Assembly (NCBI RefSeq): GCF_036248255.1
Contig: NZ_CP109178.1
Span: 2,356,001-2,420,000, forward strand
Source: Streptomyces sp. NBC_01717
GTDB lineage: Bacteria; Actinomycetota; Actinomycetes; Streptomycetales; Streptomycetaceae
Direction: 5' to 3'
DNA: 64,000 nucleotides
Program-made: the position numbers and the translations under genes
Shown here: in pieces, positions 1 to 64,000 of the stretch
How the letters are laid out: the number at the start of each line of letters is the position of its first letter
Position numbering within the stretch: position 1 is the first letter of the stretch
The notes under the pieces: model-generated
The model's input: only the letters and a program-made list of their open reading frames with translations
Database searches by the model: none
Told to the model about the DNA's origin: nothing

Positions 1-532
1 GCTCCAGTCCGGAGACGGCCAGAAGCAGCGCGTCCGCTTCTCCTGCGGCGAGCTTGTCCAGTCGGCGATTGGCGTTGCCCCGCATCGGCACGCACTGGAG
101 GTGCGGGTGGGAGGCGGCGAGCTGGGCGCTGCGCCGTACGGAGGAGGTACCGATCCTGGCTCCGTCGGGGAGCTGGTCGAGGGTGAGACCGCCGGGGTGT
201 ACGAGGGCGTCGCGAATGTCGTCCCGTCGGAGGAAGGCCGCGAAGGTGGTTCCGGCGGGCAGCGGCCGGTCGGCCGGGATGTCCTTGACGCAGTGCACTG
301 CGAGGTCCGCCTGGCCCGAGACGAGGGCGGCGTCGACTTCCTTGGTGAACGCACCCTTCCCTTCGACCTGGGCGAGATCACCCATCCATTTGTCGCCGGT
401 GGTCTTGACGGCCACGACTTCGGTGGCGGTGCCGGGGTGGAGGGCGGCCAGCTCGGCACGGACGCGCTCCACCTGGGCGAGAGCCATGGGCGAGTCGCGG
501 GACACGATGCGGATGAGTTCAGGGGCGGACAT
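1..532 (-). CDS. hemC: Porphobilinogen deaminase (hydroxymethylbilane synthase), 5' part
   Basis: Cytosolic enzyme that joins four porphobilinogen units into hydroxymethylbilane for haem, cobalamin and sirohaem synthesis. The first 177 residues are in the window and the gene runs off the left edge, so about 55% of a usual ~315-residue enzyme is visible. The segment AVHCVKDIP (around residues 78-86) places the catalytic Asp at about position 84, as in the E. coli enzyme. RIGTSSVRR near 126-134 and [11 protein letters not shown] are the dipyrromethane-cofactor and substrate-binding arginine motifs. The cofactor-attachment Cys would lie beyond the edge. The ATG at 530-532 gives a good family N-terminus ([20 protein letters not shown]). 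It is divergent from xylA; nothing visible links the two functionally. Confidence 0.9.
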
Positions 533-985
533 GGCGCCCACGATAGACCGTCCGATGCAGGTTCCCGGGCGCACTGCGCGTACCCATGTCGTCGCAGTGT
601 CAAGCCAGTTGGAGCGCTCGGGCAGGTGTGCGACCCGCTTCGGTGGCGACATGGCGCACCGTCCCGCGTCCGCCGAAAGCCTCCGATGAAAGTCATGGGC
701 CCCTCAGTGGTTCCAGGAGGCCTCGGTGCCCGTGTATCTCGATTTTGATCGTATGCAAAACAAATCTGGCGGAATTATCAAGACATGAGCGGAGTGGTTC
801 TCCGATCTGCCCCATTTGAGTGCCACCTGGAGCAGGGCGAAGCCGTCACGTTGCCCCTATGTGACTGATGTGTCACGGAGACGGGCTGGCGACAAGGGCC
901 GCGATGCAGTATTAGTACTGTCAGTAAACAAATCGGTCGGTCGGCGGTGCAGCCGTCCGGGCCCTCGTCGACAAGAGGCAGATTC
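533..985. promoter_or_regulatory. hemC-xylA divergent intergenic region with two small inverted repeats
   Basis: This 453-bp stretch holds no convincing gene. It must contain the promoters for hemC (leftward) and xylA (rightward). Two AT-richer spots stand out. One is TTTTG-N8-CAAAA at 743-760. The other is CAGTA-TTAG-TACTG at 907-920, followed by AGTAAACAAAT. In other bacteria xylose genes are controlled by ROK/XylR repressors whose operators contain TTAGT...ACTAA half-sites, so the second repeat could be such a site 65 bp ahead of the xylA start. That is inference from spacing and resemblance only. Confidence 0.35.
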
Positions 986-2155
986 ATGTCGGACCGCTTC
1001 ACCCCCACCTCCGCGGACAAGTTCACCTTCGGTCTCTGGACCGTCGGCTGGCGCGGCAACGACCCCTTCGGTGACGCCACCCGTCCCGCGCTCGACCCGG
1101 TCGAGTCCGTCGAGCGACTGGCGGAGCTCGGTGCGCACGGCGTGACCTTCCACGACGACGACCTGATCCCGTTCGGCTCCTCGGACAGCGAGCGGGCCGC
1201 GATCATCACCCGGTTCAAGGACGCCCTGGACCGCACCGGCCTCAAGGTCCCGATGGCCACGACGAACCTGTTCACCCACCCGGTGTTCAAGGACGGCGGC
1301 TTCACGTCCAACGACCGCGACGTGCGGCGGTACGCGCTGCGCAAGGTCATCCGCAACATCGACCTCGCCGTCGAGCTCGGCGCCGAGACCTACGTGGCGT
1401 GGGGCGGCCGCGAGGGCGCGGAGTCCGGTGGCGCGAAGGACGTGCGGGTGGCGCTGGACCGGATGAAGGAGGCCTTCGACCTGCTCGGTGAGTACGTCGT
1501 CGAGCAGGGCTACGACCTGCGGTTCGCGATCGAGCCGAAGCCGAACGAGCCGCGCGGCGACATCCTGCTGCCCACCGTCGGTCACGCCCTCGCGTTCATC
1601 GAGCGCCTGGAGCGCCCGGAGATGTACGGCGTGAACCCGGAGGTCGGCCACGAGCAGATGGCCGGGCTGAACTTCCCGCACGGCATCGCGCAGGCCCTGT
1701 GGGCCGGCAAGCTCTACCACATCGACCTCAACGGCCAGTCCGGCATCAAGTACGACCAGGACCTCCGCTTCGGCGCCGGCGACCTGCGCCAGGCCTTCTG
1801 GCTCGTCGACCTCCTGGAGACGTCCGACTACGAGGGCCCGCGCCACTTCGACTTCAAGCCGGTGCGCACCGACGGCATCGACGGGGTCTGGGAGTCAGCG
1901 AAGAACTGCATGCGCAACTACCTGATCCTCAAGGAGCGCACCCTCGCTTTCCGCGCCGACCCGGCCGTCCAGGAGGCACTGACCGCCTCCCGCCTCGACG
2001 AGCTCGCGCAGCCCACCGCCGAGGACGGCCTCAAGAGCCTGCTCGCCGACACCACCGCGTTCGAGGAGTTCGACGTCACGGCCGCCGCCGAACGCTCGAT
2101 GGCCTTCGAAGCCCTCGACCAGCTCGCCATGGAACACCTGCTCGGCGTCCGCTGA
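986..2155 (+). CDS. xylA: Xylose isomerase
   Basis: Interconverts D-xylose and D-xylulose (also glucose and fructose) as a cytosolic metal-dependent TIM-barrel tetramer. The protein has 389 residues, matching the class I Streptomyces enzyme (~388). The catalytic His-Asp pair is in [12 protein letters not shown] (His about 56), the metal and substrate ligands are in [12 protein letters not shown], and the second metal site is in [10 protein letters not shown] and the later LHFDFKP-type segment. The ATG at 986 is chosen because the family N-terminus starts there and AGAGG lies upstream; the frame is open a little further up. No xylulokinase gene is adjacent, unlike the xylAB arrangement in several streptomycetes. 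A strong hairpin follows at 2209-2249. Confidence 0.95.
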
Positions 2156-2208
2156 GCCCGCAGGAGGCCAGGGTCCGTCCATGGGCGAGCCCTGGCCCCC
2201 TGACCCGC

Positions 2209-2249
2209 CACGCCCGGGTGCGGATCCATCGGATCCGCACCCGGGCGTG
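2209..2249. terminator. Perfect 19-bp hairpin, bidirectional terminator between xylA and acnA
   Basis: Left arm 2209-2227 (CACGCCCGGGTGCGGATCC) and right arm 2231-2249 pair perfectly over 19 bp, with a 3-nt loop. It lies 54 nt past the xylA stop. There is no T-tract, which is normal for streptomycete terminators. Confidence 0.8.
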
Positions 2250-2462
2250 TCCTGTTTCCCGGAGCAGCGAAGTCGGCCTCGCCGAGCTGGGAGCCTGGCT
2301 GGTCCTCGTGCCGATCCGCGCGGCTGTCCGGGCGCGTCGTTGCTCGCCCCGCGCCCGGTGGCGTGGTTCGGACGGTGGGCACCGTCCTCGGCGGACTGCC
2401 TCCGGGCGCCAGGCCCGGGCGTGCTGTTCGCCGTGGTGGCGCAGGCCCCGTCGGGGACACGC

Positions 2463-2498
2463 CGAAGGGCCGCACCCCCTGCGGGGTGCGGCCCTTCG
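2463..2498 (-). terminator. acnA terminator hairpin
   Basis: A 16-bp perfect stem, 2463-2478 (CGAAGGGCCGCACCCC) with 2483-2498, and a CTGC loop. It begins 16 nt downstream of the acnA stop. The two hairpins separate the convergent xylA and acnA transcripts. The DNA between them (2250-2462) shows nothing else I can support. Confidence 0.8.
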
Positions 2499-2514
2499 CG
2501 ACGTACCGGACTGC

Positions 2515-5301
<2,787 letters not shown>

Positions 5302-5323
5302 CTACGGCTTCTCGACCATCCGC

Positions 5324-5354
5324 TAAGGTAAGGCTTAGTTAGGTAACCCTTACC
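5324..5354. promoter_or_regulatory. Iron-box-like repeat upstream of acnA
   Basis: TAAGGTAAGGCTTAGTTAG (5324-5342) matches 13 of 19 positions of the DmdR/IdeR iron-box consensus TTAGGTTAGGCTAACCTAA. The overlapping TTAGTTAGGTAACCCTTA (from 5335) resembles a second copy, and GGTAAGG (5327-5333) pairs with CCTTACC (5348-5354). Iron control of an iron-sulphur enzyme would make sense, but the match is imperfect and could be a different regulator. Confidence 0.4.
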
Positions 5355-5384
5355 GTTCGGCGGCTGCGGTGCGCCTTCGGCAGA

Positions 5385-5402
5385 TATCTCGATGTCGAGA
5401 TA
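5385..5402. promoter_or_regulatory. Perfect 18-bp palindrome upstream of acnA (MarR/TamR-type operator)
   Basis: TATCTCGA-TG-TCGAGATA is a perfect inverted repeat with a 2-bp centre, the typical geometry of a MarR-family site. In S. coelicolor the MarR protein TamR controls aconitase and trans-aconitate methyltransferase genes, so TamR is the leading candidate. It lies about 155 bp ahead of the acnA start and 580 bp ahead of murA. The site itself is seen; its regulator is inferred. Confidence 0.6.
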
Positions 5403-5953
5403 ACCCTAGTACATCGCCGCCGAAGGGTCATGCCCGGCTGCCCGTGCGGCACCGTCCATCTCATGCGATCGAGGCGCCTCCCCCGCGGGCCCGGCCGCTC
5501 GGCCTTCATATGGCGATGCCGGAGCGAGGTCCGGAACCTCCTCCAAGGCCACCGAGCACCGACCGTGTGCGCATGGAGATCGTCGGCGATGATCAGCGGT
5601 GACACGGGCGGACCGACGAGGAGTCGCCCGCCCCGGTCCCCGATAGCACTCAGGAATTCTCGGCCAGGACCTCGTTGCGCGGCACGGCGCTCCCCCGCTC
5701 CTGCACGTGGGCACAGCCGCGGAGGCTCCGCCGTCGACGGAGGCCCGGCACACCGGAACACCCGCATGGACGCACACGGCGTGCCTGACCGGCGCACCGC
5801 GCGGACGATGGGATGTGTGGCGCACGCATGTCGGGCGCCTCCATCGCGTCACCGCACCCCACAGCCCCTATCACTCCGCCCCTGCATCAGCCCCACGCCC
5901 GTCGCCGTGTCGCCCCATCCACCACCCGAACACCACAGCCCCACCGAGTGCTC
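5403..5953. other. Gene-poor interval between acnA and murA
   Basis: About 550 bp without a gene I can support. Frames are open on both strands, but their translations are Arg/Pro-rich and lack domains or ribosome binding sites. It may belong to the acnA 5' region or hold an RNA, but no clear hairpin or family was recognised. Confidence 0.4.
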
Positions 5954-5980
5954 ATCTCATATCTGAGATAACCTGGCGCC
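5954..5980 (+). promoter_or_regulatory. Promoter of the HTH-MurA gene, probably leaderless
   Basis: An inverted repeat ATCTCA-N4-TGAGAT (5954-5969) is followed by TAACCT (5969-5974), a TANNNT -10 hexamer ending seven bases before the ATG. No Shine-Dalgarno lies between it and the start codon. That spacing predicts transcription starting at or next to the A of the ATG. The repeat overlaps the -10, so it could be the operator through which the protein's own XRE domain represses it. Confidence 0.5.
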
Positions 5981-7510
5981 ATGTCAGACGACTACCTCGC
6001 ACGCATCGGCAAGCTCATACGTGACGCCCGTCAGCACCGGGGCTGGACGCAGAGTCAACTTGCCGAAGCGCTCGGCACCAGCCAGAGCGCCGTCAACCGC
6101 ATCGAGCGCGGCAATCAGAACATCAGCCTTGAGATGATTGCCCGTATCGGTGAAGCACTCGACAGTGAGATCGTGTCGCTCGGCTATGCCGGACCGATGC
6201 ACCTGCGGGTGGTCGGCGGACGCCGGCTCTCCGGCTCGATCGACGTCAAGACCAGCAAGAACGCGTGCGTGGCACTGCTCTGCGGCTCGCTGCTCAACAA
6301 GGGACGTACGGTCCTGCGCCGCGTCGCCCGTATCGAGGAGGTCTACCGTCTCCTCGAAGTTCTGAACTCCATAGGCGTGCGGACCCGGTGGATCAACGAC
6401 GGGACCGATCTGGAGATCGTCCCGCCGGCCCGGCTCGACATGGAGGCCATCGACGCGGACGCGGCCCGCCGCACCCGGTCCATCATCATGTTCCTCGGCC
6501 CGCTGCTGCACCGCATGGACCAGTTCAAGCTGCCGTACGCGGGCGGCTGCGACCTCGGCACCCGGACCATCGAGCCGCACATGATCGCGCTGCGCCGGTT
6601 CGGCCTGGAGATCGCCGCGACCGAGGGCCTGTACCACGCCCAGATCGACCACTCGGTCACCCCCGAACGCCCTATCGTGCTGACCGAACGCGGCGACACG
6701 GTGACGGAGAACGCGCTGCTGGCGGCCGCCCGTCACGACGGCACGACCGTCATCCGTAACGCGTCGTCCAACTACATGGTCCAGGACCTGTGCTTCTTCC
6801 TGGAGGCGCTGGGCATACGCATCGACGGCATCGGTACGACGACGCTGACCGTGCACGGTGTGGCGAACATAGACGTGGATGTCGACTACTCCCCCTCCGA
6901 GGACCCGGTCGAGGCGATGAGTCTGCTCGCCGCCGCCGTGGTGACGGAGTCCGAGCTGACGATCCGCCGGGTGCCGATCGAGTTCCTGGAGATCGAGCTC
7001 GCGGTGCTGGAGGAGATGGGTGTCGACTGCGACCGCACGACGGAGTACGCGGCGGACAACGGCCGTACCCGGCTGGTCGATCTGACGGTCCGGCCCTCCA
7101 AGCTGGAGGCGCCGATCGACAAGATCCACCCGATGCCGTTCCCCGGTCTCAACATCGACAACGTGCCGTTCTTCGCGGCCATCGCCGCCTCGGCGCACGG
7201 CAAGACCCTCATACACGACTGGGTCTACGACAACCGCGCCATCTATCTGACGGACCTCAACCGGCTGGGCGGCCGACTCCAGCTCCTCGACCCGCACCGG
7301 GTCCTGGTGGAGGGCCCGACCCGCTGGCGCGCGGCCGAGATGATATGCCCGCCGGCGCTGCGCCCCGCCGTGGTGGTACTGCTCGCGATGATGGCGGCCG
7401 AGGGGACCTCCGTACTGCGCAACGTGTACGTGATCAACCGCGGTTACGAGGAACTGGCGGAGCGCCTCAACTCGGTGGGCGCGCAGATCGAGATCTTCCG
7501 CGACATTTGA
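5981..7510 (+). CDS. murA: XRE-type HTH fused to UDP-GlcNAc 1-carboxyvinyltransferase (MurA paralogue)
   Basis: MurA transfers enolpyruvate from PEP to UDP-GlcNAc, the first committed step of peptidoglycan synthesis. Residues 1-70 form an XRE helix-turn-helix (TQSQLAEALGTSQSAVNRIERG). The rest (about 70-509) is a full EPSP-synthase-fold MurA. KTSKNA carries the Lys-Asn pair, and AGGCDLGTRTIEPH carries the catalytic Cys at about residue 190. The usual MurA is ~420 residues, so the extra length is the HTH. It is divergent from acnA, as in other streptomycetes. The fusion suggests a DNA-binding enzyme or autoregulator; whether it is catalytically active is not shown here, though the key residues are kept. 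Confidence 0.92.
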   Translation: MSDDYLARIGKLIRDARQHRGWTQSQLAEALGTSQSAVNRIERGNQNISLEMIARIGEALDSEIVSLGYAGPMHLRVVGGRRLSGSIDVKTSKNACVALLCGSLLNKGRTVLRRVARIEEVYRLLEVLNSIGVRTRWINDGTDLEIVPPARLDMEAIDADAARRTRSIIMFLGPLLHRMDQFKLPYAGGCDLGTRTIEPHMIALRRFGLEIAATEGLYHAQIDHSVTPERPIVLTERGDTVTENALLAAARHDGTTVIRNASSNYMVQDLCFFLEALGIRIDGIGTTTLTVHGVANIDVDVDYSPSEDPVEAMSLLAAAVVTESELTIRRVPIEFLEIELAVLEEMGVDCDRTTEYAADNGRTRLVDLTVRPSKLEAPIDKIHPMPFPGLNIDNVPFFAAIAASAHGKTLIHDWVYDNRAIYLTDLNRLGGRLQLLDPHRVLVEGPTRWRAAEMICPPALRPAVVVLLAMMAAEGTSVLRNVYVINRGYEELAERLNSVGAQIEIFRDI

Positions 7511-7518
7511 TATGAGGA

Positions 7519-7575
7519 TGCCGCCGCACCCCGTCTGACCTGCTACTTAGCGGGTCAGGGAGGGATGCGGCGGCA
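7519..7575 (+). terminator. Long hairpin after murA
   Basis: TGCCGCCGCA...GTCTGACC (7519-7540) pairs with GGTCAG...TGCGGCGGCA (7553-7575), with a few mismatches in the middle and an 11-nt loop. It starts 8 nt past the murA stop and marks the boundary between the core genes and the integrase module. Confidence 0.7.
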
Positions 7576-7576
7576 C

Positions 7577-7598
7577 CTCTGGGACTTCTCTGGGACTT
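7577..7598. repeat. Tandem 11-bp direct repeat next to int
   Basis: CTCTGGGACTT occurs twice back to back (7577-7587, 7588-7598), 56 bp beyond the 3' end of the integrase gene. Short direct repeats beside a tyrosine integrase gene are often arm-type binding sites of an attachment region. No matching core repeat was found elsewhere in the window, so an att site here is only a suggestion. Confidence 0.35.
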
Positions 7599-7653
7599 TT
7601 GGGCCGCGGTGGGCTACGAGCCGCGCTCCACAGGCTCTGCCGACCGGCCGCGG

Positions 7654-8901
7654 CTACGCGAAGATCGCGTCGATGGCGGCGCTGCCCCGTGCGCCCGCGC
7701 GGGGCAGGAAGTGGGAGTACTTCCGCAGCGTGAACCCGGGGTCGGAGTGCCCCAGCCAGCGTGCCAGGGAGACAACCGATTCGCCAGCCTCCAGTTCCTC
7801 GGAGGCGAAGAAGTGGCGCAGGGCGTGGAAGCCGTGCTCCCGGGACGGCTCCCACACGCGAGCGCCGTCGGTGCTGCCCTCCTCCAGCGGTGCGATCACG
7901 CCCGCCGCGGCCAGAGCCGGCTTCCACACGTAGGAGTTGAAGTAGTTCCGGTTGATGGCCTTCCGCTCGCGTCCCGTCACCAGGAGGTTGTAGGTTCTCG
8001 GCCGCCGGTGTTTGGAATCCACCGGCGTCTCGGCAGGAGTCGGGTCGTCCCAAGGCAGCGTGACCGGGACCGGCGCGAACTGCTCCGTGTGCTGCTGGAT
8101 GGCCCGGGCCACGCTGGACGGCAGCGGCACGTCCCGGACCTTGCGACCCTTGGGAAGGGCGAAACACAACCTCGCCCGCACCATCTTGACCTGCCGCCGG
8201 ACGTGGACGACTTCCTTGGCGAAGTCAATGTCCTCCAGGGCAAGCCCGAGCGCCTCCCCTTGCCGGAGCCCAAGACCCGCTCCGATCACGAGGAGGAGCC
8301 GGTAATGGTCCGGCAGGGCCGCCCGTACTGCCAGCACCCGTTCGGGCGGCCACGCCTCGACCCTGCCAGGCGTGGCGGCCGGAGGGCCGACCGTGCTGGA
8401 GCGGCACGGGTTGCGTCCGAGGCGACGGTCCTCGACAGCGGCCTGGAGGATGCTGGAGAGCGTCGCCCAGACGAGACGGATCGAGGTCGGACCGAGGTCC
8501 TTCTCCAGCCGCTTCTTCCAGTGGCGCAGGACTTCCGTGCCGATGGCGTTGAGCGGCTGAGCGCCCAGGTGGGGAACGATGTGCCGGCGTACCCTCTGCT
8601 CGATCCGCTCGATCGTGGACGGGTCACCGCTCTGGGTGGGCCACCAGTGGGTCGCGATGTAGTCCTTGAGAGAGATGGCCCCATCGCGCGGATCGACGAA
8701 CTCGCCACGGCGAGCGTCGGTCTGAGCCTGGGCGAGCCAGGTCTTGGCGTCCTGGAGGGCATCGAAGGAACGGTCCTTGACGCCGGGGATGCTCTTGACG
8801 CGGTAGCGGGTGCACTTGCCATACAGGGCTGTGCGTTCGCGTTTGCCGGTTTTCGGGTTGGGACGCTTCTTCAGCCATCGGTCTTCTATGTAGCCGGCCA
8901 G
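7654..8901 (-). CDS. int: Tyrosine-family site-specific integrase, CTG start
   Basis: Integrates and excises a mobile element. The C-terminal half has the catalytic set: GLRQGEALG (Arg I), HALRHFFAS (HxxR), GHSDPGFTLRKYSHF (His and nucleophilic Tyr). The N-terminal half has the SAM-like arm/core-binding domain. The frame is open without interruption from a stop at 8938-8940, but it contains no ATG, GTG or TTG before codon 189. CTG at 8901 gives the usual family N-terminus (xAGYIEDRWLKKRP) and has AAGGAG six bases upstream, so I take CTG as the start (415 aa). An ATG-to-CTG mutation with reduced expression is the alternative. The excisionase-like gene lies 53 bp upstream. Confidence 0.85.
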   Translation of the reverse strand: MAGYIEDRWLKKRPNPKTGKRERTALYGKCTRYRVKSIPGVKDRSFDALQDAKTWLAQAQTDARRGEFVDPRDGAISLKDYIATHWWPTQSGDPSTIERIEQRVRRHIVPHLGAQPLNAIGTEVLRHWKKRLEKDLGPTSIRLVWATLSSILQAAVEDRRLGRNPCRSSTVGPPAATPGRVEAWPPERVLAVRAALPDHYRLLLVIGAGLGLRQGEALGLALEDIDFAKEVVHVRRQVKMVRARLCFALPKGRKVRDVPLPSSVARAIQQHTEQFAPVPVTLPWDDPTPAETPVDSKHRRPRTYNLLVTGRERKAINRNYFNSYVWKPALAAAGVIAPLEEGSTDGARVWEPSREHGFHALRHFFASEELEAGESVVSLARWLGHSDPGFTLRKYSHFLPRAGARGSAAIDAIFA

Positions 8902-8954
8902 GTGGAACTCCTTGGTGATGGGGATGGAGACAACGCTCTACGGCGCTTGGGGCT

Positions 8955-9257
8955 TCAGGCGCCGAGGAAGCGGCTCGACCGCTCCTGCAGGGGGGTGTTG
9001 AGCGGGTTGAGGGCCGGGTTGGAGCGGGAATCGGCCTGTTCCTGTTCGCGGACCCAGGCGTCGAGCACTTCGAGCCGGTACATGACGCGACCGCGAGGTC
9101 CCATGCGGAAGCTCGGGGGTCCCTGGCGACGGTGGCGCCAGACGTAGAGCGTGTGGGGTGAGAGGCCGAGATAGTCGGCGGCGTCCTTCACGGTCAGGAA
9201 GGCGGCGGATACGGCGCCTGAGGAAGCGGTGGCGGCAGGCAAAGATCGTCCAGGCAT
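8955..9257 (-). CDS. Excisionase-like helix-turn-helix protein
   Basis: A 100-residue protein with an AlpA/MerR-type winged HTH in the middle (LTVKDAADYLGLSPHTLYVW, about 21-40) and a basic wing (RMGPRGRVMYRLEVLDAWV). Such proteins are encoded just upstream of integrases in actinobacterial integrative elements and act as recombination directionality factors or replication regulators. It is co-directional with int. The C-terminal ~25 residues are Ser/Asn/Pro-rich and unstructured. The start ATG has only a weak upstream purine stretch. Confidence 0.7.
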   Translation of the reverse strand: MPGRSLPAATASSGAVSAAFLTVKDAADYLGLSPHTLYVWRHRRQGPPSFRMGPRGRVMYRLEVLDAWVREQEQADSRSNPALNPLNTPLQERSSRFLGA

Positions 9258-9300
9258 CGATGGTTCTCTGTGAGGTTGGGGAGGAGTGAGCCCGGGTGGG

Positions 9301-9411
9301 CGGACCGCGCCCCTTTTGGCGCCAGTCGTAGAAGGTGGAGCGAGCGATCTGCAGTTCGGCGCAGACTTCGTCCACCGTCAGCTTCTGAGCGGGCCTCGTT
9401 GCTACTGCCAT
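9301..9411 (-). pseudogene. Truncated second HTH (excisionase-like) gene
   Basis: From the ATG at 9411 the translation begins MAVATRPAQKLTVDEVCAEL and continues with IARSTFYDWRQKGRGP, a clear excisionase-type HTH. After that residue (about 37) similarity stops: the expected wing (KLPNG...RIRRSD-type) is missing. The open frame then runs out of phase through the neighbouring excisionase gene down to 8938. A deletion joining the first HTH to the upstream part of the second gene explains this. AGGGG precedes the start, so a short chimeric product could still be made. Confidence 0.6.
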
Positions 9412-9618
9412 GCGCTCATCGCCCCTCGCGAAGCAATCGGGGAGCTTGGCAACTTCCCCGAAGGATCGGTCCACTGGACTCGAAGGAGGGCAGGGGGTAT
9501 CGCGGATCGGCGCATGGGCGGGATTTCCTTGCTGAGGTACGAGGAGCGACAGAAACGGCGGCAGCACAACTTCGCGCGACGTGCGCTAGGACAATCGCCT
9601 GCCGGCGATCCGTGCTGC

Positions 9619-9638
9619 CCACGGCAGGACTGCCGTGG
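9619..9638. repeat. 9-bp inverted repeat in a gene-free stretch
   Basis: CCACGGCAG-GA-CTGCCGTGG is perfectly paired. It lies in the 9412-9816 interval, which has no gene I can support. Confidence 0.4.
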
Positions 9639-9737
9639 CAGAACCGCTCCGCGCCCCCTCTCGACTGCACGAAGCTGCCTGCGTTCGCCACGGCTCCACC
9701 GCCAAGCGCAGCCGAATGCGAACACCTCAATGGTCTT

Positions 9738-9770
9738 GACGATCGCCGGTTTGGCTAACCGGCGATCGTC
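9738..9770 (-). terminator. Perfect 14-bp hairpin downstream of the 130-aa gene
   Basis: GACGATCGCCGGTT (9738-9751) pairs perfectly with 9757-9770 across the loop TGGCT. It begins 47 nt past the stop of the minus-strand gene at 9817-10209, so it most likely ends that transcript. Confidence 0.65.
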
Positions 9771-9816
9771 GGCTATGTTGCGCGTCGCCTCAGATGACGC
9801 CCCCGGCCGTCTGCCG

Positions 9817-10209
9817 TCAGGAAGCCAACTGATACGAGCGCAAAGCCGGGGTCTCGTCGTCCGATGCGACCGCCAGTAGGCCGTCACCCGTGAGCCGGTT
9901 GAGACTTCGCGCAGCGAGGCGCTCGGGAATTCTGATGGCCCGTGCCACTCGCCGTGTTGTGGCACCGGGATGTGCCGCTACATACGCGAGGACGGCACGA
10001 TCGCCGCAATAGCTCCGTTGCAAGAGATCCTCGCCGAACAGACCGGCCGCGCAGACGCAGACGCAGAGTCCGGTGGATACGGCAAGGTAGTCACCCACCG
10101 TTTGGCCAGCCCAAGCATTCAGTCCGCCAAGGACAAAAAGTGCGGGTGAAGTGAAGCGGGCGGAACGGATAGCGGATTCAGACAGACACGCCTCCCAAGT
10201 ACGGACCAT
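9817..10209 (-). CDS. Small membrane protein with C-terminal winged-helix-like domain
   Basis: 130 residues, not assigned to a named family. Residues ~20-60 are hydrophobic (ALFVLGGLNAWAGQTVGDYL and a Cys-rich segment CVCVCAAGL) and could form one or two membrane helices. Residues ~70-130 look like a winged helix (AVLAYVAAHPGATTRRVARA, then ARSLNRLTGDGLL). The combination suggests a membrane-anchored regulator of the integrative element. An in-frame GTG seven codons further up (10230) is an alternative start. Confidence 0.55.
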   Translation of the reverse strand: MVRTWEACLSESAIRSARFTSPALFVLGGLNAWAGQTVGDYLAVSTGLCVCVCAAGLFGEDLLQRSYCGDRAVLAYVAAHPGATTRRVARAIRIPERLAARSLNRLTGDGLLAVASDDETPALRSYQLAS

Positions 10210-10276
10210 GCCAGCGCGGCAACCTCGCACGGTTGGGTTTTAGAGTGGTTCATCACCCTGCCGTGTAGCCCCACCG

Positions 10277-10370
10277 TCTGACCTGGTGTTTTTCCGGGAC
10301 GTTGTACGTTGACATGGTCCCGGCGGAGGTTTCCAGTCCTGTCGTCCTATTTCTCGTCTGCCGTGAGCGA
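10277..10370. repeat. Conserved ~94-bp intergenic block, copy A
   Basis: This block and the one at 62918-63012 share TCTGACCTGG, then ACGTTGACATG, then CCAGTC exactly 16 bp later, then GTCTGCC exactly 17 bp after that. The bases between are diverged, but the spacing is almost identical (one indel). TTGACA at 10309-10314 is a perfect -35 hexamer on the plus strand. No coding frame explains the conservation. Confidence 0.6.
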
Positions 10371-10645
10371 ATGCCCGCCGACCGCCTGCATGAAGTCCTC
10401 CTGTCGTGGACTTATGGAGGCGCAGGGAATGCGCCGACGCCTGCATCATGCAGCCGCACCACCTCGTTGATGAGTGGACCTGCCACCGCAGTGCCGAAGC
10501 GACGCGCAACCCCGATTGACACGCCGCCGTCTGACTGATCCACGTCGTGGTCGAGCCCAACTCACCTTCACGGCCGGCGACCGGCTTTCGGTGTGCCCTG
10601 GACGGCTGGGTAGGGTCGCGGTACCCGAGCTGGAGAGGTAGTTGC
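10371..10645. other. Intergenic region ahead of cutA
   Basis: No gene supported. Short frames here have no domain or ribosome binding site. TAGGGT at about 10610 could be a -10 for cutA, without an obvious -35. Confidence 0.35.
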
Positions 10646-10972
10646 ATGGCCAACGATATTGTGATTGCGCAGACGACCAGCGACAACGAGGATCAGGCGA
10701 AGGCACTGGCCCAGGGCGCGGTCGAGAGCAAGCTGGCAGCGGGCGTTCACATCGACGCGCCGATCACCGCCTTCTACTGGTGGAAGGGGAAGGTCGAGGC
10801 GGCGCAGGAGTGGCGGATCTCGTACATGACTACGACGGACCGTCTACCGGCGCTGGAAGCGTGGCTGCACGAGAGGCACCCGTACGACGTCCCCCAATGG
10901 ATCACACTGCCCGTGACCAGCGGGTCGGAGGCGTACCTGTCCTGGGTTGTCGAGGAGACGGCACAGGACTGA
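10646..10972 (+). CDS. cutA: CutA divalent-cation tolerance protein
   Basis: A 108-residue trimeric ferredoxin-fold protein of the CutA1 family, linked in enterobacteria to copper tolerance; its molecular role is unclear. Family signature segments are AQTTSDNEDQAKALAQGAVE, AFYWWKGKVEAAQEWRISYM and HPYDVPQWITLPV. The ATG at 10646 is chosen because GGAGAGG lies seven bases upstream and the family starts here; the frame is open further up. It stands alone between two unrelated units. Confidence 0.92.
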   Translation: MANDIVIAQTTSDNEDQAKALAQGAVESKLAAGVHIDAPITAFYWWKGKVEAAQEWRISYMTTTDRLPALEAWLHERHPYDVPQWITLPVTSGSEAYLSWVVEETAQD

Positions 10973-11038
10973 GGAGCGACGGGCCGGACGTACGACAGCA
11001 TTCGCGTCCCGGGTTTGCCGCGTACCGCCGGAGGGGGC

Positions 11039-12280
11039 TCAGGATGCGAACTGCCGTAGATAGCCAGCGAGTTCTCGCTCTCTGTCGGGGAGCGAGGCTG
11101 CGATAGTCTCTGCGCGCTCCTTGCCCATCGTGTTGGGCTTGGCCTGTGCCGCCGTAGCGAATTGGCGTGACACGTAGACTCCTTGGTCGACGTCGCCTCC
11201 ACGCAGTAGGGCCGAAGCGAGATCGCCGAGAACCACCACGCCCCCGTCCGGTAGTTCGTCCCCTAGACGGTCGACTGCGGTATCTGCTGTGGACGTGAGT
11301 TCGGGACGCCCCAACTGGCCGTAGACGGAGAGGGCCAACGAGTCCATGCGGTACGGGGTCACGAACCGGACCCACGCCTGCTCGCTGGTGTGATCCGCGA
11401 AGTCGTAGGCGAAGCGCGCTCGCTCCAAGGCCCGGAGTGCCCCCGTCTCGTCGCCGGCCGCCGCAGCTTCCTCCGCGTGCCTGCCGAGGACCCAGGCGGC
11501 AGCAGTAGCGTTGCCGTGGCCTCGCACGTCGCTAGCCGCTTGAGAAAGGAACTCCAACTTCGCCTTCGGCGTCGAGGCGCCGTAGCTGGTGTAGGTCAGG
11601 GCCAGGGCTCGGAGTGGAGGGTGCCCGGCGGTCGCCGCGCACTGCGACGTGACCTTGTAGTAGGCGTCGGCTTTGTCGTGCTCGCCCAGGTCCCAGGCCA
11701 CCCAACCAGCCAGAGCGGCAGTTTCTCCGGCGGCGATAGTGAGAGCCCGTTCGTGTTCGCCGGCACGGGGCAGGGCCGCGGTGATCGCGTCAAGATGTGA
11801 CTCGACCGTGTTTTGTAGTCGCCGGGCACTGAGATTGAGTTCCTGGACGTGCAGTTCAGCGGCCCGGTCGATGAGCGCGACGGCGGAGGGCGAATCGATC
11901 TTGGACCCCTTACTGAGGGCGAAGGCCAGGCGCCCCCAGGGCTCGGCAGCCGCGCTCACGCCGATGGCGGCACCACCCAGCAGCGTGCGACGCTTCACGG
12001 CGTCCTGATCCTCCCCTGCATTGGCATGCCCCTCTCTCTTCCGAGCGCGGGCAGCCCTAGCCTCCCGCTGTAGTTCCTCGAAGGGGACACCGCAGGCCGC
12101 CGCGATATGGCCGATTGTGTGATTGGTAGGAATGTTCTCAAAGTTCTCATAGCGGCTGATCTCTCGGCGGGTCATGGTGTCCCGGCCGGAGACAGCGTTG
12201 ATCGCGTCTGCCTGCTCCTCCTGCGTCCGGCCCGCATCCTGCCGAAGCCGGAGGAGCAGGTCGGCGAACGGATCTGGCAT
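11039..12280 (-). CDS. XRE-family regulator with C-terminal TPR-like repeats
   Basis: 413 residues. Residues ~5-70 form an XRE helix-turn-helix (LRLRQDAGRTQEEQADAIN and TRREISRYENFENIP). A basic linker follows, then a hydrophobic stretch (RRTLLGGAAIGVSAAAEPWG), then ~270 residues of Ala-rich helical repeats typical of Streptomyces XRE/TPR regulators. These usually act as cytosolic transcription factors that respond to peptide or protein ligands. The ATG at 12280 begins the HTH; the frame stays open to 12535 without a better start. It is divergent from an RsbW-like ATPase gene, a pairing seen in WhiJ/AbaA-like regulatory loci. Confidence 0.8.
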   Translation of the reverse strand: MPDPFADLLLRLRQDAGRTQEEQADAINAVSGRDTMTRREISRYENFENIPTNHTIGHIAAACGVPFEELQREARAARARKREGHANAGEDQDAVKRRTLLGGAAIGVSAAAEPWGRLAFALSKGSKIDSPSAVALIDRAAELHVQELNLSARRLQNTVESHLDAITAALPRAGEHERALTIAAGETAALAGWVAWDLGEHDKADAYYKVTSQCAATAGHPPLRALALTYTSYGASTPKAKLEFLSQAASDVRGHGNATAAAWVLGRHAEEAAAAGDETGALRALERARFAYDFADHTSEQAWVRFVTPYRMDSLALSVYGQLGRPELTSTADTAVDRLGDELPDGGVVVLGDLASALLRGGDVDQGVYVSRQFATAAQAKPNTMGKERAETIAASLPDRERELAGYLRQFAS

Positions 12281-12410
12281 GAGTGTGACCTCTGTTGGTG
12301 GGCGGAATCCAATCATGGCCTCAATTCCCCCTCTGGTTTCCCCCCTTGACAGATTTTCCCCCTCTGGATTCCCCTGGTCGACGGCGTCGCCGCGCGGTGC
12401 GATAGCCCCC

Positions 12411-12920
12411 ATGACCAGGCTCCAAGAGGCGACCCCGCCCGGCGGGGGCATCCGTAGTTCTGCGGCCACAGCAGGCACGTCGTGTGTGAGGCCGGCCCAG
12501 GAGGACCGACGCAGCACATCGGCATGGGCCGACATACCGGCGGCACCCCATGCCTGTCAGGCGGCCTTTCTCCCGGATCCCACGAAAGCTGGGGAGATGC
12601 GGCAGACAACCAGGGCGTTCCTGCGACGGTGCCGCGTTTCGCAGCCGGTGGCGGGGTTCGTCGTGCTGGCCGTTTCGGAGCTGGTCACCAACGCCATGGT
12701 TCACGGTGAGGGCGAAGTCGTGCTCCGGATCACGGTGACCGTCGACGTGGTGCGGGTCTCGGTAACCGACCGCAACCCTGCTCCCGCTGTACTCAAGGAA
12801 GCCGGACCCGACGGTGAATCCGGTCGCGGGATCCGGCTTGTCCATGCGATCTCAGACGCGTGGGAGAGCAGCGGCGAGGAAACGTCGTGTGAGTTCCGGT
12901 ACGCGAGGGCTGCGACTTGA
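12411..12920 (+). CDS. RsbW-like ATP-binding (anti-sigma-type HATPase) protein
   Basis: 169 residues. The GHKL ATPase fold is clear in the second half: N-box VSELVTNAMVHG, G1-type VTDRNP, and G2 SGRGIRLV. Single-domain HATPases like this act as anti-sigma factors or kinases in Streptomyces. The start is uncertain: ATG at 12411 is used, but it has no good ribosome binding site. GTG at 12486 would remove 25 non-conserved residues without touching the domain. It is divergent from the XRE/TPR gene, 130 bp away. Confidence 0.75.
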   Translation: MTRLQEATPPGGGIRSSAATAGTSCVRPAQEDRRSTSAWADIPAAPHACQAAFLPDPTKAGEMRQTTRAFLRRCRVSQPVAGFVVLAVSELVTNAMVHGEGEVVLRITVTVDVVRVSVTDRNPAPAVLKEAGPDGESGRGIRLVHAISDAWESSGEETSCEFRYARAAT

Positions 12921-12982
12921 GTCAGACCTCCAGCTGGTCCCCGACCAGCCAAACGACGAGCAGCACAGCTCAGTCACTCCCG

Positions 12983-13483
12983 TTACGCAGGGCGCTCCGA
13001 GGGCCGTTCGCTTGCCTTCGCCCAGTAATTCGGTTCGAGCATCTCGCCAGGCCATGCGGGCTGATGGATCGGGCCCCGAGGCCCCATCTGTTCGAAGTAC
13101 GGTGCCAGGTCGATCACGGGCGTTCCGTCTACGGCGTCGAGATCGGTGACCAGAAGGTCCCGGCCTTCGACCTTGAGCAACCGCGGGTAGCTGATAGCCA
13201 GTTGGTTGGGGCGCCGGTGGTTGCGGTGGACGAACGTACCTGTCGGCGGCCAGTTCTGGTTTCCCCGTGGGCTGCGTGCGTGGAGCTCGACGTCTTCGGG
13301 TCGCGCCAGGTGGAAGCGCCACGTCACCGTCAGGTGGGAGAACTCTCCGATTCCCTGCAGCGTTTCGAGGGGGTACGCGTCGTCGAGCCGAATGATCGAT
13401 TCGACCCCGCCCTGGTAGTCGTCCTGAACGCGGGTGTGGCCCCCGACGACTGTTGCGATCGACTCGACCTCGTACGTCGCCAT
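12983..13483 (-). CDS. TrmO/TsaA-family protein (tRNA m6t6A37 methyltransferase-like)
   Basis: TrmO uses SAM to methylate N6-threonylcarbamoyladenosine at tRNA position 37. At 166 residues this is a single TsaA-domain protein, shorter than E. coli TrmO (~235). Family segments are LQGIGEFSHLTVTWRFHL, the HARSPRGNQNWPPTGTFVHR region with RRPNQLAIS, and DAVDGTPVIDLAPYF. It lies co-directional with, and downstream of, an XRE/TPR regulator. The substrate may differ from tRNA; similar domains occur in archaea and accessory loci. Confidence 0.8.
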   Translation of the reverse strand: MATYEVESIATVVGGHTRVQDDYQGGVESIIRLDDAYPLETLQGIGEFSHLTVTWRFHLARPEDVELHARSPRGNQNWPPTGTFVHRNHRRPNQLAISYPRLLKVEGRDLLVTDLDAVDGTPVIDLAPYFEQMGPRGPIHQPAWPGEMLEPNYWAKASERPSERPA

Positions 13484-13555
13484 CGGCGCTCGTTCCTCTC
13501 CCTCGGCGTAGCATGCACGGCGGCCCCCGGCCAGCGCCGCGAACCCGCTCTGTGG

Positions 13556-14944
13556 TCAGCCTATGGTGCGCAGCATGCCCCGTGCCCGGTGGTCCAGTTC
13601 GGTGACATGTCGGCCTCCGCGTTGCCGGACGGGCGAGAGGTCGCTCTGGATGCGGACGATGACGTCGCGGGCACGGCCGGACTGGACGCCGGCCATGGCG
13701 TCGAGTGCTTGGTTCCAGGTGGCGCATGCCTCGTCGAGGCGGCCTTGCTGGACCTGGACGGCGCCGAGGTAGCCGAGGGTCACGCTGTGCGTGCGGGCGT
13801 ACTGCTGGCGGCGGCGGGTGGCCACGCTGCGCTTGAAGTGGATCTCCGCGTCCAGCGGCTGGCCCATGTCGCGCAGGGCGCAGGCTGTCTCGTGGGCCAG
13901 GGAGGCTTCCTGGAAGAAGCTCACGCGGCTCGGAGCCTCGCTGTTGTCGGCGCGGGAGAGATCCCGCTCCGCGCGGCTGATGGCCGCGAGAGTGCCGGCG
14001 CGGTCGCCGTCGGCTGCGAGGGCGCGTGCGTGAACGATCGCGAGCAGGGCTTTCTCACGGTGGCTAGCTTGGCCGTAGCGGTCGCGGTTCATGGAGGCGT
14101 CGGCCAGGACGAGGGCGCGGCCGGGGTGCCCAAGGTCCACGGCTTGGTGCGCGAGGGCGCGCAGGATGTGGCCGCCGAGCGGCCCGTCGACCGCTTCGGC
14201 CGCTATGCGGGCGGCGAGAGTGAGGTAGCGCTGGGCGGTGCGGTGCTCGGAGGCGTCGAAAGCCATCCACCCCGACAAATAGGCCATCTCCGCCACGGCC
14301 GAGTAGGTGTCGCGACGAAGCTGCTCCGTGCGGAACCTGCTGCCGAGCAGGGGCACCGCTTCGTCGCGAAGATGGCCGGCGAGGGCCGATCGGCCAGAGG
14401 CGCCGCCTCGCTGCTGGTCACGCGCGGAGTAGAAGGTCGTCAGATCGCGGACGTCGTCGATGTCGGCCTGCGTCACCAGCCGGGAGGAGACTGCTGGGCG
14501 CTTCGCCGCCGCGGCAGGAGCGGCTGCCCACCACGAGGCGGTGGGCAAGGCCAGGCCGGCGGCCGAGTACGCGGCGGTCGCCAGCAGCTTGCGTCGGTGC
14601 ATATCGAGGTCGTCGCTTCCCAGCTCGGCCAGCACGGTCAGAGGATCGACGCTCCAGTCGGAACCGCTGTCGGTTTGGCCTGTGCCTTCACCTTCCAGCC
14701 CGAGGTCGGCCAGGGTGAGGCGGCGGCCGAGCCTGCGGGACAGCGTCTCGCGAAGGATATGAGGTGCCTGACCGCTCGGCTGCGTGCCCTGCACCCACAT
14801 GGCGATGTGCGAGCGGGAGATGGCCTCCAGCTCACGCACCGCGCTCTCCGCGGCTACCCGGGCGACCGCTGCGGCTGCTTGCGGCTGGGACCAGCCCGCT
14901 TCGCGCAGAAGTGCGGCGAGGGCGACGTTTCGCACACGGGCCAT
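13556..14944 (-). CDS. HTH/TPR regulatory protein
   Basis: 462 residues. An N-terminal region (NVALAALLREAGWSQPQAAA and AISRSHIAMWVQGTQPS) resembles the atypical HTH of a Streptomyces regulator family. A short hydrophobic segment follows (RKLLATAAYSAAGLALPTAS), then ~300 residues of TPR-like helices (for example LGYLGAVQVQQGRLDEACAT). The overall design parallels the regulator at 11039-12280, but the sequences differ. It probably controls nearby genes; the TrmO-like gene begins 72 bp downstream. Confidence 0.7.
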   Translation of the reverse strand: MARVRNVALAALLREAGWSQPQAAAAVARVAAESAVRELEAISRSHIAMWVQGTQPSGQAPHILRETLSRRLGRRLTLADLGLEGEGTGQTDSGSDWSVDPLTVLAELGSDDLDMHRRKLLATAAYSAAGLALPTASWWAAAPAAAAKRPAVSSRLVTQADIDDVRDLTTFYSARDQQRGGASGRSALAGHLRDEAVPLLGSRFRTEQLRRDTYSAVAEMAYLSGWMAFDASEHRTAQRYLTLAARIAAEAVDGPLGGHILRALAHQAVDLGHPGRALVLADASMNRDRYGQASHREKALLAIVHARALAADGDRAGTLAAISRAERDLSRADNSEAPSRVSFFQEASLAHETACALRDMGQPLDAEIHFKRSVATRRRQQYARTHSVTLGYLGAVQVQQGRLDEACATWNQALDAMAGVQSGRARDVIVRIQSDLSPVRQRGGRHVTELDHRARGMLRTIG

Positions 14945-15199
14945 GGGCTGCCCCTCGGTTCCGAAATGATCTTTGACGCCTTTGACGGCCTCGGCGGTCG
15001 CGCAGGCATACCCCCCAGCGGGGATTCACGGTTCGCTCAACGTAGCGACCGGATCACTCACTTTGCACGACGACCGCCACCTCCGCACGGCGAACCCCAA
15101 TCAACTTGGCCTGATCCGAACAGGAGTTGTGTCATGCGCCTCTCGCTGGCTCCCCGCCAGGACGCCTGTCAACAGTTCGCGTCCAACAGGAAGGGCCGC

Positions 15200-15628
15200 A
15201 TGGCTGTCGAGCCGGTTTCACCGCGCAATCAAGCGGTGGCCGCGGCCGAGACAGTGGCGCTCGTGCTGGACGAGGACTCGCCGCTGCCGGAGACCACCGC
15301 CGACGTTGAAGACCTCGCGAGGCGTCTGCGCGGTCACATCAATCGACTCGGCGTCATGCTGCCCAAGGAGGAGCCAGCGCTGCGCCGCGCGCAACAGCTC
15401 GGCTCGGCGGGGGTCCCCGACGGCTACATGCCCAGCAGGGCGCATCTGGTCCAACTGGCCGAGGCGGCCCAGGAGCTCGTGGCGACCGTGGAGGCCCACG
15501 GCACCGGCCGTGCGATGCGGCAGCGGGGACGGCGTTGGCGGACACCGCCGATCAACCTGCTGCGCGGCACAGTCTTCGCGATCGCCTTCGCCTGTCTCGT
15601 CCTGGCCGCGTCGGTGCCCCGGGCATGA
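15200..15628 (+). CDS. DUF6415-like protein
   Basis: 142 residues. The central segment (LARRLRGHINRLGVMLPKEE, GVPDGYMPSRAHLVQLAEAA) is the helical core seen in DUF6415 proteins of streptomycetes, often annotated near natural-product loci but without known function. The C-terminus (~115-140) is a hydrophobic helix (LLRGTVFAIAFACLVLAASV), so the protein may be membrane-attached. The ATG at 15200 has AAGGG close upstream. An in-frame ATG at 15134 has a better-spaced AGGAG and would add 22 residues. It overlaps the next small gene by 4 nt (ATGA). Confidence 0.6.
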   Translation: MAVEPVSPRNQAVAAAETVALVLDEDSPLPETTADVEDLARRLRGHINRLGVMLPKEEPALRRAQQLGSAGVPDGYMPSRAHLVQLAEAAQELVATVEAHGTGRAMRQRGRRWRTPPINLLRGTVFAIAFACLVLAASVPRA

Positions 15629-15768
15629 CCGCCACCGGGGCGGTTCTGATCGTCCTGATCCTTGGTCCCACGACATGGCTGGTTCTCCGCGGTGATCGCG
15701 CAACCAGTTCCCCGTCAGCGGACGAGGAACCCGCACCGGCGCGGAGCGAGTCGCCGCCTCACCGGTGA
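15625..15768 (+). CDS. 47-aa single-helix membrane protein
   Basis: Starts at the ATG that overlaps the stop of the DUF6415-like gene, so it would be translationally coupled. One predicted membrane helix (TGAVLIVLILGPTTWLVL) is followed by a charged, Pro/Glu-rich tail. No family recognised. The coupling supports it; the short length and lack of homologues known to me limit confidence. Confidence 0.45.
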   Translation: MTATGAVLIVLILGPTTWLVLRGDRATSSPSADEEPAPARSESPPHR

Positions 15769-15861
15769 CCACCGGAGTCTCGCCTCACCGACAGTTCGCC
15801 GGCCGTTTCGACGGCCCTAAAGCCCTCCCCGGACTCGCGGGGCCTAACGGAGATCTACACG

Positions 15862-17706
15862 ATGAAACGCCTTCCGCGTATCGAGCACTACGGCCTGATC
15901 GGCGACGTGCAGACCAGTGCCCACGTCTGCGACGACGGCTCGATCGACTGGCTGTGCCTGCCCCGCTTCGACTCGCCGGCCCCCTTCGCTGCGCTGCTTG
16001 GCAGGCAGAAGCACGGAGCGTGGCGCATAGCCCCGGCCGCTGCGCACGAAGAGGGAGCCGGTGCGACTGCCGAGCGGCGCTATGTCGGTGAGTCCCTCGT
16101 GCTGGAGACAGTCTGGACGACGTCCTCCGGCAGCGCGAAGGTCACCGACTTCATGCCGCCGCGCGACGGGGCACCGCAGGTCATCCGGATCGTGGAGGGA
16201 ACGGCTGGCCAGATCGCCATGGCTTCCACGCTGCGCGCCCGCCCCGGCTACGGCCGGGTCAGCCCGTGGATCCATGAGCTGGGCGGACGCATGATCGCTG
16301 AGGGCGGCGGGGACGCCCTGTGGCTGGACACGTCCACCGGGCAGGTTGAGAAGGACGGCGCGATCGTCAGCTCCTTCACGGTCACCGCCGGCGAGAGCGT
16401 CGCCTTCGTACTGAGCTGGGGGCCCTCCCACGGTGTCGCGCCGGAGATCCCGGATCCCGACGCGGCGCTCGCGGCGACCCTCGCCTTCTGGGAAGACTGG
16501 ACGAGCCAATGCACCTACGACGGCCCGCACCGGGAAGCAGTCGTCCGGTCGCTGATCACCCTGAAGGCGATGACGTACGCCCCCAGCGGCGGCATCGTCG
16601 CAGCGCCGACCACGTCGCTGCCGGAAGAGATCGGTGGTCGCCGGAACTGGGACTACCGCTACACCTGGCTGCGCGACGCCTCCACCACCCTAGGCGCCCT
16701 GCTCGGTTCGGGGTACTGGCAGGAGGCCGAGGCGTGGCGGCGGTGGCTGCTGCGGGCCGCGGCCGGCGATCCGGAGAACCTGCAGATCATGTACGGGATC
16801 ACCGGAGAACGGGATCTCCAGGAGCGGGAGCTGCGGTGGCTGCCCGGCTACGAGAACTCCGGCCCGGTACGGATCGGCAACGGGGCTGTAGACCAGTTGC
16901 AGCTCGACGTGTACGGCTACGTGATCGAGACCCTGTACCTCGCCCACCGAAGCGGGGTGGCCCGCTGCGGCGACACCGCGGTCCTGCACCAACGGCTGGT
17001 CGAGCACCTCGCCGAGCGGTGGCAGACGCCCGACGAGGGAATCTGGGAGATCCGAGGTGAGCGCCGCCACTTCGTGCACTCCAAGGTCATGGCCTGGGCC
17101 GCGATCGACCGGACCATCCGCCTGGTCGAGGCCGCCGTCCTGGACGCCGACCTGTTCGCCCTGATTGAACTGCGCGAGGCCATCCACCAGGAGGTGTGCA
17201 CGCGCGGATTCGATCCGGTCCGCAACACCTTCACCCAGTCCTACGGATCACAGGAGGTCGACGCCGCCCTCCTGCTGATCCCCAGGGTGGGATTCCTGCC
17301 TCCCGACGATCCCCGAGTGCTCGGGACGGTGGAGGCAGTACGTCAGCAACTGTCCACCCCGGAGGGCCTCGTCCGGCGCTACCCGACCGCCGGCGACCGC
17401 ATCGGGCTCGACGGCCTGAACGGTGACGAGGGGACCTTCCTGCTCTGCTCGTTCTGGATGGTCGATGCGCTCGCCCTGACTGGCCGCCCGGACGAAGCCC
17501 ACGCGCTCTTCGACCGGCTCCTGGCCCTGCGCACTGACCTCGGCCTGCTCGCCGAGGAGTACGACCCCGCCACCGGGCGACAACTGGGCAACTTCCCGCA
17601 GGCGTACAGCCACATCGGGGTGATCGGGTCCGCGCTCCTGCTGCAGCAGCTCGACTCGGGGGCGCCCGCAGCCGAGGCCGACGTGCTCTTGGCGGTGGGT
17701 GTCTGA
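15862..17706 (+). CDS. Glycoside hydrolase family 15 protein (glucoamylase/trehalase-like)
   Basis: A 614-residue GH15 enzyme hydrolysing alpha-glucosides; bacterial members include trehalases and isomaltodextrin-active enzymes. The N-terminal beta-sandwich begins IEHYGLIGDVQTSAHVCDDG. The (alpha/alpha)6 barrel has NWDYRYTWLRDAS and PDEGIWEIRG (likely general acid Glu), and DEGTFLLCSFWMVDALALTG, with the second acidic residue in the barrel end. No signal peptide, so cytosolic. It is the first gene of the long plus-strand block and shares its last base region with cvnA (stop and start overlap by one base). Confidence 0.9.
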   Translation: MKRLPRIEHYGLIGDVQTSAHVCDDGSIDWLCLPRFDSPAPFAALLGRQKHGAWRIAPAAAHEEGAGATAERRYVGESLVLETVWTTSSGSAKVTDFMPPRDGAPQVIRIVEGTAGQIAMASTLRARPGYGRVSPWIHELGGRMIAEGGGDALWLDTSTGQVEKDGAIVSSFTVTAGESVAFVLSWGPSHGVAPEIPDPDAALAATLAFWEDWTSQCTYDGPHREAVVRSLITLKAMTYAPSGGIVAAPTTSLPEEIGGRRNWDYRYTWLRDASTTLGALLGSGYWQEAEAWRRWLLRAAAGDPENLQIMYGITGERDLQERELRWLPGYENSGPVRIGNGAVDQLQLDVYGYVIETLYLAHRSGVARCGDTAVLHQRLVEHLAERWQTPDEGIWEIRGERRHFVHSKVMAWAAIDRTIRLVEAAVLDADLFALIELREAIHQEVCTRGFDPVRNTFTQSYGSQEVDAALLLIPRVGFLPPDDPRVLGTVEAVRQQLSTPEGLVRRYPTAGDRIGLDGLNGDEGTFLLCSFWMVDALALTGRPDEAHALFDRLLALRTDLGLLAEEYDPATGRQLGNFPQAYSHIGVIGSALLLQQLDSGAPAAEADVLLAVGV

Positions 17707-19169
17707 TGAACACGACCGCCACCACCATGGTCATCGTGCTCGCCGCCGCGGCCATCGTCGCGGTGGCAGCGGCCCGGGTTAGCCACCGCCGATGGCAGAA
17801 GACGCGGCAGCGGGCACACCTCTTGGCCCGCGAACAACAGGCCACCGAGGGTGCCCTGCAGAAGCTGGTCCACGAGACGCTGCCCCAGATCCACCAGTCG
17901 GGCGGTCGGATCACGATGCCGGCCCCCGCACCGGAACTGGCCGGCACCGCAGTCGGTGAACACCTGACCAACGTGGTCAAGGCCACCGCCGGCGTCGTCC
18001 AAGCCGTGATCCGCGACATCCAGTACGCGGCGCACCAGGAGATCGAGCAGGCGAAGACGCTCGGGGCGGAGGAGTTGCGGCGTTCGCACACCGCCGCCCA
18101 GGAAGAGATCGCTCGGGTAAGTTCCACTGCTGTGCGGTCGACCGAGGCCGCAGTGCGCAGTGTGTCGTCGGCACTCGTGGGCATGGCCGCCAAGACCAGC
18201 CGCAAGGTCAGCGAGGGCGTGCGCGAGCACGAGGACGACGCCGCGTTCGAGACGCTGACCGATATCGACCACACCGTGCAGCAGATGCTGCTGGTCGCTC
18301 AGGGCTGGACCATCCTGGCCGGCGGCAAGCTGACCCGGCACTGGCCCACGACGACGCTGACCGATGTGGTGCGGGCCGCGATGGGCTACGTCGAGGACTA
18401 CCAGCGCGTACAGCCCCAGGAACTCACCGTCGCGGTGAAGACCCGCGTGGTCGGGCCCGTGGTGCACGCCCTCGCGCTCCTGCTGGACAACGCGCTGCGC
18501 TTCTCGCCACCACAGTCGAGAGTGCACGTGTCCTTCGAACAGGGCCACCACGGAGTCACCGTCTTCGTGGACGACAGCGGCCTACAGATGACGCCGGAGC
18601 AGCTCGACAGCGCCCGGGACATCCTCACCGGGCAGCGCACGGACGACATAACGCAGCTCGGCGCCCGCCCGCAGACCGGGTTCCGAGTCGCCGCCGCCCT
18701 CGCGCGCGCCTACGGATTCCGGGTCGATGTCCAGGCGCCCAACTCCCTTCTGGGCACCCGCGCGCTCCTCACCCTTCCCCAGGACCTCCTCACCACGGCG
18801 CCCCAGGCGCCGCCGGCATCCTCGCAGCCGGTGCAGAAGGATCCGCCAGCTGCTCTCGCCTCTGCCGCGTCCGGCCGGCTCCCTGCTCTCGCCCCGGTTC
18901 CGGTAGCCACACAACCCGCGCTCACCCCCGTCCCGCCGACGGCCGGGGAATCCGACCAGGAGCGTTCCACTGCCCGCACGACCGCCAGCGGACTGACGGT
19001 GCGCAGCCGCCGCGCCGCACCCGCCTCCGCCCCCGTTCCCCGCCCTGCCAACGCCGAGCCGGGGCGAGCGAGCGTGATCGCCGCCTGGGCCCGTGGCACT
19101 CAGCGCGCCCGCGCCGAGCAGGGCACCCACGTCCCCACTGCCGACAACGACCAAGGACACGACGCATGA
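17706..19169 (+). CDS. cvnA: Conservon sensor protein CvnA (HATPase)
   Basis: 487 residues. One N-terminal membrane helix (TTMVIVLAAAAIVAVAAARV), a helical coiled region (~30-180), then a histidine-kinase-type ATPase domain. Its N-box is LLLDNALRFSPP and its G1 box is VFVDDSGLQM. The His-phosphorylation site is poorly conserved, as usual for CvnA. A Pro/Ala-rich tail follows (~360-487). CvnA-D form a membrane-associated complex compared to a GPCR-G-protein system; in Streptomyces conservons influence development and secondary metabolism. It overlaps the next gene by four bases (ATGA). Confidence 0.9.
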   Translation: MNTTATTMVIVLAAAAIVAVAAARVSHRRWQKTRQRAHLLAREQQATEGALQKLVHETLPQIHQSGGRITMPAPAPELAGTAVGEHLTNVVKATAGVVQAVIRDIQYAAHQEIEQAKTLGAEELRRSHTAAQEEIARVSSTAVRSTEAAVRSVSSALVGMAAKTSRKVSEGVREHEDDAAFETLTDIDHTVQQMLLVAQGWTILAGGKLTRHWPTTTLTDVVRAAMGYVEDYQRVQPQELTVAVKTRVVGPVVHALALLLDNALRFSPPQSRVHVSFEQGHHGVTVFVDDSGLQMTPEQLDSARDILTGQRTDDITQLGARPQTGFRVAAALARAYGFRVDVQAPNSLLGTRALLTLPQDLLTTAPQAPPASSQPVQKDPPAALASAASGRLPALAPVPVATQPALTPVPPTAGESDQERSTARTTASGLTVRSRRAAPASAPVPRPANAEPGRASVIAAWARGTQRARAEQGTHVPTADNDQGHDA

Positions 19170-19576
19170 CCGACAAGAACATCGGCTGGCTCCTCGAAAG
19201 CCTGGAGGAGACCGCTGGCGTGGAATACGCCGTGCTGGTCGCCGCGGACGGCATGAGCCCGGCCTACACCGATCGGCTGCCGCGCGAGCGCGCCGAGAAG
19301 ATCTCGGCCATCGCCTCCACGCTGTGGGGAGCATCGCGGGCCTACGACCGGGAGACGAACGGCGGGGGCGTCCGCCAGTTCGTCATGGAGTCGGTCGACC
19401 ACATCTCCCTGCTCATCCCGGCTGGCGAGAACACCATGCTCGCCGTCCGCACCGACAGCCCTCACGCGGACATCGGGGTGATCAGCGAGGCCGCCCTGCG
19501 CTTGGCCGCGAGCGTGGGCGAACAGCTGGGTGTCCAGACACGCATCGCCGGCGGCACGGAAGCACCGCTGGCATGA
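19166..19576 (+). CDS. cvnB: Conservon roadblock/LC7 protein CvnB
   Basis: 136 residues, a single roadblock/LC7 domain (IGWLLESLEETAGVEYAVLV through the beta strands to LRLAASVGEQLGV). These proteins modulate the GTPase CvnD. It overlaps both neighbours by 4 nt, fixing the start at the ATG at 19166. Confidence 0.92.
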   Translation: MTDKNIGWLLESLEETAGVEYAVLVAADGMSPAYTDRLPRERAEKISAIASTLWGASRAYDRETNGGGVRQFVMESVDHISLLIPAGENTMLAVRTDSPHADIGVISEAALRLAASVGEQLGVQTRIAGGTEAPLA

Positions 19577-19929
19577 GCAGGCCGCGGCAGGACCCGGATC
19601 TGGTCAGGCCCTACGTCCGCACGGGCGGACGCACCCGCCCCAGCAAGGACGTGCGCCTGGAGAGCCTGGTCTTCGCCGCGACTGGCACCCGTCCCGGCCT
19701 CAACCCGGACGCACGGCGCGTGCTCGCCCTGTTCGCACCCGCGCAAGGCGGAGGGCTGGCCGTCGCCGAGATCGCCTCCGCACTCGCCCTCCCGCCCTCG
19801 ACCACCCGGATTCTCGTCGCCGACCTCATCGGACACGGACTGATGACCCTCGCCCAGGGCCAGGACGACGACCGGCCCCCGGCCTCACTCATCGAAAGGG
19901 TTCTTCATGGACTCCGCGCTCACGCCTGA
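19573..19929 (+). CDS. cvnC: Conservon DUF742 protein CvnC
   Basis: 118 residues, DUF742. Signature segments are PDLVRPYVRTGGRTRPS and the winged-helix-like VAEIASALALPPSTTRILVA with LIGHGLMTL. The ATG at 19573 overlaps the cvnB stop (ATGA). The end overlaps cvnD by 23 nt. Confidence 0.9.
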   Translation: MSRPRQDPDLVRPYVRTGGRTRPSKDVRLESLVFAATGTRPGLNPDARRVLALFAPAQGGGLAVAEIASALALPPSTTRILVADLIGHGLMTLAQGQDDDRPPASLIERVLHGLRAHA

Positions 19930-20509
19930 CCGGTTCGTCGCGCGCACGGTGACGGCTACCGCGAAGATCGTGGTCGCCGGAGCCTTCGGCGTGGGCAAGA
20001 CCACCTTCGTCGGCAGCGTCTCCGAGGTGCCTCCGGTCCACATGGAGGAAACCATCACCCGGGCGAGCGCCCTGGTCGACGACCTGGCCCGCACGCCTGC
20101 CAAGTCCACCACCACCGTCGGCGTGGACTTCGGACGCAAGCACCTCAGCGACGACCTCGTGCTCTACCTGTTCGGTACCCCCGGCCAGGCCCGATTCAGC
20201 TTCCTGTGGCAGGAGTTGATCATCGGCGCCCTCGGCGCCCTGGTCCTCGTCGACCCCCGCGACCTGGACGCCTCCCACGAAATCCTCGGCCTCCTCGAAG
20301 AGAACGGCGTCCCCTACGCGGTCGCGGTCAACCAGTTCGACGGCGCGCCCCGCCACCCGCTCGAAGAAGTCCACGAGGCCCTCGCCCTGGAGGGACACAC
20401 GCCGCTGACCGTGTGCGATGCCCGCGAGCGAGCGTCCTGCATGCAGGCCCTGATCCAGCTCACCGAATACCTCGCCCGTCTCGCGCACCGTCTGGAGCCC
20501 CGACCGTGA
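19907..20509 (+). CDS. cvnD: Conservon Ras-like GTPase CvnD
   Basis: 200 residues, an MglA/Ras-like G protein. P-loop GAFGVGKTTFVG, switch/Walker B LFGTPGQARFSF and the NQFDG specificity motif are all present. Predicted to cycle GTP/GDP under CvnA/B control and to recruit membrane-associated partners such as the P450 encoded next. An AAAGGG-type site lies just upstream of its ATG, inside cvnC. It overlaps the P450 start as GTGA. Confidence 0.93.
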   Translation: MDSALTPDRFVARTVTATAKIVVAGAFGVGKTTFVGSVSEVPPVHMEETITRASALVDDLARTPAKSTTTVGVDFGRKHLSDDLVLYLFGTPGQARFSFLWQELIIGALGALVLVDPRDLDASHEILGLLEENGVPYAVAVNQFDGAPRHPLEEVHEALALEGHTPLTVCDARERASCMQALIQLTEYLARLAHRLEPRP

Positions 20510-21684
20510 GCACCGCGACCCACCGCATCCCCCTGTACGAACCGGACTTCGCCCAGAATCCGCACGCCGCCTACCAGCGCATGCGCGAGCAGTTCGGCCC
20601 TCTGGTCCCCGTAGACCTGGCCCCCGGCGTGCCCGCCACGCTGGTCGTCGGCTATGAGGAGGCCCGCCGCATCCTCGGCGACCCGCAACGCTTCCCCGCC
20701 GACCCGCGCCAGTGGCAGACCTCGGTCCCCGACACCTGCCCCATCCGGCCGATGATGGAGTGGCGCCCCAACGCCCTGCGCTCGGCCGGCGCCGAGCACG
20801 CCCGCTACCGGGCCGCGAACACGGAAGCCCTCGGGGCTGTCGACCAGCACGCGCTGCGAGCCCGCGTCGAACTGGTTGCCGAGCAGACCATCAACGCCTT
20901 CAGGGGCAGCGGCAAGGCGGACCTGCTGTCCCAGTACGCCTGGCCTCTCGCGTTCCAGACGCTCAGCCACCTGCTCGGCTGCCCCGACGAGGTCGGCCAC
21001 CGGATCGCGGACGGAATGGCGAAGATCTTCGACGGGGTCAACGCCTCCATCGGCAACCAGATCATGGCTCATGCCGTGGCGGACCTCGTCGCCCTGCGCC
21101 GCCGAGAGCCCGGTGACGACGTGACCAGCAGGCTCCTCGTCCATGTCGCCCGGCTGGACGACACCGAGATGGGCCAGCAGCTCATCACCCTGTACGGGGC
21201 GGGCATCGAACCCCTGACCAACCTGATCACGAACACCCTCCTGGAGATGCTCACCAACAGCGAGTTCTCCGGTGACCTGCACGCCGGCGACGCCTCCGTC
21301 CGCGAGGCCCTGGACAGCGTCCTCTATCGCGACCCGCCGCTCGCGAACTTCGCGATGTCCTACCCGCCCCGCCCGGCCGACATCGGCGGGTACCTGCTGC
21401 CCGCCGACCAGCCGGTGGTCATCAGCTATGCCGCCTGCAACAACGACCCCGCCCTGGGAACCCACCGGCCACTGGGCAACCGGGCCCACCTCGCCTGGGG
21501 CGCCGGCCCGCACGGCTGCCCTGCCAGCACGCACGCCTACCTCATCGCCGAAACCGCCATCCTCCACGTCCTCGACGCCCTGCCCGAGATGGACCTCGAC
21601 GGCCACCGCGACGACCTCGTCCGGCGCCCCGGCCCCTTCCACCGCTCGCTGGTCGCCCTCCCCGTCACCTTCCCCTCAAGCTGA
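20506..21684 (+). CDS. cvnE: Conservon cytochrome P450, CYP157-like, without the ExxR motif
   Basis: 392 residues, P450 fold. The haem-ligand loop is WGAGPHGCPAS, with the Cys intact. The I-helix region YGAGIEPLTNLI lacks the usual acid-Thr arrangement. The K-helix reads REALDSVLYRDPP where ordinary P450s have ExxR-Y-xPP, so the Glu and Arg are replaced. Published CYP157 enzymes of Streptomyces conservons also lack ExxR, which supports that assignment. Function unknown; the enzyme may be regulatory or have an unusual reaction. Start is GTG at 20506, coupled to cvnD. Confidence 0.88.
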   Translation: MSTATHRIPLYEPDFAQNPHAAYQRMREQFGPLVPVDLAPGVPATLVVGYEEARRILGDPQRFPADPRQWQTSVPDTCPIRPMMEWRPNALRSAGAEHARYRAANTEALGAVDQHALRARVELVAEQTINAFRGSGKADLLSQYAWPLAFQTLSHLLGCPDEVGHRIADGMAKIFDGVNASIGNQIMAHAVADLVALRRREPGDDVTSRLLVHVARLDDTEMGQQLITLYGAGIEPLTNLITNTLLEMLTNSEFSGDLHAGDASVREALDSVLYRDPPLANFAMSYPPRPADIGGYLLPADQPVVISYAACNNDPALGTHRPLGNRAHLAWGAGPHGCPASTHAYLIAETAILHVLDALPEMDLDGHRDDLVRRPGPFHRSLVALPVTFPSS

Positions 21685-21697
21685 AAGAAGCCCCAAC

Positions 21698-22930
21698 GTG
21701 TCCGAACGGCAGATACTCGTCCTCGACCCCACCGGATCCGACCCGGACGCCGAACACCAGGCCCTGCGCGACCGCGGCTCCGCCACTCTCGTGGACATCC
21801 TCGGCGTGCGCGCCTGGTCCGTCTCCGACCCGGCCCTCCTTAAGCAGCTTCTGACCAGCAAGGACGTCTCCAAGGACGGCCGCGCCCACTGGCCGGCATT
21901 CGCCGAGACGGTCCCCACCTGGCCGCTGGCCCTGTGGGTGGCGGTGGAGAACATGTTCACCGCCTACGGCGGCAACCACAGCCGCCTGCGGCGCATGGTC
22001 GCCCCCGCCCTCTCGGCCCGCCGTACCGCCGCCCTCCAGGCGGACATCGAGCTCCTCGTGAACGGCATCCTCCACGACCTCGCCGCCCTCCCGGCCGATG
22101 AGGTGGCCGACCTTCGCGAGCACCTCGCCTACCCGCTCCCGATCGCCGTCATCGGCAAGCTCATGGGCGTCCCCGCCGACCGGCGCACCGAGTTCCGCAC
22201 CGTGGTGGACAACGTATTCGCCACCCACCTCTCCGCCGAGGAACAAGCCGCGAACACCGCCACCCTGTACGGCCTGCTGGACGCCCTGATCGAGATCAAG
22301 CGCACCGAGCCCGGCGAGGACATGACCTCGCTGCTGATCGCCGCCCGCGACGAGGAGGGCGACGGCTCCGCCCTCAGCGACGCCGAGCTGCGCGACACGC
22401 TCCTGCTGATGATCAGCGCCGGGTACGAGACCACCGTCAACGTCATCGACCAGGCCATCACCACCCTGCTCTCCGAGCCAGAGCAGCTGGCCCACGTCCG
22501 GGACGGCCGCTGCACCTGGGAGGGCGTAGTCGAGGAGACCCTGCGCCACCAGCCCGCGGTCAAGCACCTTCCCCTGCGCTATGCCCGCACCGACATCGCC
22601 CTCCCGGACGGGCAGACGATCAAGACCGGCGAGGCGATCCTCGCCTCCTACGCCGCCGCCAACCGGCACCCCGACTGGCACGAGGACGCCGACCGCTTCG
22701 ACGCCACCCGCCTCAGCAAGGAACACCTCGCCTTCGGACACGGCGTCCACTTCTGCCTCGGCGCCCCACTTGCCCGACTCGAAGTCGCCACCGCCCTGCG
22801 CCTGCTCTTCGAACGCTTCCCCGACGCCCAACTCGCCACGGACAGGACCGATCTGAAGAGGCTGCCGAGCCTGATCAGCAACGGACACACCTCCGTCCCT
22901 GTGCGCCTGCGCCCGCCGTCGAGCCGCTGA
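21698..22930 (+). CDS. Cytochrome P450, CYP154-like, second conservon P450
   Basis: 410 residues with all canonical P450 features: I-helix MISAGYETTVNVI, K-helix VVEETLRHQPAV (ExxR), and haem loop AFGHGVHFCLGAPLARLE. CYP154 enzymes are typically encoded directly after CYP157 in streptomycete conservons and oxidise steroids, macrolides or peptides. GTG at 21698 has AAAGAAG nine bases ahead. Whether it acts in the downstream pathway or belongs only to the conservon cannot be told from sequence. Confidence 0.9.
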   Translation: MSERQILVLDPTGSDPDAEHQALRDRGSATLVDILGVRAWSVSDPALLKQLLTSKDVSKDGRAHWPAFAETVPTWPLALWVAVENMFTAYGGNHSRLRRMVAPALSARRTAALQADIELLVNGILHDLAALPADEVADLREHLAYPLPIAVIGKLMGVPADRRTEFRTVVDNVFATHLSAEEQAANTATLYGLLDALIEIKRTEPGEDMTSLLIAARDEEGDGSALSDAELRDTLLLMISAGYETTVNVIDQAITTLLSEPEQLAHVRDGRCTWEGVVEETLRHQPAVKHLPLRYARTDIALPDGQTIKTGEAILASYAAANRHPDWHEDADRFDATRLSKEHLAFGHGVHFCLGAPLARLEVATALRLLFERFPDAQLATDRTDLKRLPSLISNGHTSVPVRLRPPSSR

Positions 22931-22954
22931 CCGATACCGACGAGGAAGACCACC

Positions 22955-23434
22955 ATGACCGCCCCAGCCCCGACCACACCGCTCACCCCGGCCGAACGGC
23001 GCATCGCCCAGCATGTGGTGAACGGCCTACCAACAGGCCAGATCGCCGACACCGAGACCCTGTCGCACCACACGGTCCGCGCGCACATGGTCTCCCTGCG
23101 CAGGAAGCTGCACTGCCCCGAACGCTGCTCCCTTGCCGTAGTCACCCACCGTCTGCTCAGCGCCAACGAGGCCACGGCCCCGGCACCGGACACGCCAGCC
23201 CCCGACTTGAGCACCGAGCAGACGAACCTGCTGAAGGCCGTCGCCGAGCACACCAAGCCGCTCGACATCGCGCGCGCCGCCAACATGGCACCGGCGGACC
23301 TCTGCGCGGCGCTCCTCCAGTTGCTCGCTGATACCGGGGCACCGGACACCACCCGGCTGGTCGCCCGGGCCCACGGCTGGAACCTGCTGACCGCCCAGCA
23401 GACCAGCACGGTGCGGAGCGGAGCGAGCAAGTGA
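22955..23434 (+). CDS. LuxR-type HTH regulator
   Basis: 159 residues. A GerE/LuxR DNA-binding domain lies at the N-terminus (LTPAERRIAQHVVNGLPTGQ, SHHTVRAHMVSLRRKLH), which is unusual because it is normally C-terminal. The second half is a small helical domain of unknown role (LSTEQTNLLKAVAEHTKPLD). There is no receiver domain. Position at the junction between conservon and biosynthetic-like genes suggests a pathway regulator. It is coupled to the HAD gene by GTGA. Confidence 0.8.
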   Translation: MTAPAPTTPLTPAERRIAQHVVNGLPTGQIADTETLSHHTVRAHMVSLRRKLHCPERCSLAVVTHRLLSANEATAPAPDTPAPDLSTEQTNLLKAVAEHTKPLDIARAANMAPADLCAALLQLLADTGAPDTTRLVARAHGWNLLTAQQTSTVRSGASK

Positions 23435-24171
23435 CCACGTCACCCGTTCCCACGGCCTCCGAGCAGTCCTCCGCGCCCCTGCACCATCGCCCGAAACCGT
23501 CGGCACTCCAGCCTCCCGATGCTGAACGGGCACTCCTTCTTGACCTGGACGGTGTCCTACTGGACACGCGGCCGGTGATGCGCGAGGCGTGGAGGAAGGT
23601 CCAGGAAGACCACGGCCTCGCTATCCCGTTCGCCGCGTACGAAGCCCACCTGGGGCGGGAGTTCAGCGACATCATGGAGCGGCTCGGTGTCGTCGACGCT
23701 GACGGCGTCCACCGGACCTACGGAGCCGGCTCGACAGCCGCAGCGCATTTGGCCCAGGAGTTCATCGGGATCACGGACGTCCTGCACGCCTTCGTGGCAG
23801 CTGGCTGGCGGCTTGGAGTCGTGACATCCAAGCACGTCGATCGGGCCGCGCCCCTCCTGGCGCAGCTTGGTTGCCCCTTCGGCACCGTGCGGACACCCGC
23901 GGGTTCCGGGCGGTCGAAGCCGGCGCCGGACCCTCTCCTCCTCGCGTTGGTGGACCTCGGAGTCGACCCTGCGTCGGCCGTGTACATCGGGGACATGCCG
24001 GTGGATCGGGAGGCAGCAACTCGTGCCGGCGTCCCCTACATTCATGCCGCCTGGGGGTACGGCGAGCCCGGCCCTCCTGCTGTGGCGGTCGCCCAGTCCC
24101 CAACCGACCTGCTCGACCTCCTCCACCAGGCCACGGCATGCACTCCCATTGTCGAAGGGAGCCTGGCGTGA
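23431..24171 (+). CDS. HAD-superfamily hydrolase (phosphoglycolate-phosphatase-like)
   Basis: 246 residues. Motif I LLLDLDGVLLDT, motif II GVVTSK, motif III Lys in SGRSKPAPDP and motif IV VYIGDMPVDREAA are all present, with a helical cap between I and II. Likely a phosphatase of a sugar phosphate or nucleotide. The first ~30 residues are a disordered extension. Starts with GTG overlapping the LuxR stop and is itself coupled to the glycosyltransferase by GTGA. First enzyme of the putative pathway. Confidence 0.85.
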   Translation: MTTSPVPTASEQSSAPLHHRPKPSALQPPDAERALLLDLDGVLLDTRPVMREAWRKVQEDHGLAIPFAAYEAHLGREFSDIMERLGVVDADGVHRTYGAGSTAAAHLAQEFIGITDVLHAFVAAGWRLGVVTSKHVDRAAPLLAQLGCPFGTVRTPAGSGRSKPAPDPLLLALVDLGVDPASAVYIGDMPVDREAATRAGVPYIHAAWGYGEPGPPAVAVAQSPTDLLDLLHQATACTPIVEGSLA

Positions 24172-26015
24172 CCACCTCGGCATTCGGAGACTTGGGCCTT
24201 GTCCGAAGAGAAGACGGCCACCGGCCCGCCTGGGTCCTAGTCGGCGCCAGCCGCTTTGACGTCGCCGACTCCCTCCGCATCAGAACGGGAGATCTGGAGG
24301 CGCTGCCGCTGAACCAGCAGGACCTCCGCTCGTTGACCGAACGCGTCATGGCCGCCCTGCACGAGTACGGCGGCGGCCGAGCCCACACGCCCGGCGGAGC
24401 TGACTGGCTCCATGTCCAGCACGTACCGGTCCGCCGACTGGTCACGCAGGTCCTGCGGAAACTGCTGGCATTGAGCCTCTGGGAGCCATTCGTCACCGCA
24501 CCCGGACCCATCACCCCGGTGCCGTACGAAGGTCTCGTCGGTGTGCGGCCGAGCAGCTCTCAGGAGTACCGCACCTACACGGTCACCTGGTCGGGCATTG
24601 CCTATCTGCTTGGCGGCACGGCGGCACACAATCCGCCGCACACTGCCGAGTTGAGCACGCTCTTACCCGCCGACGTGGCTATCACCGAGCCGCACCCGCT
24701 CCCCACGGGCCTGCACCGGGGCGGAGTCGTGGCCCTTTCTTGGTCGTCCCGCCACGCCGAGACCCTGATGCCGGTTCTTCGGGAGTTGGCGCGCAAGGGG
24801 CACGACAGCGTGCTCATCGACCTCGCCACTGATCCCGGTCAGCGCTGCTTGGCCGAGGGCAGCGAGAGCGTGCGGGTGTGTCCTGCACCGGTTGGGCTCT
24901 TCCGGCTGTCAGGCGAGACGGACGGACTGCGTCCCGCGGATGACGACCGGACCGTCGAGGTCGGTCCGCACGCGATCCGCCTGTCCCGCCTCGTCCGGTT
25001 GTTGTCCACGCTGCTGGCGATGAGCGGCGGCTGCACGCAGCCATCCTGGCCTGCTCTGGTCCAGGCGGAGAACTGGCTGGGCCGCGTTCTGAGAGCCGTT
25101 CGTCCGCACTCCGTCGTCCTCAGCAACGACACAAGTCCGCTCGGGGCGTTGGCGGTTCACCTTGCTGATCGGCACGACTCCAACACGGTGCACGTCCAGC
25201 ACGGCGCCTGGACGGAAGAGTCCGTCGCGTGGCCCGCCCTCCACAGCCGGGACGTGGTCGTGATGGGCGAGCGCGACCATCCGCTCGCCCTCGCCTGGGC
25301 CAAGCACCCGAAGAGTGAGGTGCACGTCCTGGGGCAGCCCCGCTTCGATGCCCTGGCCGCTTTGGGCCGTGGGGCACAGCGCCGGTACCTGGAAAAGCTG
25401 TTGTCGGTCGGCACACGGCGTGCCCCGTCGAAGATCGCCGTGTGGGCCTGCCAGCCCTTCCGGCCCGAGCATCTCGCCCGCCAGGCCGAACTCCTCCTCG
25501 GCGGGCTGCGGTCGGCCGGCCCGGACTGGGGACTGGTCATCGCTCCGCATCCGGCGCAGCGCGACAGCGTGTTCGCCCCGCTTCTTGAGCAGGCGACCGG
25601 TCTTCCGGTGGCCGTCGCCGACACTCGGGTTGGAGCACGCGGGTGCCTGGCCGGCGCGGATGTGGTCGCGAGCGCCTACTCGACATGCGGCATCGAAGCC
25701 GCGCTGCTGGGCGTGCCCGTCCTTGAACTTGCCGCCCCGGGCGAACGGACCCTCGGCCTGGCCGACCACGGCATCGCGCAACGGTGTGGCTCCGCGGACG
25801 AAGTCGGCATCGCCCTCGCGGAGCTGCCCCGCTCTCGCCCGCCGGCCGGAGCCGCCGATTCGGTGTGCCGGTGGCGCGGCGACAGCGCCGCCCAGGTCGC
25901 CCGCCTCATCGATCACCGCGCCACGCACCCCGAGCTGCCCTTTGACCCCCTTCACGACGATGCCCGCAGCACGCCGCCCGTGCCTGAGCAGGGCGAAGGA
26001 GTCCCAGCCTCATGA
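24168..26015 (+). CDS. GT-B-type glycosyltransferase, capsule/Kdo-transferase-like C-terminal half
   Basis: 615 residues, start GTG at 24168 overlapping the HAD stop. The N-terminal ~180 residues are not recognised. From ~185 (VVALSWSSRHAETLMPVLRE) two Rossmann-like domains follow. TVHVQHGAWTEESVAWPALH, then VVVMGERDHPL and HVLGQPRFDAL, resemble surface-polysaccharide transferases that recognise the nucleotide diphosphate or CMP-sugar. ADVVASAYSTCGIEAALLGV is the typical donor-binding helix region. With a kdsB-like gene in the same operon, a CMP-ulosonate donor is one possibility, but the donor is not shown by the sequence. Confidence 0.7.
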   Translation: MTTSAFGDLGLVRREDGHRPAWVLVGASRFDVADSLRIRTGDLEALPLNQQDLRSLTERVMAALHEYGGGRAHTPGGADWLHVQHVPVRRLVTQVLRKLLALSLWEPFVTAPGPITPVPYEGLVGVRPSSSQEYRTYTVTWSGIAYLLGGTAAHNPPHTAELSTLLPADVAITEPHPLPTGLHRGGVVALSWSSRHAETLMPVLRELARKGHDSVLIDLATDPGQRCLAEGSESVRVCPAPVGLFRLSGETDGLRPADDDRTVEVGPHAIRLSRLVRLLSTLLAMSGGCTQPSWPALVQAENWLGRVLRAVRPHSVVLSNDTSPLGALAVHLADRHDSNTVHVQHGAWTEESVAWPALHSRDVVVMGERDHPLALAWAKHPKSEVHVLGQPRFDALAALGRGAQRRYLEKLLSVGTRRAPSKIAVWACQPFRPEHLARQAELLLGGLRSAGPDWGLVIAPHPAQRDSVFAPLLEQATGLPVAVADTRVGARGCLAGADVVASAYSTCGIEAALLGVPVLELAAPGERTLGLADHGIAQRCGSADEVGIALAELPRSRPPAGAADSVCRWRGDSAAQVARLIDHRATHPELPFDPLHDDARSTPPVPEQGEGVPAS

Positions 26016-26968
26016 CCCATCTGACCGCCGACAACATCGCCGAGTTGTTCTCCGGAGCCGTCACGCTGACGAAGTCCGGCGACAAGGTCAGCCCGCGCGG
26101 CATGCCCACGCGGGAAGTCCGCGACATCCACTTGCTGCTCACGCAGCCGCGTGCCCGCCTGCTGTACGCGCCGCCGGCCAGGATCCTGAACCCGGCGTTC
26201 GCCGTGGCCGAGAGCGTCTGGCACCTGTCCGGCTCGGACGATCCGTGGATCTTCGACTACAACGCGCGGCTCCGGCAGTACGCCGATGACGGGGTGTTGC
26301 TCGGCGCGTACGGCCCCAGGATGCGGAACTGGGCCGGCAAGGTCGATCAGCTCAGCCGTGTCGTGGAGATCCTCAAGGAGGACCCCGACTCCCGCCGCGC
26401 CCTGATCCAGCTCTACGACCCGGTTCAGGACGCCGCCGGGCACAAGGACGTGCCCTGCACCCTCGGCTTCCGCTTCCATCTGCGTGCCGGCCGACTGCAC
26501 ATGGCGACCATGATGCGGGGCCAGGACGTGTGGATCGGCATGCCGTACGACGTCTTCTTCTACACCGTCCTGCACGAGCTGGTCGCCGGATGGCTCGACG
26601 CGGAGCTGGGCGAGTTCCACCTGCACGTGGGGTCGCTGCACATCTACGAGGAGCACCTCGACCAGTCCGAGCAGCTGGCCTCGCTCACGGCGAGCCCCGT
26701 CATGCCCGACCTGCGGACACCGTGGACCGGCTTCGCCGGTCTGCTCGATCAGGTCGCGGCCCGGGACGTGACCGGCCACCCCGGCTGGGACGCGATGGCC
26801 GGGACGCTGCGCAGCTACCGGCTGTGGAAGGACGGACAGCACCAGCAGGCGTGGCGCGTGGCCGACGGCATCGACGGCCCCCTCGGCCAGGCCCTCACCG
26901 CCTGGTATGGCGAGCTGAAACGACGCTCCCGCCAGCCCGCGGCTGCGACGACGGCCGGGGCGAGGTGA
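26012..26968 (+). CDS. Thymidylate-synthase homologue with Asn-to-Asp switch (cytidylate C5 methylase/hydroxymethylase-like)
   Basis: 318 residues. Catalytic Cys at ~149 in DVPCTLGF, with upstream SRRALIQLYDP. The phosphate-binding and folate region reads MMRGQDVWIGMPYDVFFYTV. In dUMP-specific thymidylate synthases this position is PFN (Asn177 in E. coli); here it is PYD with Asp at ~180. Asp is found in T4 dCMP hydroxymethylase and related CMP hydroxymethylases such as MilA of mildiomycin, because it pairs with the cytosine amino group. I infer that it methylates or hydroxymethylates C5 of CMP, dCMP or a conjugate. Coupled by ATGA to the preceding gene. Confidence 0.85.
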   Translation: MTHLTADNIAELFSGAVTLTKSGDKVSPRGMPTREVRDIHLLLTQPRARLLYAPPARILNPAFAVAESVWHLSGSDDPWIFDYNARLRQYADDGVLLGAYGPRMRNWAGKVDQLSRVVEILKEDPDSRRALIQLYDPVQDAAGHKDVPCTLGFRFHLRAGRLHMATMMRGQDVWIGMPYDVFFYTVLHELVAGWLDAELGEFHLHVGSLHIYEEHLDQSEQLASLTASPVMPDLRTPWTGFAGLLDQVAARDVTGHPGWDAMAGTLRSYRLWKDGQHQQAWRVADGIDGPLGQALTAWYGELKRRSRQPAAATTAGAR

Positions 26969-26976
26969 CGGCCGCC

Positions 26977-28695
26977 ATGAAGCGCACTCTCTCGGTCATC
27001 CTCGGCCTGTGCTCCTACACCCACGACTCGTCGGCAGCTCTCCTGGTCGACGGCGAACTCATCGGCTTCGTCGAGGAGGAGCGCCTCTCCGAGCAGAAGC
27101 ACACCAAGCTCTACCCCGCTCACGCTGTGGACTGGCTGCTCGGCCGGGCCAAGCTCACCTCAGCCGACGTGGACACTGTCGCCTACAACTTCCAGCCCGC
27201 CCGCTACCTCGCCGAGTCGCCCGCCGCCCTGCGCATGGCGCTCTCCCCGACAACTCGTGACCGGGCGTTCGCCCGAGCGCACGGGTTCGCCAAGGTGGCC
27301 GTGCGCACCCAGCGGCGCCTGCGGCTGATCGGCAGGCAGTTCCCCGCCGCCCGTGTTACCCCGGTGCTGCATCACCGCGCCCACCAGCTCACGGCCTTCG
27401 CCGCCTCGGGCTGGGACGAAGCCGCCGTGCTCGTGGTCGACAGCCTCGGCGAGCGGCAGACCACCACCATCGCCCGCTGCCACGACACGCTCCGTCCCCG
27501 CGCGCAGACCCTAGAGGCGATCAACGACCCAGCCTCCCTGGGGTACGTGTACGGCGCCGTCACCGAGCACCTGGGCTGGCGCCGGGGCGACGAGGAGGGC
27601 ACCGTGATGGCGCTGGCCGCCCTCGGCGACCCCGCTCGCTTCCGCTCCCTCTTCACCCACGCCGTCCACACGACCGCAACCGGCTTCCGCATCAACCCCG
27701 CCTACTTCCCCACGCGCACCCTCACGTCGGGATACGAGCGGACGTCCCGCCGTTTCGTCACCGAGACCTGCCCCGAACGGCACCCGGGCGAGTCCCTGGC
27801 CGACGTCCATCGGGACCTGGCGGCGGCTCTCCAGGAGCGGACCGAGCAGGTCATGGTGCACCTGGCCCGCCGCGCTCGCGTGCTCACCGGCTCCCGGCGC
27901 CTGTGCGTGGCGGGCGGTGTCGCCACGAACTGCGTGAGCATCGGCCGGATCATCGAGGCCGGCATCTTCGACGAGGTCTTCGTGCCTCCTGCGCCCGGTG
28001 ACGCCGGTACCGCGATCGGCGCCGCCCTCGCCGTGCATATCGGCGGACGCAGCCCGCGACCGGTGGCCGGCGTCGCCCGCACCTGCTACCTCGGCCCGTC
28101 CTACGAGGACCAGGCCCTCGACCTCACGCCCTGGCCCGCCCTTCACCAGAAGACCCTGGGCATCGAAACCGCAGAGTTCCTCGCCGACCAGCTGGCCCAC
28201 GGCACGATCGTCGGCCTGTTCCAGGGGCCCGTCGAAGCCGGGCCGCGAGCCCTGGGCAACCGTTCGATCCTCGCCTCTCCGCTGGAGCCCGGCGTCGTCG
28301 AGCGGCTGAACGCCACCGTGAAGTTCCGCGAGCCGTTCCGGCCCTTCGCCCCCATGGTCCTGGCCGAGCGCGCCCGCGAGTTCTTCACCCTCGGCCAGCA
28401 GGCGCCGTACATGTCCATGGCCTCCGGCGTGACCGACAAAACGCGCGAGCGCATGCCGGCCATCGTGCACGCCAACGGCACCTCCCGCCTGCAGACCGTC
28501 ACCAAGGCGCAGAACCCGTTCATGCACGCGGTCCTGACCGCCTTCGGCCGCCGGACCGGGGTGCCCGTGCTGATCAACACGTCCCTCAACGTCAAGGGCA
28601 AGCCGATCTGCGGAACACCGGAAATGGCCCTGGATTGCCTGGCCAACTCCGGGCTCGACGCCCTGCTCCTCGAAGGGCGGTGGATCACAAAGTGA
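26977..28695 (+). CDS. NodU/TobZ-family O-carbamoyltransferase
   Basis: 572 residues. Transfers a carbamoyl group from carbamoyl phosphate via carbamoyl-AMP to a hydroxyl, as in TobZ, NovN and PolO. N-terminal Kae1-like part has HDSSAALLVDGELIGFVEEE and ERLSEQKHTKLYP, then HHRAHQLTAFAASGWDEAAV with the metal-binding histidines. C-terminal YrdC-related part has EAGPRALGNRSILASP, KFREPFRPFAPMVL and VLINTSLNVKGKPI. ATG at 26977 has GAGGTGA 8 nt upstream; GTG at 26965 overlapping the previous stop is an alternative. Being directly next to the TS homologue, it could carbamoylate the hydroxymethyl group that enzyme makes. Confidence 0.9.
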   Translation: MKRTLSVILGLCSYTHDSSAALLVDGELIGFVEEERLSEQKHTKLYPAHAVDWLLGRAKLTSADVDTVAYNFQPARYLAESPAALRMALSPTTRDRAFARAHGFAKVAVRTQRRLRLIGRQFPAARVTPVLHHRAHQLTAFAASGWDEAAVLVVDSLGERQTTTIARCHDTLRPRAQTLEAINDPASLGYVYGAVTEHLGWRRGDEEGTVMALAALGDPARFRSLFTHAVHTTATGFRINPAYFPTRTLTSGYERTSRRFVTETCPERHPGESLADVHRDLAAALQERTEQVMVHLARRARVLTGSRRLCVAGGVATNCVSIGRIIEAGIFDEVFVPPAPGDAGTAIGAALAVHIGGRSPRPVAGVARTCYLGPSYEDQALDLTPWPALHQKTLGIETAEFLADQLAHGTIVGLFQGPVEAGPRALGNRSILASPLEPGVVERLNATVKFREPFRPFAPMVLAERAREFFTLGQQAPYMSMASGVTDKTRERMPAIVHANGTSRLQTVTKAQNPFMHAVLTAFGRRTGVPVLINTSLNVKGKPICGTPEMALDCLANSGLDALLLEGRWITK

Positions 28696-29744
28696 AGATC
28701 GGATACAGCTTCTGGGGCTTCCTCGGCAACGGGGTCACCGACACCCCGGACGGGGGACGCAGCCACCGCCGCCCCTTCATCGACGCCCTCATCGCCCACG
28801 GTCACGACATCGTCTTCCTGCAGGCCGACCGCGACCGCCTCGAAGCGGGCGAGGACCTCGGCGGCGCGTACACCTTCGACGACGGCGTTCCGCACATCGA
28901 CGCCCTGTTCCTGGAGTGGCGCTGGGCGATCCCCGGCCGCAACACCACCATGTGCGGGAGCGAGGGGCACACCTGCGACCTTCACCGCCAGGCCCAGCTC
29001 ATCAACCACTACACCGTGCGGCACCAGACACCCACTGTGATCTGGGACAAGGACCGCACCCTGCGAGCCGAGAGCGTGTGGCGCACCACGTCGCACACCC
29101 GCGTCTGCGAGGCCGCCCTCGCCCCGACCCACGGAGCGCACTCGCTACTCTTCCCCGTCGCCGAGAACCTCCTCACCCAGGCGGACCCCGTGGCCCTCGC
29201 GGCACAGCGGCGGGACCTCGTGCTCGGCTACGTGGGCAACCAGTACGACCGCGACGAGCCCTTCGACCGCTTCTTCGCCCCAGCCGCCGCCCGCGTCGAG
29301 CACCTGGTCGCCGGGAAGTGGACGGAGACCAACCGCTGGCCGCACGTCCACTTCCTGGGCCGGATCCCGTTCGAGGCCGCCGCCGGCGTATACGGCAGGT
29401 CCCTGGCCACGGTGCTCATGCTGCCCGAGCGGTACGCCGCCGTCGGGCAGATGACCCAGCGCATCTTCGAGGCCGTGCTCGCCGGGTGCCTGCCCCTGGC
29501 CCCGGCGGACATCCGCTACGTCAACCGGTTCGTCCCGGACGAGCTGGTCGTGCGCTCCGGCCGGGACGTGATCGAACGCCTCTCCCACCTCCGCGAGATC
29601 GCCGGCACCCAGCAGCACGCCGACCTGATCGCCGCGTGCGTGGACCGTCTGCGCCTGTTCGGCCTGAGCAAGCAGGTCGACACCCTGGAATCCCTTCTGC
29701 ACGGTCTCGTGAGGCCGGGCACGACCGAGCGGGGAGCTGCCTGA
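28692..29744 (+). CDS. Glycosyltransferase-like GT-B protein
   Basis: 350 residues, GTG start overlapping the carbamoyltransferase stop. N-terminal motif IGYSFWGFLGNGVTDTPDGG contains the Gly-rich loop near the start of GT-B enzymes. The C-terminal half has LVLGYVGNQYDRDEPFDRFF, VHFLGRIPFEAAAGVYGRSL and QRIFEAVLAGCLPLAPADIR, the last being the usual Glu-containing donor-binding region. Specificity unknown. It has many homologue-like features of CgeB/DUF3880-type transferases, but I cannot place it in a numbered family. Confidence 0.7.
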   Translation: MKIGYSFWGFLGNGVTDTPDGGRSHRRPFIDALIAHGHDIVFLQADRDRLEAGEDLGGAYTFDDGVPHIDALFLEWRWAIPGRNTTMCGSEGHTCDLHRQAQLINHYTVRHQTPTVIWDKDRTLRAESVWRTTSHTRVCEAALAPTHGAHSLLFPVAENLLTQADPVALAAQRRDLVLGYVGNQYDRDEPFDRFFAPAAARVEHLVAGKWTETNRWPHVHFLGRIPFEAAAGVYGRSLATVLMLPERYAAVGQMTQRIFEAVLAGCLPLAPADIRYVNRFVPDELVVRSGRDVIERLSHLREIAGTQQHADLIAACVDRLRLFGLSKQVDTLESLLHGLVRPGTTERGAA

Positions 29745-29840
29745 TGCCGACCGCTCTACAGGCCATGGCGCCTGGATCATCAAAACGTGTCCTGGAGGAT
29801 GGCTCCGCCGGACACCCGAACCTCTCTACGCTGGAGCACC

Positions 29841-30350
29841 ATGAAGAAGGTCGCCATCGTCGGCTGCGGAGGCAGCGGCAAATCCCACGTGGCCCGCGAA
29901 CTGGGCAAGATCCTCGACGCCCCGGTGACGCACCTGGACGCCGCGTTCTACGACGACGAGTGGAACGCGCTCCCCATGGACAAGTTCACCGCCGTGCAGC
30001 GCGAGCTGGTCGCGCAACAGCGGTGGGTGATCGACGGCAACTACAACTCGACGCTGCAGGTGCGGCTCGAAGCCTGCGACACGGTGGTCCTGATGGACGT
30101 GTCGACCGTGGCGGCGCTGTACGGGATCTTCGCCCGGCAGATCCGGCACGGCGCGGGACACAAGGGCAACGGGGTGCACAACCGCATCCACTGGGGCGTG
30201 ATCAAGTACGTCGCCACGTACCGCCGCAAGATGCGGCCCCGCGTGATGGCGAAGATCGAGGAGTTCGGCGCGAAAGCCGACGTGGTGCTGCTGGCCAACC
30301 GGCGCCAGACGCGCCGCTGGCTGCGGAAGGTGGCCGCCGAGCAGTCCTGA
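29841..30350 (+). CDS. P-loop kinase, adenylate-kinase-like (topology-modulation-protein family)
   Basis: 169 residues. Walker A is VAIVGCGGSGKSHVARELG (residues ~4-22), followed by LDAAFYDDEWNALPMDKF and VIDGNYNSTLQVRLEACDTV, the usual arrangement in small nucleotide or sugar kinases annotated as AAA or FlaR-like. Probably phosphorylates a small molecule; substrate unknown. The 96-bp gap before it is the largest break so far in the block. ATG at 29841 with GGAG eight bases upstream. Confidence 0.75.
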   Translation: MKKVAIVGCGGSGKSHVARELGKILDAPVTHLDAAFYDDEWNALPMDKFTAVQRELVAQQRWVIDGNYNSTLQVRLEACDTVVLMDVSTVAALYGIFARQIRHGAGHKGNGVHNRIHWGVIKYVATYRRKMRPRVMAKIEEFGAKADVVLLANRRQTRRWLRKVAAEQS

Positions 30351-30381
30351 ACGACCCGCGCCCCCGGGCAGGGGGTGCGGC

Positions 30382-31227
30382 ATGAAGGAGCCCAACGCCT
30401 TCCTGGACCCCGCCCGGCAACAGGAGCTGTACGGGAACCCCTCCCGGCTGTCCGGGCGGACCAGCGCCCTGATGCGCGCGAAGACCTCCGGCAACCCCGT
30501 GCCCGAGACGATCGTCAGCCTGGTGCAGACCCACCACGCGCAGCCGGACCGGCTCGGCGTGGTGCTCGACATCGGCTGCGGTCGCGGCACGAGCAGCCTG
30601 GGCATCGCCGAGCAGCTCCGGCCGCAGCGCGTCGTCGGCCTGGACGCCGCCCCCGCCCTGCTCGCCCAGGCCCGCGAGCGCGCCAAGGAGCTACCCGACA
30701 TCACGGTGGACTTCGTCAAAGGCGACTTCCACGACCTCCCGTTGCCCGCCGGGTCGTGCGACGTCGCCGTCGCCGCGTTCTGCCTCTACCACTCGCCGCA
30801 GCCCAAGGACGTCATCGCGCAGATCGCCAGGGTCCTCTCCCCCGGGGGCTTGGCCGTGCTCGTCACCAAGGCACTCGACAGCTACCGGGAGATGGACCAG
30901 CTGGTCGCTTCGGCCGGCCTCGACGCGCGGGGCGATAAGCACGAGAGCCTCTACACCGCAGCGCACAGCGGCAACCTCGCCGACCTGACCGCCTCCTCGC
31001 TCGACGTGATCGCCGTCCTGGACGAGGAGCATGCCTTCACCTTCGACGGCCACGACCACACGGCGCAATACCTGGCCACGAACCCCAAGTACCACCTCGC
31101 GCCCGGCCTGTACGGCAACCCCGGGGCTATGGCGGCGGCCTTGCACGAATTCCTTCCGGACCAGCCGCTGACCACTCGGTCCCTCATCACCTTCGTCGTC
31201 GCCCATCCGAAGAAGGGGCAGGCATGA
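30382..31227 (+). CDS. Class I SAM-dependent methyltransferase
   Basis: 281 residues. Motif I is VVLDIGCGRGTSSLGIA, acidic motif II end VVGLDAAPALL, post-I VDFVKGDFHDLPLPAGSCDV and motif III VLSPGGLAVLV. Acceptor not indicated. Coupled to the downstream kinase by ATGA. The ATG lies 31 bp past the previous stop. Confidence 0.85.
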   Translation: MKEPNAFLDPARQQELYGNPSRLSGRTSALMRAKTSGNPVPETIVSLVQTHHAQPDRLGVVLDIGCGRGTSSLGIAEQLRPQRVVGLDAAPALLAQARERAKELPDITVDFVKGDFHDLPLPAGSCDVAVAAFCLYHSPQPKDVIAQIARVLSPGGLAVLVTKALDSYREMDQLVASAGLDARGDKHESLYTAAHSGNLADLTASSLDVIAVLDEEHAFTFDGHDHTAQYLATNPKYHLAPGLYGNPGAMAAALHEFLPDQPLTTRSLITFVVAHPKKGQA

Positions 31228-31991
31228 CCCTTCCGCCGTTCACCAAGCACTACGAGACACCGGAGCGCACGGCGGCGGCCGTTCGCCACTACCGGTGGAT
31301 CAACGAGCACGCGAAGCCGCTGCGGCAGCCGGCCCTCAAAGTCATCGGCCCTGCCAGCCTGACTTTCGAACGGGTCGAGGGGCGCTCCGTACGCCCCGAG
31401 GATCTCCCGCGCACAGCGGAACTGCTGGGCCACGCTCACGGTGCCGCCTGGCGCAGTGACCTGCAGGCCGCGTCGTTGAACACTCCGCATCGTTTCCAAG
31501 ACGGCACGACGTTCGATGACTACCTCGGCCCGCGCAAGGTCGCGCTCCGACGGCGCCACGAACAGGGCTACCTGCCGAACAAGGTGTCCTTGCACGCGAT
31601 GCTCGGCCTGCTGGAGGAGACGGCGCAGGGGCCCTGTGCCTTCTACAAGGACAGCAACCCGCGGAACTTCATCATCACTGCCGCCGGGGACATCGTCACG
31701 GTCGACACCGACGATCTCAGTCTCGCGCCCATGGGCTACGACCTCGCGAAGCTGGTCGCCACGCTTCTCCTCACCTACGGCCCCCTCGCGAGCGAAGCGA
31801 TCGACGACGCCTGCGACATCTACAGCCAGGCGCTCCGCCAGCACGCCCCACAGCTGGATCCCATAGACCGAGAACGCCTGGACGACGGCTTGGCGCTGCA
31901 CGCCGTACTCACCGCGCCCTACCTCGGCCGGAACGGCTACTGCCACATCTGGCCCGCCCACATCCGTCTCCGCCTTCAAGGAGCATCGTGA
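31224..31991 (+). CDS. APH-type phosphotransferase
   Basis: 255 residues. The eukaryotic-kinase-like fold of aminoglycoside phosphotransferases is recognisable. The catalytic loop is CAFYKDSNPRNFII (Asp and Asn) and the metal-binding motif is IVTVDTDDLSLAPMGYDLAK. The usual catalytic-loop His is replaced by Tyr-Lys. The N-lobe is short, so ATP-binding Lys is not obvious. Likely phosphorylates a sugar, nucleoside or lipid alcohol in the pathway. Overlaps neighbours by ATGA and GTGA. Confidence 0.75.
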   Translation: MTLPPFTKHYETPERTAAAVRHYRWINEHAKPLRQPALKVIGPASLTFERVEGRSVRPEDLPRTAELLGHAHGAAWRSDLQAASLNTPHRFQDGTTFDDYLGPRKVALRRRHEQGYLPNKVSLHAMLGLLEETAQGPCAFYKDSNPRNFIITAAGDIVTVDTDDLSLAPMGYDLAKLVATLLLTYGPLASEAIDDACDIYSQALRQHAPQLDPIDRERLDDGLALHAVLTAPYLGRNGYCHIWPAHIRLRLQGAS

Positions 31992-32644
31992 TCACCACCG
32001 AACTCATCTTCGTGCGGCACGGTGAAGCCCAGTGCAATGCCGACGGACTCGTCGGAGGTCCTCGCACCTGCACGGGACTGACCAACCTGGGGTATGCCCA
32101 GGCCGAACAGGCCGCGCGCCGCCTGTCCACCGAGCACCTGAAGAAGCCCTTCGACATGGTCTACGCAGGTCCGCGGATTCGCCTCGTCCAGACCGGCGAG
32201 ATTATCGCCCAGACGCTCCAGATCCCGCTGCACATCGACGACCGGCTCGACGGCCCCGTCCACGGCGATGCCGATGGCAAACCCTGGGATGCGGTGAAGA
32301 CGGCCGCCAACGGCGGCCCGCATGCGCACCCCGACACTCCCTGGGCCGCTGGCTCAGACACCTGGAACGGGTACCTGAAGCGCGCCAGCAAGAACCTGAG
32401 TCAGCTCATCGAGGAGAACGAGGGGAAGCGCATCGTGTTCGCCGCCCACGGAGAGACCGTGATCACCGCGCACACCCTGCTCCTCGACATCCCGATCGGC
32501 TCGCCGGCGGGCTTCACGCACAACCACGCCTCCATCACCCGCTGGCAGCACCACCGCAACCGCCTGGGCCAGACCCGCTGGATGCTCGATCGGCACAACG
32601 ACACCGAGCACCTCAGTCTCCTCACGCCGGAGCCGACCCCGTGA
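31988..32644 (+). CDS. Histidine phosphatase (phosphoglycerate-mutase-like)
   Basis: 218 residues. IFVRHGEAQCNADG contains the RHG motif with the phosphorylated His; VYAGPRIRLVQTGEII supplies the Arg, and FAAHGETVITAH the second His. These enzymes dephosphorylate sugar phosphates or nucleotides. Its place between two APH-type kinases suggests a phosphorylation/dephosphorylation stage of the pathway. GTG start overlaps the previous stop. Confidence 0.88.
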   Translation: MITTELIFVRHGEAQCNADGLVGGPRTCTGLTNLGYAQAEQAARRLSTEHLKKPFDMVYAGPRIRLVQTGEIIAQTLQIPLHIDDRLDGPVHGDADGKPWDAVKTAANGGPHAHPDTPWAAGSDTWNGYLKRASKNLSQLIEENEGKRIVFAAHGETVITAHTLLLDIPIGSPAGFTHNHASITRWQHHRNRLGQTRWMLDRHNDTEHLSLLTPEPTP

Positions 32645-33477
32645 TCGCGACATCGGACGATCCCCGGATCCAACTGGCGCACTGCCTCCTCGGCGCAGTC
32701 GAGATCGCGCCGGACCCCTTGCTCCCTCCCCGGGTCGTGCGCGTGGTGGCCGGCGACGGGCGTCACTTCGTCGCCAAGCAGCATGCCGAGCACGACCGGT
32801 ACGCAGGCGAACTCCACGCCTACCGGACATGGGGCACCCAGCTGACCGGCCACGCGCCGAAGCTAGTCGGCCGTGACGACGCCACCCGCACCCTTCTGCT
32901 GACCGCGCTCGCAGGCGCTCGGGCGGACACCGCAGCCCCGGGCTCACCCGAGGAGGAACTGGCCCATCACGAGGCCGGCCACGTCCTCGGCAAGCTCCAC
33001 CGGGCCACCTCCATGCCCCAGGGCGGCGCCGTCGGCGCAGCACTCGCCGAGCGCCTCCAGAGCTGGATCGACCGGGCCGTTCACGCCGACCTGATCGACA
33101 CGGCCGAGCGAAACCTGCTGAAGCACCATGCGGGCATCCTGGGCAACAGCCTCATGGACGGCGCGGTCTGCCACCTCGACTACCAGCCGCGGAACTGGCT
33201 GGTCGGAGACGACTTCGGTGTCTGCGACTTCGAGCACATGCGACGCGACGCCCGCGTCCGCGACTTCGCGCGGCTCGAGTTCCGACGCTGGCAAGCCGCA
33301 CCCCACCTCCGAACGGCATTCCTCGACGGCTACGGGCGTCCGCTGACCGACGCCGAACGGCGCCTCCTGGAGTCCTTCGGCGCCATCGAGGCGGCCACCG
33401 CCCTGGTCAAGGGCCACAAGGAAAACGACCTCACTCTGAGCGCGCACGGCCGAACCGTCCTGTCCCGCCTCACCTGA
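32641..33477 (+). CDS. APH-type phosphotransferase, second copy
   Basis: 278 residues. HFVAKQHAEHDRYAGELHAY holds the ATP-binding Lys and Glu. Catalytic loop is VCHLDYQPRNWLV (HxDxxxxN) and DFE metal motif is GVCDFEHMRRDARV. More canonical than the paralogue at 31224, and the two are not close in sequence. GTG start at 32641 is coupled to the phosphatase. Confidence 0.85.
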   Translation: MIATSDDPRIQLAHCLLGAVEIAPDPLLPPRVVRVVAGDGRHFVAKQHAEHDRYAGELHAYRTWGTQLTGHAPKLVGRDDATRTLLLTALAGARADTAAPGSPEEELAHHEAGHVLGKLHRATSMPQGGAVGAALAERLQSWIDRAVHADLIDTAERNLLKHHAGILGNSLMDGAVCHLDYQPRNWLVGDDFGVCDFEHMRRDARVRDFARLEFRRWQAAPHLRTAFLDGYGRPLTDAERRLLESFGAIEAATALVKGHKENDLTLSAHGRTVLSRLT

Positions 33478-33515
33478 CCTTCCCCCCCTTCGACCACACC
33501 TCTCTGGAGATTCCC

Positions 33516-34514
33516 GTGCCGCAGCACGAGCAGCACCCGACCGCCGCTGCCCCCCGCCGAGCCGTGGTGACCGGCTCCGCCGGATTCATCGGTTCCCACC
33601 TCGCCCACGCCCTCGTCCAGGCCGGCACCACCGTGATCGGCGTCGACCGCCGCGACCCGTCCACCGACCACACGGCCGGTGCCAACCTCGCCGCCCTGCG
33701 GGGCCTCCCGGGTTACCACCACGTCACTGCCGACCTCCTCCACTGCGCGATCGACCCTCTCCTGATCGACGCGGGCGCGGTCTTCCACCTCGCCGGAATT
33801 CCCGGCGTACGGCCTTCCTGGGGTCCGCAGTTCGGCGACTACCTCGCGTCCAACGTGCTGGCCACCCACCGGGTCCTGGAAGCCTGCACGCGCATCGGCG
33901 TTCCGCGGCTGATCGTCGCCTCCTCCTCCAGCGTCTACGGGCCGACCGACGGCGGCGCGAGCGTCGAAGCCGACCGCCCGCAACCGGCGTCCCCGTACGC
34001 GGTGACCAAACTGGCCGAGGAACAGCTCTGCCTCGCCTACGCCACGCGCCCCAACGGTCCCAGCGTCGTCGCCCTGCGGTACTTCACCGTCTACGGCCCC
34101 CGCCAGCGCGCGGACATGTTCACCCACCGCGCCCTGCAGGCAGCTCTGACCGGACAGCCGCTGTGCCTGTACGGAGACGGCCACCAGCGACGCGACTTCA
34201 CCTACATCGACGACGTAGTCGCCGCCACGATCGCCGCCGCCGTCGTGCCGACCGCGCAGGGCGCGATCAACGTGGGCGGCGGGTCGAACGCGTCGCTGCT
34301 GGAAGTGATCAACATCGCGACCAGCCTCATCGGCCGCGACATCCAGATCGAGCAGAACCACGCGCGCAGCGGTGACGTCCTCCTCACTCGCGCCGACCCC
34401 AGCCGTGCCCGAGAGATCCTCGGCTGGCAGCCGCGAGTCGACCTCCACAACGGGCTGCGCGCTCACATGCAGGCTCTGGCCGCACAGGTCCCCAACTACA
34501 GCCGAGCCGCATAG
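33516..34514 (+). CDS. NAD-dependent nucleotide-sugar epimerase/dehydratase (extended SDR)
   Basis: 332 residues. Rossmann motif VVTGSAGFIGSHLAHAL, DLL and LAGIPGVRPSWG segments, catalytic triad Ser (VASSSSVYG), Tyr-xxx-Lys in SPYAVTKLAEEQL. C-terminal substrate-binding segment includes GDGHQRRDFTYIDDVVAA, characteristic of UDP-glucose/glucuronate 4-epimerases. Cytosolic. GTG start, TGGAG nine bases upstream. The nucleotide-sugar substrate is not defined. Confidence 0.9.
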   Translation: MPQHEQHPTAAAPRRAVVTGSAGFIGSHLAHALVQAGTTVIGVDRRDPSTDHTAGANLAALRGLPGYHHVTADLLHCAIDPLLIDAGAVFHLAGIPGVRPSWGPQFGDYLASNVLATHRVLEACTRIGVPRLIVASSSSVYGPTDGGASVEADRPQPASPYAVTKLAEEQLCLAYATRPNGPSVVALRYFTVYGPRQRADMFTHRALQAALTGQPLCLYGDGHQRRDFTYIDDVVAATIAAAVVPTAQGAINVGGGSNASLLEVINIATSLIGRDIQIEQNHARSGDVLLTRADPSRAREILGWQPRVDLHNGLRAHMQALAAQVPNYSRAA

Positions 34515-34545
34515 TTCCGCGACCCGGAGCCCGAGAGGAGACGCA

Positions 34546-35667
34546 ATGGAAAGTCCCGAGCGAGCCCGGCTGGACGCCTTCTTCCGGCAGATCACCGCGC
34601 AATTCCCCGCGGGCGAGGCGATCACGACGCTGGTCATCACGCATCTGCTCCCCGAGCGGCCGGCGTTCCTGCGCGCCATGACCGAGGTGTCCACGGTCGG
34701 CGCCGTACTCCCCAAGCCCCGGTCGATCCACCAGCCGACCCTCGACGACGTCCGCCGCACCCTCCCAGTCCACGACCTCACCCGAGAACGGTTCACCGAC
34801 GAGACCCAGGCTCTGGACTACCTGGAGGACACGGCCGGCGGCCGGGACGTCGTCCTGGTGGACATCGGCGGCTACTTCGCGGCGAGCCTCGACACCCTCG
34901 TGAGCAAGTTCTCCGGCCGCATCCTCGGCGTCGTCGAGGACACCGAGAACGGACACCAGCGATACGCGGCGCTCGACTCCCTGCCGTGCCCGGTCGTCTC
35001 CGTGGCCCGCTCCCCGCTCAAGGACTGCGAGGACCACCTCGTGGGTCGCTCGATCGTCTTCTCCACCGAGGCTCTTGTGCGCGGGCGCGGAGATATTCTG
35101 ACCGGCCGCAACGCCTGCGTCATCGGCTTCGGGAAAGTCGGGCGCGCTATCGCTCAGACGCTGCGGGCGCTGGACCTGCGCGTCACCGTGTACGACAAGG
35201 ACCCGGTCAGGCAGGTGCAGGCGCACTCGCTGGGCTTCCGTACCTGCGCGTCCGCCGCGGACGCGGTCCGCGAGGCGGAACTCGTCTTATGCGCGACCGG
35301 CAATCTCGCCCTGCAGCAGGGTGACTTCGCGGCCCTGCGCAACGGCGCGTATCTCGGATCGGTCACCTCCTCGGAGGACGAACTCGAGCTTGGAAGCCTC
35401 CACAGCCTCTATCAACGCACACCTATAAGCCCGGAGTTGACCCGGTACGAAATCACCGGCCACTACTTCTTCGTGCTCGCCGACGGCGGCGCGGTCAACT
35501 TCGTGCACGGCGCCGCAGTCGGCTCGTACATCCATCTCGTCCAGGCCGAAATACTCGCCGCCACAGCAGCTCTTAGCCGCGACCAGTTCGAGCCCGGCAT
35601 GCACGAGATGGCGGCCTCCGACCGTCACGCCATCGCCAGGACCTGGCTCCACCACTTCGAAAGGTAA
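34546..35667 (+). CDS. S-adenosylhomocysteinase-like NAD-binding protein
   Basis: 373 residues, shorter than canonical SAH hydrolases (~430-490). By-eye alignment: VVEDTENGHQRYAAL matches the EETTTG segment with the catalytic Glu. SPLKDCEDHLVG matches SxxKSKFDNLYG with Lys and Asp kept but Asn replaced by His. Rossmann motif CVIGFGKVGRAIAQTL and VLCATGNLALQQGDF correspond to the NAD domain. The C-terminal Lys/Tyr tail is absent. It probably uses tightly bound NAD to oxidise a nucleoside or sugar hydroxyl transiently, on a substrate other than SAH. GAGAGGAG eight bases ahead of the ATG. Confidence 0.75.
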   Translation: MESPERARLDAFFRQITAQFPAGEAITTLVITHLLPERPAFLRAMTEVSTVGAVLPKPRSIHQPTLDDVRRTLPVHDLTRERFTDETQALDYLEDTAGGRDVVLVDIGGYFAASLDTLVSKFSGRILGVVEDTENGHQRYAALDSLPCPVVSVARSPLKDCEDHLVGRSIVFSTEALVRGRGDILTGRNACVIGFGKVGRAIAQTLRALDLRVTVYDKDPVRQVQAHSLGFRTCASAADAVREAELVLCATGNLALQQGDFAALRNGAYLGSVTSSEDELELGSLHSLYQRTPISPELTRYEITGHYFFVLADGGAVNFVHGAAVGSYIHLVQAEILAATAALSRDQFEPGMHEMAASDRHAIARTWLHHFER

Positions 35668-35671
35668 TTCC

Positions 35672-36220
35672 GTGCCCCCTTCCGTACAGCACATCCGCGC
35701 CATCACCGAGACGTACCTCTCCCGGTACCCGCACGAACGCGACGGGCTGGCTCCACTCTTCACCGCACTCGCCGGCGACGACGATCCCACGAGCCGCAAA
35801 ACGTTCCCGGCCCACGTGACCTGCAGCGCCATCCTCCTCGACCACGACAAGAGGATCCTCCATATCCACCACAAGGCTTCCGGGAAGGTCCTCGCTCCCG
35901 GGGGCCACAACGAGGCAGAGGACCCCGACCTCCCCACTGCGGCGCTGCGCGAACTCCACGAAGAAGCCGGCATCCCGCCGAGCGCCGTTGTCGCTCTTCC
36001 CGGATTCGCAGACATCCCTTTCGACATCGACGTTCACGCGATCGACGCAAACCCGTCCAAGGGCGAGCCCGATCACAAGCACATCGATTTCCGCTGGATC
36101 TTCCGCCTCCGTTCGGAGCACGACGTGACCTTGCAAACCGCGGAGGTGGGCGGCTACGAATGGCGCCCCTTCACCGAGGCCGCCGCGCCCACGGTCCGCA
36201 CCAAACTCGCCCTTCTCTGA
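35672..36220 (+). CDS. Nudix hydrolase
   Basis: 182 residues. Nudix box GGHNEAEDPDLPTAALRELH followed by EEAGI; the spacer before REL is one or two residues longer than the GX5EX7REUXEEXGU consensus, a form common in this subfamily. Probably hydrolyses a nucleoside diphosphate linked to another group. GTG start four bases after the SAH-hydrolase-like gene, so tightly coupled. Confidence 0.82.
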   Translation: MPPSVQHIRAITETYLSRYPHERDGLAPLFTALAGDDDPTSRKTFPAHVTCSAILLDHDKRILHIHHKASGKVLAPGGHNEAEDPDLPTAALRELHEEAGIPPSAVVALPGFADIPFDIDVHAIDANPSKGEPDHKHIDFRWIFRLRSEHDVTLQTAEVGGYEWRPFTEAAAPTVRTKLALL

Positions 36221-36253
36221 CCTCCGACACCCAGCCGACCGCTAGGAGACTCC

Positions 36254-37090
36254 GTGGCCGCCACCACAGCCTCACCACCGAAAGCATCGAGGCGCCGGCA
36301 CATAGCCGTCATCCCCTGCCGGTGGGGGGCTTCACGTTTCCCCAGCAAACCCCTGGCCCGCCTGGGCGACAAGCCGCTGCTCTGGCACGTTCACCAGCGC
36401 TGTTTGGAAGCCACGTCTCTGGACAGCGCCGTAGTGGCGACGGACGACGAGCGCATCGAGGCAGCGTGCCACGAGCTGGGCATCGACTGCGTACGGACCG
36501 GCGAGCACGCCACCGGCACCGACCGCGTCGCAGAGTGCGCCGAGCGTCTCCGCGCGGACGCGTACATCAACGTCCAGGGCGACGAGCCCTTCATCGAGCC
36601 GTCAGCCATCGACGCCTTATCCGACGCGCTCGCCGACCTCGACAGCAGGACCCTGGCCGTTAATGCGTACGCCGAGCTGAGCGACACCGCGGCCGTACTC
36701 GACCACAACGTCGTCAAGGTTGTCGTCGGAACCGACAGCCAGGCGCTGATGTTCTCTCGGCAGCCCATCCCTTACCCCCGCAGCAGCCGGCCTTCCTTCC
36801 TGCGACAGCTCGGCCTTTACGGCTTCACACGCGAGGCTCTCGAACGCTTCCGGCAGCTCCCGCAGGGCCCTCTCGAACAGGCCGAGGGCGTCGAGATGCT
36901 CCGGTTCATCGAGCACGGCCACCGAGTGCAGATGCTGCCCGTGTCCGACAGCGGCATAGCGGTCGACACCCCAGAGGATCTTGAACGCGCCGCCGCGATG
37001 TTCGCCCGCCGCAGCGCATCACACCAACGACTTCGGTCGCCTACGTCGCCTCGGCTCGCCACGGCCGCAGCGCCCTCGCGACCTGCCTGA
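36254..37090 (+). CDS. kdsB: 3-deoxy-manno-octulosonate cytidylyltransferase (KdsB-like)
   Basis: 278 residues. KdsB couples CTP and Kdo to form CMP-Kdo in Gram-negative LPS synthesis. Family motifs are nearly complete: VIPCRWGASRFPSKPL, ATDDERI, AYINVQGDEPFIEP, LYGFTREALERFRQLP, EGVEMLRFIEHGHRVQM and IAVDTPEDLERA. Usual length is ~250; the extra residues are at the ends. Streptomycetes have no LPS, so the sugar acid may be another 2-ulosonate, or the enzyme may make a different CMP conjugate. No KdsA or KdsC homologue lies in the window. GTG start with AGGAG nine bases upstream. Confidence 0.9.
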   Translation: MAATTASPPKASRRRHIAVIPCRWGASRFPSKPLARLGDKPLLWHVHQRCLEATSLDSAVVATDDERIEAACHELGIDCVRTGEHATGTDRVAECAERLRADAYINVQGDEPFIEPSAIDALSDALADLDSRTLAVNAYAELSDTAAVLDHNVVKVVVGTDSQALMFSRQPIPYPRSSRPSFLRQLGLYGFTREALERFRQLPQGPLEQAEGVEMLRFIEHGHRVQMLPVSDSGIAVDTPEDLERAAAMFARRSASHQRLRSPTSPRLATAAAPSRPA

Positions 37091-37321
37091 CGGCCCATCA
37101 CCTCTCACCGCCGCAACCTCCGACACGGCGGCGAAACCGCGTCGCCCCCCACACGCGTGACGAACTTGAGGCCCGCCTCCCGGAGGACGCGGGAGCACCT
37201 GGCCAAACTCCCAGAACAGCACATGCGTTCCAAGAAATACCCCTTCTGTGCCCCGAACGACTGGCCCAGCAGGCCGTTATTCCGAGCACCTGTCCGAGAG
37301 CACGCACACCGAGGAGGCCGT

Positions 37322-37480
37322 ATGCCCCGCCAGATGATCGCCATTGGCGCGCACACCACGCTCGAATTCCATGCGCCCGTGCGCCTCGGACCTCCGCCTG
37401 GAGCCTGTCCCCCTCATCCCTGTGCGCCCGTCGGCGCTACGGAGCGCCTCGGAGCAGCATCCGAGGAGGCGTTCGCGTGA
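37322..37480 (+). CDS. 52-aa small protein of unknown function
   Basis: Starts at ATG 37322 with an excellent GAGGAGG five bases upstream, and its stop overlaps the GTG of the next Nudix gene (GTGA). The sequence begins MPRQMIAIGAHTTLEFHAPV and contains a Cys-rich turn GACPPHPCAPVG. No family recognised. It may be a small subunit, a translational-coupling leader, or a peptide substrate; the last idea is speculative. An upstream in-frame ATG (37223) lacks a ribosome binding site. The remaining interval 37091-37321 shows no gene. Confidence 0.5.
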   Translation: MPRQMIAIGAHTTLEFHAPVRLGPPPGACPPHPCAPVGATERLGAASEEAFA

Positions 37481-37944
37481 GGGACCGCTACACCAGCATC
37501 GTCGACGTGCTCATGCTCCCGTACCGCCAGGACGGACGGATGCCGCTTCTACGGCGTGCACAAGATCAGTACGCGCCCGGACAACTCACAGTGGTGGGAG
37601 GCCACTTGGAGGAGGGCGAGTCGCCTCTGGAAGGGGCGATCCGGGAGGCCGAGGAGGAGCTGGGGATCCGGATCAGCCCCCACGACGCCGAGTTCTGCGG
37701 GCTATTCCAGTTCGTCGCGGCAGACGGTTCTCGGCGGCTCGGGACGGCCTGGGTAACGCGCTCCTGGGAAGGAACCCCGACGAATAGCGAGCCCGACAAG
37801 CACTCGGAGCTCCTGTGGGCCGAACCCGGCGACCCGCCCCAGGACTGTCACCCCTACACCCAGGGCGTGCTCCGCCACTTCGTCGAAGGGACCCTGTACG
37901 CCGTTATCAAAGCCGACCCCACCACTGCGGGTGACGCCGCATGA
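37477..37944 (+). CDS. Nudix hydrolase
   Basis: 155 residues. Perfect Nudix box, GHLEEGESPLEGAIREAEEE then LGI. N-terminal strands SIVDVLMLPYRQDGRMPLLR are typical. GTG start with GAGGAGG eight bases upstream. Coupled to the ABC transporter by ATGA. Confidence 0.88.
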   Translation: MRDRYTSIVDVLMLPYRQDGRMPLLRRAQDQYAPGQLTVVGGHLEEGESPLEGAIREAEEELGIRISPHDAEFCGLFQFVAADGSRRLGTAWVTRSWEGTPTNSEPDKHSELLWAEPGDPPQDCHPYTQGVLRHFVEGTLYAVIKADPTTAGDAA

Positions 37945-39923
37945 GGCTTCTGCGCCGTCCCCGAGTGGAGGAGCCCAAGGTCTCCCGTTCCGAACAGGAG
38001 CTGTTCGGAGGACCGCTTCGCTATGACATGGGGTGGACCGAACACGAGCACGCTCGGCTCGAGTTGACGCTATGGAGCGCACTTCGTTCCATGCCCCGGC
38101 AGGTGTGGGGCACACTGCGGCGAGCCTGGCGGGCCGACCGGGGCGCTCTGCTGAGCGTCGGCGCCTGCGAGATCGGCCAGGGCATCGTCGCCGCGGTGAA
38201 CCTCCTCGTCCTCAACGCAGTGATGCATGCACTGCTCGGCGCGGGCAGCCCGGCGGACCGCCTCGACGCGGCGCTGCCGGCGATGCTCGTCGGGGCAGGC
38301 GCGGCCGTGGTCAATTCAGGTCTGGCCAGTTGGTCAACATCGCGCGCCGGCCGTCTGGAGCCACTCGTCGAGCGGATCGCCACGACGGAGTACCTGGACG
38401 CGGCGCAGGCCGTCGAGCTGGAGGCGATCGAGGACCCAGCCTTTCGCCGGCTGCTCGACGTGGCCTACTACGGCCCCACGTACGCGCGCCGCATGATCTC
38501 CACCTGCGTCGCCGGCCTGAACAGCATGATCGGGCTCATCTCCACGGCCGGCATCCTGCTCGTGCTGCACTGGGCTCTCATCCCGATGCTGCTGCTGATC
38601 GTGGCCCCCCGGGGCTGGGGCGCCATGAGGGTGGCGCAGCGGCGCTACGTGTCGGTGCTGAACTGGGTCGAGCACCTGCGGGCCAGTCGTCTCATCGGCA
38701 ACCTGCTGACCGAGCGCAGCGCCGCCCAGGAGGTGCGTCTGCACGGTGTGGGCCCTTATCTGCTGGCGCGCTACCGGGACATGGCCGAGAACGCGGAGGA
38801 GGAACAGCAGCGGCTGGCCAACGGGAAGGCGGCGACCGAGTTGCTGGCGCAGGCGATGTCTGGCATCGCGACAGCGGCGACCTATGCGGTGATGTTCTGG
38901 CTGGTCACGGGCGGGCAGATGAGCCTGGCCGTCGCCGGCACGGCGGTGTTCGCCATCCGCTCCGGCTCGGCCAGCCTCGGCGCCCTCGTGATGAACGTCA
39001 ACGACCTGCACGAGGAGTCGTTGTACGTGCAGGATCACGAGCGCTTCCTCGTCGAGGCAGCCCGGCGCACCATTCCGGACGGCGGGGATGACCTGCCGGA
39101 GCGGGTCGACGCGATCGTGCTGGAGCAGGTCGGCTACCGCTATCCCGACCGGGATGAACCGGCCCTGGACAAGGTGTCGTTGACTCTTCCCATGGGCAGC
39201 GTGACTGCCGTGGTCGGCGACAACGGCGCGGGCAAGTCCACGCTAGTGAAGATCATTAGCGGCCTCCTGGTCCCGACCACCGGCTCGGTCTCCTGGGGCG
39301 GATCCCCGGTCACCCAGCTCAACCGCTTCAAGCTCTTCGAGCGGGTTGGGCAACTGACACAGGACTTCCAGCGGTGGCCGATGACCGCCTCGATGAACAT
39401 TCGGATCGGCCGTCCCCACCGCACCTCCACCGATGAGGAGTTGAATCCATCGGTGCGCTTCGCGGGTGCAGCGTCGGTGCTCGACAAACTCCCGGAGGGG
39501 CTCAACACGCTGCTGGCCCGCATGTTCCGAGGTGCGACCGAACTGTCCGGCGGAGAGTGGCAGAAGGTCGGTCTGGCGCGGTCGCATTGGCGCACCGAGA
39601 CCTCCACCGCGGACAGCCTCCTCATCGTCGATGAGCCCACCTCCGCCCTGGACCCCGAGGCCGAGATCCGTACCTTCGACCGCATCCGAGAGCTGGCCGC
39701 GCCCCACCGGGCCGTGGTGCTGGTGACACACCGCATGTCCGGCGTGCGGTGGGCCGATCAGATCTACGTCCTGAACAACGGGCACGTCGCCGAGCACGGC
39801 ACCCATGACGAGCTGATCGAAGCGAACAAGCAATACGCATCCATGTTCCGCGCCCAGGCCGCCCAGTACGCCCCCGTCCTGCCCCGCCCCGCCCGGCCCA
39901 CGGCCGCCTCCGAGTCCGCCTGA
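37941..39923 (+). CDS. ABC exporter, fused permease and ATPase
   Basis: 660 residues. About five or six membrane helices lie in residues ~70-350 (for example LISTAGILLVLHWALIPMLL). The nucleotide-binding domain follows with Walker A VGDNGAGKSTLVKII, signature ELSGGEWQKVGLARS, Walker B SLLIVDEPTSALD and H-loop VLVTHRMSGV. Half-transporters of this build dimerise and export peptides, lipids or small products. Its position in the operon suggests export of the product or self-resistance. Confidence 0.92.
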   Translation: MRLLRRPRVEEPKVSRSEQELFGGPLRYDMGWTEHEHARLELTLWSALRSMPRQVWGTLRRAWRADRGALLSVGACEIGQGIVAAVNLLVLNAVMHALLGAGSPADRLDAALPAMLVGAGAAVVNSGLASWSTSRAGRLEPLVERIATTEYLDAAQAVELEAIEDPAFRRLLDVAYYGPTYARRMISTCVAGLNSMIGLISTAGILLVLHWALIPMLLLIVAPRGWGAMRVAQRRYVSVLNWVEHLRASRLIGNLLTERSAAQEVRLHGVGPYLLARYRDMAENAEEEQQRLANGKAATELLAQAMSGIATAATYAVMFWLVTGGQMSLAVAGTAVFAIRSGSASLGALVMNVNDLHEESLYVQDHERFLVEAARRTIPDGGDDLPERVDAIVLEQVGYRYPDRDEPALDKVSLTLPMGSVTAVVGDNGAGKSTLVKIISGLLVPTTGSVSWGGSPVTQLNRFKLFERVGQLTQDFQRWPMTASMNIRIGRPHRTSTDEELNPSVRFAGAASVLDKLPEGLNTLLARMFRGATELSGGEWQKVGLARSHWRTETSTADSLLIVDEPTSALDPEAEIRTFDRIRELAAPHRAVVLVTHRMSGVRWADQIYVLNNGHVAEHGTHDELIEANKQYASMFRAQAAQYAPVLPRPARPTAASESA

Positions 39924-39944
39924 CCAGCCCTCCGAAGGAGCATC

Positions 39945-40901
39945 GTGTCCTTTCAGTCCACCGACACCGTGCACAGCCCCGGCCACGCGGAACTACTCCG
40001 TGGAAGTGGCACCGCCGCGCTTCTCGTCAACGACAGCGGTGAGTACCTGCTGCACCTGCGCGCGGCTAACAAGCCAATCTGGCGCGCCGGCCACTGGTGT
40101 CTGCTCGGAGGCCGCCTCGACGCTGGAGAGAGCAACGACGACTGCATCAGGCGTGAACTACAGGAGGAGATCGGTCTTGTCGTAGAGGACCTCGTCCCGT
40201 TCCGGACCCGGGACACCGTCGATGCCAACGGTGTCCTGACCAACCGTGTGCATGTCTACCTCGGCACGCTCAACCGGGCCGTCCACGAGATCGAACTACG
40301 CGAAGGCATCCAGTTGCGGTGGACGCGCATCGACGAGACGGCCGAGATGACGATGGACCCCGCCACCATGGCGACCCTCGACGAACATCGACGCCTTCCA
40401 CAGCCCCTCCTCGACGGCTCGGGCATGCCCGCGATCGTGAAGGTGACGGAGCCGGACGAGCACCGAGATCGCAGCATCGTCGGAGCGCATCTCGTCCTTG
40501 TACGCGACGGCGCGGTGCTGCTCGGCCAACGCCACCCCGACAGCGCCTTCGCTCCCGGCGCCTGGCATCTGCCGGCCGGACACCGAGAGGCCGGCGAGTC
40601 TGCCCTGGCCTGCATGGTCCGCGAAACGGCCGAGGAGGCCGGGCTCACCATCGCCGCTGAAGATCTCCGCCTGGCCCACACCCTGGATCTCCTCGATCCC
40701 GGCAGCTCCACGTCGCGTATCCAGCTGTTCTTCACCGCCTCCCGTTGGAGCGGCGAGCCGCGCGTGCTCGAACCCGAGCGGTGCACCCAGTGGCGGTGGT
40801 GGCCGCTCGACGCCCTGCCCGAGTCCCTCGTGGAGTACACCCGCGTCGCGCTGCGAGCTATCGCCCGCGACGAGCCGTACACGGCGATGGGGTGGAGCTG
40901 A
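39945..40901 (+). CDS. Tandem Nudix protein
   Basis: 318 residues with two complete Nudix domains. Box 1 is GRLDAGESNDDCIRRELQEE (then IGL); box 2 is GHREAGESALACMVRETAEE (then AGL). Both keep all catalytic residues. Tandem Nudix proteins are uncommon. GTG start with GAAGGAG seven bases upstream. Substrates unknown. Confidence 0.88.
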   Translation: MSFQSTDTVHSPGHAELLRGSGTAALLVNDSGEYLLHLRAANKPIWRAGHWCLLGGRLDAGESNDDCIRRELQEEIGLVVEDLVPFRTRDTVDANGVLTNRVHVYLGTLNRAVHEIELREGIQLRWTRIDETAEMTMDPATMATLDEHRRLPQPLLDGSGMPAIVKVTEPDEHRDRSIVGAHLVLVRDGAVLLGQRHPDSAFAPGAWHLPAGHREAGESALACMVRETAEEAGLTIAAEDLRLAHTLDLLDPGSSTSRIQLFFTASRWSGEPRVLEPERCTQWRWWPLDALPESLVEYTRVALRAIARDEPYTAMGWS

Positions 40902-40978
40902 CCCATCCCTCAACGGCCCCGCCGTTCCGACCCTGCTGGCTATGGCCGACGCCTCTCCAGCCACCCCTCAAAGGAAGG

Positions 40979-43330
40979 ATGTGCCACTCGTTGTTCACCT
41001 CGCAGGATGAATGGAACAGCGGTTATGCCGAGGGACGCCGCTACCGGCCTCTCGACAAGGACGAGCGCACGTTGCTCGCCCAGCACGTGCCCGCTTCCGA
41101 TGGAGGCCGAGCACTCGACGTGGGGTGCGGGACCGGCGAACTCGCCCTGCACCTGGCCTCCATGGGCTACGCCGTCGACGCCGTGGACTGGGCCGACGCC
41201 GCCTTCCCCAGCACCGACGCGCACCCGGAAGACCCCTCGCACGGAGCCGTTCGCTGGCTGCACCTGGACATCGAGCGCGCCAACCTCTCGAAACTGCACG
41301 CAGACGGCTACGACCTGGTCGTCCTGCGGATGGTGTTCGCGTTCCTGCGCGACCGCACGCGCCTGACCCGCACGCTGGGCCGGCGGCTACGCAAGCACGG
41401 TGCCCTCGTCGTCATCACACCGCTCGCCGCGACCACCCCCGCCGAGCGCCGGGGCATCGCCCTCGACGAGGACGAGGTCGCGCACCTGATGAGCATGTGG
41501 GAGCAGGCACAGCGCTTCGACGCGAACGGGATGGCCGTCCTGGTCCTGCGCGGGCTGAAGAAGCCCGCCGTCCAGATCACGAACACCACTCTCCCGCAGT
41601 CGAGTTCGGTGACCGCGGTGCACGTCGTGGGCACCGACGCCCTGGGGCGCGTTCTGCTGGGGCGCTCGCAACAACAGGAGTGGGAGCTGCCCGGCGCCAT
41701 GGCCGAGCCCGGGGAAGGATTCGAGCAGACTGCGGTGCGCGCCCTGGCCGAGCAGACCGGCGTGATGGCCGATCCGGCCGACGCGCACGTCCTCGGACTG
41801 CACCTCGATGCCCCGGACGGCCTCTTGCGTACGAGCGTGGTGGTCCGCGTCACGTCTCACACCGGGCAGGCCCAGCTGCTGAAGCCGAACCGGTTCGGGC
41901 ACGTGGACTGGCGACCGCTGCACACCCTGCACCGTCTGGACCGGCTGCCAGCCACCTCAGCGCGGGCGCTGGACCTGGTCTGGCCGGGAGTCCTTCCGTA
42001 CGTGCCGTCCGCGCACGCCTATCCGGTCGACAACAGCTGCCCGCCGGTGCCCGGCGAGCCGCCAGAGGCGATCGAGCGACGCGAGCAGATGGCTGACCGG
42101 GTCATTGCCGGCGCCTGGGCCCCCTCCCCGCCGATCCAGCAAGCGCTCCGCTCGGTCCCGCGGCACCGCTTCACCCCCGAGAGCCCTTTGCGGACCGCGT
42201 ACCACAGCAACCTGGCCGTGGTCACCGAGTACAACGACCTCGCTCAGGTGACCAGTTCCGTGTCTGCGGCCTGGCTCCAGGCCGACATGGCGGAGCACCT
42301 GCATCTGGCCGAGGGGATGACGGTATTCGAGGGAGGCTCGGGCGGCTACAACGCCGAACTGATCGCACACGTCGTCGGGCCGACCGGCCGCGTGATCACC
42401 GTCGACCTCGCGCCGTATGTCGTGCGCCGCACGCGGCGGCTGACCGCCGAGGCCGGCAGCGGTCGCGTCACAGCGGTGCTCGGCTCTGCCAGCGACGGCG
42501 CCGTCGAGCACATGCCCCGCGGGGGTTTCGATGCTGCGGTAATTACTTACAACTGCTGGGATATCGCTCCCGCTTGGCGTGACCAGCTCGCCGACGGCCG
42601 CTATCTCGTCCTCCCACTGGAAGTCCATGACTACACCCGCGCCATCGCCTTTCAAAAGCACGGCCCGGTGCTGCGTGCTACGGACTTCACGTTCTGTGGG
42701 TTCATCCGCGACCGCGGGCCCGCGGCCCGCGCCGTCCCCGCCGTCGACCTCGCCGACGGCGAACTGCAGCTCCGTTTCCCCGACGGCGTCCCCGCCGAGA
42801 CCACCGGTCTGGACGATGCCCTCGCTGGCCCTCGCCACGAAGTGGCCACCGGCGTGACCGTGGCAGGCAACGAGTCGTTCGAGACCCTGCAGCTCTTCCT
42901 CGCCACCACGCTGCCCGGCTTCAGCCGCCTCGCCCGCAACCGTGATCAGAGCAGTGGCATCACCGCGCTGCCCAAGGGCTCGGACGCCGCCGCGATCACA
43001 GCGGCCGGCTCCCTCGCCTACCTGACCCACGTCCTGGTCCAGGACGGCCCCACGGCCGAACAGCGCCGCTCGGAGTTTCTGGCTCACGGCTTCGGGCCAT
43101 CCGGGCCTGCTCTGGCCGAACAGCTCACCTTCGCCGTGCGTCGCTGGGACGTCCACGAACGAGCCCACGGCTACCCCCAGTTGGAGGTTCATCCCACCGG
43201 AACCCCTGACACCGAACTACCCGCAGGCCACGTGCTGGACAAGACCCACAACCGGCTCGTGTGGACGTGGCGCTCCGACACCGCCGACGCCCCGGCCGCG
43301 CATGCAGAGAAGGTGAGCGCCCATGACTGA
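40979..43330 (+). CDS. Three-domain methyltransferase-Nudix-PCMT-like protein (FxLD-system-type methyltransferase)
   Basis: 783 residues. Residues ~1-190 are a class I methyltransferase (ALDVGCGTGELALHLASMGY). About 200-330 is a Nudix fold with a broken box (AMAEPGEGFEQTAVRALAEQ, with Glu to Ala and Glu to Gln changes), so probably not hydrolytic. About 355-783 resembles protein-L-isoaspartate O-methyltransferase (SVPRHRFTPESPL, FEGGSGGYNAELIAHVVGPT, VITVDLAPYVVRRTRR), the architecture named for the FxLD lanthipeptide system. No lanthionine dehydratase or cyclase is present. The start is unsure: ATG 40979 abuts AAGGAAGG; TTG 40991 is better spaced. It overlaps the next gene by 8 nt. Confidence 0.8.
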   Translation: MCHSLFTSQDEWNSGYAEGRRYRPLDKDERTLLAQHVPASDGGRALDVGCGTGELALHLASMGYAVDAVDWADAAFPSTDAHPEDPSHGAVRWLHLDIERANLSKLHADGYDLVVLRMVFAFLRDRTRLTRTLGRRLRKHGALVVITPLAATTPAERRGIALDEDEVAHLMSMWEQAQRFDANGMAVLVLRGLKKPAVQITNTTLPQSSSVTAVHVVGTDALGRVLLGRSQQQEWELPGAMAEPGEGFEQTAVRALAEQTGVMADPADAHVLGLHLDAPDGLLRTSVVVRVTSHTGQAQLLKPNRFGHVDWRPLHTLHRLDRLPATSARALDLVWPGVLPYVPSAHAYPVDNSCPPVPGEPPEAIERREQMADRVIAGAWAPSPPIQQALRSVPRHRFTPESPLRTAYHSNLAVVTEYNDLAQVTSSVSAAWLQADMAEHLHLAEGMTVFEGGSGGYNAELIAHVVGPTGRVITVDLAPYVVRRTRRLTAEAGSGRVTAVLGSASDGAVEHMPRGGFDAAVITYNCWDIAPAWRDQLADGRYLVLPLEVHDYTRAIAFQKHGPVLRATDFTFCGFIRDRGPAARAVPAVDLADGELQLRFPDGVPAETTGLDDALAGPRHEVATGVTVAGNESFETLQLFLATTLPGFSRLARNRDQSSGITALPKGSDAAAITAAGSLAYLTHVLVQDGPTAEQRRSEFLAHGFGPSGPALAEQLTFAVRRWDVHERAHGYPQLEVHPTGTPDTELPAGHVLDKTHNRLVWTWRSDTADAPAAHAEKVSAHD

Positions 43331-44405
43331 ACCGGCACCCGACCAGGTCGAGCCACAGCACGGGCTGGGCCTGTACGAGCGCTACTACGCCCAGGTGGAA
43401 TCCGGCCGCAAGACCATCGAAGTCCGGGTGCGCACACCCCGGATGACGGACGTCTCGGTCGGCGACGTGCTCGTATTCCACGGCGAGGACTCCGGCCGCG
43501 AACTCGGCGTAAGGGTCGCGCGGATCACGCCGCACGCCTCGTTCGCCGAGCTGCTCGCCGCGGAGGACACCTCCCGCATCGACCCTGACGCCACAGAGGC
43601 CGAGCAGCTCGCCAACCTGCGCCGCATCTACCCACCAGAGAAGGAGGCCCTGGGACCGCTCGCGATCGAGTTCGACCACCGGCCGGCACTCGCGGGGCAG
43701 CCGATGCCCGTATCCCCCGAGGCATACGTACAGACCGTTCCGCACCACACGGTGTACAGCTGCTTCTACGTACGCGACGACCGCGATCGGCCCGTCATGC
43801 TGCGTTCGGTGTACGGCGGTCGACCCTGGCAGTTTCCAGGCGGGAACAGTGACGCCGGCGAGGATCCCCTGCAGACCGCGCGCCGCGAAACGGCCGAGGA
43901 AACCGGGCTCGAGCTCGGCCAGGGCCAACCCCGTCTGCTGCTCACGCACTACCTGCACCCCGGGCCCCGCTGGCCCATGGGCAAGATCGGCTTCATCTTC
44001 GACGGCGGCAGCCTCACCCCTGAACAGCTGCGGCAGATTCGCCTCGCCCCGGCAGAGCACGACATGTGGGCGATCCACGGCCTCGACGAGTGGCGACCTC
44101 TGCTGGCCGAGGGAGCGTTCGCCCGCCTGGAGGCCATCGAGCGGGCCCGCACCGGCCTCGCCACCCAGGGACTCGGCGTGTCGATGGCCTCGGTGGCCCG
44201 CGAGGCCGACGTCGGCAAGGCCACCCTGTCCCGCCGCTTCGCCACCCGCGAAGACCTCATCACTGCCGTCTTCGCCGACCGCATGGACGCCTACGCCACC
44301 GCCGTCACCGAAGCCCTCGCCGACCCCGACCCCTGGCACGGCTTCACCGGCTACATCCACGCCGTCTGCGCCATGCGGGCCGCCGACGCTTCGCCGACGT
44401 GCTGA
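43323..44405 (+). CDS. ASCH-Nudix protein fused in frame to a truncated TetR HTH
   Basis: 360 residues. Residues ~10-115 form an ASCH-like domain (LYERYYAQVESGRKTIEVRV, GDVLVFHGEDSGR). About 130-270 is a Nudix domain with a perfect box (GNSDAGEDPLQTARRETAEE then TGL). From ~272 the chain becomes a TetR-family HTH (SMASVAREADVGKATLSRRF, REDLITAVFADRM), closely matching the intact TetR encoded at 46315-47031. It ends at a premature stop caused by a frameshift at about 44387. The Nudix C-terminus has therefore been replaced by part of a TetR gene. Whether the chimera functions is unknown. Confidence 0.8.
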   Translation: MTEPAPDQVEPQHGLGLYERYYAQVESGRKTIEVRVRTPRMTDVSVGDVLVFHGEDSGRELGVRVARITPHASFAELLAAEDTSRIDPDATEAEQLANLRRIYPPEKEALGPLAIEFDHRPALAGQPMPVSPEAYVQTVPHHTVYSCFYVRDDRDRPVMLRSVYGGRPWQFPGGNSDAGEDPLQTARRETAEETGLELGQGQPRLLLTHYLHPGPRWPMGKIGFIFDGGSLTPEQLRQIRLAPAEHDMWAIHGLDEWRPLLAEGAFARLEAIERARTGLATQGLGVSMASVAREADVGKATLSRRFATREDLITAVFADRMDAYATAVTEALADPDPWHGFTGYIHAVCAMRAADASPTC

Positions 44406-44731
44406 CCATGACCTTCCCCGCCGCCAAAGCCCTGGAGGCCCGGCGCACCGAGGCGTGCAACGGCTTCCTCGAACTCATCGACCGCGCCAAGGAAAGCGGC
44501 CACCTGCGCTCCGACTTCACCAGCCAGGACCTCGTCATCCTGCTCATGGCCAACGCCGTCGTCGTCAGCGCCACTGGTGACGCCGCCCCCGACACCTGGC
44601 GACGCCTCGTCGCGCACATGCTCCGCTCCTACGCCGCCCCTGGCGCCCCACTCCCCCCGCTGCCCGACGCGCCCGCGCCCACCGCCCTGTACCGCGCGAT
44701 GGTCCGCCTCAGCCGCTCCGGCACACCTTGA
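44388..44731 (+). pseudogene. C-terminal remainder of a frameshifted TetR gene
   Basis: In another frame, directly after the frameshift, the translation continues FADVLTMTFPAAKALEARRT to the end at 44731. It aligns with FADILTMSFPGAEALEARRT and the rest of the intact TetR at 46315. Comparing the DNA, the intact gene has four extra bases (CGCG) between GCCGAC and GCTTCGCC-equivalent, so a 4-nt deletion at 44387/44388 explains the break. Together with the 3' end of the preceding gene it forms one decayed paralogue. Confidence 0.85.
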
Positions 44732-44871
44732 CCCCCGCCCGCGTCGGCTATGCGGCGCGTACGGCGATGTAGGCCCCGGCCCGGGAATCCCGCCACGCGG
44801 AACTCCGCCGACGGCGCCCATGCCCGCACGCCGGGAGCCGGGGCCACCGCGACGCCCGGGACTTGGCCCGG

Positions 44872-45252
44872 TCAGTCGGCGGACCGGTCGGCGGTCTTGG
44901 GGGAAGGGCCGTACCGGTTGGGGCCCGCGGCGCTGTCCATCGTCATGCCCAGCAGGTAGACAACGGGACCGACGACCGGGATCAGAGCGATGAGCATGCT
45001 CCACCCGGACTTACCGGTGTCGTGCAGCCGTCGCACGGACACACTCAGCATCGGCACGAGGAACGGCACCAACAACACGGCGAGCCACGGAACCTCCATC
45101 GCGAAGCCAGCCCCGCCGATCACGGCGACAGCACCCACGTACACAAGTGCGAACCACCAGTACTCCGCACGCCGGGCACGCCCGGAGAACGTGGCGAACT
45201 TGAAGGTGAGGCACGTGCGTGCCGCGTCGGTAAACGACATGCTGGCGGTCAC
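44872..45252 (-). CDS. DUF805 membrane protein
   Basis: 126 residues. Typical DUF805 start FKFATFSGRARRAEYWWFAL, with about four membrane helices and the RRLHDTGKSGWSMLIALIPV motif. Function unknown; often an inner-membrane protein in bacteria. GTG at 45252 is used because AAAGGA lies five bases upstream; ATG at 45240 is also possible. Confidence 0.85.
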   Translation of the reverse strand: MTASMSFTDAARTCLTFKFATFSGRARRAEYWWFALVYVGAVAVIGGAGFAMEVPWLAVLLVPFLVPMLSVSVRRLHDTGKSGWSMLIALIPVVGPVVYLLGMTMDSAAGPNRYGPSPKTADRSAD

Positions 45253-45399
45253 AGCGGTCCTTTCGGAAAGTGCCATGGGGGGCACGGTAAACAGATCGGG
45301 TGGCGAGGGCGCGGCCGCGCCCTCGGCTCCGGCGCTCTCGCCGTCCGGGCCCTGCGAGCAGGCACGCAAGCGGCCCGCGTGCCGACGACACGTCGTGCG

Positions 45400-45441
45400 G
45401 CACGGCCCGAAAGGTTACGGGAGGCCGCTTTCGGGCCGTGC
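45400..45441 (-). terminator. Perfect 14-bp hairpin after the SDR gene
   Basis: GCACGGCCCGAAAG (45400-45413) pairs perfectly with 45428-45441, 14-nt loop, about 66 nt past the SDR stop. Most likely ends the SDR transcript before the DUF805 gene. Confidence 0.65.
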
Positions 45442-45507
45442 TGCTGCAGCACGAAGAGCTGCGGTACGGCTGGGCCGCGATGAACGACGGCGGGAGCCTT
45501 GTGCGGC

Positions 45508-46185
45508 TCAGAGACTGAAGACGAGTTCGGCCTGGTCGCGCTTGGTCGTGTGCAGCTCGAAGTAGACGGGGGAGATCTCCTCGGGCTGCGCTGTCGGGAA
45601 GCCGGGCACGGCTGGCGTGCCGATCGACACGTCGATACCGACGTGGGCGGCCTGGACGCCCGTGCCGTCCAGCTCCTTGTGCAGATTGATCACCCAGTTG
45701 CGCAGCGCCGCCGCAGCGGCATTGACGTTGGCGACCTGCGGCACCGGGTCGATGGAGCCGGCGCCGGTGGTGAACAGCAGGGTGCCCGCACCGGCCTCGC
45801 GCATGGCGGGCAGCACCGCACGCGTGGCAGCGATCGCCCCGTAGAGCTGGAACTCCATCTCCCGTTGCACGTTCGCGGGCTCGGTTGCGCTCGGGGTGGT
45901 CAGGACGGTCGAGTCGAACCCCCCGACCGGGGAGTACTCCAGGACGTCGATGGAGCCGAAGCGGGCGGCGGCGTCCTTCAGCGACTGGGTGAGCGCGTCG
46001 CGGTCGAGGACGTCCGCGGGGAAGGCCGCGGCGGTAATGCCGTCGGCGGCCAGCTCGCCTGCCAGGTTCTCGAGCTTGGCGAGGTTGCGGGCGATCAGTG
46101 CGACGTCGTAGCCGCGGGTGCCGAAGGTACGCGCAATGGCAAGACCCAGCTGGGGACCGGCACCGACGATGGCAATGGTGGGCAT
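45508..46185 (-). CDS. Atypical short-chain dehydrogenase/reductase, catalytic Tyr and Lys missing
   Basis: 225 residues. N-terminal nucleotide-binding motif is AIVGAGPQLGLAIARTFGTR, followed by the DVLDRDAL acidic segment. Where classical SDRs have Tyr-x-x-x-Lys, this protein reads QVANVNAAAAALRNWV, so both residues are absent, although LLFTTGAGS keeps a polar serine position. It may bind NAD(P)H and act on an unusual substrate or as a sensor. It is divergent from a TetR repressor with operators between them, so it is probably the regulated gene. Confidence 0.85.
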   Translation of the reverse strand: MPTIAIVGAGPQLGLAIARTFGTRGYDVALIARNLAKLENLAGELAADGITAAAFPADVLDRDALTQSLKDAAARFGSIDVLEYSPVGGFDSTVLTTPSATEPANVQREMEFQLYGAIAATRAVLPAMREAGAGTLLFTTGAGSIDPVPQVANVNAAAAALRNWVINLHKELDGTGVQAAHVGIDVSIGTPAVPGFPTAQPEEISPVYFELHTTKRDQAELVFSL

Positions 46186-46212
46186 GAGACGACCTTCCGT
46201 TGAGGTGTAGAT

Positions 46213-46296
46213 GGATAGGGCTATCCGTTTCGGATCCGGAAAGCCCTATCCGGTTCACGGTCGACCGTAACACGGAAACCGGATAGGGCATTCCGG
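46213..46296. promoter_or_regulatory. TetR operators between the SDR and TetR genes
   Basis: Two 18-bp sites in opposite orientation differ by one base: CCGGAAAGCCCTATCCGG (46236-46253) and CCGGATAGGGCATTCCGG (46279-46296). A third element, GGATAGGGCTATCC (46213-46226), is palindromic and contains the same core. All lie in the 129-bp gap and can serve both promoters. The obvious ligand is the adjacent TetR protein. Confidence 0.8.
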
Positions 46297-46314
46297 TTTG
46301 CTAGCCTGGCCGAC

Positions 46315-47031
46315 ATGAACCCCCAGGACCAGCGCGCCGACGGCACTGGCAACACGGCCCGCCCGACCGCGCCACCGCCCCTGCGCAGCGACGCGGAGCG
46401 CAACCGGGAGCGGATCATCGCCGCCGCACGCACAGTCTTCGGGCGCGACGGGCTGAGCGCATCGATGGCCTCGGTCGCACGGCAGGCCGGAGTCGGGATC
46501 GCCACCCTCTTCCGCCACTTCCCCGGCAAGGAGGACCTGGTCGCCGCGGTCTTCGCGGACCGAATGGAGACGTACGCGCAGGCCACCGCCGAAGCCCTGG
46601 ACGACCCAGACCCGTGGAGCGGCTTCACCGGCTACATCGAGAAGGTCTGCGCGATGCAGGCCGCCGACCGCGGCTTCGCCGACATCCTGACCATGAGCTT
46701 CCCCGGCGCCGAGGCCCTGGAGGCCCGGCGCACCGAAGCGTTCCACGGCTTCCTCGCACTCATCGGCCGCGCCAAGGACAGCGGGCAGCTACGCGAGGAC
46801 TTCACCAGCCGGGACCTCGTCCTGCTGCTGATGGCCAACGCCGGCGTCCTCAGCGCCACCGGCGACGCCGCCCCGGACGCCTGGCGCCGCCTCGTGGCGT
46901 GGATGATCCAGTCGTTCAGAGCACCCGCCCGCGGCACGCTGCCGGACCCGCCCGACGACGCCGCCCTGTACGAGGCCATGCGCCGCGCCAGCCGCGGCGT
47001 CAACTCCCCCGAGGCCGGGAAGCGGCACTGA
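46315..47031 (+). CDS. TetR-family repressor
   Basis: 238 residues. HTH at ~25-75 (RIIAAARTVFGRDGLSASMA, VARQAGVGIATLFRHFPGKE), then the ligand-binding helices. It presumably represses the divergent SDR gene and itself. A decayed paralogue lies 2 kb upstream at 44.1-44.7 kb, so this locus may have been duplicated. Confidence 0.93.
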   Translation: MNPQDQRADGTGNTARPTAPPPLRSDAERNRERIIAAARTVFGRDGLSASMASVARQAGVGIATLFRHFPGKEDLVAAVFADRMETYAQATAEALDDPDPWSGFTGYIEKVCAMQAADRGFADILTMSFPGAEALEARRTEAFHGFLALIGRAKDSGQLREDFTSRDLVLLLMANAGVLSATGDAAPDAWRRLVAWMIQSFRAPARGTLPDPPDDAALYEAMRRASRGVNSPEAGKRH

Positions 47032-47101
47032 GAGATCGTCTGGTGGCCCGACTTGGCTCCGGCTCATGACGACCGACCAGCGCTCCGGCGCGCACTCGCC
47101 G

Positions 47102-47308
47102 CTAGGGCTCTCGGCAGCAGTCGGGCACGGCGAAATGACGCTGCATGGAACCGCCCGGGGGGCCTTCGACCCACCAGGGGTTCTGGCGCAGCGTCAACTC
47201 ATGCCGCTCACGGCGCACTTCGATGACCTCGGCGGACATCTCCGGCGGGGGCACGACGTTGGCTGCCGAGACGGGCTCGGCGCGGCGGGCGAGTTGGTCG
47301 GTGAGCAC
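47102..47308 (-). CDS. 68-aa protein or gene fragment, unknown
   Basis: Translation from a GTG at 47308 contains RRERHELTLRQNPWWVEGPP and a Cys-Cys near the C-terminus. The composition looks coding rather than shadow-like, and the frame is open only ~5 codons further up. No family or ribosome binding site recognised. It could be the 3' remnant of a larger gene. The rest of 47032-47558 shows nothing else I can support. Confidence 0.35.
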   Translation of the reverse strand: MLTDQLARRAEPVSAANVVPPPEMSAEVIEVRRERHELTLRQNPWWVEGPPGGSMQRHFAVPDCCREP

Positions 47309-47558
47309 GGCGCCGGCGAGGGCTAGCTAGCGAGTCGTTTGCGGCGAGCGGCAAAACGCCGCCCGCTGACCGTGGAACCTCCGGCTCCTTGATCCGACTC
47401 AGCCTGGGCCGAGGAGGTCCATCACCTCCCCGGCCGGTACGGCGTCGACTAACCCGAGCACACCTGCTTCGACGGGGCAGCGTCCGTCGCAGCAGCGGTG
47501 CGCGCGCAACTCATGCTGCACATCCATTGGCCGATCCGCGTACCGCTGGCCACCGGCG

Positions 47559-48995
47559 TCAAAGACTGAATCCCTCGGCCATCCCTCCGAGGAGCGACGC
47601 CAAGTCTTCCGCCATTGCGAGCAAGGTCCGGTCCGAATAGGTCGGTCCCACGAGCTGTACGCCGATCGGGAGGCCGTCCGCGTTTCGCGCGACGGGCATG
47701 ACCAGGCTGGGCAGACCAACGTGGCTGGTGAGGTTGGCCCAGCCGGTCTGGTCGAAGAAGCTCCGCTCGACGCCGTCGACCGTGAGAGCGCGGGTGCCGG
47801 CCGGGATCGCTGCGGTGGGAGCGGCGGGGGTGATGAGGACATCGTGCTCGGCGTCGGCGAAGAACCGGTGCCACGTCTCCCGAAGCCGGAGACGCTCCTC
47901 GTTGGCGCGGAGCCAGGCGCGGTGTGTCTGCGTTCGGTGGCGGAGGAAGGTGGCCCGCGGGCTCGCGTCATCCTCTTGCAGGTCACGCGCCGCCTCGAGT
48001 TCGGCCGCGCCGGCTTCGTGGTCGGTGGCGGCCGTCGCGGTGGCGTGGAGGAGCTGCTCGAAAAGGCGGAGAGAGTCGGCGAAGCCGACCGGTCCCGCGG
48101 TGCGGATGACGTTCGCGCCCGCGGAGGCCAGTGCCTGCTCGACGGCGGCGAGAGCAGCTGCAGTTTCACGGTCGACGGGGCAGCTCGCGTCCTCGGCCCA
48201 CACCGCTACCCGGAGCTGGCCAACTGCGCGGCGCGCCGAAGACAGCTTCACGAGCCAGGGGCTGTTCTCGGCGGGTGACGGTGTCGTCAGCGCGTCGAGG
48301 AGCAGGCCGAGGTCGCGGGGGTGGCGGGCCAGGGGGCCGGGCGTGACCATATCGCTGCTGGTGATCCATCCCGGCGGGCGGGGGATGTGGCCGCGAGCCG
48401 GGACGAGTCCATGCGTAGGGCGCAGGCCGTAGACGCCGCAGTAGTGCGCCGGAAGCCTCAGTGAGCCAGCGAGGTCGCTGCCGAGGTCGGCGGGAGTCAG
48501 GTGGGCGGCGACTGCGGCGGCGGGGCCGCCGGAGGAGCCACCGGCAGTGCGCTCAGGATCATGGGGGTTGAGCGTGGGGCCGAACAGGCTGTTGTCGGTG
48601 TGCAGGTCCTGGCAGTACGCCGGCGTATTCGTCTTGCCCATGATCACGGCGCCTTGATGGCGAAGACGGGCGACCGCATCGGCGTCCCGTGCGGGTACGT
48701 GACCCGCCAGGTCCTCGGCGCCGCTGGTGGTGCGCAGGCCGGCCGTCTCGAAGCTGTCCTTGATCGTGAGGGGAAGGCCGTCGAAGGTTCCCCTGCTTTC
48801 GTTGCGGGCGCGACGTTCGTCTGCTGCTCGCGCGGCGGTCCGGGCCGCGTCGTCGTCGCGGGTGACGACGGCGTTGACGTGGCTGGCATCGATGCGGTCG
48901 AGATGGAGGTCGAGCAGCTCGCGGCTGGAGATCTCGCGACGGTCCAGGGCCTGGAGCTGGACGTGGGCGGGCTGGTGGGTGAGGTCGGTCGTCAT
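47559..48995 (-). CDS. Amidase-signature family hydrolase
   Basis: 478 residues. Ser-Ser-Lys catalytic triad: Lys in LPLTIKDSFETAG, Ser pair in RTAGGSSGGPAAAVAAHLTP and ADLGSDLAGSLRLPA. Hydrolyses amides such as acylamides or amide-containing metabolites; the substrate is not evident. Its ATG overlaps the stop of the upstream membrane-protein gene (ATGA), so it is the last gene of a four-gene minus-strand operon starting at 51186. Confidence 0.9.
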   Translation of the reverse strand: MTTDLTHQPAHVQLQALDRREISSRELLDLHLDRIDASHVNAVVTRDDDAARTAARAADERRARNESRGTFDGLPLTIKDSFETAGLRTTSGAEDLAGHVPARDADAVARLRHQGAVIMGKTNTPAYCQDLHTDNSLFGPTLNPHDPERTAGGSSGGPAAAVAAHLTPADLGSDLAGSLRLPAHYCGVYGLRPTHGLVPARGHIPRPPGWITSSDMVTPGPLARHPRDLGLLLDALTTPSPAENSPWLVKLSSARRAVGQLRVAVWAEDASCPVDRETAAALAAVEQALASAGANVIRTAGPVGFADSLRLFEQLLHATATAATDHEAGAAELEAARDLQEDDASPRATFLRHRTQTHRAWLRANEERLRLRETWHRFFADAEHDVLITPAAPTAAIPAGTRALTVDGVERSFFDQTGWANLTSHVGLPSLVMPVARNADGLPIGVQLVGPTYSDRTLLAMAEDLASLLGGMAEGFSL

Positions 48996-50200
48996 GCGGA
49001 GACTCGCTCAAGGTGGGGGGCTCGTGCGGGCTGGCGGGGCAGGTGGCGAGCGACGTCGAGGAGGGCGTCGATGTCGTCCATGGGCCGGCTGGTCTGGCGT
49101 TCGGAGTCGGCGAATTCGGTGAGCTGGTCGGGCGCTGGGCGGGCGCCTTCGGCCCTCGCGGCGATTCCGGCGAGGATCTGGTCGGCCGTGACGGCGGCAG
49201 ACAGCTCCTGGCCGTGGAGTCCTCGGGCCCGGTGGTGGGCTTCGCTGGCCTCGCGGACAGCGGCGTCGAGGTATTGGCGGATCACGAACCGGCCGTCCCG
49301 GATCTCGACTGCTCGGCGGTAGAGCCGGATCGAGATGCGGCGGAAGCGACGCCTCTGGGCCGGGTCGACGCGGTCGATCGGCAGCTCGATCTCGGGCGCT
49401 TCGCTGTAGAACGCCAGCCACAGGGGGCGCAGGCCGTAGTAGCTGCGGTACACCTTGATCCGGTACTGGACGCTCTGGGCCTGGTCGCTGATGGTGGGCA
49501 CGAGCCAGCCGATGAGCGTGAGCATGGCGCCGACATCGCCGCAGGTCCAGGCGAAGCCCTCCCAGCCTGCGAGGGAGGTGTCGAAGGCGCCAGCGATCAC
49601 GTTGCCGATGCGGACCGCGCTGTATCCGAGGGTGACGGTGGCCCCGAGGGCGACGATGCGCAGGCCGTAGCGGACGGACCCGCGGATGCTGCGGCGGGCC
49701 AGGCGCCAGCAGGCGCGGGCGAGGAACAGCTCGCCGATGGTGTAGGCCGTGACGTACAGGGTGAGGTACGCGGCGTACCAGTCGTCGTGCGCGTAGTACA
49801 GCGTGAAGTCGATCGGATGCGGCGCACTGGGCGTCAGCAGGGCGAACAGCACCAACAGTCCGGCGATCACCGCGAAGCTGGCCCCGAGCCACCGGCGACT
49901 CCGCCGGCGGGCGACATCGGGCGGGGATCCCCAGTACGTGAGGACCACCTGCTGACAGGCCAGGAGCGCGACCACGCAGCCTTGCGCGAGGGGCACGGAG
50001 AGGTTGACGGTGGCGAGGACTCGGTCGAGGTAGTTCCACATCGGCGTGATGGAGAACAGGAACGACAGTCCTGACAGCAGGAAGACGGCGGCCAGCGCGG
50101 TGGAGGCCGGGTCTCGGCGGCGGGTCGGCACGTCCCGCAGGAGGCAGAGGAAGCCGAGCGTGGCGACGACGAGGCTGATCGGATGGAGCAGGTCCTTCAC
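48992..50200 (-). CDS. MAB_1171c/DUF6545-like membrane protein
   Basis: 402 residues, GTG start overlapping the ImmA/IrrE stop. The N-terminal ~230 residues contain about seven membrane helices (for example ISLVVATLGFLCLLRD, LAQGCVVALLACQQVVLTYW). The C-terminal ~170 residues are a cytosolic domain with YGLRPLWLAFYSEAPEIELP and LYRRAVEIRDGRFVIRQYLD, as in MAB_1171c-type putative transporters. The recurrent partner of XRE and ImmA/IrrE genes in actinobacteria. Function unknown. Confidence 0.75.
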   Translation of the reverse strand: MKDLLHPISLVVATLGFLCLLRDVPTRRRDPASTALAAVFLLSGLSFLFSITPMWNYLDRVLATVNLSVPLAQGCVVALLACQQVVLTYWGSPPDVARRRSRRWLGASFAVIAGLLVLFALLTPSAPHPIDFTLYYAHDDWYAAYLTLYVTAYTIGELFLARACWRLARRSIRGSVRYGLRIVALGATVTLGYSAVRIGNVIAGAFDTSLAGWEGFAWTCGDVGAMLTLIGWLVPTISDQAQSVQYRIKVYRSYYGLRPLWLAFYSEAPEIELPIDRVDPAQRRRFRRISIRLYRRAVEIRDGRFVIRQYLDAAVREASEAHHRARGLHGQELSAAVTADQILAGIAARAEGARPAPDQLTEFADSERQTSRPMDDIDALLDVARHLPRQPARAPHLERVSA

Positions 50201-50709
50201 GTCCGGGCCTCCCGTCGGCGCAGCAGCGTGTGCGTGACCCGGTCCTGCACCTCGTCTCCGGAGGACTCGTCGCTGCGCAGCCACCGGTCGATGATCCGGC
50301 GCTGGAGCAGCGAAGCGAGGAGTTCGGTGTCCCGCTCCTCGTCCTCCTCGTACTTGGTACGCCCCAGCATCATCTGCACGGTGGCCGGATCCACACTGGT
50401 GATGAAGGACGGAGCCAGCGCGGACACCGGCCGGTTCTCATGGTGACCGAGCAGGAGGTGGCTGAATTCGTGGGCGATGATGTGGTCCTGGTGCAGGGAG
50501 CTGGTCCGCGGGTCGTAGAAGACGTGGACGGCACTCTCCGTGACGGCGCATGCCCCGCACACCGAGGGCGCCTGCTCCCGGGGCTCTAGGACCACCTTCC
50601 GTCCGGTACGGCGGGAGACCTCGTCGCTGAGATCGCGGATATTGGTGACGTGCGGGAGCTTCAGCTCGGCCAGAAGGTCAGGCCGGCGCAGCCTACGTGC
50701 AGACCACAT
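50197..50709 (-). CDS. ImmA/IrrE-family metallopeptidase
   Basis: 170 residues. Zinc motif HIIAHEFSHLLLGHHENRP (HExxH in HEFSH). ImmA/IrrE proteases cleave a partner XRE-type repressor in phage- and mobile-element-type switches. The preceding gene in the operon encodes an XRE protein 36 bp upstream, a natural partner. Coupled to the next gene by GTGA. Confidence 0.88.
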   Translation of the reverse strand: MWSARRLRRPDLLAELKLPHVTNIRDLSDEVSRRTGRKVVLEPREQAPSVCGACAVTESAVHVFYDPRTSSLHQDHIIAHEFSHLLLGHHENRPVSALAPSFITSVDPATVQMMLGRTKYEEDEERDTELLASLLQRRIIDRWLRSDESSGDEVQDRVTHTLLRRREART

Positions 50710-50745
50710 TGCTTTTCCTTGATCACTTACTGAACTAAGGCCGTT

Positions 50746-51186
50746 TTACGCGCCAGTTGAGGGCGGCAACCCCTCGGATTTTCGTACGCTCTCGACAATC
50801 CCCAGGACGGCGTCTTTTCCGTCCGCAGAGACGTCGGATAGGCGAAGAAGAACGTTTTTGATCTTCGCGTCCCGAAGCAGCGCGAGCAACTCAAGCTCCT
50901 GCACGGTCTTTTCAGCGACGGCATCGTCGAACCAATAAGCGGGATCCACCCCGAAAAACCCTGCGAGCGCTTCGAGATGACGCTTCGTCGGGTTATCGCG
51001 CTGCCCCGTCCGAAGGAGCCACAGGTACTGGGCCGACAGTTTGCCCAGGCCCCGCTTCTCCATCAGCTCGGCCACTTCAGCATTGCTGAAGGGGCCGCGA
51101 TCGGGCGGGTGCACCGTGTCGAACAGGCGGTTTAGGCGGTCCATGAGCCCCTTGGGGTTCACCTGACCTTCGATGGACTCTTTCAT
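50746..51186 (-). CDS. XRE-family HTH regulator
   Basis: 146 residues. HTH segment SNAEVAELMEKRGLGKLSAQ then YLWLLRTGQRDNP, followed by LEALAGFFGVDPAYWFDD. ATG at 51186 has AGGAAAGGA just upstream. First gene of the XRE-ImmA-membrane protein-amidase operon; a likely repressor of it and target of the protease. Confidence 0.85.
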   Translation of the reverse strand: MKESIEGQVNPKGLMDRLNRLFDTVHPPDRGPFSNAEVAELMEKRGLGKLSAQYLWLLRTGQRDNPTKRHLEALAGFFGVDPAYWFDDAVAEKTVQELELLALLRDAKIKNVLLRLSDVSADGKDAVLGIVESVRKSEGLPPSTGA

Positions 51187-51923
51187 GATCCTTTCCTGGG
51201 TGGACTTCGCAGCAACTTCAACCACCCTACCCCGCCATAAACGCCAGTTGACGGGTTGATCCCCCATATGGAAAGTTCTTCCTCACCAGCACGTTTCCGT
51301 GTGGCACGCCGCCTGTTTCAGGTCGACCTGTCCGTTTCTACCGGCAGGGGTACGCCGGAGGACGTGGCGCAAGCCACGTTCACCCAGCGACATGCGTCAC
51401 GTCTGGCCCGCAAAACTTTGATCCTCGACCAGAAAGCGCGGAGGCGACGGTGGAAACACCTCATCCACATCGCATTTCCGCTGCGGAGGACATTAGACAC
51501 TCGTTCCAATTCGGACACATTGGCACGATCTCGACAGTCGGGGCAACCGCGGCAACGGTGCCCCTCGACGCCGGAGGGCGGCCCGCGCCGAGCCCCACAG
51601 GGGGCTCCGGCGGCAGATCATGCGGTGACTCTCTGCAACCAGTACAGAGTTTAAGAACCAAGTCTGGATCTTGACACGGGTCCGTGCGTATGTTCGTCGT
51701 CCCCGGGCAGCCCGCCTGCGAGGACGGACGTGAGGAGCCCGAGAGCACGGACCGGACCGAGTAGGTCCCGCAAAACAGCGACGGCGCCCGAGAGCGTGAA
51801 CTCCCGGACGCCGAACGCTAAGTGGCACGTCCGCCCCGGCAAGGGCGGAGATTGCCCACCATCACCACGCTGAGTCCTTCCAGGGGCGCACCAGCGTGGC
51901 AACACTGCAAAGGGGAGTATCGC
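51187..51923. other. Gene-poor region ahead of the plasmid-like module
   Basis: About 740 bp without a supported gene. It must hold the promoters for the XRE operon and the Rep-like operon. TTGACA at about 51672 may be a -35. An inverted repeat CCACGCTG (51865-51872) / CAGCGTGG (51892-51899) lies just before the Rep-like operon. A replication origin here is possible, but I see no iteron array. Confidence 0.35.
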
Positions 51924-52070
51924 ATGTCTCCTGCCCTGCGCGAAAGGCCCTTCCGCCTGGCCTGCGCGGCAGCCACCTCCGTCTCGGCGCTTCAGCGCGC
52001 CGAGCCGAACCACACCATCCCGGCCCCGGCGAACCGCCGGCACCGCCCGCTCATCGGGAGCGGCCGATGA
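51924..52070 (+). CDS. 48-aa small protein coupled to the Rep-like gene
   Basis: ATG at 51924 preceded by AAGGGGAG six bases upstream, and the stop overlaps the next ATG (ATGA). Translation starts MSPALRERPFRLACAAATSV. Basic, no family. It may serve mainly to couple translation of the downstream gene. Confidence 0.5.
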   Translation: MSPALRERPFRLACAAATSVSALQRAEPNHTIPAPANRRHRPLIGSGR

Positions 52071-52972
52071 GCAGCGAGGCCCGCGAGTGGGTGTGGGAGC
52101 ACAGCTCCAGCCGGGGAGCGGCGCGCCTGGTCCTGCTCTCGATTGCCGACCGTGTGGCCGACGAGCAGTGCGTCTCCTGGGCCTCGCTGTCCAGCCTGGC
52201 CAAGCGCACGCGCGCTTCCGTGTCCACGGTGCGCGAGGCCATCGACCGCCTGGTCGACGCCGGTGAGCTGGAGCAGCTCGACGACCTCGTCGGCCCTCAG
52301 CGCAGCACGGTCTACCGCCTGCCTCTCGCCGCCGTAGCGGTTGCACAGGCTCTGCGAGCGCAGCAGCAGGGCGAGGTGGGGGACAGCGACACGGCAGCGT
52401 CAGACGAGCCCGCTGTCCCTCTGAAACTCCGGCTCTCAGCTCTGCGCCGATTCGGAATCCGTCCGCGTGAGGTGCCGGATTCCCCCGCGAGGGTCCGGAA
52501 ACCGGCAGTACCGGAAACCGGCAGGTCCCGACGGAAACCGGCACCTCGACGTACCGGAAACCGGCACAGCGATGTACCGGAAACCGGCACACAGAACCGT
52601 AGTGAACCTGATTTGAACCGGAGGTACAGCAGTGGTGGTGCGGCTGTCACCTCGGCTGCCGAGTGGCAGGTCGACCCAGCCACCCATGCGTGGGCCCGCC
52701 AGCAGGGACACCTCGATCGCCTCGGCGAGGAGGGTCTGCAGGCGGCCGACGCGAAGTGGCGTGCCCACCGCGCCGACTTCAAGCCGAGGCCGGCGGATGC
52801 CTGGGCTGCCGACTGGCGCTCCTGGGTCGCCCGAGAGCACGCCCCCAGTCGCCCGAACCTCTATGCCGTGCCCGGCAAGGGTCCGGCTGCACCCGGCGGC
52901 ATGACCCGGGCCGAGGCCCACACCGCCGCTCTCCTCGCCGCCCTCGACGAGCCGACCGGAACGGAGGGCTGA
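52067..52972 (+). CDS. HTH protein, Rep-like (plasmid replication-type)
   Basis: 301 residues. The N-terminal ~90 residues form a winged HTH (SWASLSSLAKRTRASVSTVR, IDRLVDAGELEQLDD) of the type found in plasmid replication initiators. A low-complexity middle with repeated ETG (VPETG, RKPAPRRTGNRH) follows. A C-terminal region (DAKWRAHRADFKPRPADAWA, DWRSWVAREHA) is typical of streptomycete plasmid and phage Rep-like proteins. The genes downstream (zinc finger, WhiB, SpdB-like, MobC, relaxase) support a mobile-element context. A plain regulator remains possible. Confidence 0.65.
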   Translation: MSSEAREWVWEHSSSRGAARLVLLSIADRVADEQCVSWASLSSLAKRTRASVSTVREAIDRLVDAGELEQLDDLVGPQRSTVYRLPLAAVAVAQALRAQQQGEVGDSDTAASDEPAVPLKLRLSALRRFGIRPREVPDSPARVRKPAVPETGRSRRKPAPRRTGNRHSDVPETGTQNRSEPDLNRRYSSGGAAVTSAAEWQVDPATHAWARQQGHLDRLGEEGLQAADAKWRAHRADFKPRPADAWAADWRSWVAREHAPSRPNLYAVPGKGPAAPGGMTRAEAHTAALLAALDEPTGTEG

Positions 52973-52974
52973 CC

Positions 52975-53691
52975 GTGGACCGCCGCGAAATCGCCGCCCT
53001 GCTGGCCTACATCGGCCGACTCGACCCCCGCACCATCCGCACCGACCAGGGCGAGGCCCGCGACCAGCTCGCCCAGTGGCACGAGCTGCTCGGCGACGTG
53101 CCGATGGTCACCCCGCACGGCTGGGACGCCCGCGTCGCCGCCCGCCAGCACATCCGCACCTCGCCGTTCCAGATCCTGCCCGCGGACGTCGCCCGTCCCT
53201 GGGAGAGCTACCGGCGCGACCGCCTGGCCCGGCACTCCGACCCCACGCCGTCCGTCGACCCGGACGACCAGGCCGCCTGGACCGCCGAGCTGGTCGGCAC
53301 CCGACGCGCCGTCGCCGCCGGCACCGCGCAGCCCGCACAGGCCCGGGCGATCACCACCGGTCGCGACGGAATCGACCCAAAGCTGGAGTCCCGGCTGCGG
53401 GAGATCGGCTCCTGCATACCGCCCGCCGCCCGTGCCGCCCTCGCGCCCTACCGGCCAGCGCGAGCAGCTCGTGAGGCCGCCGTCGCGCAGGGGCTGCCCG
53501 ACGCTCTGAGCGTCCGGTGCGAGTGGTGCCTGGCCCAGCCCGGCGAGCCGTGTCGTCGCCGCCGGATCGGCCCCGACGGCGGAGCGCGCGGGACCGCCCC
53601 GCGCGCCATCCCGCACCCCGGCCGCCTCGACCTCGCCGCCGCCCAGCAAGCCCAGCCGAGCGAGCAGGTCCAGCAGCCCGCCATGGCCTGA
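52975..53691 (+). CDS. Protein with C-terminal zinc-finger (CxxC...C) of mobile elements
   Basis: 238 residues. The end region RCEWCLAQPGEPCRRRRIGP, with a following His, resembles the short zinc-binding motif CxxCxAxPGxxC found in actinobacterial phage and plasmid proteins. The rest is Ala/Arg-rich and helical. GTG start two bases after the previous stop. Probable nucleic-acid binding; role unknown. Confidence 0.65.
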   Translation: MDRREIAALLAYIGRLDPRTIRTDQGEARDQLAQWHELLGDVPMVTPHGWDARVAARQHIRTSPFQILPADVARPWESYRRDRLARHSDPTPSVDPDDQAAWTAELVGTRRAVAAGTAQPAQARAITTGRDGIDPKLESRLREIGSCIPPAARAALAPYRPARAAREAAVAQGLPDALSVRCEWCLAQPGEPCRRRRIGPDGGARGTAPRAIPHPGRLDLAAAQQAQPSEQVQQPAMA

Positions 53692-53852
53692 CCGGCGCAT
53701 CCGGCACGTGCACCCCGTCCGGTGCACCGCCACCCAACACCACCGTCCCGCCCCGGCTGCGGCGCACGCCCTCGCACCGCAGCCGGCACCCGACGCCGCA
53801 TCCGCCCAGCACCGCCCCAGCCGGCCGCCGCGGCAGCACATCGGAGACCCCC

Positions 53853-54494
53853 TTGCGCCACATCACCACCCACGACGCGCCGGCCACCGGCCTGCGCGGC
53901 GTCGGAGACACCAGCTGGCACACCCGCGGAGCGTGCCACGGCATGGACGTCGAGGACGCCAACGCCGTCTTCTTCCCCGGGCCCCGGGACCACGAGGACA
54001 TCGCCGAGGCGAAGGAACTGTGCGGCTGGTGCCCGGTACGCCGGGACTGCCTCGACTTCGCCCTGGAGAACGTCCTCAAGGAGGGCATCTGGGGCGGCCT
54101 CACCGAAGCCGAGCGGCGCCCCCTGCACGACGGACTGCCCCAGCGCCTCGACTACCGGCGCGTGACGGCCTTCTTCCAGGGACGCGACGTGCACCTGACC
54201 GAGGCCGAGCGGCAGGTCGTCATCGACCACGCCTACGTACGCGGCTGGCGGCCCGACCGGCTCGCCGCTGCCCTGCAGATCAGCCACAAGCACGCCCGTG
54301 ACCTGCTCCGGCAGGCTGCCAACAAGGTGTTCGACCGCGACCGCACCTACGGCGTGCCGCGGCCCAAGAAGAAGCGGAAAAAGACCACTCCGGCAGCAGG
54401 GAGCCCCGCGCCCGCCGCACCCGGCACACAGCAGCCGGTATCCCGCCCGGCAGCGTCGACTCCGGCGCACGCCCCTCTCGGAAAGGCCGCATGA
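53853..54494 (+). CDS. wbl: WhiB-family transcriptional regulator, TTG start
   Basis: 213 residues. Four cluster cysteines are present: one in RGACHGMD, three in LCGWCPVRRDC. The GIWGGLTEAERR turn is also present. WhiB proteins bind a [4Fe-4S] cluster and sigma factors. The chain is about twice usual WhiB length, with a C-terminal HTH-like extension (RLAALQISHKHARDLLRQ region) and a basic Lys/Pro tail (PKKKRKKTTPA), suggesting direct DNA contact. TTG at 53853 has GGAGA upstream. Coupled to the next gene by ATGA. Confidence 0.8.
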   Translation: MRHITTHDAPATGLRGVGDTSWHTRGACHGMDVEDANAVFFPGPRDHEDIAEAKELCGWCPVRRDCLDFALENVLKEGIWGGLTEAERRPLHDGLPQRLDYRRVTAFFQGRDVHLTEAERQVVIDHAYVRGWRPDRLAAALQISHKHARDLLRQAANKVFDRDRTYGVPRPKKKRKKTTPAAGSPAPAAPGTQQPVSRPAASTPAHAPLGKAA

Positions 54495-56140
54495 CCCACC
54501 CCGTCCTGGCCCTGAGCGCCGCTCCGGATCTCCCTCTCCTCCTCGCCGTCGGCGTGCCCGCCGCCCTCGTGCTGGTGCTGACCGCCTGGGCGTTCCGGCG
54601 CCGAGGAACCCGCCCGCAGAAACGTCTCGGCGGCCCAGCGGTCAAGGTCGCCGCCCTTGCCGCCCTCGGCTGCACCGCCTACAGCGCAGACACGAGCTGG
54701 CGTTTCGCCGCCGACTACCTCGACATGGCCGGCACCGCAGAGCGAGCCGGGATGTTCGCCGCGGCCGAGCTGGCGCTCTTCGCGACCGCGTTGATGGCAC
54801 GGCAGAACCTGGCCGCTCAGGGCGCCCCCGGCCTGCCGGGCACGCTGGTCTGGGTGATCACAGGAGTGCAGGTGATCCCCGCCTACGCCGAGAGCGGCCC
54901 TGTCGGCGGCACGGTCCGGGCCTTCGTCGGGCCGGTCATGGCTGCGATGCTGTGGCACCTCGCCATGGGAATCGAGCTGCGTCTGCGCACCCCTGGCGCC
55001 GCCTCCCACGGACTGATCGCCGTCCTGGGCCGGGAGGCACGCGAGCGGCTGCTGTCCCGCCTCGGTATCGCCGCGCGAGACCGCGACGCCGCGCAGATCA
55101 CCCGGGACCGGGCAACCGCCCGCGCGGTCGCCCTGGCCGCCCGTCTCGCCGAGCGCACGCCCGAGCAGCAGCGGAGTCGGAGCGGCCGTCGGCTCACGCG
55201 GCGCTTGTCGAAGGCGGTCGGCAGGGCATCGGTCGGGACCGACGCCCGCCAGCGCGCGCAGCTGCTCGACCAGCTCGCCGCCCGCCGGCACGCCCTCGCG
55301 CTCGCTACGGTCCCGCTGCCCTCTCCCTGGTCCCCGGTGCACAGCACCGCCACGGCAGCCACGGTCCCCTCGCAGCCCGCCTCGAAAGCGCCGGTCCCCG
55401 TAGCCGGTCCCGACGAGTCGGGCGGGGACCGGGGACCGTGCAAGCCGAGGGGACCGGTCCCCGAAATCGCGGACTCGACGGAGTCGTCAAGCGCGGGGAC
55501 CGAAGGCGAGGACGCGGGGACCGAAGGCGAGGACGCGGGGACCGAAGGCGAGGACGCGGGGACCGAAGGCGAGGACGCGGGGACCGGCGTGGGGACCGAG
55601 GCCCCAGAAAGGGACGCGGTCCCGGGGACCGGTCCCGCCGATTCGGAAGCCTCGGCGGGGGACGCCGGAAGCGTGGGGACCGACCTTCCTGCGCGAGAAG
55701 TACCTGCTCAGGGCGCCGATTCGCATCGGGGACCGACCGACACCAACACGGGGACCGAGCCCACCGGGGACCGGGGACCGACCGACACCAACACGGGGAC
55801 CGAGCCCACCGGGGACCGGGGACACAACGTCCCCCTCCGGCGGAAGACGACCACGAAGACCAGGACGAAGAACAAGGGGAAGCGCGGCCGGTCCCGCACC
55901 CCGCAGACACAGCGCCCGCCACGCGAGCCGGAGCAGTCGGTGGACCAGCTCGTCCAGCAGGTCCGCCCCCACGTCCCCGCCCTGCTCGAACGGGACGGAA
56001 ACGAGTCCGTCACCCGAGTCCAGCTGCGGGAGATCCTCCGCCGCGAGGGCCTGAAGGGCGGCCGGAACGACCGGCTGAGCCTCGTCCTCCAGGAACTGCG
56101 GAGCGACGACACCACCAAGACAAGGAGCACCGCCCGATGA
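54491..56140 (+). CDS. SpdB-like membrane protein with low-complexity repeats
   Basis: 549 residues. About four membrane helices in residues 1-160 (for example LLLAVGVPAALVLVLTAWAF), a helical region, then ~200 residues of Gly/Thr/Glu-rich sequence with GTEGEDA four times and a 15-residue unit twice. The C-terminal ~70 residues are a winged-helix-like domain (VTRVQLREILRREGLKGGRN). Membrane proteins with cytosolic DNA-binding tails are typical of Streptomyces plasmid spread and transfer genes (SpdB). The repeat DNA is unusual (see the repeat entry). Confidence 0.6.
   Translation: MTHPVLALSAAPDLPLLLAVGVPAALVLVLTAWAFRRRGTRPQKRLGGPAVKVAALAALGCTAYSADTSWRFAADYLDMAGTAERAGMFAAAELALFATALMARQNLAAQGAPGLPGTLVWVITGVQVIPAYAESGPVGGTVRAFVGPVMAAMLWHLAMGIELRLRTPGAASHGLIAVLGREARERLLSRLGIAARDRDAAQITRDRATARAVALAARLAERTPEQQRSRSGRRLTRRLSKAVGRASVGTDARQRAQLLDQLAARRHALALATVPLPSPWSPVHSTATAATVPSQPASKAPVPVAGPDESGGDRGPCKPRGPVPEIADSTESSSAGTEGEDAGTEGEDAGTEGEDAGTEGEDAGTGVGTEAPERDAVPGTGPADSEASAGDAGSVGTDLPAREVPAQGADSHRGPTDTNTGTEPTGDRGPTDTNTGTEPTGDRGHNVPLRRKTTTKTRTKNKGKRGRSRTPQTQRPPREPEQSVDQLVQQVRPHVPALLERDGNESVTRVQLREILRREGLKGGRNDRLSLVLQELRSDDTTKTRSTAR
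55424..55818. repeat. Dense GGGGACCG octamer array inside the SpdB-like gene
   Basis: Seventeen direct copies of GGGGACCG on the plus strand between 55424 and 55818, with at least three reverse copies from 55362. They include four perfect 21-bp tandem units (55493-55576) and two 45-bp units (55728-55817). The octamer occurs in all three codon phases (for example GGG-GAC-CGG, CGG-GGA-CCG, GCG-GGG-ACC-G), so the conservation is of DNA rather than of protein. Streptomyces conjugative plasmids carry 8-bp direct-repeat sites for TraB, a possible parallel. Confidence 0.75.
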
Positions 56141-56328
56141 AGACCTGCCACCAGTTCGACACCGTCCGCGCGGAGTACGAGCGGGAGATCGGCTTCATGC
56201 TCGCCCACTCCAAGCGGCACGAGGGCAGGCCGGCGGCGAAGTCCAGCGCAAAGCAGGCTGCCTCGACGAAGCAGCGGATGGCCCGGGCCCTCAACAGCCA
56301 CGTCGGGCGCTGCCCCGAGTGCGGCTGA
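56137..56328 (+). CDS. 63-aa small protein with C-terminal CxxC
   Basis: Starts at the ATG overlapping the previous stop (ATGA). Contains KTCHQFDTVRAEYEREIGFM and ends GRCPECG, so it may bind zinc. Basic and helical. No family recognised; probably an accessory protein of the mobile element. Confidence 0.6.
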   Translation: MKTCHQFDTVRAEYEREIGFMLAHSKRHEGRPAAKSSAKQAASTKQRMARALNSHVGRCPECG

Positions 56329-56417
56329 ACCGCGCCAAAGCCCCAGCTCAACGCCCCTATCCGCAACAGGTGGCCCGGATCCGTGCCGGGCCACCGTCCC
56401 GCTTAAGGAGGTACGCC

Positions 56418-56654
56418 GTGATTCCGCGTCCCCCTCGTTCATCCGAGCCCACCGCCGCCGAGGCCAGCGCCTGGGCAGACGTCCTGGTCCGCCGGCGACT
56501 CCTGCACGCCGCCGTCCTCACGCCGACCGGCCAGTGGCTCGTCCAGGACCACCCCGACGAGCCCGTCCGCGTCCTCACGGGACCGGCCGACGTCCTCGCG
56601 CTGGCCGCGACGATCCAGCACCACACCCGCTCCACGAGGTCCGAATCCCGATGA
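56418..56654 (+). CDS. 78-aa small protein
   Basis: GTG at 56418 with a perfect AAGGAGG seven bases upstream. Its stop overlaps the mobC ATG. Sequence includes ADVLVRRRLLHAAVLTPTGQ and LALAATIQHHTRS. Unknown function, co-translated with MobC. Confidence 0.65.
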   Translation: MIPRPPRSSEPTAAEASAWADVLVRRRLLHAAVLTPTGQWLVQDHPDEPVRVLTGPADVLALAATIQHHTRSTRSESR

Positions 56655-57268
56655 CGAACCCCACCCAGAACGGCAACACCCCGGTACCTGATCCGGACTC
56701 CAACTCGGTCTCGGGGCGAGCAAGATGGAGGTTCGGACACTCCCCCGAGGGGGCAGTGTCCGAACCCGTCCCCGCCCCTGGGGTGGCGGGGCCCGACTGG
56801 CACCAGGGGGCGCCAGTCGGGAAGACTGCGACCGAGGGCGGATCGCAGCCAAAAGCCGCCCACAAGGGGCGGCCGAAGGGGCGAGCGCGTCCGCGCGACA
56901 AGAAGCAGCGTCGCGCACACAGCGTCCGCCTCAACCCGTCCGAACTCGCTCTCATCCAGGCCGGAGCAGACGCCGCCGGTATGAGCGTGGCGGGGTTCCT
57001 CGCCTACGCCGGGCTAGCCATGGCCCGCGACCAGTCCCGTACCGCCGTCGCCATAGCCACCGAACGCGACGTGCTCACCGAACTGTTCGCGATGAGGCGG
57101 CAGCTCGGCTGGGCCGGCAGCAACCTCAATCAAGCCGCCAAGATCCTCAACTCCGGCGGTGACGTTCCCCAGCTGACCCAAGTGATGGCCGACGTCCACC
57201 GAGCGGCCGACGCGGTGAGGATGGCTGCCGACAAGGTAGCCAACCGGCAGGCAGACGAGGCGCCTTGA
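56651..57268 (+). CDS. mobC: Relaxosome accessory protein MobC
   Basis: 205 residues. C-terminal half has the MobC core: HSVRLNPSELALIQAGADAA, MSVAGFLAYAGLAMARDQ, ELFAMRRQLGWAGSNLNQAA. It would bind oriT and help the relaxase nick DNA. The first ~90 residues are low-complexity and overlap two DNA hairpins likely to be oriT. Coupled to the relaxase gene (TTGA overlap). Confidence 0.85.
   Translation: MTNPTQNGNTPVPDPDSNSVSGRARWRFGHSPEGAVSEPVPAPGVAGPDWHQGAPVGKTATEGGSQPKAAHKGRPKGRARPRDKKQRRAHSVRLNPSELALIQAGADAAGMSVAGFLAYAGLAMARDQSRTAVAIATERDVLTELFAMRRQLGWAGSNLNQAAKILNSGGDVPQLTQVMADVHRAADAVRMAADKVANRQADEAP
56730..56821 (+). other. oriT: Candidate oriT: two hairpins inside the 5' part of mobC
   Basis: Hairpin 1 (56730-56766): GGTTCGGACACT...AGTGTCCGAACC with C5/G5 runs, interrupted by a single bulged base. 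Hairpin 2: CCCGACTGGC (56792-56801) and GCCAGTCGGG (56812-56821), perfectly paired. Paired inverted repeats beside mobC and relaxase genes are the usual location and form of oriT. The nick site cannot be read from sequence. Confidence 0.55.
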
Positions 57269-59004
57269 TTCCACAGATCCACAAGCAGGGCAGCCACACC
57301 CTGGGCCTGCTGTACTACCTCTACGGCAAGGGAACCCACGAGGAACACGTCGATCCACATCTCGTCGCCTCCTTCGACGGCATGTCGCCTGACCCCGGAC
57401 GCGATGCGACAGCTACCCAGAAGGATCTCGGGCAGCTGCTCGACCAGCCCCTCCATCTTCTTGCCGCGGATCAACGCCCCGACAAGCACGTGTGGCACTG
57501 CTCGGTGCGTGCTGCGCCCGACGACCCGATCCTGACCGACGACCAGTGGGCGGACATCGCGCGTCGCATCGGCGCCGCCACAGGGATCGACCCGCGCGAC
57601 GGCGCGGGCTGCCGCTGGGCCGCCGTGCGGCACGCTGACGACCACATCCACATCGTTGCCACCCTCGTGCGCGAAGACGGCCGACGCCCCGACCACCACC
57701 GATCCGGTAAACGGGCGCAAGCCGAAGCCCGTCTCATCGAGAAGGAACTCGGGCTCCGGCAGGTCGCCCCCGGCGACGGCACCGCCGCACAGCGGCCCAC
57801 CAGTGCCGAACGGCACAAGGCCGAACGCCAGGGTCGCGAGCGCACCGCCCGCGAGGAGCTGCGCGAGACGGCACGGCGCGCGGTGTCCGGTGCGAGGAGT
57901 GACGAGGAGTTCTTCGACCGGCTCGCCGCCGCCGGCCTCCTGATCCGTAAGCGCGCCGCGCCCTCCGGAGACCTCCTCGGATACAAGGTCGCTCTGCCCG
58001 ACGACCTGAACAAGGACGGCGAGCCGGTGTTCTACCCCGGCGCGCGCCTGGCCCCCGACCTGTCGCTGCCCCGCATCCGGGAGCGCTGGTCCGGCGACAC
58101 CGGGCCCGATCCGACTCCACGGCAGGAGGATACGGTCCATACGGGGCCCGGCACCCCGGCCTCCGCCCGCCGCAGGACGGCATCGGCCGCGTGGCAGGCC
58201 GTGCTCATCGTCGAGCACGGCGACGACGCGGTCGCCGCCGCCCACATCGCCGCCGCCGGCGAGGTCCTGGACGCGCTCGCGAAGACCTCCGCCGCACACA
58301 CCCGCCGCGATCTGCGAGACGCCGCAACAGCGTTCGAGCGGGCCTCCCGCTCCCACGTACGCGCCGTACGGGGGCACGACCGCGCGCTGCGGCAGGCCGC
58401 CCGCGACCTCGTCCACGGCGGGCCCGCCCTCGGCCGCGGTGAGGACGGTGCCACCACCGCGATGGCGATCGACATGCTGTTCTTCCTCATCACCGCCGCT
58501 GCCCACTGGCACGCGAGAAAGGGCCACGCCCAGCAGGCCGAAGCCGCCGCCCATGCCGCCGAGCACCTGCGCACCGCCTACCAGGCCGCCGCCGCCCAGC
58601 CCCTCGGCGTGCTCTACCAGCGAGGCCGACGTTTGAGCCGACCGGTACTCCAGCGGCAGACGGTGCTGCTGCGCGAGGCGCTGCCAGGGCTGGCCGAGCA
58701 GATCCTTGCCGAGCCCGGCTGGTACGCACTGGCCGCGACCATCGCGGAAGCCGAAGCCGCCGGCCACGATCCGGCCGCTCTTCTGTCCGACGCGGTAGAG
58801 CGTCGCGAACTCGACACCGCGGACTCGGTGAGCGATGTACTGGTGTGGCGGATGCGACGGACAGCCGATCTGCCCGCCGACGCCTCAAGCCTGCCCGAGA
58901 CCAGCACCGCTGGGGTCCAGTCCGCAACACGCAGGACGACGACCAGGCCCTTCGCACCCGGACGTCGCCGCAGCGGAGAGGAGACATCGAGCAAGACCCG
59001 GTGA
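57265..59004 (+). CDS. Relaxase / mobilisation nuclease
   Basis: 579 residues. N-terminal relaxase domain: GLLYYLYGKGT near the start, conserved HxDDHIHI-type triad in RHADDHIHIVATLV (metal-binding histidines), and WHCSVRAAPDD upstream. A helical Ala-rich C-terminal half follows. Nicks oriT and attaches through Tyr. The TTG start at 57265 overlaps the mobC stop. The system would mobilise the element with the help of a transfer apparatus not found in the window. Confidence 0.88.
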   Translation: MIPQIHKQGSHTLGLLYYLYGKGTHEEHVDPHLVASFDGMSPDPGRDATATQKDLGQLLDQPLHLLAADQRPDKHVWHCSVRAAPDDPILTDDQWADIARRIGAATGIDPRDGAGCRWAAVRHADDHIHIVATLVREDGRRPDHHRSGKRAQAEARLIEKELGLRQVAPGDGTAAQRPTSAERHKAERQGRERTAREELRETARRAVSGARSDEEFFDRLAAAGLLIRKRAAPSGDLLGYKVALPDDLNKDGEPVFYPGARLAPDLSLPRIRERWSGDTGPDPTPRQEDTVHTGPGTPASARRRTASAAWQAVLIVEHGDDAVAAAHIAAAGEVLDALAKTSAAHTRRDLRDAATAFERASRSHVRAVRGHDRALRQAARDLVHGGPALGRGEDGATTAMAIDMLFFLITAAAHWHARKGHAQQAEAAAHAAEHLRTAYQAAAAQPLGVLYQRGRRLSRPVLQRQTVLLREALPGLAEQILAEPGWYALAATIAEAEAAGHDPAALLSDAVERRELDTADSVSDVLVWRMRRTADLPADASSLPETSTAGVQSATRRTTTRPFAPGRRRSGEETSSKTR

Positions 59005-59027
59005 GCCTGCCGAGTGCCGGGGCGGTA

Positions 59028-59246
59028 TCAGCGCACCACCGAGACCAGGGACACCGCCACCGCCCCGCACGCGACCCACAGCATGGCCATACGCCACACC
59101 GGCCCCCGACGGAGTGCAGGCCCGAGCTGTGGGGTGCGGGCGCCGGAGCACGCGCAGGAGGGAAGGGAATGGCGCAGGTGCGGCGAGTCGAGCCAGTAGG
59201 CGCCGCGCAGTTGGGCGGTGGGAGAGGACGAGATGTGTTCGGGCAC
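59028..59246 (-). CDS. 72-aa possible membrane protein
   Basis: GTG start, no clear ribosome binding site. Basic/Cys-containing N-terminal region (HSLPSCACSGARTPQLG) and a C-terminal helix (RMAMLWVACGAVAVSLVSVV). It fills a gap between two plus-strand genes. Support is modest. The remaining 59247-59434 holds nothing else visible. Confidence 0.35.
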   Translation of the reverse strand: MPEHISSSPTAQLRGAYWLDSPHLRHSLPSCACSGARTPQLGPALRRGPVWRMAMLWVACGAVAVSLVSVVR

Positions 59247-59434
59247 ACCGTGGCAACGTCACTCTTCCGCTCGGAGACACGCGCCGTGGCCAACTCGTCA
59301 TCCTCCGGCCTCGGGAGGCGAGGAACTGCCCGATGACCTGCCCGAAGGTGACTGTGGACTTTGTGAATTGAAACCGCCAGAGGCGTAGTGCACGATCATG
59401 AAGCGAGCAGGACGAGGCAAAGGAGGACGCCAGG

Positions 59435-59878
59435 GTGTTTCACCGAATACGCCGCCGGGCCAAGGAGCCCAGCGAGGCGCAGCGCCAGATCGCCGAGCTG
59501 CATGCGCGGCTGCAGAACCAGGTCCCGCCCGGGTTCGGGGTGTCGCCGGTCGAGCCGGAGCGCACCGAGCCGACCACCGTGGTGGACGACTTCCTTCCGC
59601 CGGAGCTGCGAGTGCCCAGCCACGACCAGGTCGACGGCAAGATGATGCCGTGGAAGCAGCCGCTCGTCCTCGATGGTGAGATGGTCGCCTGCGTCGAGTG
59701 CGGCGCGTATCGGGACTGGCTCATCCTCTCCACGCGCGACCAGATCTGGCTGCGCTGCCGGGTCGGCCACCAGCAGCAGGAGACCAGACTCGACACCGCC
59801 TGGTTCAACCGGAACTTCGGGCCGGCAGACGCGACGCACGCCACGTTCGAGGACTGCCTGCGCCACCTCGGGCACTGA
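59435..59878 (+). CDS. Small hypothetical protein with CxxC-CxxGH zinc-like motif
   Basis: 147 residues. GTG start with AAAGGAGG eight bases upstream. Residues ~85-115 contain VACVECGAYRDWL and LRCRVGHQQQE, a four-ligand zinc-binding arrangement. No family recognised; found in an accessory setting, between relaxase and lipoprotein genes. Confidence 0.7.
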   Translation: MFHRIRRRAKEPSEAQRQIAELHARLQNQVPPGFGVSPVEPERTEPTTVVDDFLPPELRVPSHDQVDGKMMPWKQPLVLDGEMVACVECGAYRDWLILSTRDQIWLRCRVGHQQQETRLDTAWFNRNFGPADATHATFEDCLRHLGH

Positions 59879-59957
59879 CCCCCACTCCTACGACCCCACC
59901 GGGCCCGCGGGCCCGCACTGACCACCCGTCGCCTAGCACCAAGGGGTCAGTTCCGTC

Positions 59958-60653
59958 ATGCGCGTTCGCGTCGCCACCACCGCCCTCGGCATCACCGCCG
60001 CCCTCCTCGCCGTGCCCGCCTGCTCCACCGACACCACCGGCACCAAGCCCGACACCGCTCCCTCCGCCCGTACCGGGAAGCCGGCCGACGCAGCCCAGCA
60101 GGCTGCTCCGCTCGCGTCGGCCGCGCTGGAGACGCGCCTGCTCGACCAGAGCGACCTAGGCAACGGCTACCTGCGCAAGCCGGAGCGCCCCACCCAGAAC
60201 GACGACGTCACCGTCATCGGCTGCCCGGCCCTGAGCGAGCTGGGCGGCGACGCGGCGACCGGCGGCACCCTCACCTTCCCGCACAAGGCGAAGGCGTCCT
60301 TCACCTATGGCGGCAGCTCCTCGGAGGTCTCCGAGGAGCTGTACAGCGACAGCGTGGAGAAACTGTCCGGCGGCATCGACCGGATCTTCGACGCCATGAC
60401 CGGCTGCCCGACCTATCAGGTCGTAGCGGGCGGCACCCCGATCGACATGGCCTCGCAAAAGCTGCCCGCACCCCGCGGCCTCGGTGACGAGCAGTGGAGC
60501 CAGCTCTTGACGTTCTCCACCGGAGGACGCAGCATCGTGGTCAAGCAGACCGCGATCCGCGACGGCAGCCTGCTGCTGATCGTTTCCGGCTCCCCGGCCC
60601 TCGTCGACCGCCACCTCGGCAAGGCCCTAGACAAGGCCACGGCGACGAGCTGA
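59958..60653 (+). CDS. Secreted lipoprotein
   Basis: 231 residues. Signal peptide VRVATTALGITAALLAVPAC with a lipobox-type end (VPAC at about residue 22) predicts lipid attachment on the outer face of the membrane. The mature part resembles PknH/LpqH-like Streptomyces lipoproteins with paired cysteines (VIGCPALSELG, DAMTGCPTY). Function unknown. A strong terminator follows. Confidence 0.8.
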   Translation: MRVRVATTALGITAALLAVPACSTDTTGTKPDTAPSARTGKPADAAQQAAPLASAALETRLLDQSDLGNGYLRKPERPTQNDDVTVIGCPALSELGGDAATGGTLTFPHKAKASFTYGGSSSEVSEELYSDSVEKLSGGIDRIFDAMTGCPTYQVVAGGTPIDMASQKLPAPRGLGDEQWSQLLTFSTGGRSIVVKQTAIRDGSLLLIVSGSPALVDRHLGKALDKATATS

Positions 60654-60669
60654 CCTGCCCGCCCGCCAT

Positions 60670-60706
60670 GCTGCTGCCCCCGACCACGGTGGTCGGGGGC
60701 AGCAGC
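60670..60706. terminator. Perfect 18-bp hairpin, bidirectional terminator
   Basis: GCTGCTGCCCCCGACCAC (60670-60687) pairs perfectly with 60689-60706 across one base. It lies between the convergent lipoprotein gene (stop at 60653) and the frameshifted gene (stop at 60710). Confidence 0.85.
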
Positions 60707-60709
60707 GCG

Positions 60710-61113
60710 TTACTGGCCGACCCGCTGAGCGGCGCGAGCAGCTTGGCCTGACACCCAGGCTCGAACCTGTCCGGGCTGTACGTAGAGCACGTTCGGGTTG
60801 TGGTTGTGAGGCCCATAGCCGCTGGAAGCATTGACGAATACGCGCCTGCGGGAACGTGCCAGTTCCAGAACCAGGCATCCTGTTGCCGACTGGTATCGCA
60901 CCAGGTCACGACGGCCTTCGAGCCACGGCGTCCGTGCTGATAGACCCGCGTGACCTGGAGAAGTTGCCCTTGCCCGGAACTCCGGTGCTGTTGGAATGCC
61001 TGCCACTGAGCCGCGAGGGCGGCCGTGCGCTTGCGACGTGACCGGACCGACAGCGCGACCGTCACGGCGACGACGAGAGCGATGGCGACAAGGACGCCAG
61101 GGCTGGGGTGCAT
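60710..61113 (-). pseudogene. Frameshifted gene for a membrane-anchored protein
   Basis: From ATG 61113 the translation (MHPSPGVLVAIALVVAVTVA, then KAVVTWCDTSRQQDAWFWNW and HVPAG) has a membrane helix and reads as coding to about 60855. After that the adjacent frame continues convincingly (VFVNASSGYGPHNHNPNVLY, then VQPGQVRAWVSGQ) to a stop at 60710. A single-base loss (or +2) around 60850-60858 explains the break. Sequencing error or programmed shift are alternatives. The restored protein would be ~134 residues. Confidence 0.65.
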
Positions 61114-61257
61114 TGCCGCATCCTGCATCGTGCCGTCACAGGGTGGCAAACCCCGCGGGAACACCGAAGGCCGGCCGCCCGGCGACAGCGCCTCACGCCG
61201 GGCCGGTCCTCCCGACTGCCGTAGTGCACACCGGCGTTTACGGCTCTGGAAGCAAAA

Positions 61258-61290
61258 AGCCCGGCCCCTCCAAACTGGGAGGGCCGGGCT
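61258..61290 (-). terminator. Terminator of the DUF317 gene
   Basis: AGCCCGGCCC (61258-61267) pairs with GGGCCGGGCT (61281-61290). On the minus strand the stem is followed by TTTTT, an intrinsic terminator 30 nt past the DUF317 stop. Confidence 0.75.
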
Positions 61291-61318
61291 GCGTGCGTCG
61301 GGAACCGAGCGCGGGATG

Positions 61319-62140
61319 TTAGATGGCTGGCGCGCGCAGGAGGCGCTCCTGGGTGGCCTCGGGCAGCACCCGGCGCAGGACCGGCGCGGTCGAGCTGAGG
61401 GAGGCGGCGAAAGCTGCCACGAGGTCGTGCGGGACGCTGGCCCCGAAGGAGGCTGCCCACAGGCAGGGTGCGCCGAGCGCGGGCTCGGCCCATGCCTGCC
61501 ATCCGGCCGGTCCCGCCTCGTCGGCCTCGGTCGTCAGGGCGCGCGGGTCGGCGTCCTGGATGAGGGGCGGCACCTCCCCGAGGCAGATGTGCGAGGTGAA
61601 CATCGGGTCCGTTGCTGCCGCCTGGGGCTGGTCGATGTCGCGGAGCCAACCGTGGGCGGCGACTGCGTCGAGGACCAGCTCGGGGCCGGCGAGCGGCACG
61701 GCGGGCTGGTCGCGGGCGTCGAGCGCGACGAGGAAGTCGGCCACAGCCTCGCCGGGGACGTCGGTGGTGAAGTAGGCCGACCACTGAGCGAGCGGGCTGC
61801 TCGTGTCCGCGCGGGCGGAGATCTGCCAGGCGATCGGCAGTTCTCCCAGGTGGAACGGCTCGTCCGCCAGACTCCACTGCGCCCATCGGAGGGCGTCGGG
61901 GCTGATGTGCAGGACGGTGCTGCGCAGGACCTGACGGTCCTCCGGTGCCTCGTCCGGCTCGTGCCGTCCGCGGACGATCGTCAGGCTCGTCCAGCCAAGG
62001 CCGGACAGCGTGTCGGCGATGGCGTCGTAGAGGCGCCCATCGTCACCGGCCAGATGCCGGGGACCGACCCAGAACGCGGGCTGGTCGCCGCTCGGGGTGG
62101 ACGCGTCGAGCGGGAAGTCGGGGTACAGGGGCGCCTCCAA
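61319..62140 (-). CDS. DUF317 protein
   Basis: 273 residues with DUF317-type repeats: PAFWVGPRHLAGDDGRLYDA, WTSLTIVRGRHEP, QWSAYFTTDVPGEAVADFLV, and later WLRDIDQPQAAATDP. DUF317 proteins are common on Streptomyces plasmids and integrated elements; function unknown. The TTG at 62140 is the only start near the family N-terminus, without a good ribosome binding site, so the start is uncertain. Confidence 0.8.
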   Translation of the reverse strand: MEAPLYPDFPLDASTPSGDQPAFWVGPRHLAGDDGRLYDAIADTLSGLGWTSLTIVRGRHEPDEAPEDRQVLRSTVLHISPDALRWAQWSLADEPFHLGELPIAWQISARADTSSPLAQWSAYFTTDVPGEAVADFLVALDARDQPAVPLAGPELVLDAVAAHGWLRDIDQPQAAATDPMFTSHICLGEVPPLIQDADPRALTTEADEAGPAGWQAWAEPALGAPCLWAASFGASVPHDLVAAFAASLSSTAPVLRRVLPEATQERLLRAPAI

Positions 62141-62155
62141 GGGCTCGGTTCGGGT

Positions 62156-62446
62156 CTAGTTGCCGCCGGCACTGCGGCGGGGGCGGCGCGGAGGTGCCTG
62201 GACGGGGCCCTGCCAGGTCAGGGCGACGGCGACCTCGGGCGGCAGATGGCCGAGTTGTGCGTCCTCGTCCCGCCCTTCGGCGAGGTAGACGACGGTCCGG
62301 CCGGTTTCGTCCACCGACTGCACGACCTGCGCCAGGCGGTGTGCCATCGGAAAGAAGGGGTTCATGGCCTGGCGGACCGGAGCACTCCGGTCGCAAGCGG
62401 ACAGCAGGTCGATGAGATCACCGACGGTCATCTCCGGGGACGTCAC
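62156..62446 (-). CDS. 96-aa hypothetical protein
   Basis: Starts at the GTG/ATG near 62446 with MTVGDLIDLLSACDRSAPVR, then QVVQSVDETGRTVVYLAEGR, and a basic tail. The pattern resembles small proteins encoded between DUF317 genes on actinobacterial elements. Function unknown. It is 15 bp upstream of the DUF317 gene, so in one operon. Confidence 0.65.
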   Translation of the reverse strand: MTSPEMTVGDLIDLLSACDRSAPVRQAMNPFFPMAHRLAQVVQSVDETGRTVVYLAEGRDEDAQLGHLPPEVAVALTWQGPVQAPPRRPRRSAGGN

Positions 62447-62550
62447 GAACAGCCTCCTGGGGTGAGGGGAAACGGGGGAGCGAAGGAACGGGCCGGCGGC
62501 CGGCAGTTAGCCAGCCCTCCGAGTGAGTCCTTCCGGTGGGCTCTGCACGG

Positions 62551-62904
62551 TCATACGCGACGCGACGTCTCCAGCACGCGCGCCACGGCGGCGGCGACAA
62601 TGTCGGCCGGCGTCTCGGTGTCGAACGACAGGTGATAACCGGGCACCTTGGCCGTGCCGGTGACTGCGATCGTCCATCCCTCACCGTCGGTGCCGGGGCG
62701 ACCGAGCGGGAACCAGCCGAGGTAGAAACGGCCATCCTTCGAGCTGACGTGCACGTCCCCGCGGTCGTCCACAATCAGGTGGAAGTCCTCCGCGGAAAAC
62801 TGGTCCATGACGAGCGTGGGCTGGCCGGGGCCGAGCTGCCACTCACGCAGCCGCAGGGCTTCGACGGTGGTGGAGAAACCGGGGCCCACGGGCGCTACGG
62901 TCAC
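62551..62904 (-). CDS. DUF317-like protein, small
   Basis: 117 residues. Segments FHLIVDDRGDVHVSSKDGRF, YLGWFPLGRPGTDGEGWTIA and PGYHLSFDTETPADIVAAAV are DUF317-type. The GTG at 62904 has AGAGGTGA six bases upstream and is preferred over the TTG at 62910. It leads the minus-strand operon, and copy B of the conserved block lies directly upstream. Confidence 0.75.
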   Translation of the reverse strand: MTVAPVGPGFSTTVEALRLREWQLGPGQPTLVMDQFSAEDFHLIVDDRGDVHVSSKDGRFYLGWFPLGRPGTDGEGWTIAVTGTAKVPGYHLSFDTETPADIVAAAVARVLETSRRV

Positions 62905-62917
62905 GGGCAATCACCTC

Positions 62918-63012
62918 TCTGACCTGGGGTTTCTTGCAAGGTCGTCTACGTTGACATGCCCTCGCCCGCGTTGGCCAGTCTTTCCGCGATCTTTCCTGTC
63001 TGCCCCCGGCGA
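62918..63012. repeat. Conserved ~94-bp intergenic block, copy B
   Basis: Same arrangement as 10277-10370: TCTGACCTGG, ACGTTGACATG, CCAGTC after 16 bp, GTCTGCC after a further 17 bp. TTGACA is at 62951-62956 on the plus strand. It lies between the divergent DUF317-like gene and the gene at 63129, so it could be a shared promoter or operator. Confidence 0.6.
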
Positions 63013-63059
63013 ACTGCTATTCCAAGTCACTTCGCGTCGAACTCACGAAGTCACCCGAC

Positions 63060-63111
63060 GGGAAACGGGTGGCCGACCGGGGGCCTATAGGTGCATGCTG
63101 GCCCGTTTCCC
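63060..63111 (+). promoter_or_regulatory. Inverted repeat in the leader of the last gene
   Basis: GGGAAACGGG (63060-63069) and CCCGTTTCCC (63102-63111) pair perfectly, 32 bp apart, ending ten bases before the GAGGAG ribosome binding site. Either an operator or an mRNA stem controlling translation of the gene at 63129. Confidence 0.45.
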
Positions 63112-63128
63112 ATCGTGAGGAGAAGTAC

Positions 63129-64000
63129 ATGGAGATCCGGCCGCTTGAGGATTTGCGCGCCGCGGACGATCTATCGCTGGCGTTCAACCCCTATGGGCTC
63201 GGCGGCCGTATGAAGCCCGAGGACGCTGCGGAGTTCCAGCAGCGGCAGATCGCCGACTGCGACCTGGCGAAGAGTGTCGCGGCTGGAACACGCGACTCCT
63301 TCGAGCGGCTGCGCACCGTCTTCGCCTACGGCGTGCTGTGCTACGACGTGTACACCATGGTCGGCGACCAGGCGCTCCTCATCTACGAGCAGGCGTTGCG
63401 CGACCGCTTCATGGAGTGGTGCGCCGGCACCATCACCTTCCGGCTCCCCCAGGCCCCGGACGTCTCCTACACCGTCACGTCGTACGACGACGTCAAGAAG
63501 TGCGCGGACAGGATGGCGCGACAACGCGCGAAGCTGGTCGTAGCCACCCACGCCATCGACTTCAACGGGATGCTGCACGGGCTCCGTCTGTGGGCGCGTG
63601 CGGCGGGTCTGCTTCGCGGGCGGCGCAGCCGCGCGGTCGAGGACGCGCTTGCCAAGTTGCGTAACTACGTTGCCCATCCCTCCGGCCACCATGTCGACAC
63701 CCCCGTCGGGGCGGCCCGAACGGTGCGGGATCTGGCGGAGCTGATCAACCAGCTGTGGGGGCAGCCCACTCCCAATGGGCGCCTGTACCCGGCCCCTCTG
63801 CGCCGGGAGATCGCCGTGCTGAGCTGGAACGAGTCCGGGCGGACGCGGATGGAGCCCGCCGACGCTCTCACCGTCCCCGACCCCGTGGAAGATCAGGAGG
63901 GCGACGAGTACCAGCACGTCGTGGTGCGGACCATCCCCTTCGTCCCGGGCAATCGCTGGGATGACGCTCACTGGGCGGAGTACGACACCCGCTACGAGAC
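63129..64000 (+). CDS. Hypothetical protein, 5' part (cut by the window end)
   Basis: 290 residues are visible with no stop. ATG at 63129 with GAGGAG six bases upstream. Segments include AFAYGVLCYDVYTMVGDQAL-type hydrophobic helix (FAYGVLCYDVYTMVGDQALL), KLRNYVAHPSGHHVDTPVGA and RDLAELINQLWGQPTP. The region KLRNYVAHP resembles HEPN/abortive-infection-type helical proteins with an R-x4-H motif (RNYVAH), which would suggest an RNase, but the family is not secure. The C-terminus is missing. Confidence 0.6.
   Translation, partial: MEIRPLEDLRAADDLSLAFNPYGLGGRMKPEDAAEFQQRQIADCDLAKSVAAGTRDSFERLRTVFAYGVLCYDVYTMVGDQALLIYEQALRDRFMEWCAGTITFRLPQAPDVSYTVTSYDDVKKCADRMARQRAKLVVATHAIDFNGMLHGLRLWARAAGLLRGRRSRAVEDALAKLRNYVAHPSGHHVDTPVGAARTVRDLAELINQLWGQPTPNGRLYPAPLRREIAVLSWNESGRTRMEPADALTVPDPVEDQEGDEYQHVVVRTIPFVPGNRWDDAHWAEYDTRYE

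Follow-up and report, generated by a model that had tools for sequence, protein, structure and literature searches.

A conserved fourteen-gene unit in Streptomyces encoding a candidate cytidylate 5-hydroxymethylase and an O-carbamoyltransferase

Introduction

Few routes are known that proceed from hydroxymethyl-cytidylate, namely those to mildiomycin, bacimethrin and phage DNA, the first two being named in PMC4081090. The mildiomycin pathway (MilA-MilB-MilC) opens with a thymidylate synthase (TS)-family enzyme that converts cytidylate to its 5-hydroxymethyl form, uses a UDP-uronate and includes a LuxR-type regulator, as described in PMC11784345 and PMC5175136. In the phage system, a TS homologue and a carbamoyltransferase are encoded on one contig, and the carbamoyltransferase makes 5-carbamoyloxymethylcytosine on DNA, RNA, 5hmdCTP and 5hmCTP; the TS homologue carries Asp at position 177, the hallmark of TS enzymes that use cytosine substrates (PMC8670742). 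Outside the present locus, a cytidine chemistry joining hydroxymethyl, carbamoyl and sugar groups is known in a fungicide and in bacterial viruses.

Here we describe a locus from Streptomyces sp. NBC_01717 within a window of 64,000 nucleotides, the whole stretch of DNA that was analysed. We consider it reasonably likely, from its sequence, that fourteen genes form a horizontally moving unit directing synthesis of a carbamoylated, glycosylated 5-hydroxymethylcytidine nucleotide.

Results

Extent of the conserved unit

The conserved unit comprises fourteen genes at 23431-37090, in the order had-gtA-ts-carb-gtB-kin-mt-aph1-hisP-aph2-epi-sahh-nud1-kdsB, with kdsB last. All genes between 23431 and 44405 run in one direction on the + strand, as originally predicted. 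That prediction also described a single operon of about 21 kb and about 20 genes, mostly coupled by 4-nt overlaps. With the gene starts given here, such overlaps occur at 5 of the 13 junctions inside had-kdsB. Furthermore, a gap of 386 nt separates kdsB from the next gene, and genes 3' of this gap are found in 0-2 of the 28 other TS-positive genomes versus 16-28 of 28 for genes 5' of it (a gene being counted present at ≥40% identity and ≥40% coverage). The proposed single operon is therefore better divided into the 14-gene unit and an accessory unit. A simple scan, covering sigma-70-type sites only, found no promoter or terminator between kdsB and the next gene.

Upstream, a LuxR-type (GerE) regulator on the + strand (22955..23434; GerE 40.7 bits) overlaps had by 4 nt. 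It appears facultative; a similar ORF lies upstream in 5 of the 28 other genomes, most of which offered just 0.4-2 kb of upstream sequence. The unit itself begins with a HAD-family phosphatase, had (23431..24171, alternative start 23578; HAD_2 82 bits; 24/28 genomes).

The accessory unit (37477..44405) encodes a Nudix protein, an ABC exporter, a double Nudix protein, a fusion of Methyltransf_25, Nudix and PCMT domains of the FxLD type, and an ASCH-Nudix-TetR protein. The FxLD methyltransferase domain scores 337.1 bits against TIGR04364, above the cut-off of 320, and so belongs with those of FxLD RiPP systems. No F-x-L-D precursor was found in frames of <160 aa at 36900-48000 of the window or in loci L028 and L032 from 12300 on. 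The accessory unit is a separate, facultative neighbour of the 14-gene unit.

Of the families named in the original prediction, the TS homologue, O-carbamoyltransferase, glycosyltransferases, His-phosphatase, epimerase, SAHH-like protein, KdsB, ABC exporter and methyltransferase fusion were recovered in Pfam, NCBIfam and PDB scans of the cluster proteins, as was the HAD family. The six Nudix domains were likewise found, at 35672, 37477, 39945 (two), 40745 and 43323, and Pfam scans of the cluster proteins detected no PKS or NRPS domain, in agreement with the original prediction.

Conservation across genomes

The TS homologue, the proposed entry enzyme, is present in 29 of the 392 genus genomes sampled, our own included. 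Most of the other 28 also carry its neighbours, and natural shorter versions of the cluster occur. In a second set of 79 named loci, selected by the SAHH-like protein, 36 hold all twelve genes tested, and in 36/36 of these the order and strand are the same, which is far beyond chance. The two sets overlap, with at least 8 TS sequences common to both. The distance matrix of ts is correlated with those of sahh (r 0.95), epi (0.89) and kdsB (0.84), with 0/999 permutations as high in each case. The original prediction held that a recurrent syntenic set across Streptomyces would support one pathway, and the 36 collinear loci, together with the recurrent neighbours in the 28 genomes, constitute such a set. 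It is extremely improbable that the locus is a chance mosaic of unrelated genes: this description largely fits 37477-44405, which is missing from most other cluster genomes, but for had-kdsB it is contradicted by the 36 loci, with their common order and strand and their correlated divergence.

The three most divergent clusters (G014, G235 and G336), which are short, all carry seven genes: gtA, ts, carb, gtB, kin, aph1 and epi. On the basis of this recurrence we take them as the core pathway, and we take mt, hisP, aph2, sahh, nud1, kdsB and usually had as an extension of it. The genes missing from short clusters were sought elsewhere in the respective genomes. For sahh (10 genomes searched), copies were found in G158 and, at 57%, on a separate contig of G014. 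For kdsB (12 genomes), copies were found in G307 and in G235, the latter in two pieces, one with an internal TGA; G129 holds a 73-residue kdsB fragment about 63 kb from its cluster. For epi (6 genomes), a copy was recovered in G158 only. The sahh and epi coordinates on the second contig of G158 are identical to those of locus L058, so that the G158 cluster is probably merely split by contig ends; its ts is split over two frames. As few of the missing genes were recovered, a hidden second half was rejected for most short clusters, and most short versions are truly short.

In some genomes relaxase-type mobile elements adjoin the cluster.

The TS homologue, carbamoyltransferase and gtB

The closest solved relative of ts (26012..26968) is MilA, at 119.7 bits, versus 80.4 bits for the best thymidylate synthase in the PDB. 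Removal of ten repeats from 67 matches left 57 distinct TS homologues. The catalytic Cys149 is present in 57/57, and the cytidylate-type Asp180, which takes the place of Asn at TS position 177, in all 56 readable sequences. The predicted cytidylate switch was thus borne out, and ts is a candidate cytidylate 5-hydroxymethylase of the MilA/T4 CH type. Whether a ribo- or deoxyribonucleotide is used may be indicated by two further positions, at which MilA has Ala176/Lys133 (ribo) and deoxy-type enzymes have Ser/Arg. Gly170/Arg128 occurs in 53 of 56 distinct sequences and Ser170/Arg128 in the remaining 3, which belong to the three most divergent clusters; Arg128 is present in 57/57.

The carb protein (26977..28695; 27/28 genomes) is full length, with both Carbam_trans domains (Pfam N 152 and C 211 bits), and belongs to the TobZ/NovN/GdmN O-carbamoyltransferases. 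It matches decarbamoylnovobiocin carbamoyltransferase at 278 bits, GdmN at 269-271 and TobZ at 235-240. Next to it, gtB (28680..29744, alternative start 28635; 27/28 genomes) is a GT-B glycosyltransferase (PF13524). Its top Foldseek match is T4 DNA beta-glucosyltransferase, tied with BshA in VIA, and a profile search of the PDB returned the T4 enzyme as the sole protein up to E 5, itself a weak match (E 0.058). Thus gtB is weakly nearest to the T4 enzyme.

These relationships raise the alternative of nucleic-acid hypermodification, whereby 5-hydroxymethyl-dCMP would be raised to the triphosphate by a kinase and enter DNA, perhaps that of a mobile element, with carb and gtB adding phage-like decorations. 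Matches to phage families are strong: ts reaches 194 bits against PHROG 5131, and carb reaches 345 bits against PHROG 1601. The T4-like character of gtB, the deoxy-type Arg128 throughout, Ser170 in the most divergent clusters and the relaxase-type elements beside some clusters point the same way. However, position 170 is Gly in 53/56, and the scanned cluster proteins include no DNA polymerase and no recognised dCTPase, though nud1 could be one. Moreover, epi, sahh, kdsB, mt and the APH-like kinases would have no obvious role, and the 10 of 14 unit proteins scanned matched no PADLOC defence family. We therefore regard hypermodification as unlikely.

Kinases, phosphatase, methyltransferase and sugar enzymes

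The kin protein (29787..30350, start possibly 29841; 24/28 genomes) is an NMP-kinase-like P-loop kinase of the 'DNA topology modulation' type, scoring 160 bits against NF005994, under the cut-off of 215. Comparison with the kinase encoded next to the TS homologue of S. salivarius gave no appreciable similarity (16.9 bits, E 0.18). It is followed by mt, a class I SAM methyltransferase (30382..31227; Methyltransf_25 83 bits; 21/28).

The original prediction placed two APH-type kinases on either side of a histidine phosphatase. The order aph1 (31224..31991; 23/28), hisP (31988..32644; His_Phos_1 97 bits; 20/28) and aph2 (32641..33477; 20/28) agrees with this, whereas the kinase identity is suggested by motifs read by eye, since neither protein has a Pfam match at E≤0.01. 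In aph1 the catalytic-loop motifs are K142-D143-x-N-P-R-N (KDSNPRN) and D161-x-D163, and in aph2 H178-x-D180-x-x-P-x-N (HLDYQPxN) and D196; these are invariant in ≥97% of 39 and 41 loci, respectively. Against the PDB, aph1 gave nothing up to E 0.1 and aph2 weak matches only, the best to a MAP kinase (E 0.014). The motifs, and for aph2 a weak CotS match (E 0.0055), lead us to call both APH-like.

The gtA protein (24168..26015), present in 28/28 genomes, has a GT-B fold resembling UDP-GlcNAc 2-epimerase and MurG at residues 183-592, as judged by Foldseek and VIA from an AlphaFold2 model (mean pLDDT 85). The VIA lists span these residues only, leaving residues 1-182 uncovered by matches. A weak match to the surface-carbohydrate model TIGR04396 (E 8.8e-5) was found, and a profile search of PDB sequences gave nothing up to E 0.1. 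The NDP-sugar epimerase epi (33516..34514; 22/28) is probably a UDP-glucuronate 4-epimerase, with PDB matches to MoeE5 (252 bits) and then 6zl6 (227 bits).

The SAHH-like/Nudix pair

The sahh protein (34546..35667; 18/28) is an SAHH-like NAD-dependent enzyme (AdoHcyase_NAD 65 bits). An active-site alignment shows that the NAD-binding glycines and the equivalents of His55, Asp131, Glu156, Lys186 and Asp190 are kept in ≥95% of 68 sequences, and that Ser stands at the equivalent of His301 (human numbering). In place of the adenine-binding GHPSF segment of SAHH the alignment shows VG-x-Y/F-I, and the protein stops short of full SAHH length; a normal SAHH gene lies elsewhere in our genome. Its partner, the Nudix hydrolase nud1 (35672..36220; NUDIX 46.6 bits; 16/28), belongs to a family whose Nudix-box Glu residues are kept in 67-68 of 70 relatives.

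The pair is found across phyla, at times alone or fused in one frame, and also occurs without the cluster. In some loci an HD protein replaces or joins the Nudix protein. The original prediction of built-in detoxification by six Nudix domains is not supported: the conserved unit contains just one of them, which belongs to this pair, and the other five lie beyond it.

A catabolic cluster, in which the pair and the phosphatases would break down a modified nucleotide for repair or salvage, would accord with the independent occurrence of the pair in several phyla and with the HD protein seen in place of, or added to, Nudix. We judge it very unlikely, since the most constant genes (hydroxymethylase, carbamoyltransferase and glycosyltransferases) look anabolic and the three most divergent clusters are without the pair.

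KdsB and the CMP-ulosonate question

The last gene, kdsB (36254..37090, start also put at 36434; 17/28 genomes, one copy broken), encodes a CMP-sugar synthetase family protein that matches 1gq9 at 183 bits and NF009905 at 258 bits, above the cut-off of 255. A CMP-ulosonate glycoconjugate, the second product originally envisaged, would have KdsB activate a 3-deoxy-ulosonate that gtA or gtB places on a surface polymer, with ts and carb as side decorations. The strong KdsB match, the GT-B part at the C-terminus of gtA with its weak TIGR04396 match, and NeuB in our genome are consistent with such a scheme. Against it, KdsA (PF00793), the KDO-pathway partner of KdsB, is absent from our genome and present in only 1/16 kdsB-positive versus 2/16 cluster-negative genus genomes. 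NeuB shows no association with the cluster, occurring in 15/16 of each group, and kdsB is less constant than ts, carb and gtB. With KdsA missing and NeuB unlinked, a CMP-ulosonate product is not supported; we rejected it as the leading view and rate it as rather unlikely. The other predicted product, a C5-modified, carbamoylated cytidine nucleotide, fared better, being favoured by the Cys and Asp residues, the proximity to MilA and the matching activity of the phage carbamoyltransferase (PMC8670742).

Discussion

The sequences directly establish conserved order, correlated distances, family membership and catalytic residues; our best reading of them is an uncharacterised, widespread and probably mobile pathway, in which the roles of the SAHH-like, Nudix and KdsB proteins are assigned conditionally. 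For a carbamoylated, glycosylated 5-hydroxymethylcytidine nucleotide, ts would convert (d)CMP and methylene-tetrahydrofolate to 5-hydroxymethyl-(d)CMP. The carbamoyl group would then be placed by carb on the 5-CH2OH, as in phage, or on a sugar, as in novobiocin and moenomycin. The epimerase may supply UDP-galacturonate or another UDP-sugar for attachment by gtB and/or gtA, and kin and aph1 could phosphorylate the nucleotide or sugar. The SAHH-like enzyme would most likely use its bound NAD to oxidize a ribose-type 3'-OH and so act on C4'/C5' in a nucleoside other than adenosine, while nud1 would prepare or clear the nucleotide. KdsB may transfer a cytidylyl group onto an acid other than KDO.

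A further, improbable, reading is that a modified CTP serves as currency, either joined by KdsB to an acid or used in nucleic acid. On this reading dCMP would be the substrate in the three divergent seven-gene clusters (Ser170), and a change to CMP would have accompanied gain of the SAHH-like/Nudix/KdsB extension in the full clusters (Gly170). This would represent a bacterial, non-phage route to the hypermodified cytidylates (5-hydroxymethyl, carbamoyl, glycosyl) of phage and, if true, would yield a nucleotide-sugar or nucleic acid with a modified base.

Several features make the locus useful for study. The natural short and long versions order the pathway steps, and the substrate of the cross-phylum SAHH-like/Nudix pair, which has no known reaction, could be learned from this pathway. 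Because PKS and NRPS domains are absent from the scanned proteins, routine cluster finders may miss the cluster. Among the titles and abstract openings listed from open PMC papers, none described this cluster, and the open PMC papers yielded nothing on TS, carbamoyltransferase, glycosyltransferase and nucleoside BGC together in Streptomyces.

Comparison with known systems places the locus among several of them. The tailoring of moenomycin sugars includes a carbamoyltransferase and a methyltransferase, as found here alongside epi, whose nearest solved relative is MoeE5. However, our scanned proteins include no prenyl-chain enzymes, and the cytidylate hydroxymethylase is additional. Polyoxin is uridine-based, its pathway contains the TS-like PolB, and we know of no polyoxin counterpart for the other genes of the present cluster. 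Like our proposed product, polyoxin is a nucleoside compound with a carbamoylation step, catalyzed by PolO, but there the carbamoyl group is placed on the amino acid part (PMC4029187). Compared with mildiomycin, the present cluster has KdsB, kinases and a carbamoyltransferase in addition, and the words 'carbamoyl' and 'homocysteine' have 0 occurrences in the main text of the mildiomycin paper. The MilB-type nucleotide hydrolase (PF05014), which frees hydroxymethylcytosine, is absent from the cluster in Pfam scans and from our genome, setting the locus apart from the mildiomycin type. The phage system shares the TS homologue and the carbamoyltransferase, but ts is 30-36% identical to the 25 phage matches listed among 2550 records and carb 26-31% identical to the 20 listed of 141, and the present cluster is chromosomal, is without replication genes and brings twelve further genes to the same pair of enzymes.

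Results

Extent and conservation of the cluster

Gene calling by codon use gave a plus-strand gene run at 15862-44731, in which the cluster portion starts at 23431. The fourteen genes had-gtA-ts-carb-gtB-kin-mt-aph1-hisP-aph2-epi-sahh-nud1-kdsB (23431-37090) are joined by short gaps and, given the chosen starts, five 4-nt overlaps. Directly after kdsB lies a 386-nt gap. Nearly all of the predicted family assignments were borne out by family scans of the cluster proteins.

An SAHH-like query run on a named genome collection found 88 stretches with a relative, of which the best 80 were retained, giving 79 distinct loci. Every window protein was searched against these by tblastn and counted at 50% identity over half of the query. 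By this measure gtA occurred in 35 loci, ts and carb in 38, gtB, kin, mt, aph1 and kdsB in 39, hisP in 40, and aph2 and epi in 41; had, beyond the reach of the 10-kb flanks, was uncounted. The 38 ts loci include Asanoa siamensis (L068), with a partial gene set. The genes from gtA through kdsB, nud1 not always among them, recur at near-constant spacing in many Streptomyces species. All twelve tested genes were found together in 36 of the 79 loci, with the same order and strand in 36/36, the kind of recurrent syntenic set originally named as support for one pathway.

To avoid the bias of the SAHH-like query, we ran a second search with ts on 392 same-genus genomes, of which 29 contain it at E 1e-40, own genome included. 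Around ts in the other 28, with matches counted from 40% identity over 40% of the query, we found had in 24, gtA and ts in 28, carb and gtB in 27, kin in 24, mt in 21, aph1 in 23, hisP and aph2 in 20, epi in 22, sahh in 18, nud1 in 16 and kdsB in 17; genes past 37477 matched in just 0 to 2. The ts-selected and SAHH-selected sets are not independent, as at least 8 TS sequences are common to both. Among the flanking neighbour groups listed, none was common to more than 8 of the 29 genomes, upstream cover being 0.4-2 kb in most. We conclude that the cluster is real and conserved.

Short natural versions

Two genomes (G014 and G235) carry gtA-ts-carb-gtB-kin-aph1-epi, G235 additionally with had and a kdsB containing a stop; G336 has these seven genes plus mt. 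The cluster of G307 is complete except for sahh-nud1, three genomes (G129, G333, G198) have no kdsB at the cluster site, and the cluster ends early in G016, G338, G264, G116 and G191. Three loci (L051, L056, L081) hold the 3' part alone, although upstream sequence was covered. Contig boundaries interrupt G158 (end) and truncate L058 (start). Searches elsewhere for missing sahh (ten genomes), kdsB (twelve) and epi (six) mostly returned nothing. Given these short versions and largely empty searches, it is plausible that the seven genes form a core and the remainder an extension.

Shared evolution and mobility

Pairwise distances of the twelve genes across the 36 loci and the window correlated at 0.75-0.96 (ts-sahh 0.95, ts-epi 0.89, ts-kdsB 0.84; 0/999 permutations as high for each). 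The permutations ignore common species ancestry, and the result therefore speaks for co-travel of the genes, not for function. One locus, L028, is 69-78% identical to the window for mt, aph1, aph2 and epi and 85-98% for the other eight tested genes, with gtA-carb at 96-98%, a patchwork that suggests exchange of parts between clusters by recombination.

Downstream of the cluster and accessory unit, 52067-62904 encodes HTH_36, WhiB, NikA-like, MobA/VirD2-type relaxase and DUF317 genes. Homologues of several are placed after the cluster in G307 and G338; the WhiB-type gene is so placed in 13/79 loci, as are the groups neighbouring it in 10-16. The cluster has probably spread with mobilisable elements.

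Upstream, in 15862-22930, a GH15 gene precedes genes for HATPase, Roadblock, DUF742 and ATP-binding proteins, a set of conservon type with two P450 genes. The window genes at 12983 (TrmO-like) and 13556 have relatives immediately upstream of had in G016; thus this block may split genes once adjacent. A tRNA with a four-base anticodon called by ARAGORN at 13852-13948, within the opposite-strand gene 13556-14944, is probably spurious.

The accessory unit

The stretch 37477-44405 encodes, on the plus strand, Nudix proteins, an ABC exporter and a methyltransferase fusion that a curated model assigns to the FxLD type. A scan of frames near the fusion found no F-x-L-D peptide. Close copies of the unit occur in L028 and partial ones in L032. 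Distant double-Nudix homologues (43-44%) lie downstream in L052, L055, L056 and L058, so a loose functional tie to the cluster is possible. At 43323-44731 the frame of an ASCH-Nudix protein closes with a TetR DNA-binding domain, and a C-terminal TetR portion is encoded next, in a different frame with a 7-nt overlap, through a split gene, a frameshift or a sequencing error.

Discussion

The closest solved relative of ts was MilA, the CMP 5-hydroxymethylase of mildiomycin (119.7 bits, against 80.4 for the best thymidylate synthase), and its closest phage family PHROG 5131 (194 bits). The catalytic Cys was conserved in 57/57 distinct sequences and the cytosine-marking Asp in 56/56; according to PMC8670742, Asp at TS position 177 marks cytosine substrates. 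PMC5175136 attributes the CMP preference of MilA to Ala176 and Lys133, with Ser and Arg shifting it to dCMP. The Lys133 equivalent in ts is Arg in 57/57 distinct sequences, and that of Ala176 is Gly in 53/56 and Ser in 3/56 (the divergent G014, G235 and G336). As a first step, ts would hydroxymethylate a cytidylate, ribo or deoxy. Separately, Streptococcus salivarius plasmid pSaLI10 (L141, ~33-44 kb of the record) encodes a TS homologue 33% identical, next to genes for a P-loop kinase, PqqD, a phosphotransferase, a CYTH protein and an ABC transporter; these may belong to another, unstudied TS-based pathway.

Domain and PDB scans indicate that carb is a full O-carbamoyltransferase. Its closest solved relative is the novobiocin enzyme, which acts on a sugar, and by this analogy a sugar could equally be the substrate of carb. 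According to PMC8670742, a carbamoyltransferase from a TS-encoding contig converts 5-hydroxymethylcytosine to 5-carbamoyloxymethylcytosine in DNA, RNA and free triphosphates; no other outside evidence supports the cytidine nucleotide originally predicted as strongly as this activity. On the cytidine reading, carb would carbamoylate the 5-hydroxymethylcytosine moiety as a second step.

The alternative product first proposed, a CMP-ulosonate glycoconjugate, is not supported. A curated model places kdsB in its family (258 bits over 255). The KdsA family (PF00793), however, was missing from the own genome and from 15/16 kdsB-positive genomes, and KDO is therefore an unlikely substrate. NeuB was found in 15/16 genomes with the cluster and 15/16 without it; a nonulosonate is thus unlinked to the cluster.

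Among the glycosylation genes, epi has MoeE5 as its closest PDB protein (252 bits), followed by the 6zl6 epimerase (227 bits), which points to a role in UDP-glucuronate 4-epimerisation. The C-terminal part of gtA (residues 183-592) is predicted to be GT-B by Foldseek and VIA. For gtB, also of GT-B fold (best model mean pLDDT 80.5; five models 56 to 80.5), the top Foldseek match was T4 beta-glucosyltransferase (4e-10), with a different-type glycosyltransferase at 2e-9; VIA tied the T4 enzyme with BshA, and a profile search up to E 5 found it as the sole PDB protein, weakly (E 0.058). The T4 enzyme glucosylates hydroxymethylcytosine, and we treat the likeness as a lead only.

Of 68 aligned SAHH-like proteins, at least 95% retain the NAD-binding glycines and the residues equivalent to SAHH His55, Asp131, Glu156, Lys186 and Asp190; Ser replaces His301 and the adenine-binding segment is gone. 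A normal SAHH gene lies elsewhere in the own genome. A same-strand Nudix homologue lay within 300 nt of the SAHH-like gene in 63/79 loci (overlapping matches in L080), at 300-1500 nt in 7, and was not seen in 9. The close pairing held in 33/38 loci with ts and 30/41 without; these 41 include four Streptomyces cluster loci where ts was unseen (L051, L056, L058, L081). Six metagenomic loci from distant phyla (L084, L087, L092, L094, L097, L106; Bacteroidetes, Planctomycetota, Deltaproteobacteria and one unclassified bacterium) have one frame of 554-591 aa able to carry both proteins. Nudix-box glutamates were kept in 67-68/70; the box of L087 appears degenerate. HD-domain proteins adjoin the module genes in some loci, also on Lactiplantibacillus plasmids, 40 records of which have an SAHH-like match; on the L. 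plantarum plasmid L143, genes for an MFS transporter, an HD-domain protein and an SAHH-like protein form a cassette. The pairing with and without ts, the single-frame forms and the HD neighbours together indicate that the cluster probably recruited a nucleotide module of two enzymes. The pair would carry out an NAD-dependent reaction whose nucleoside substrate is not adenosylhomocysteine.

We class the unit as a nucleoside/nucleotide biosynthetic cluster, a description of which was not found in a search of open papers. The general pathway reading is somewhat favoured, and each later step is held with far less confidence. The entry steps of the cluster are akin to nucleoside and phage cytosine chemistry already known, and the remaining steps differ from it.
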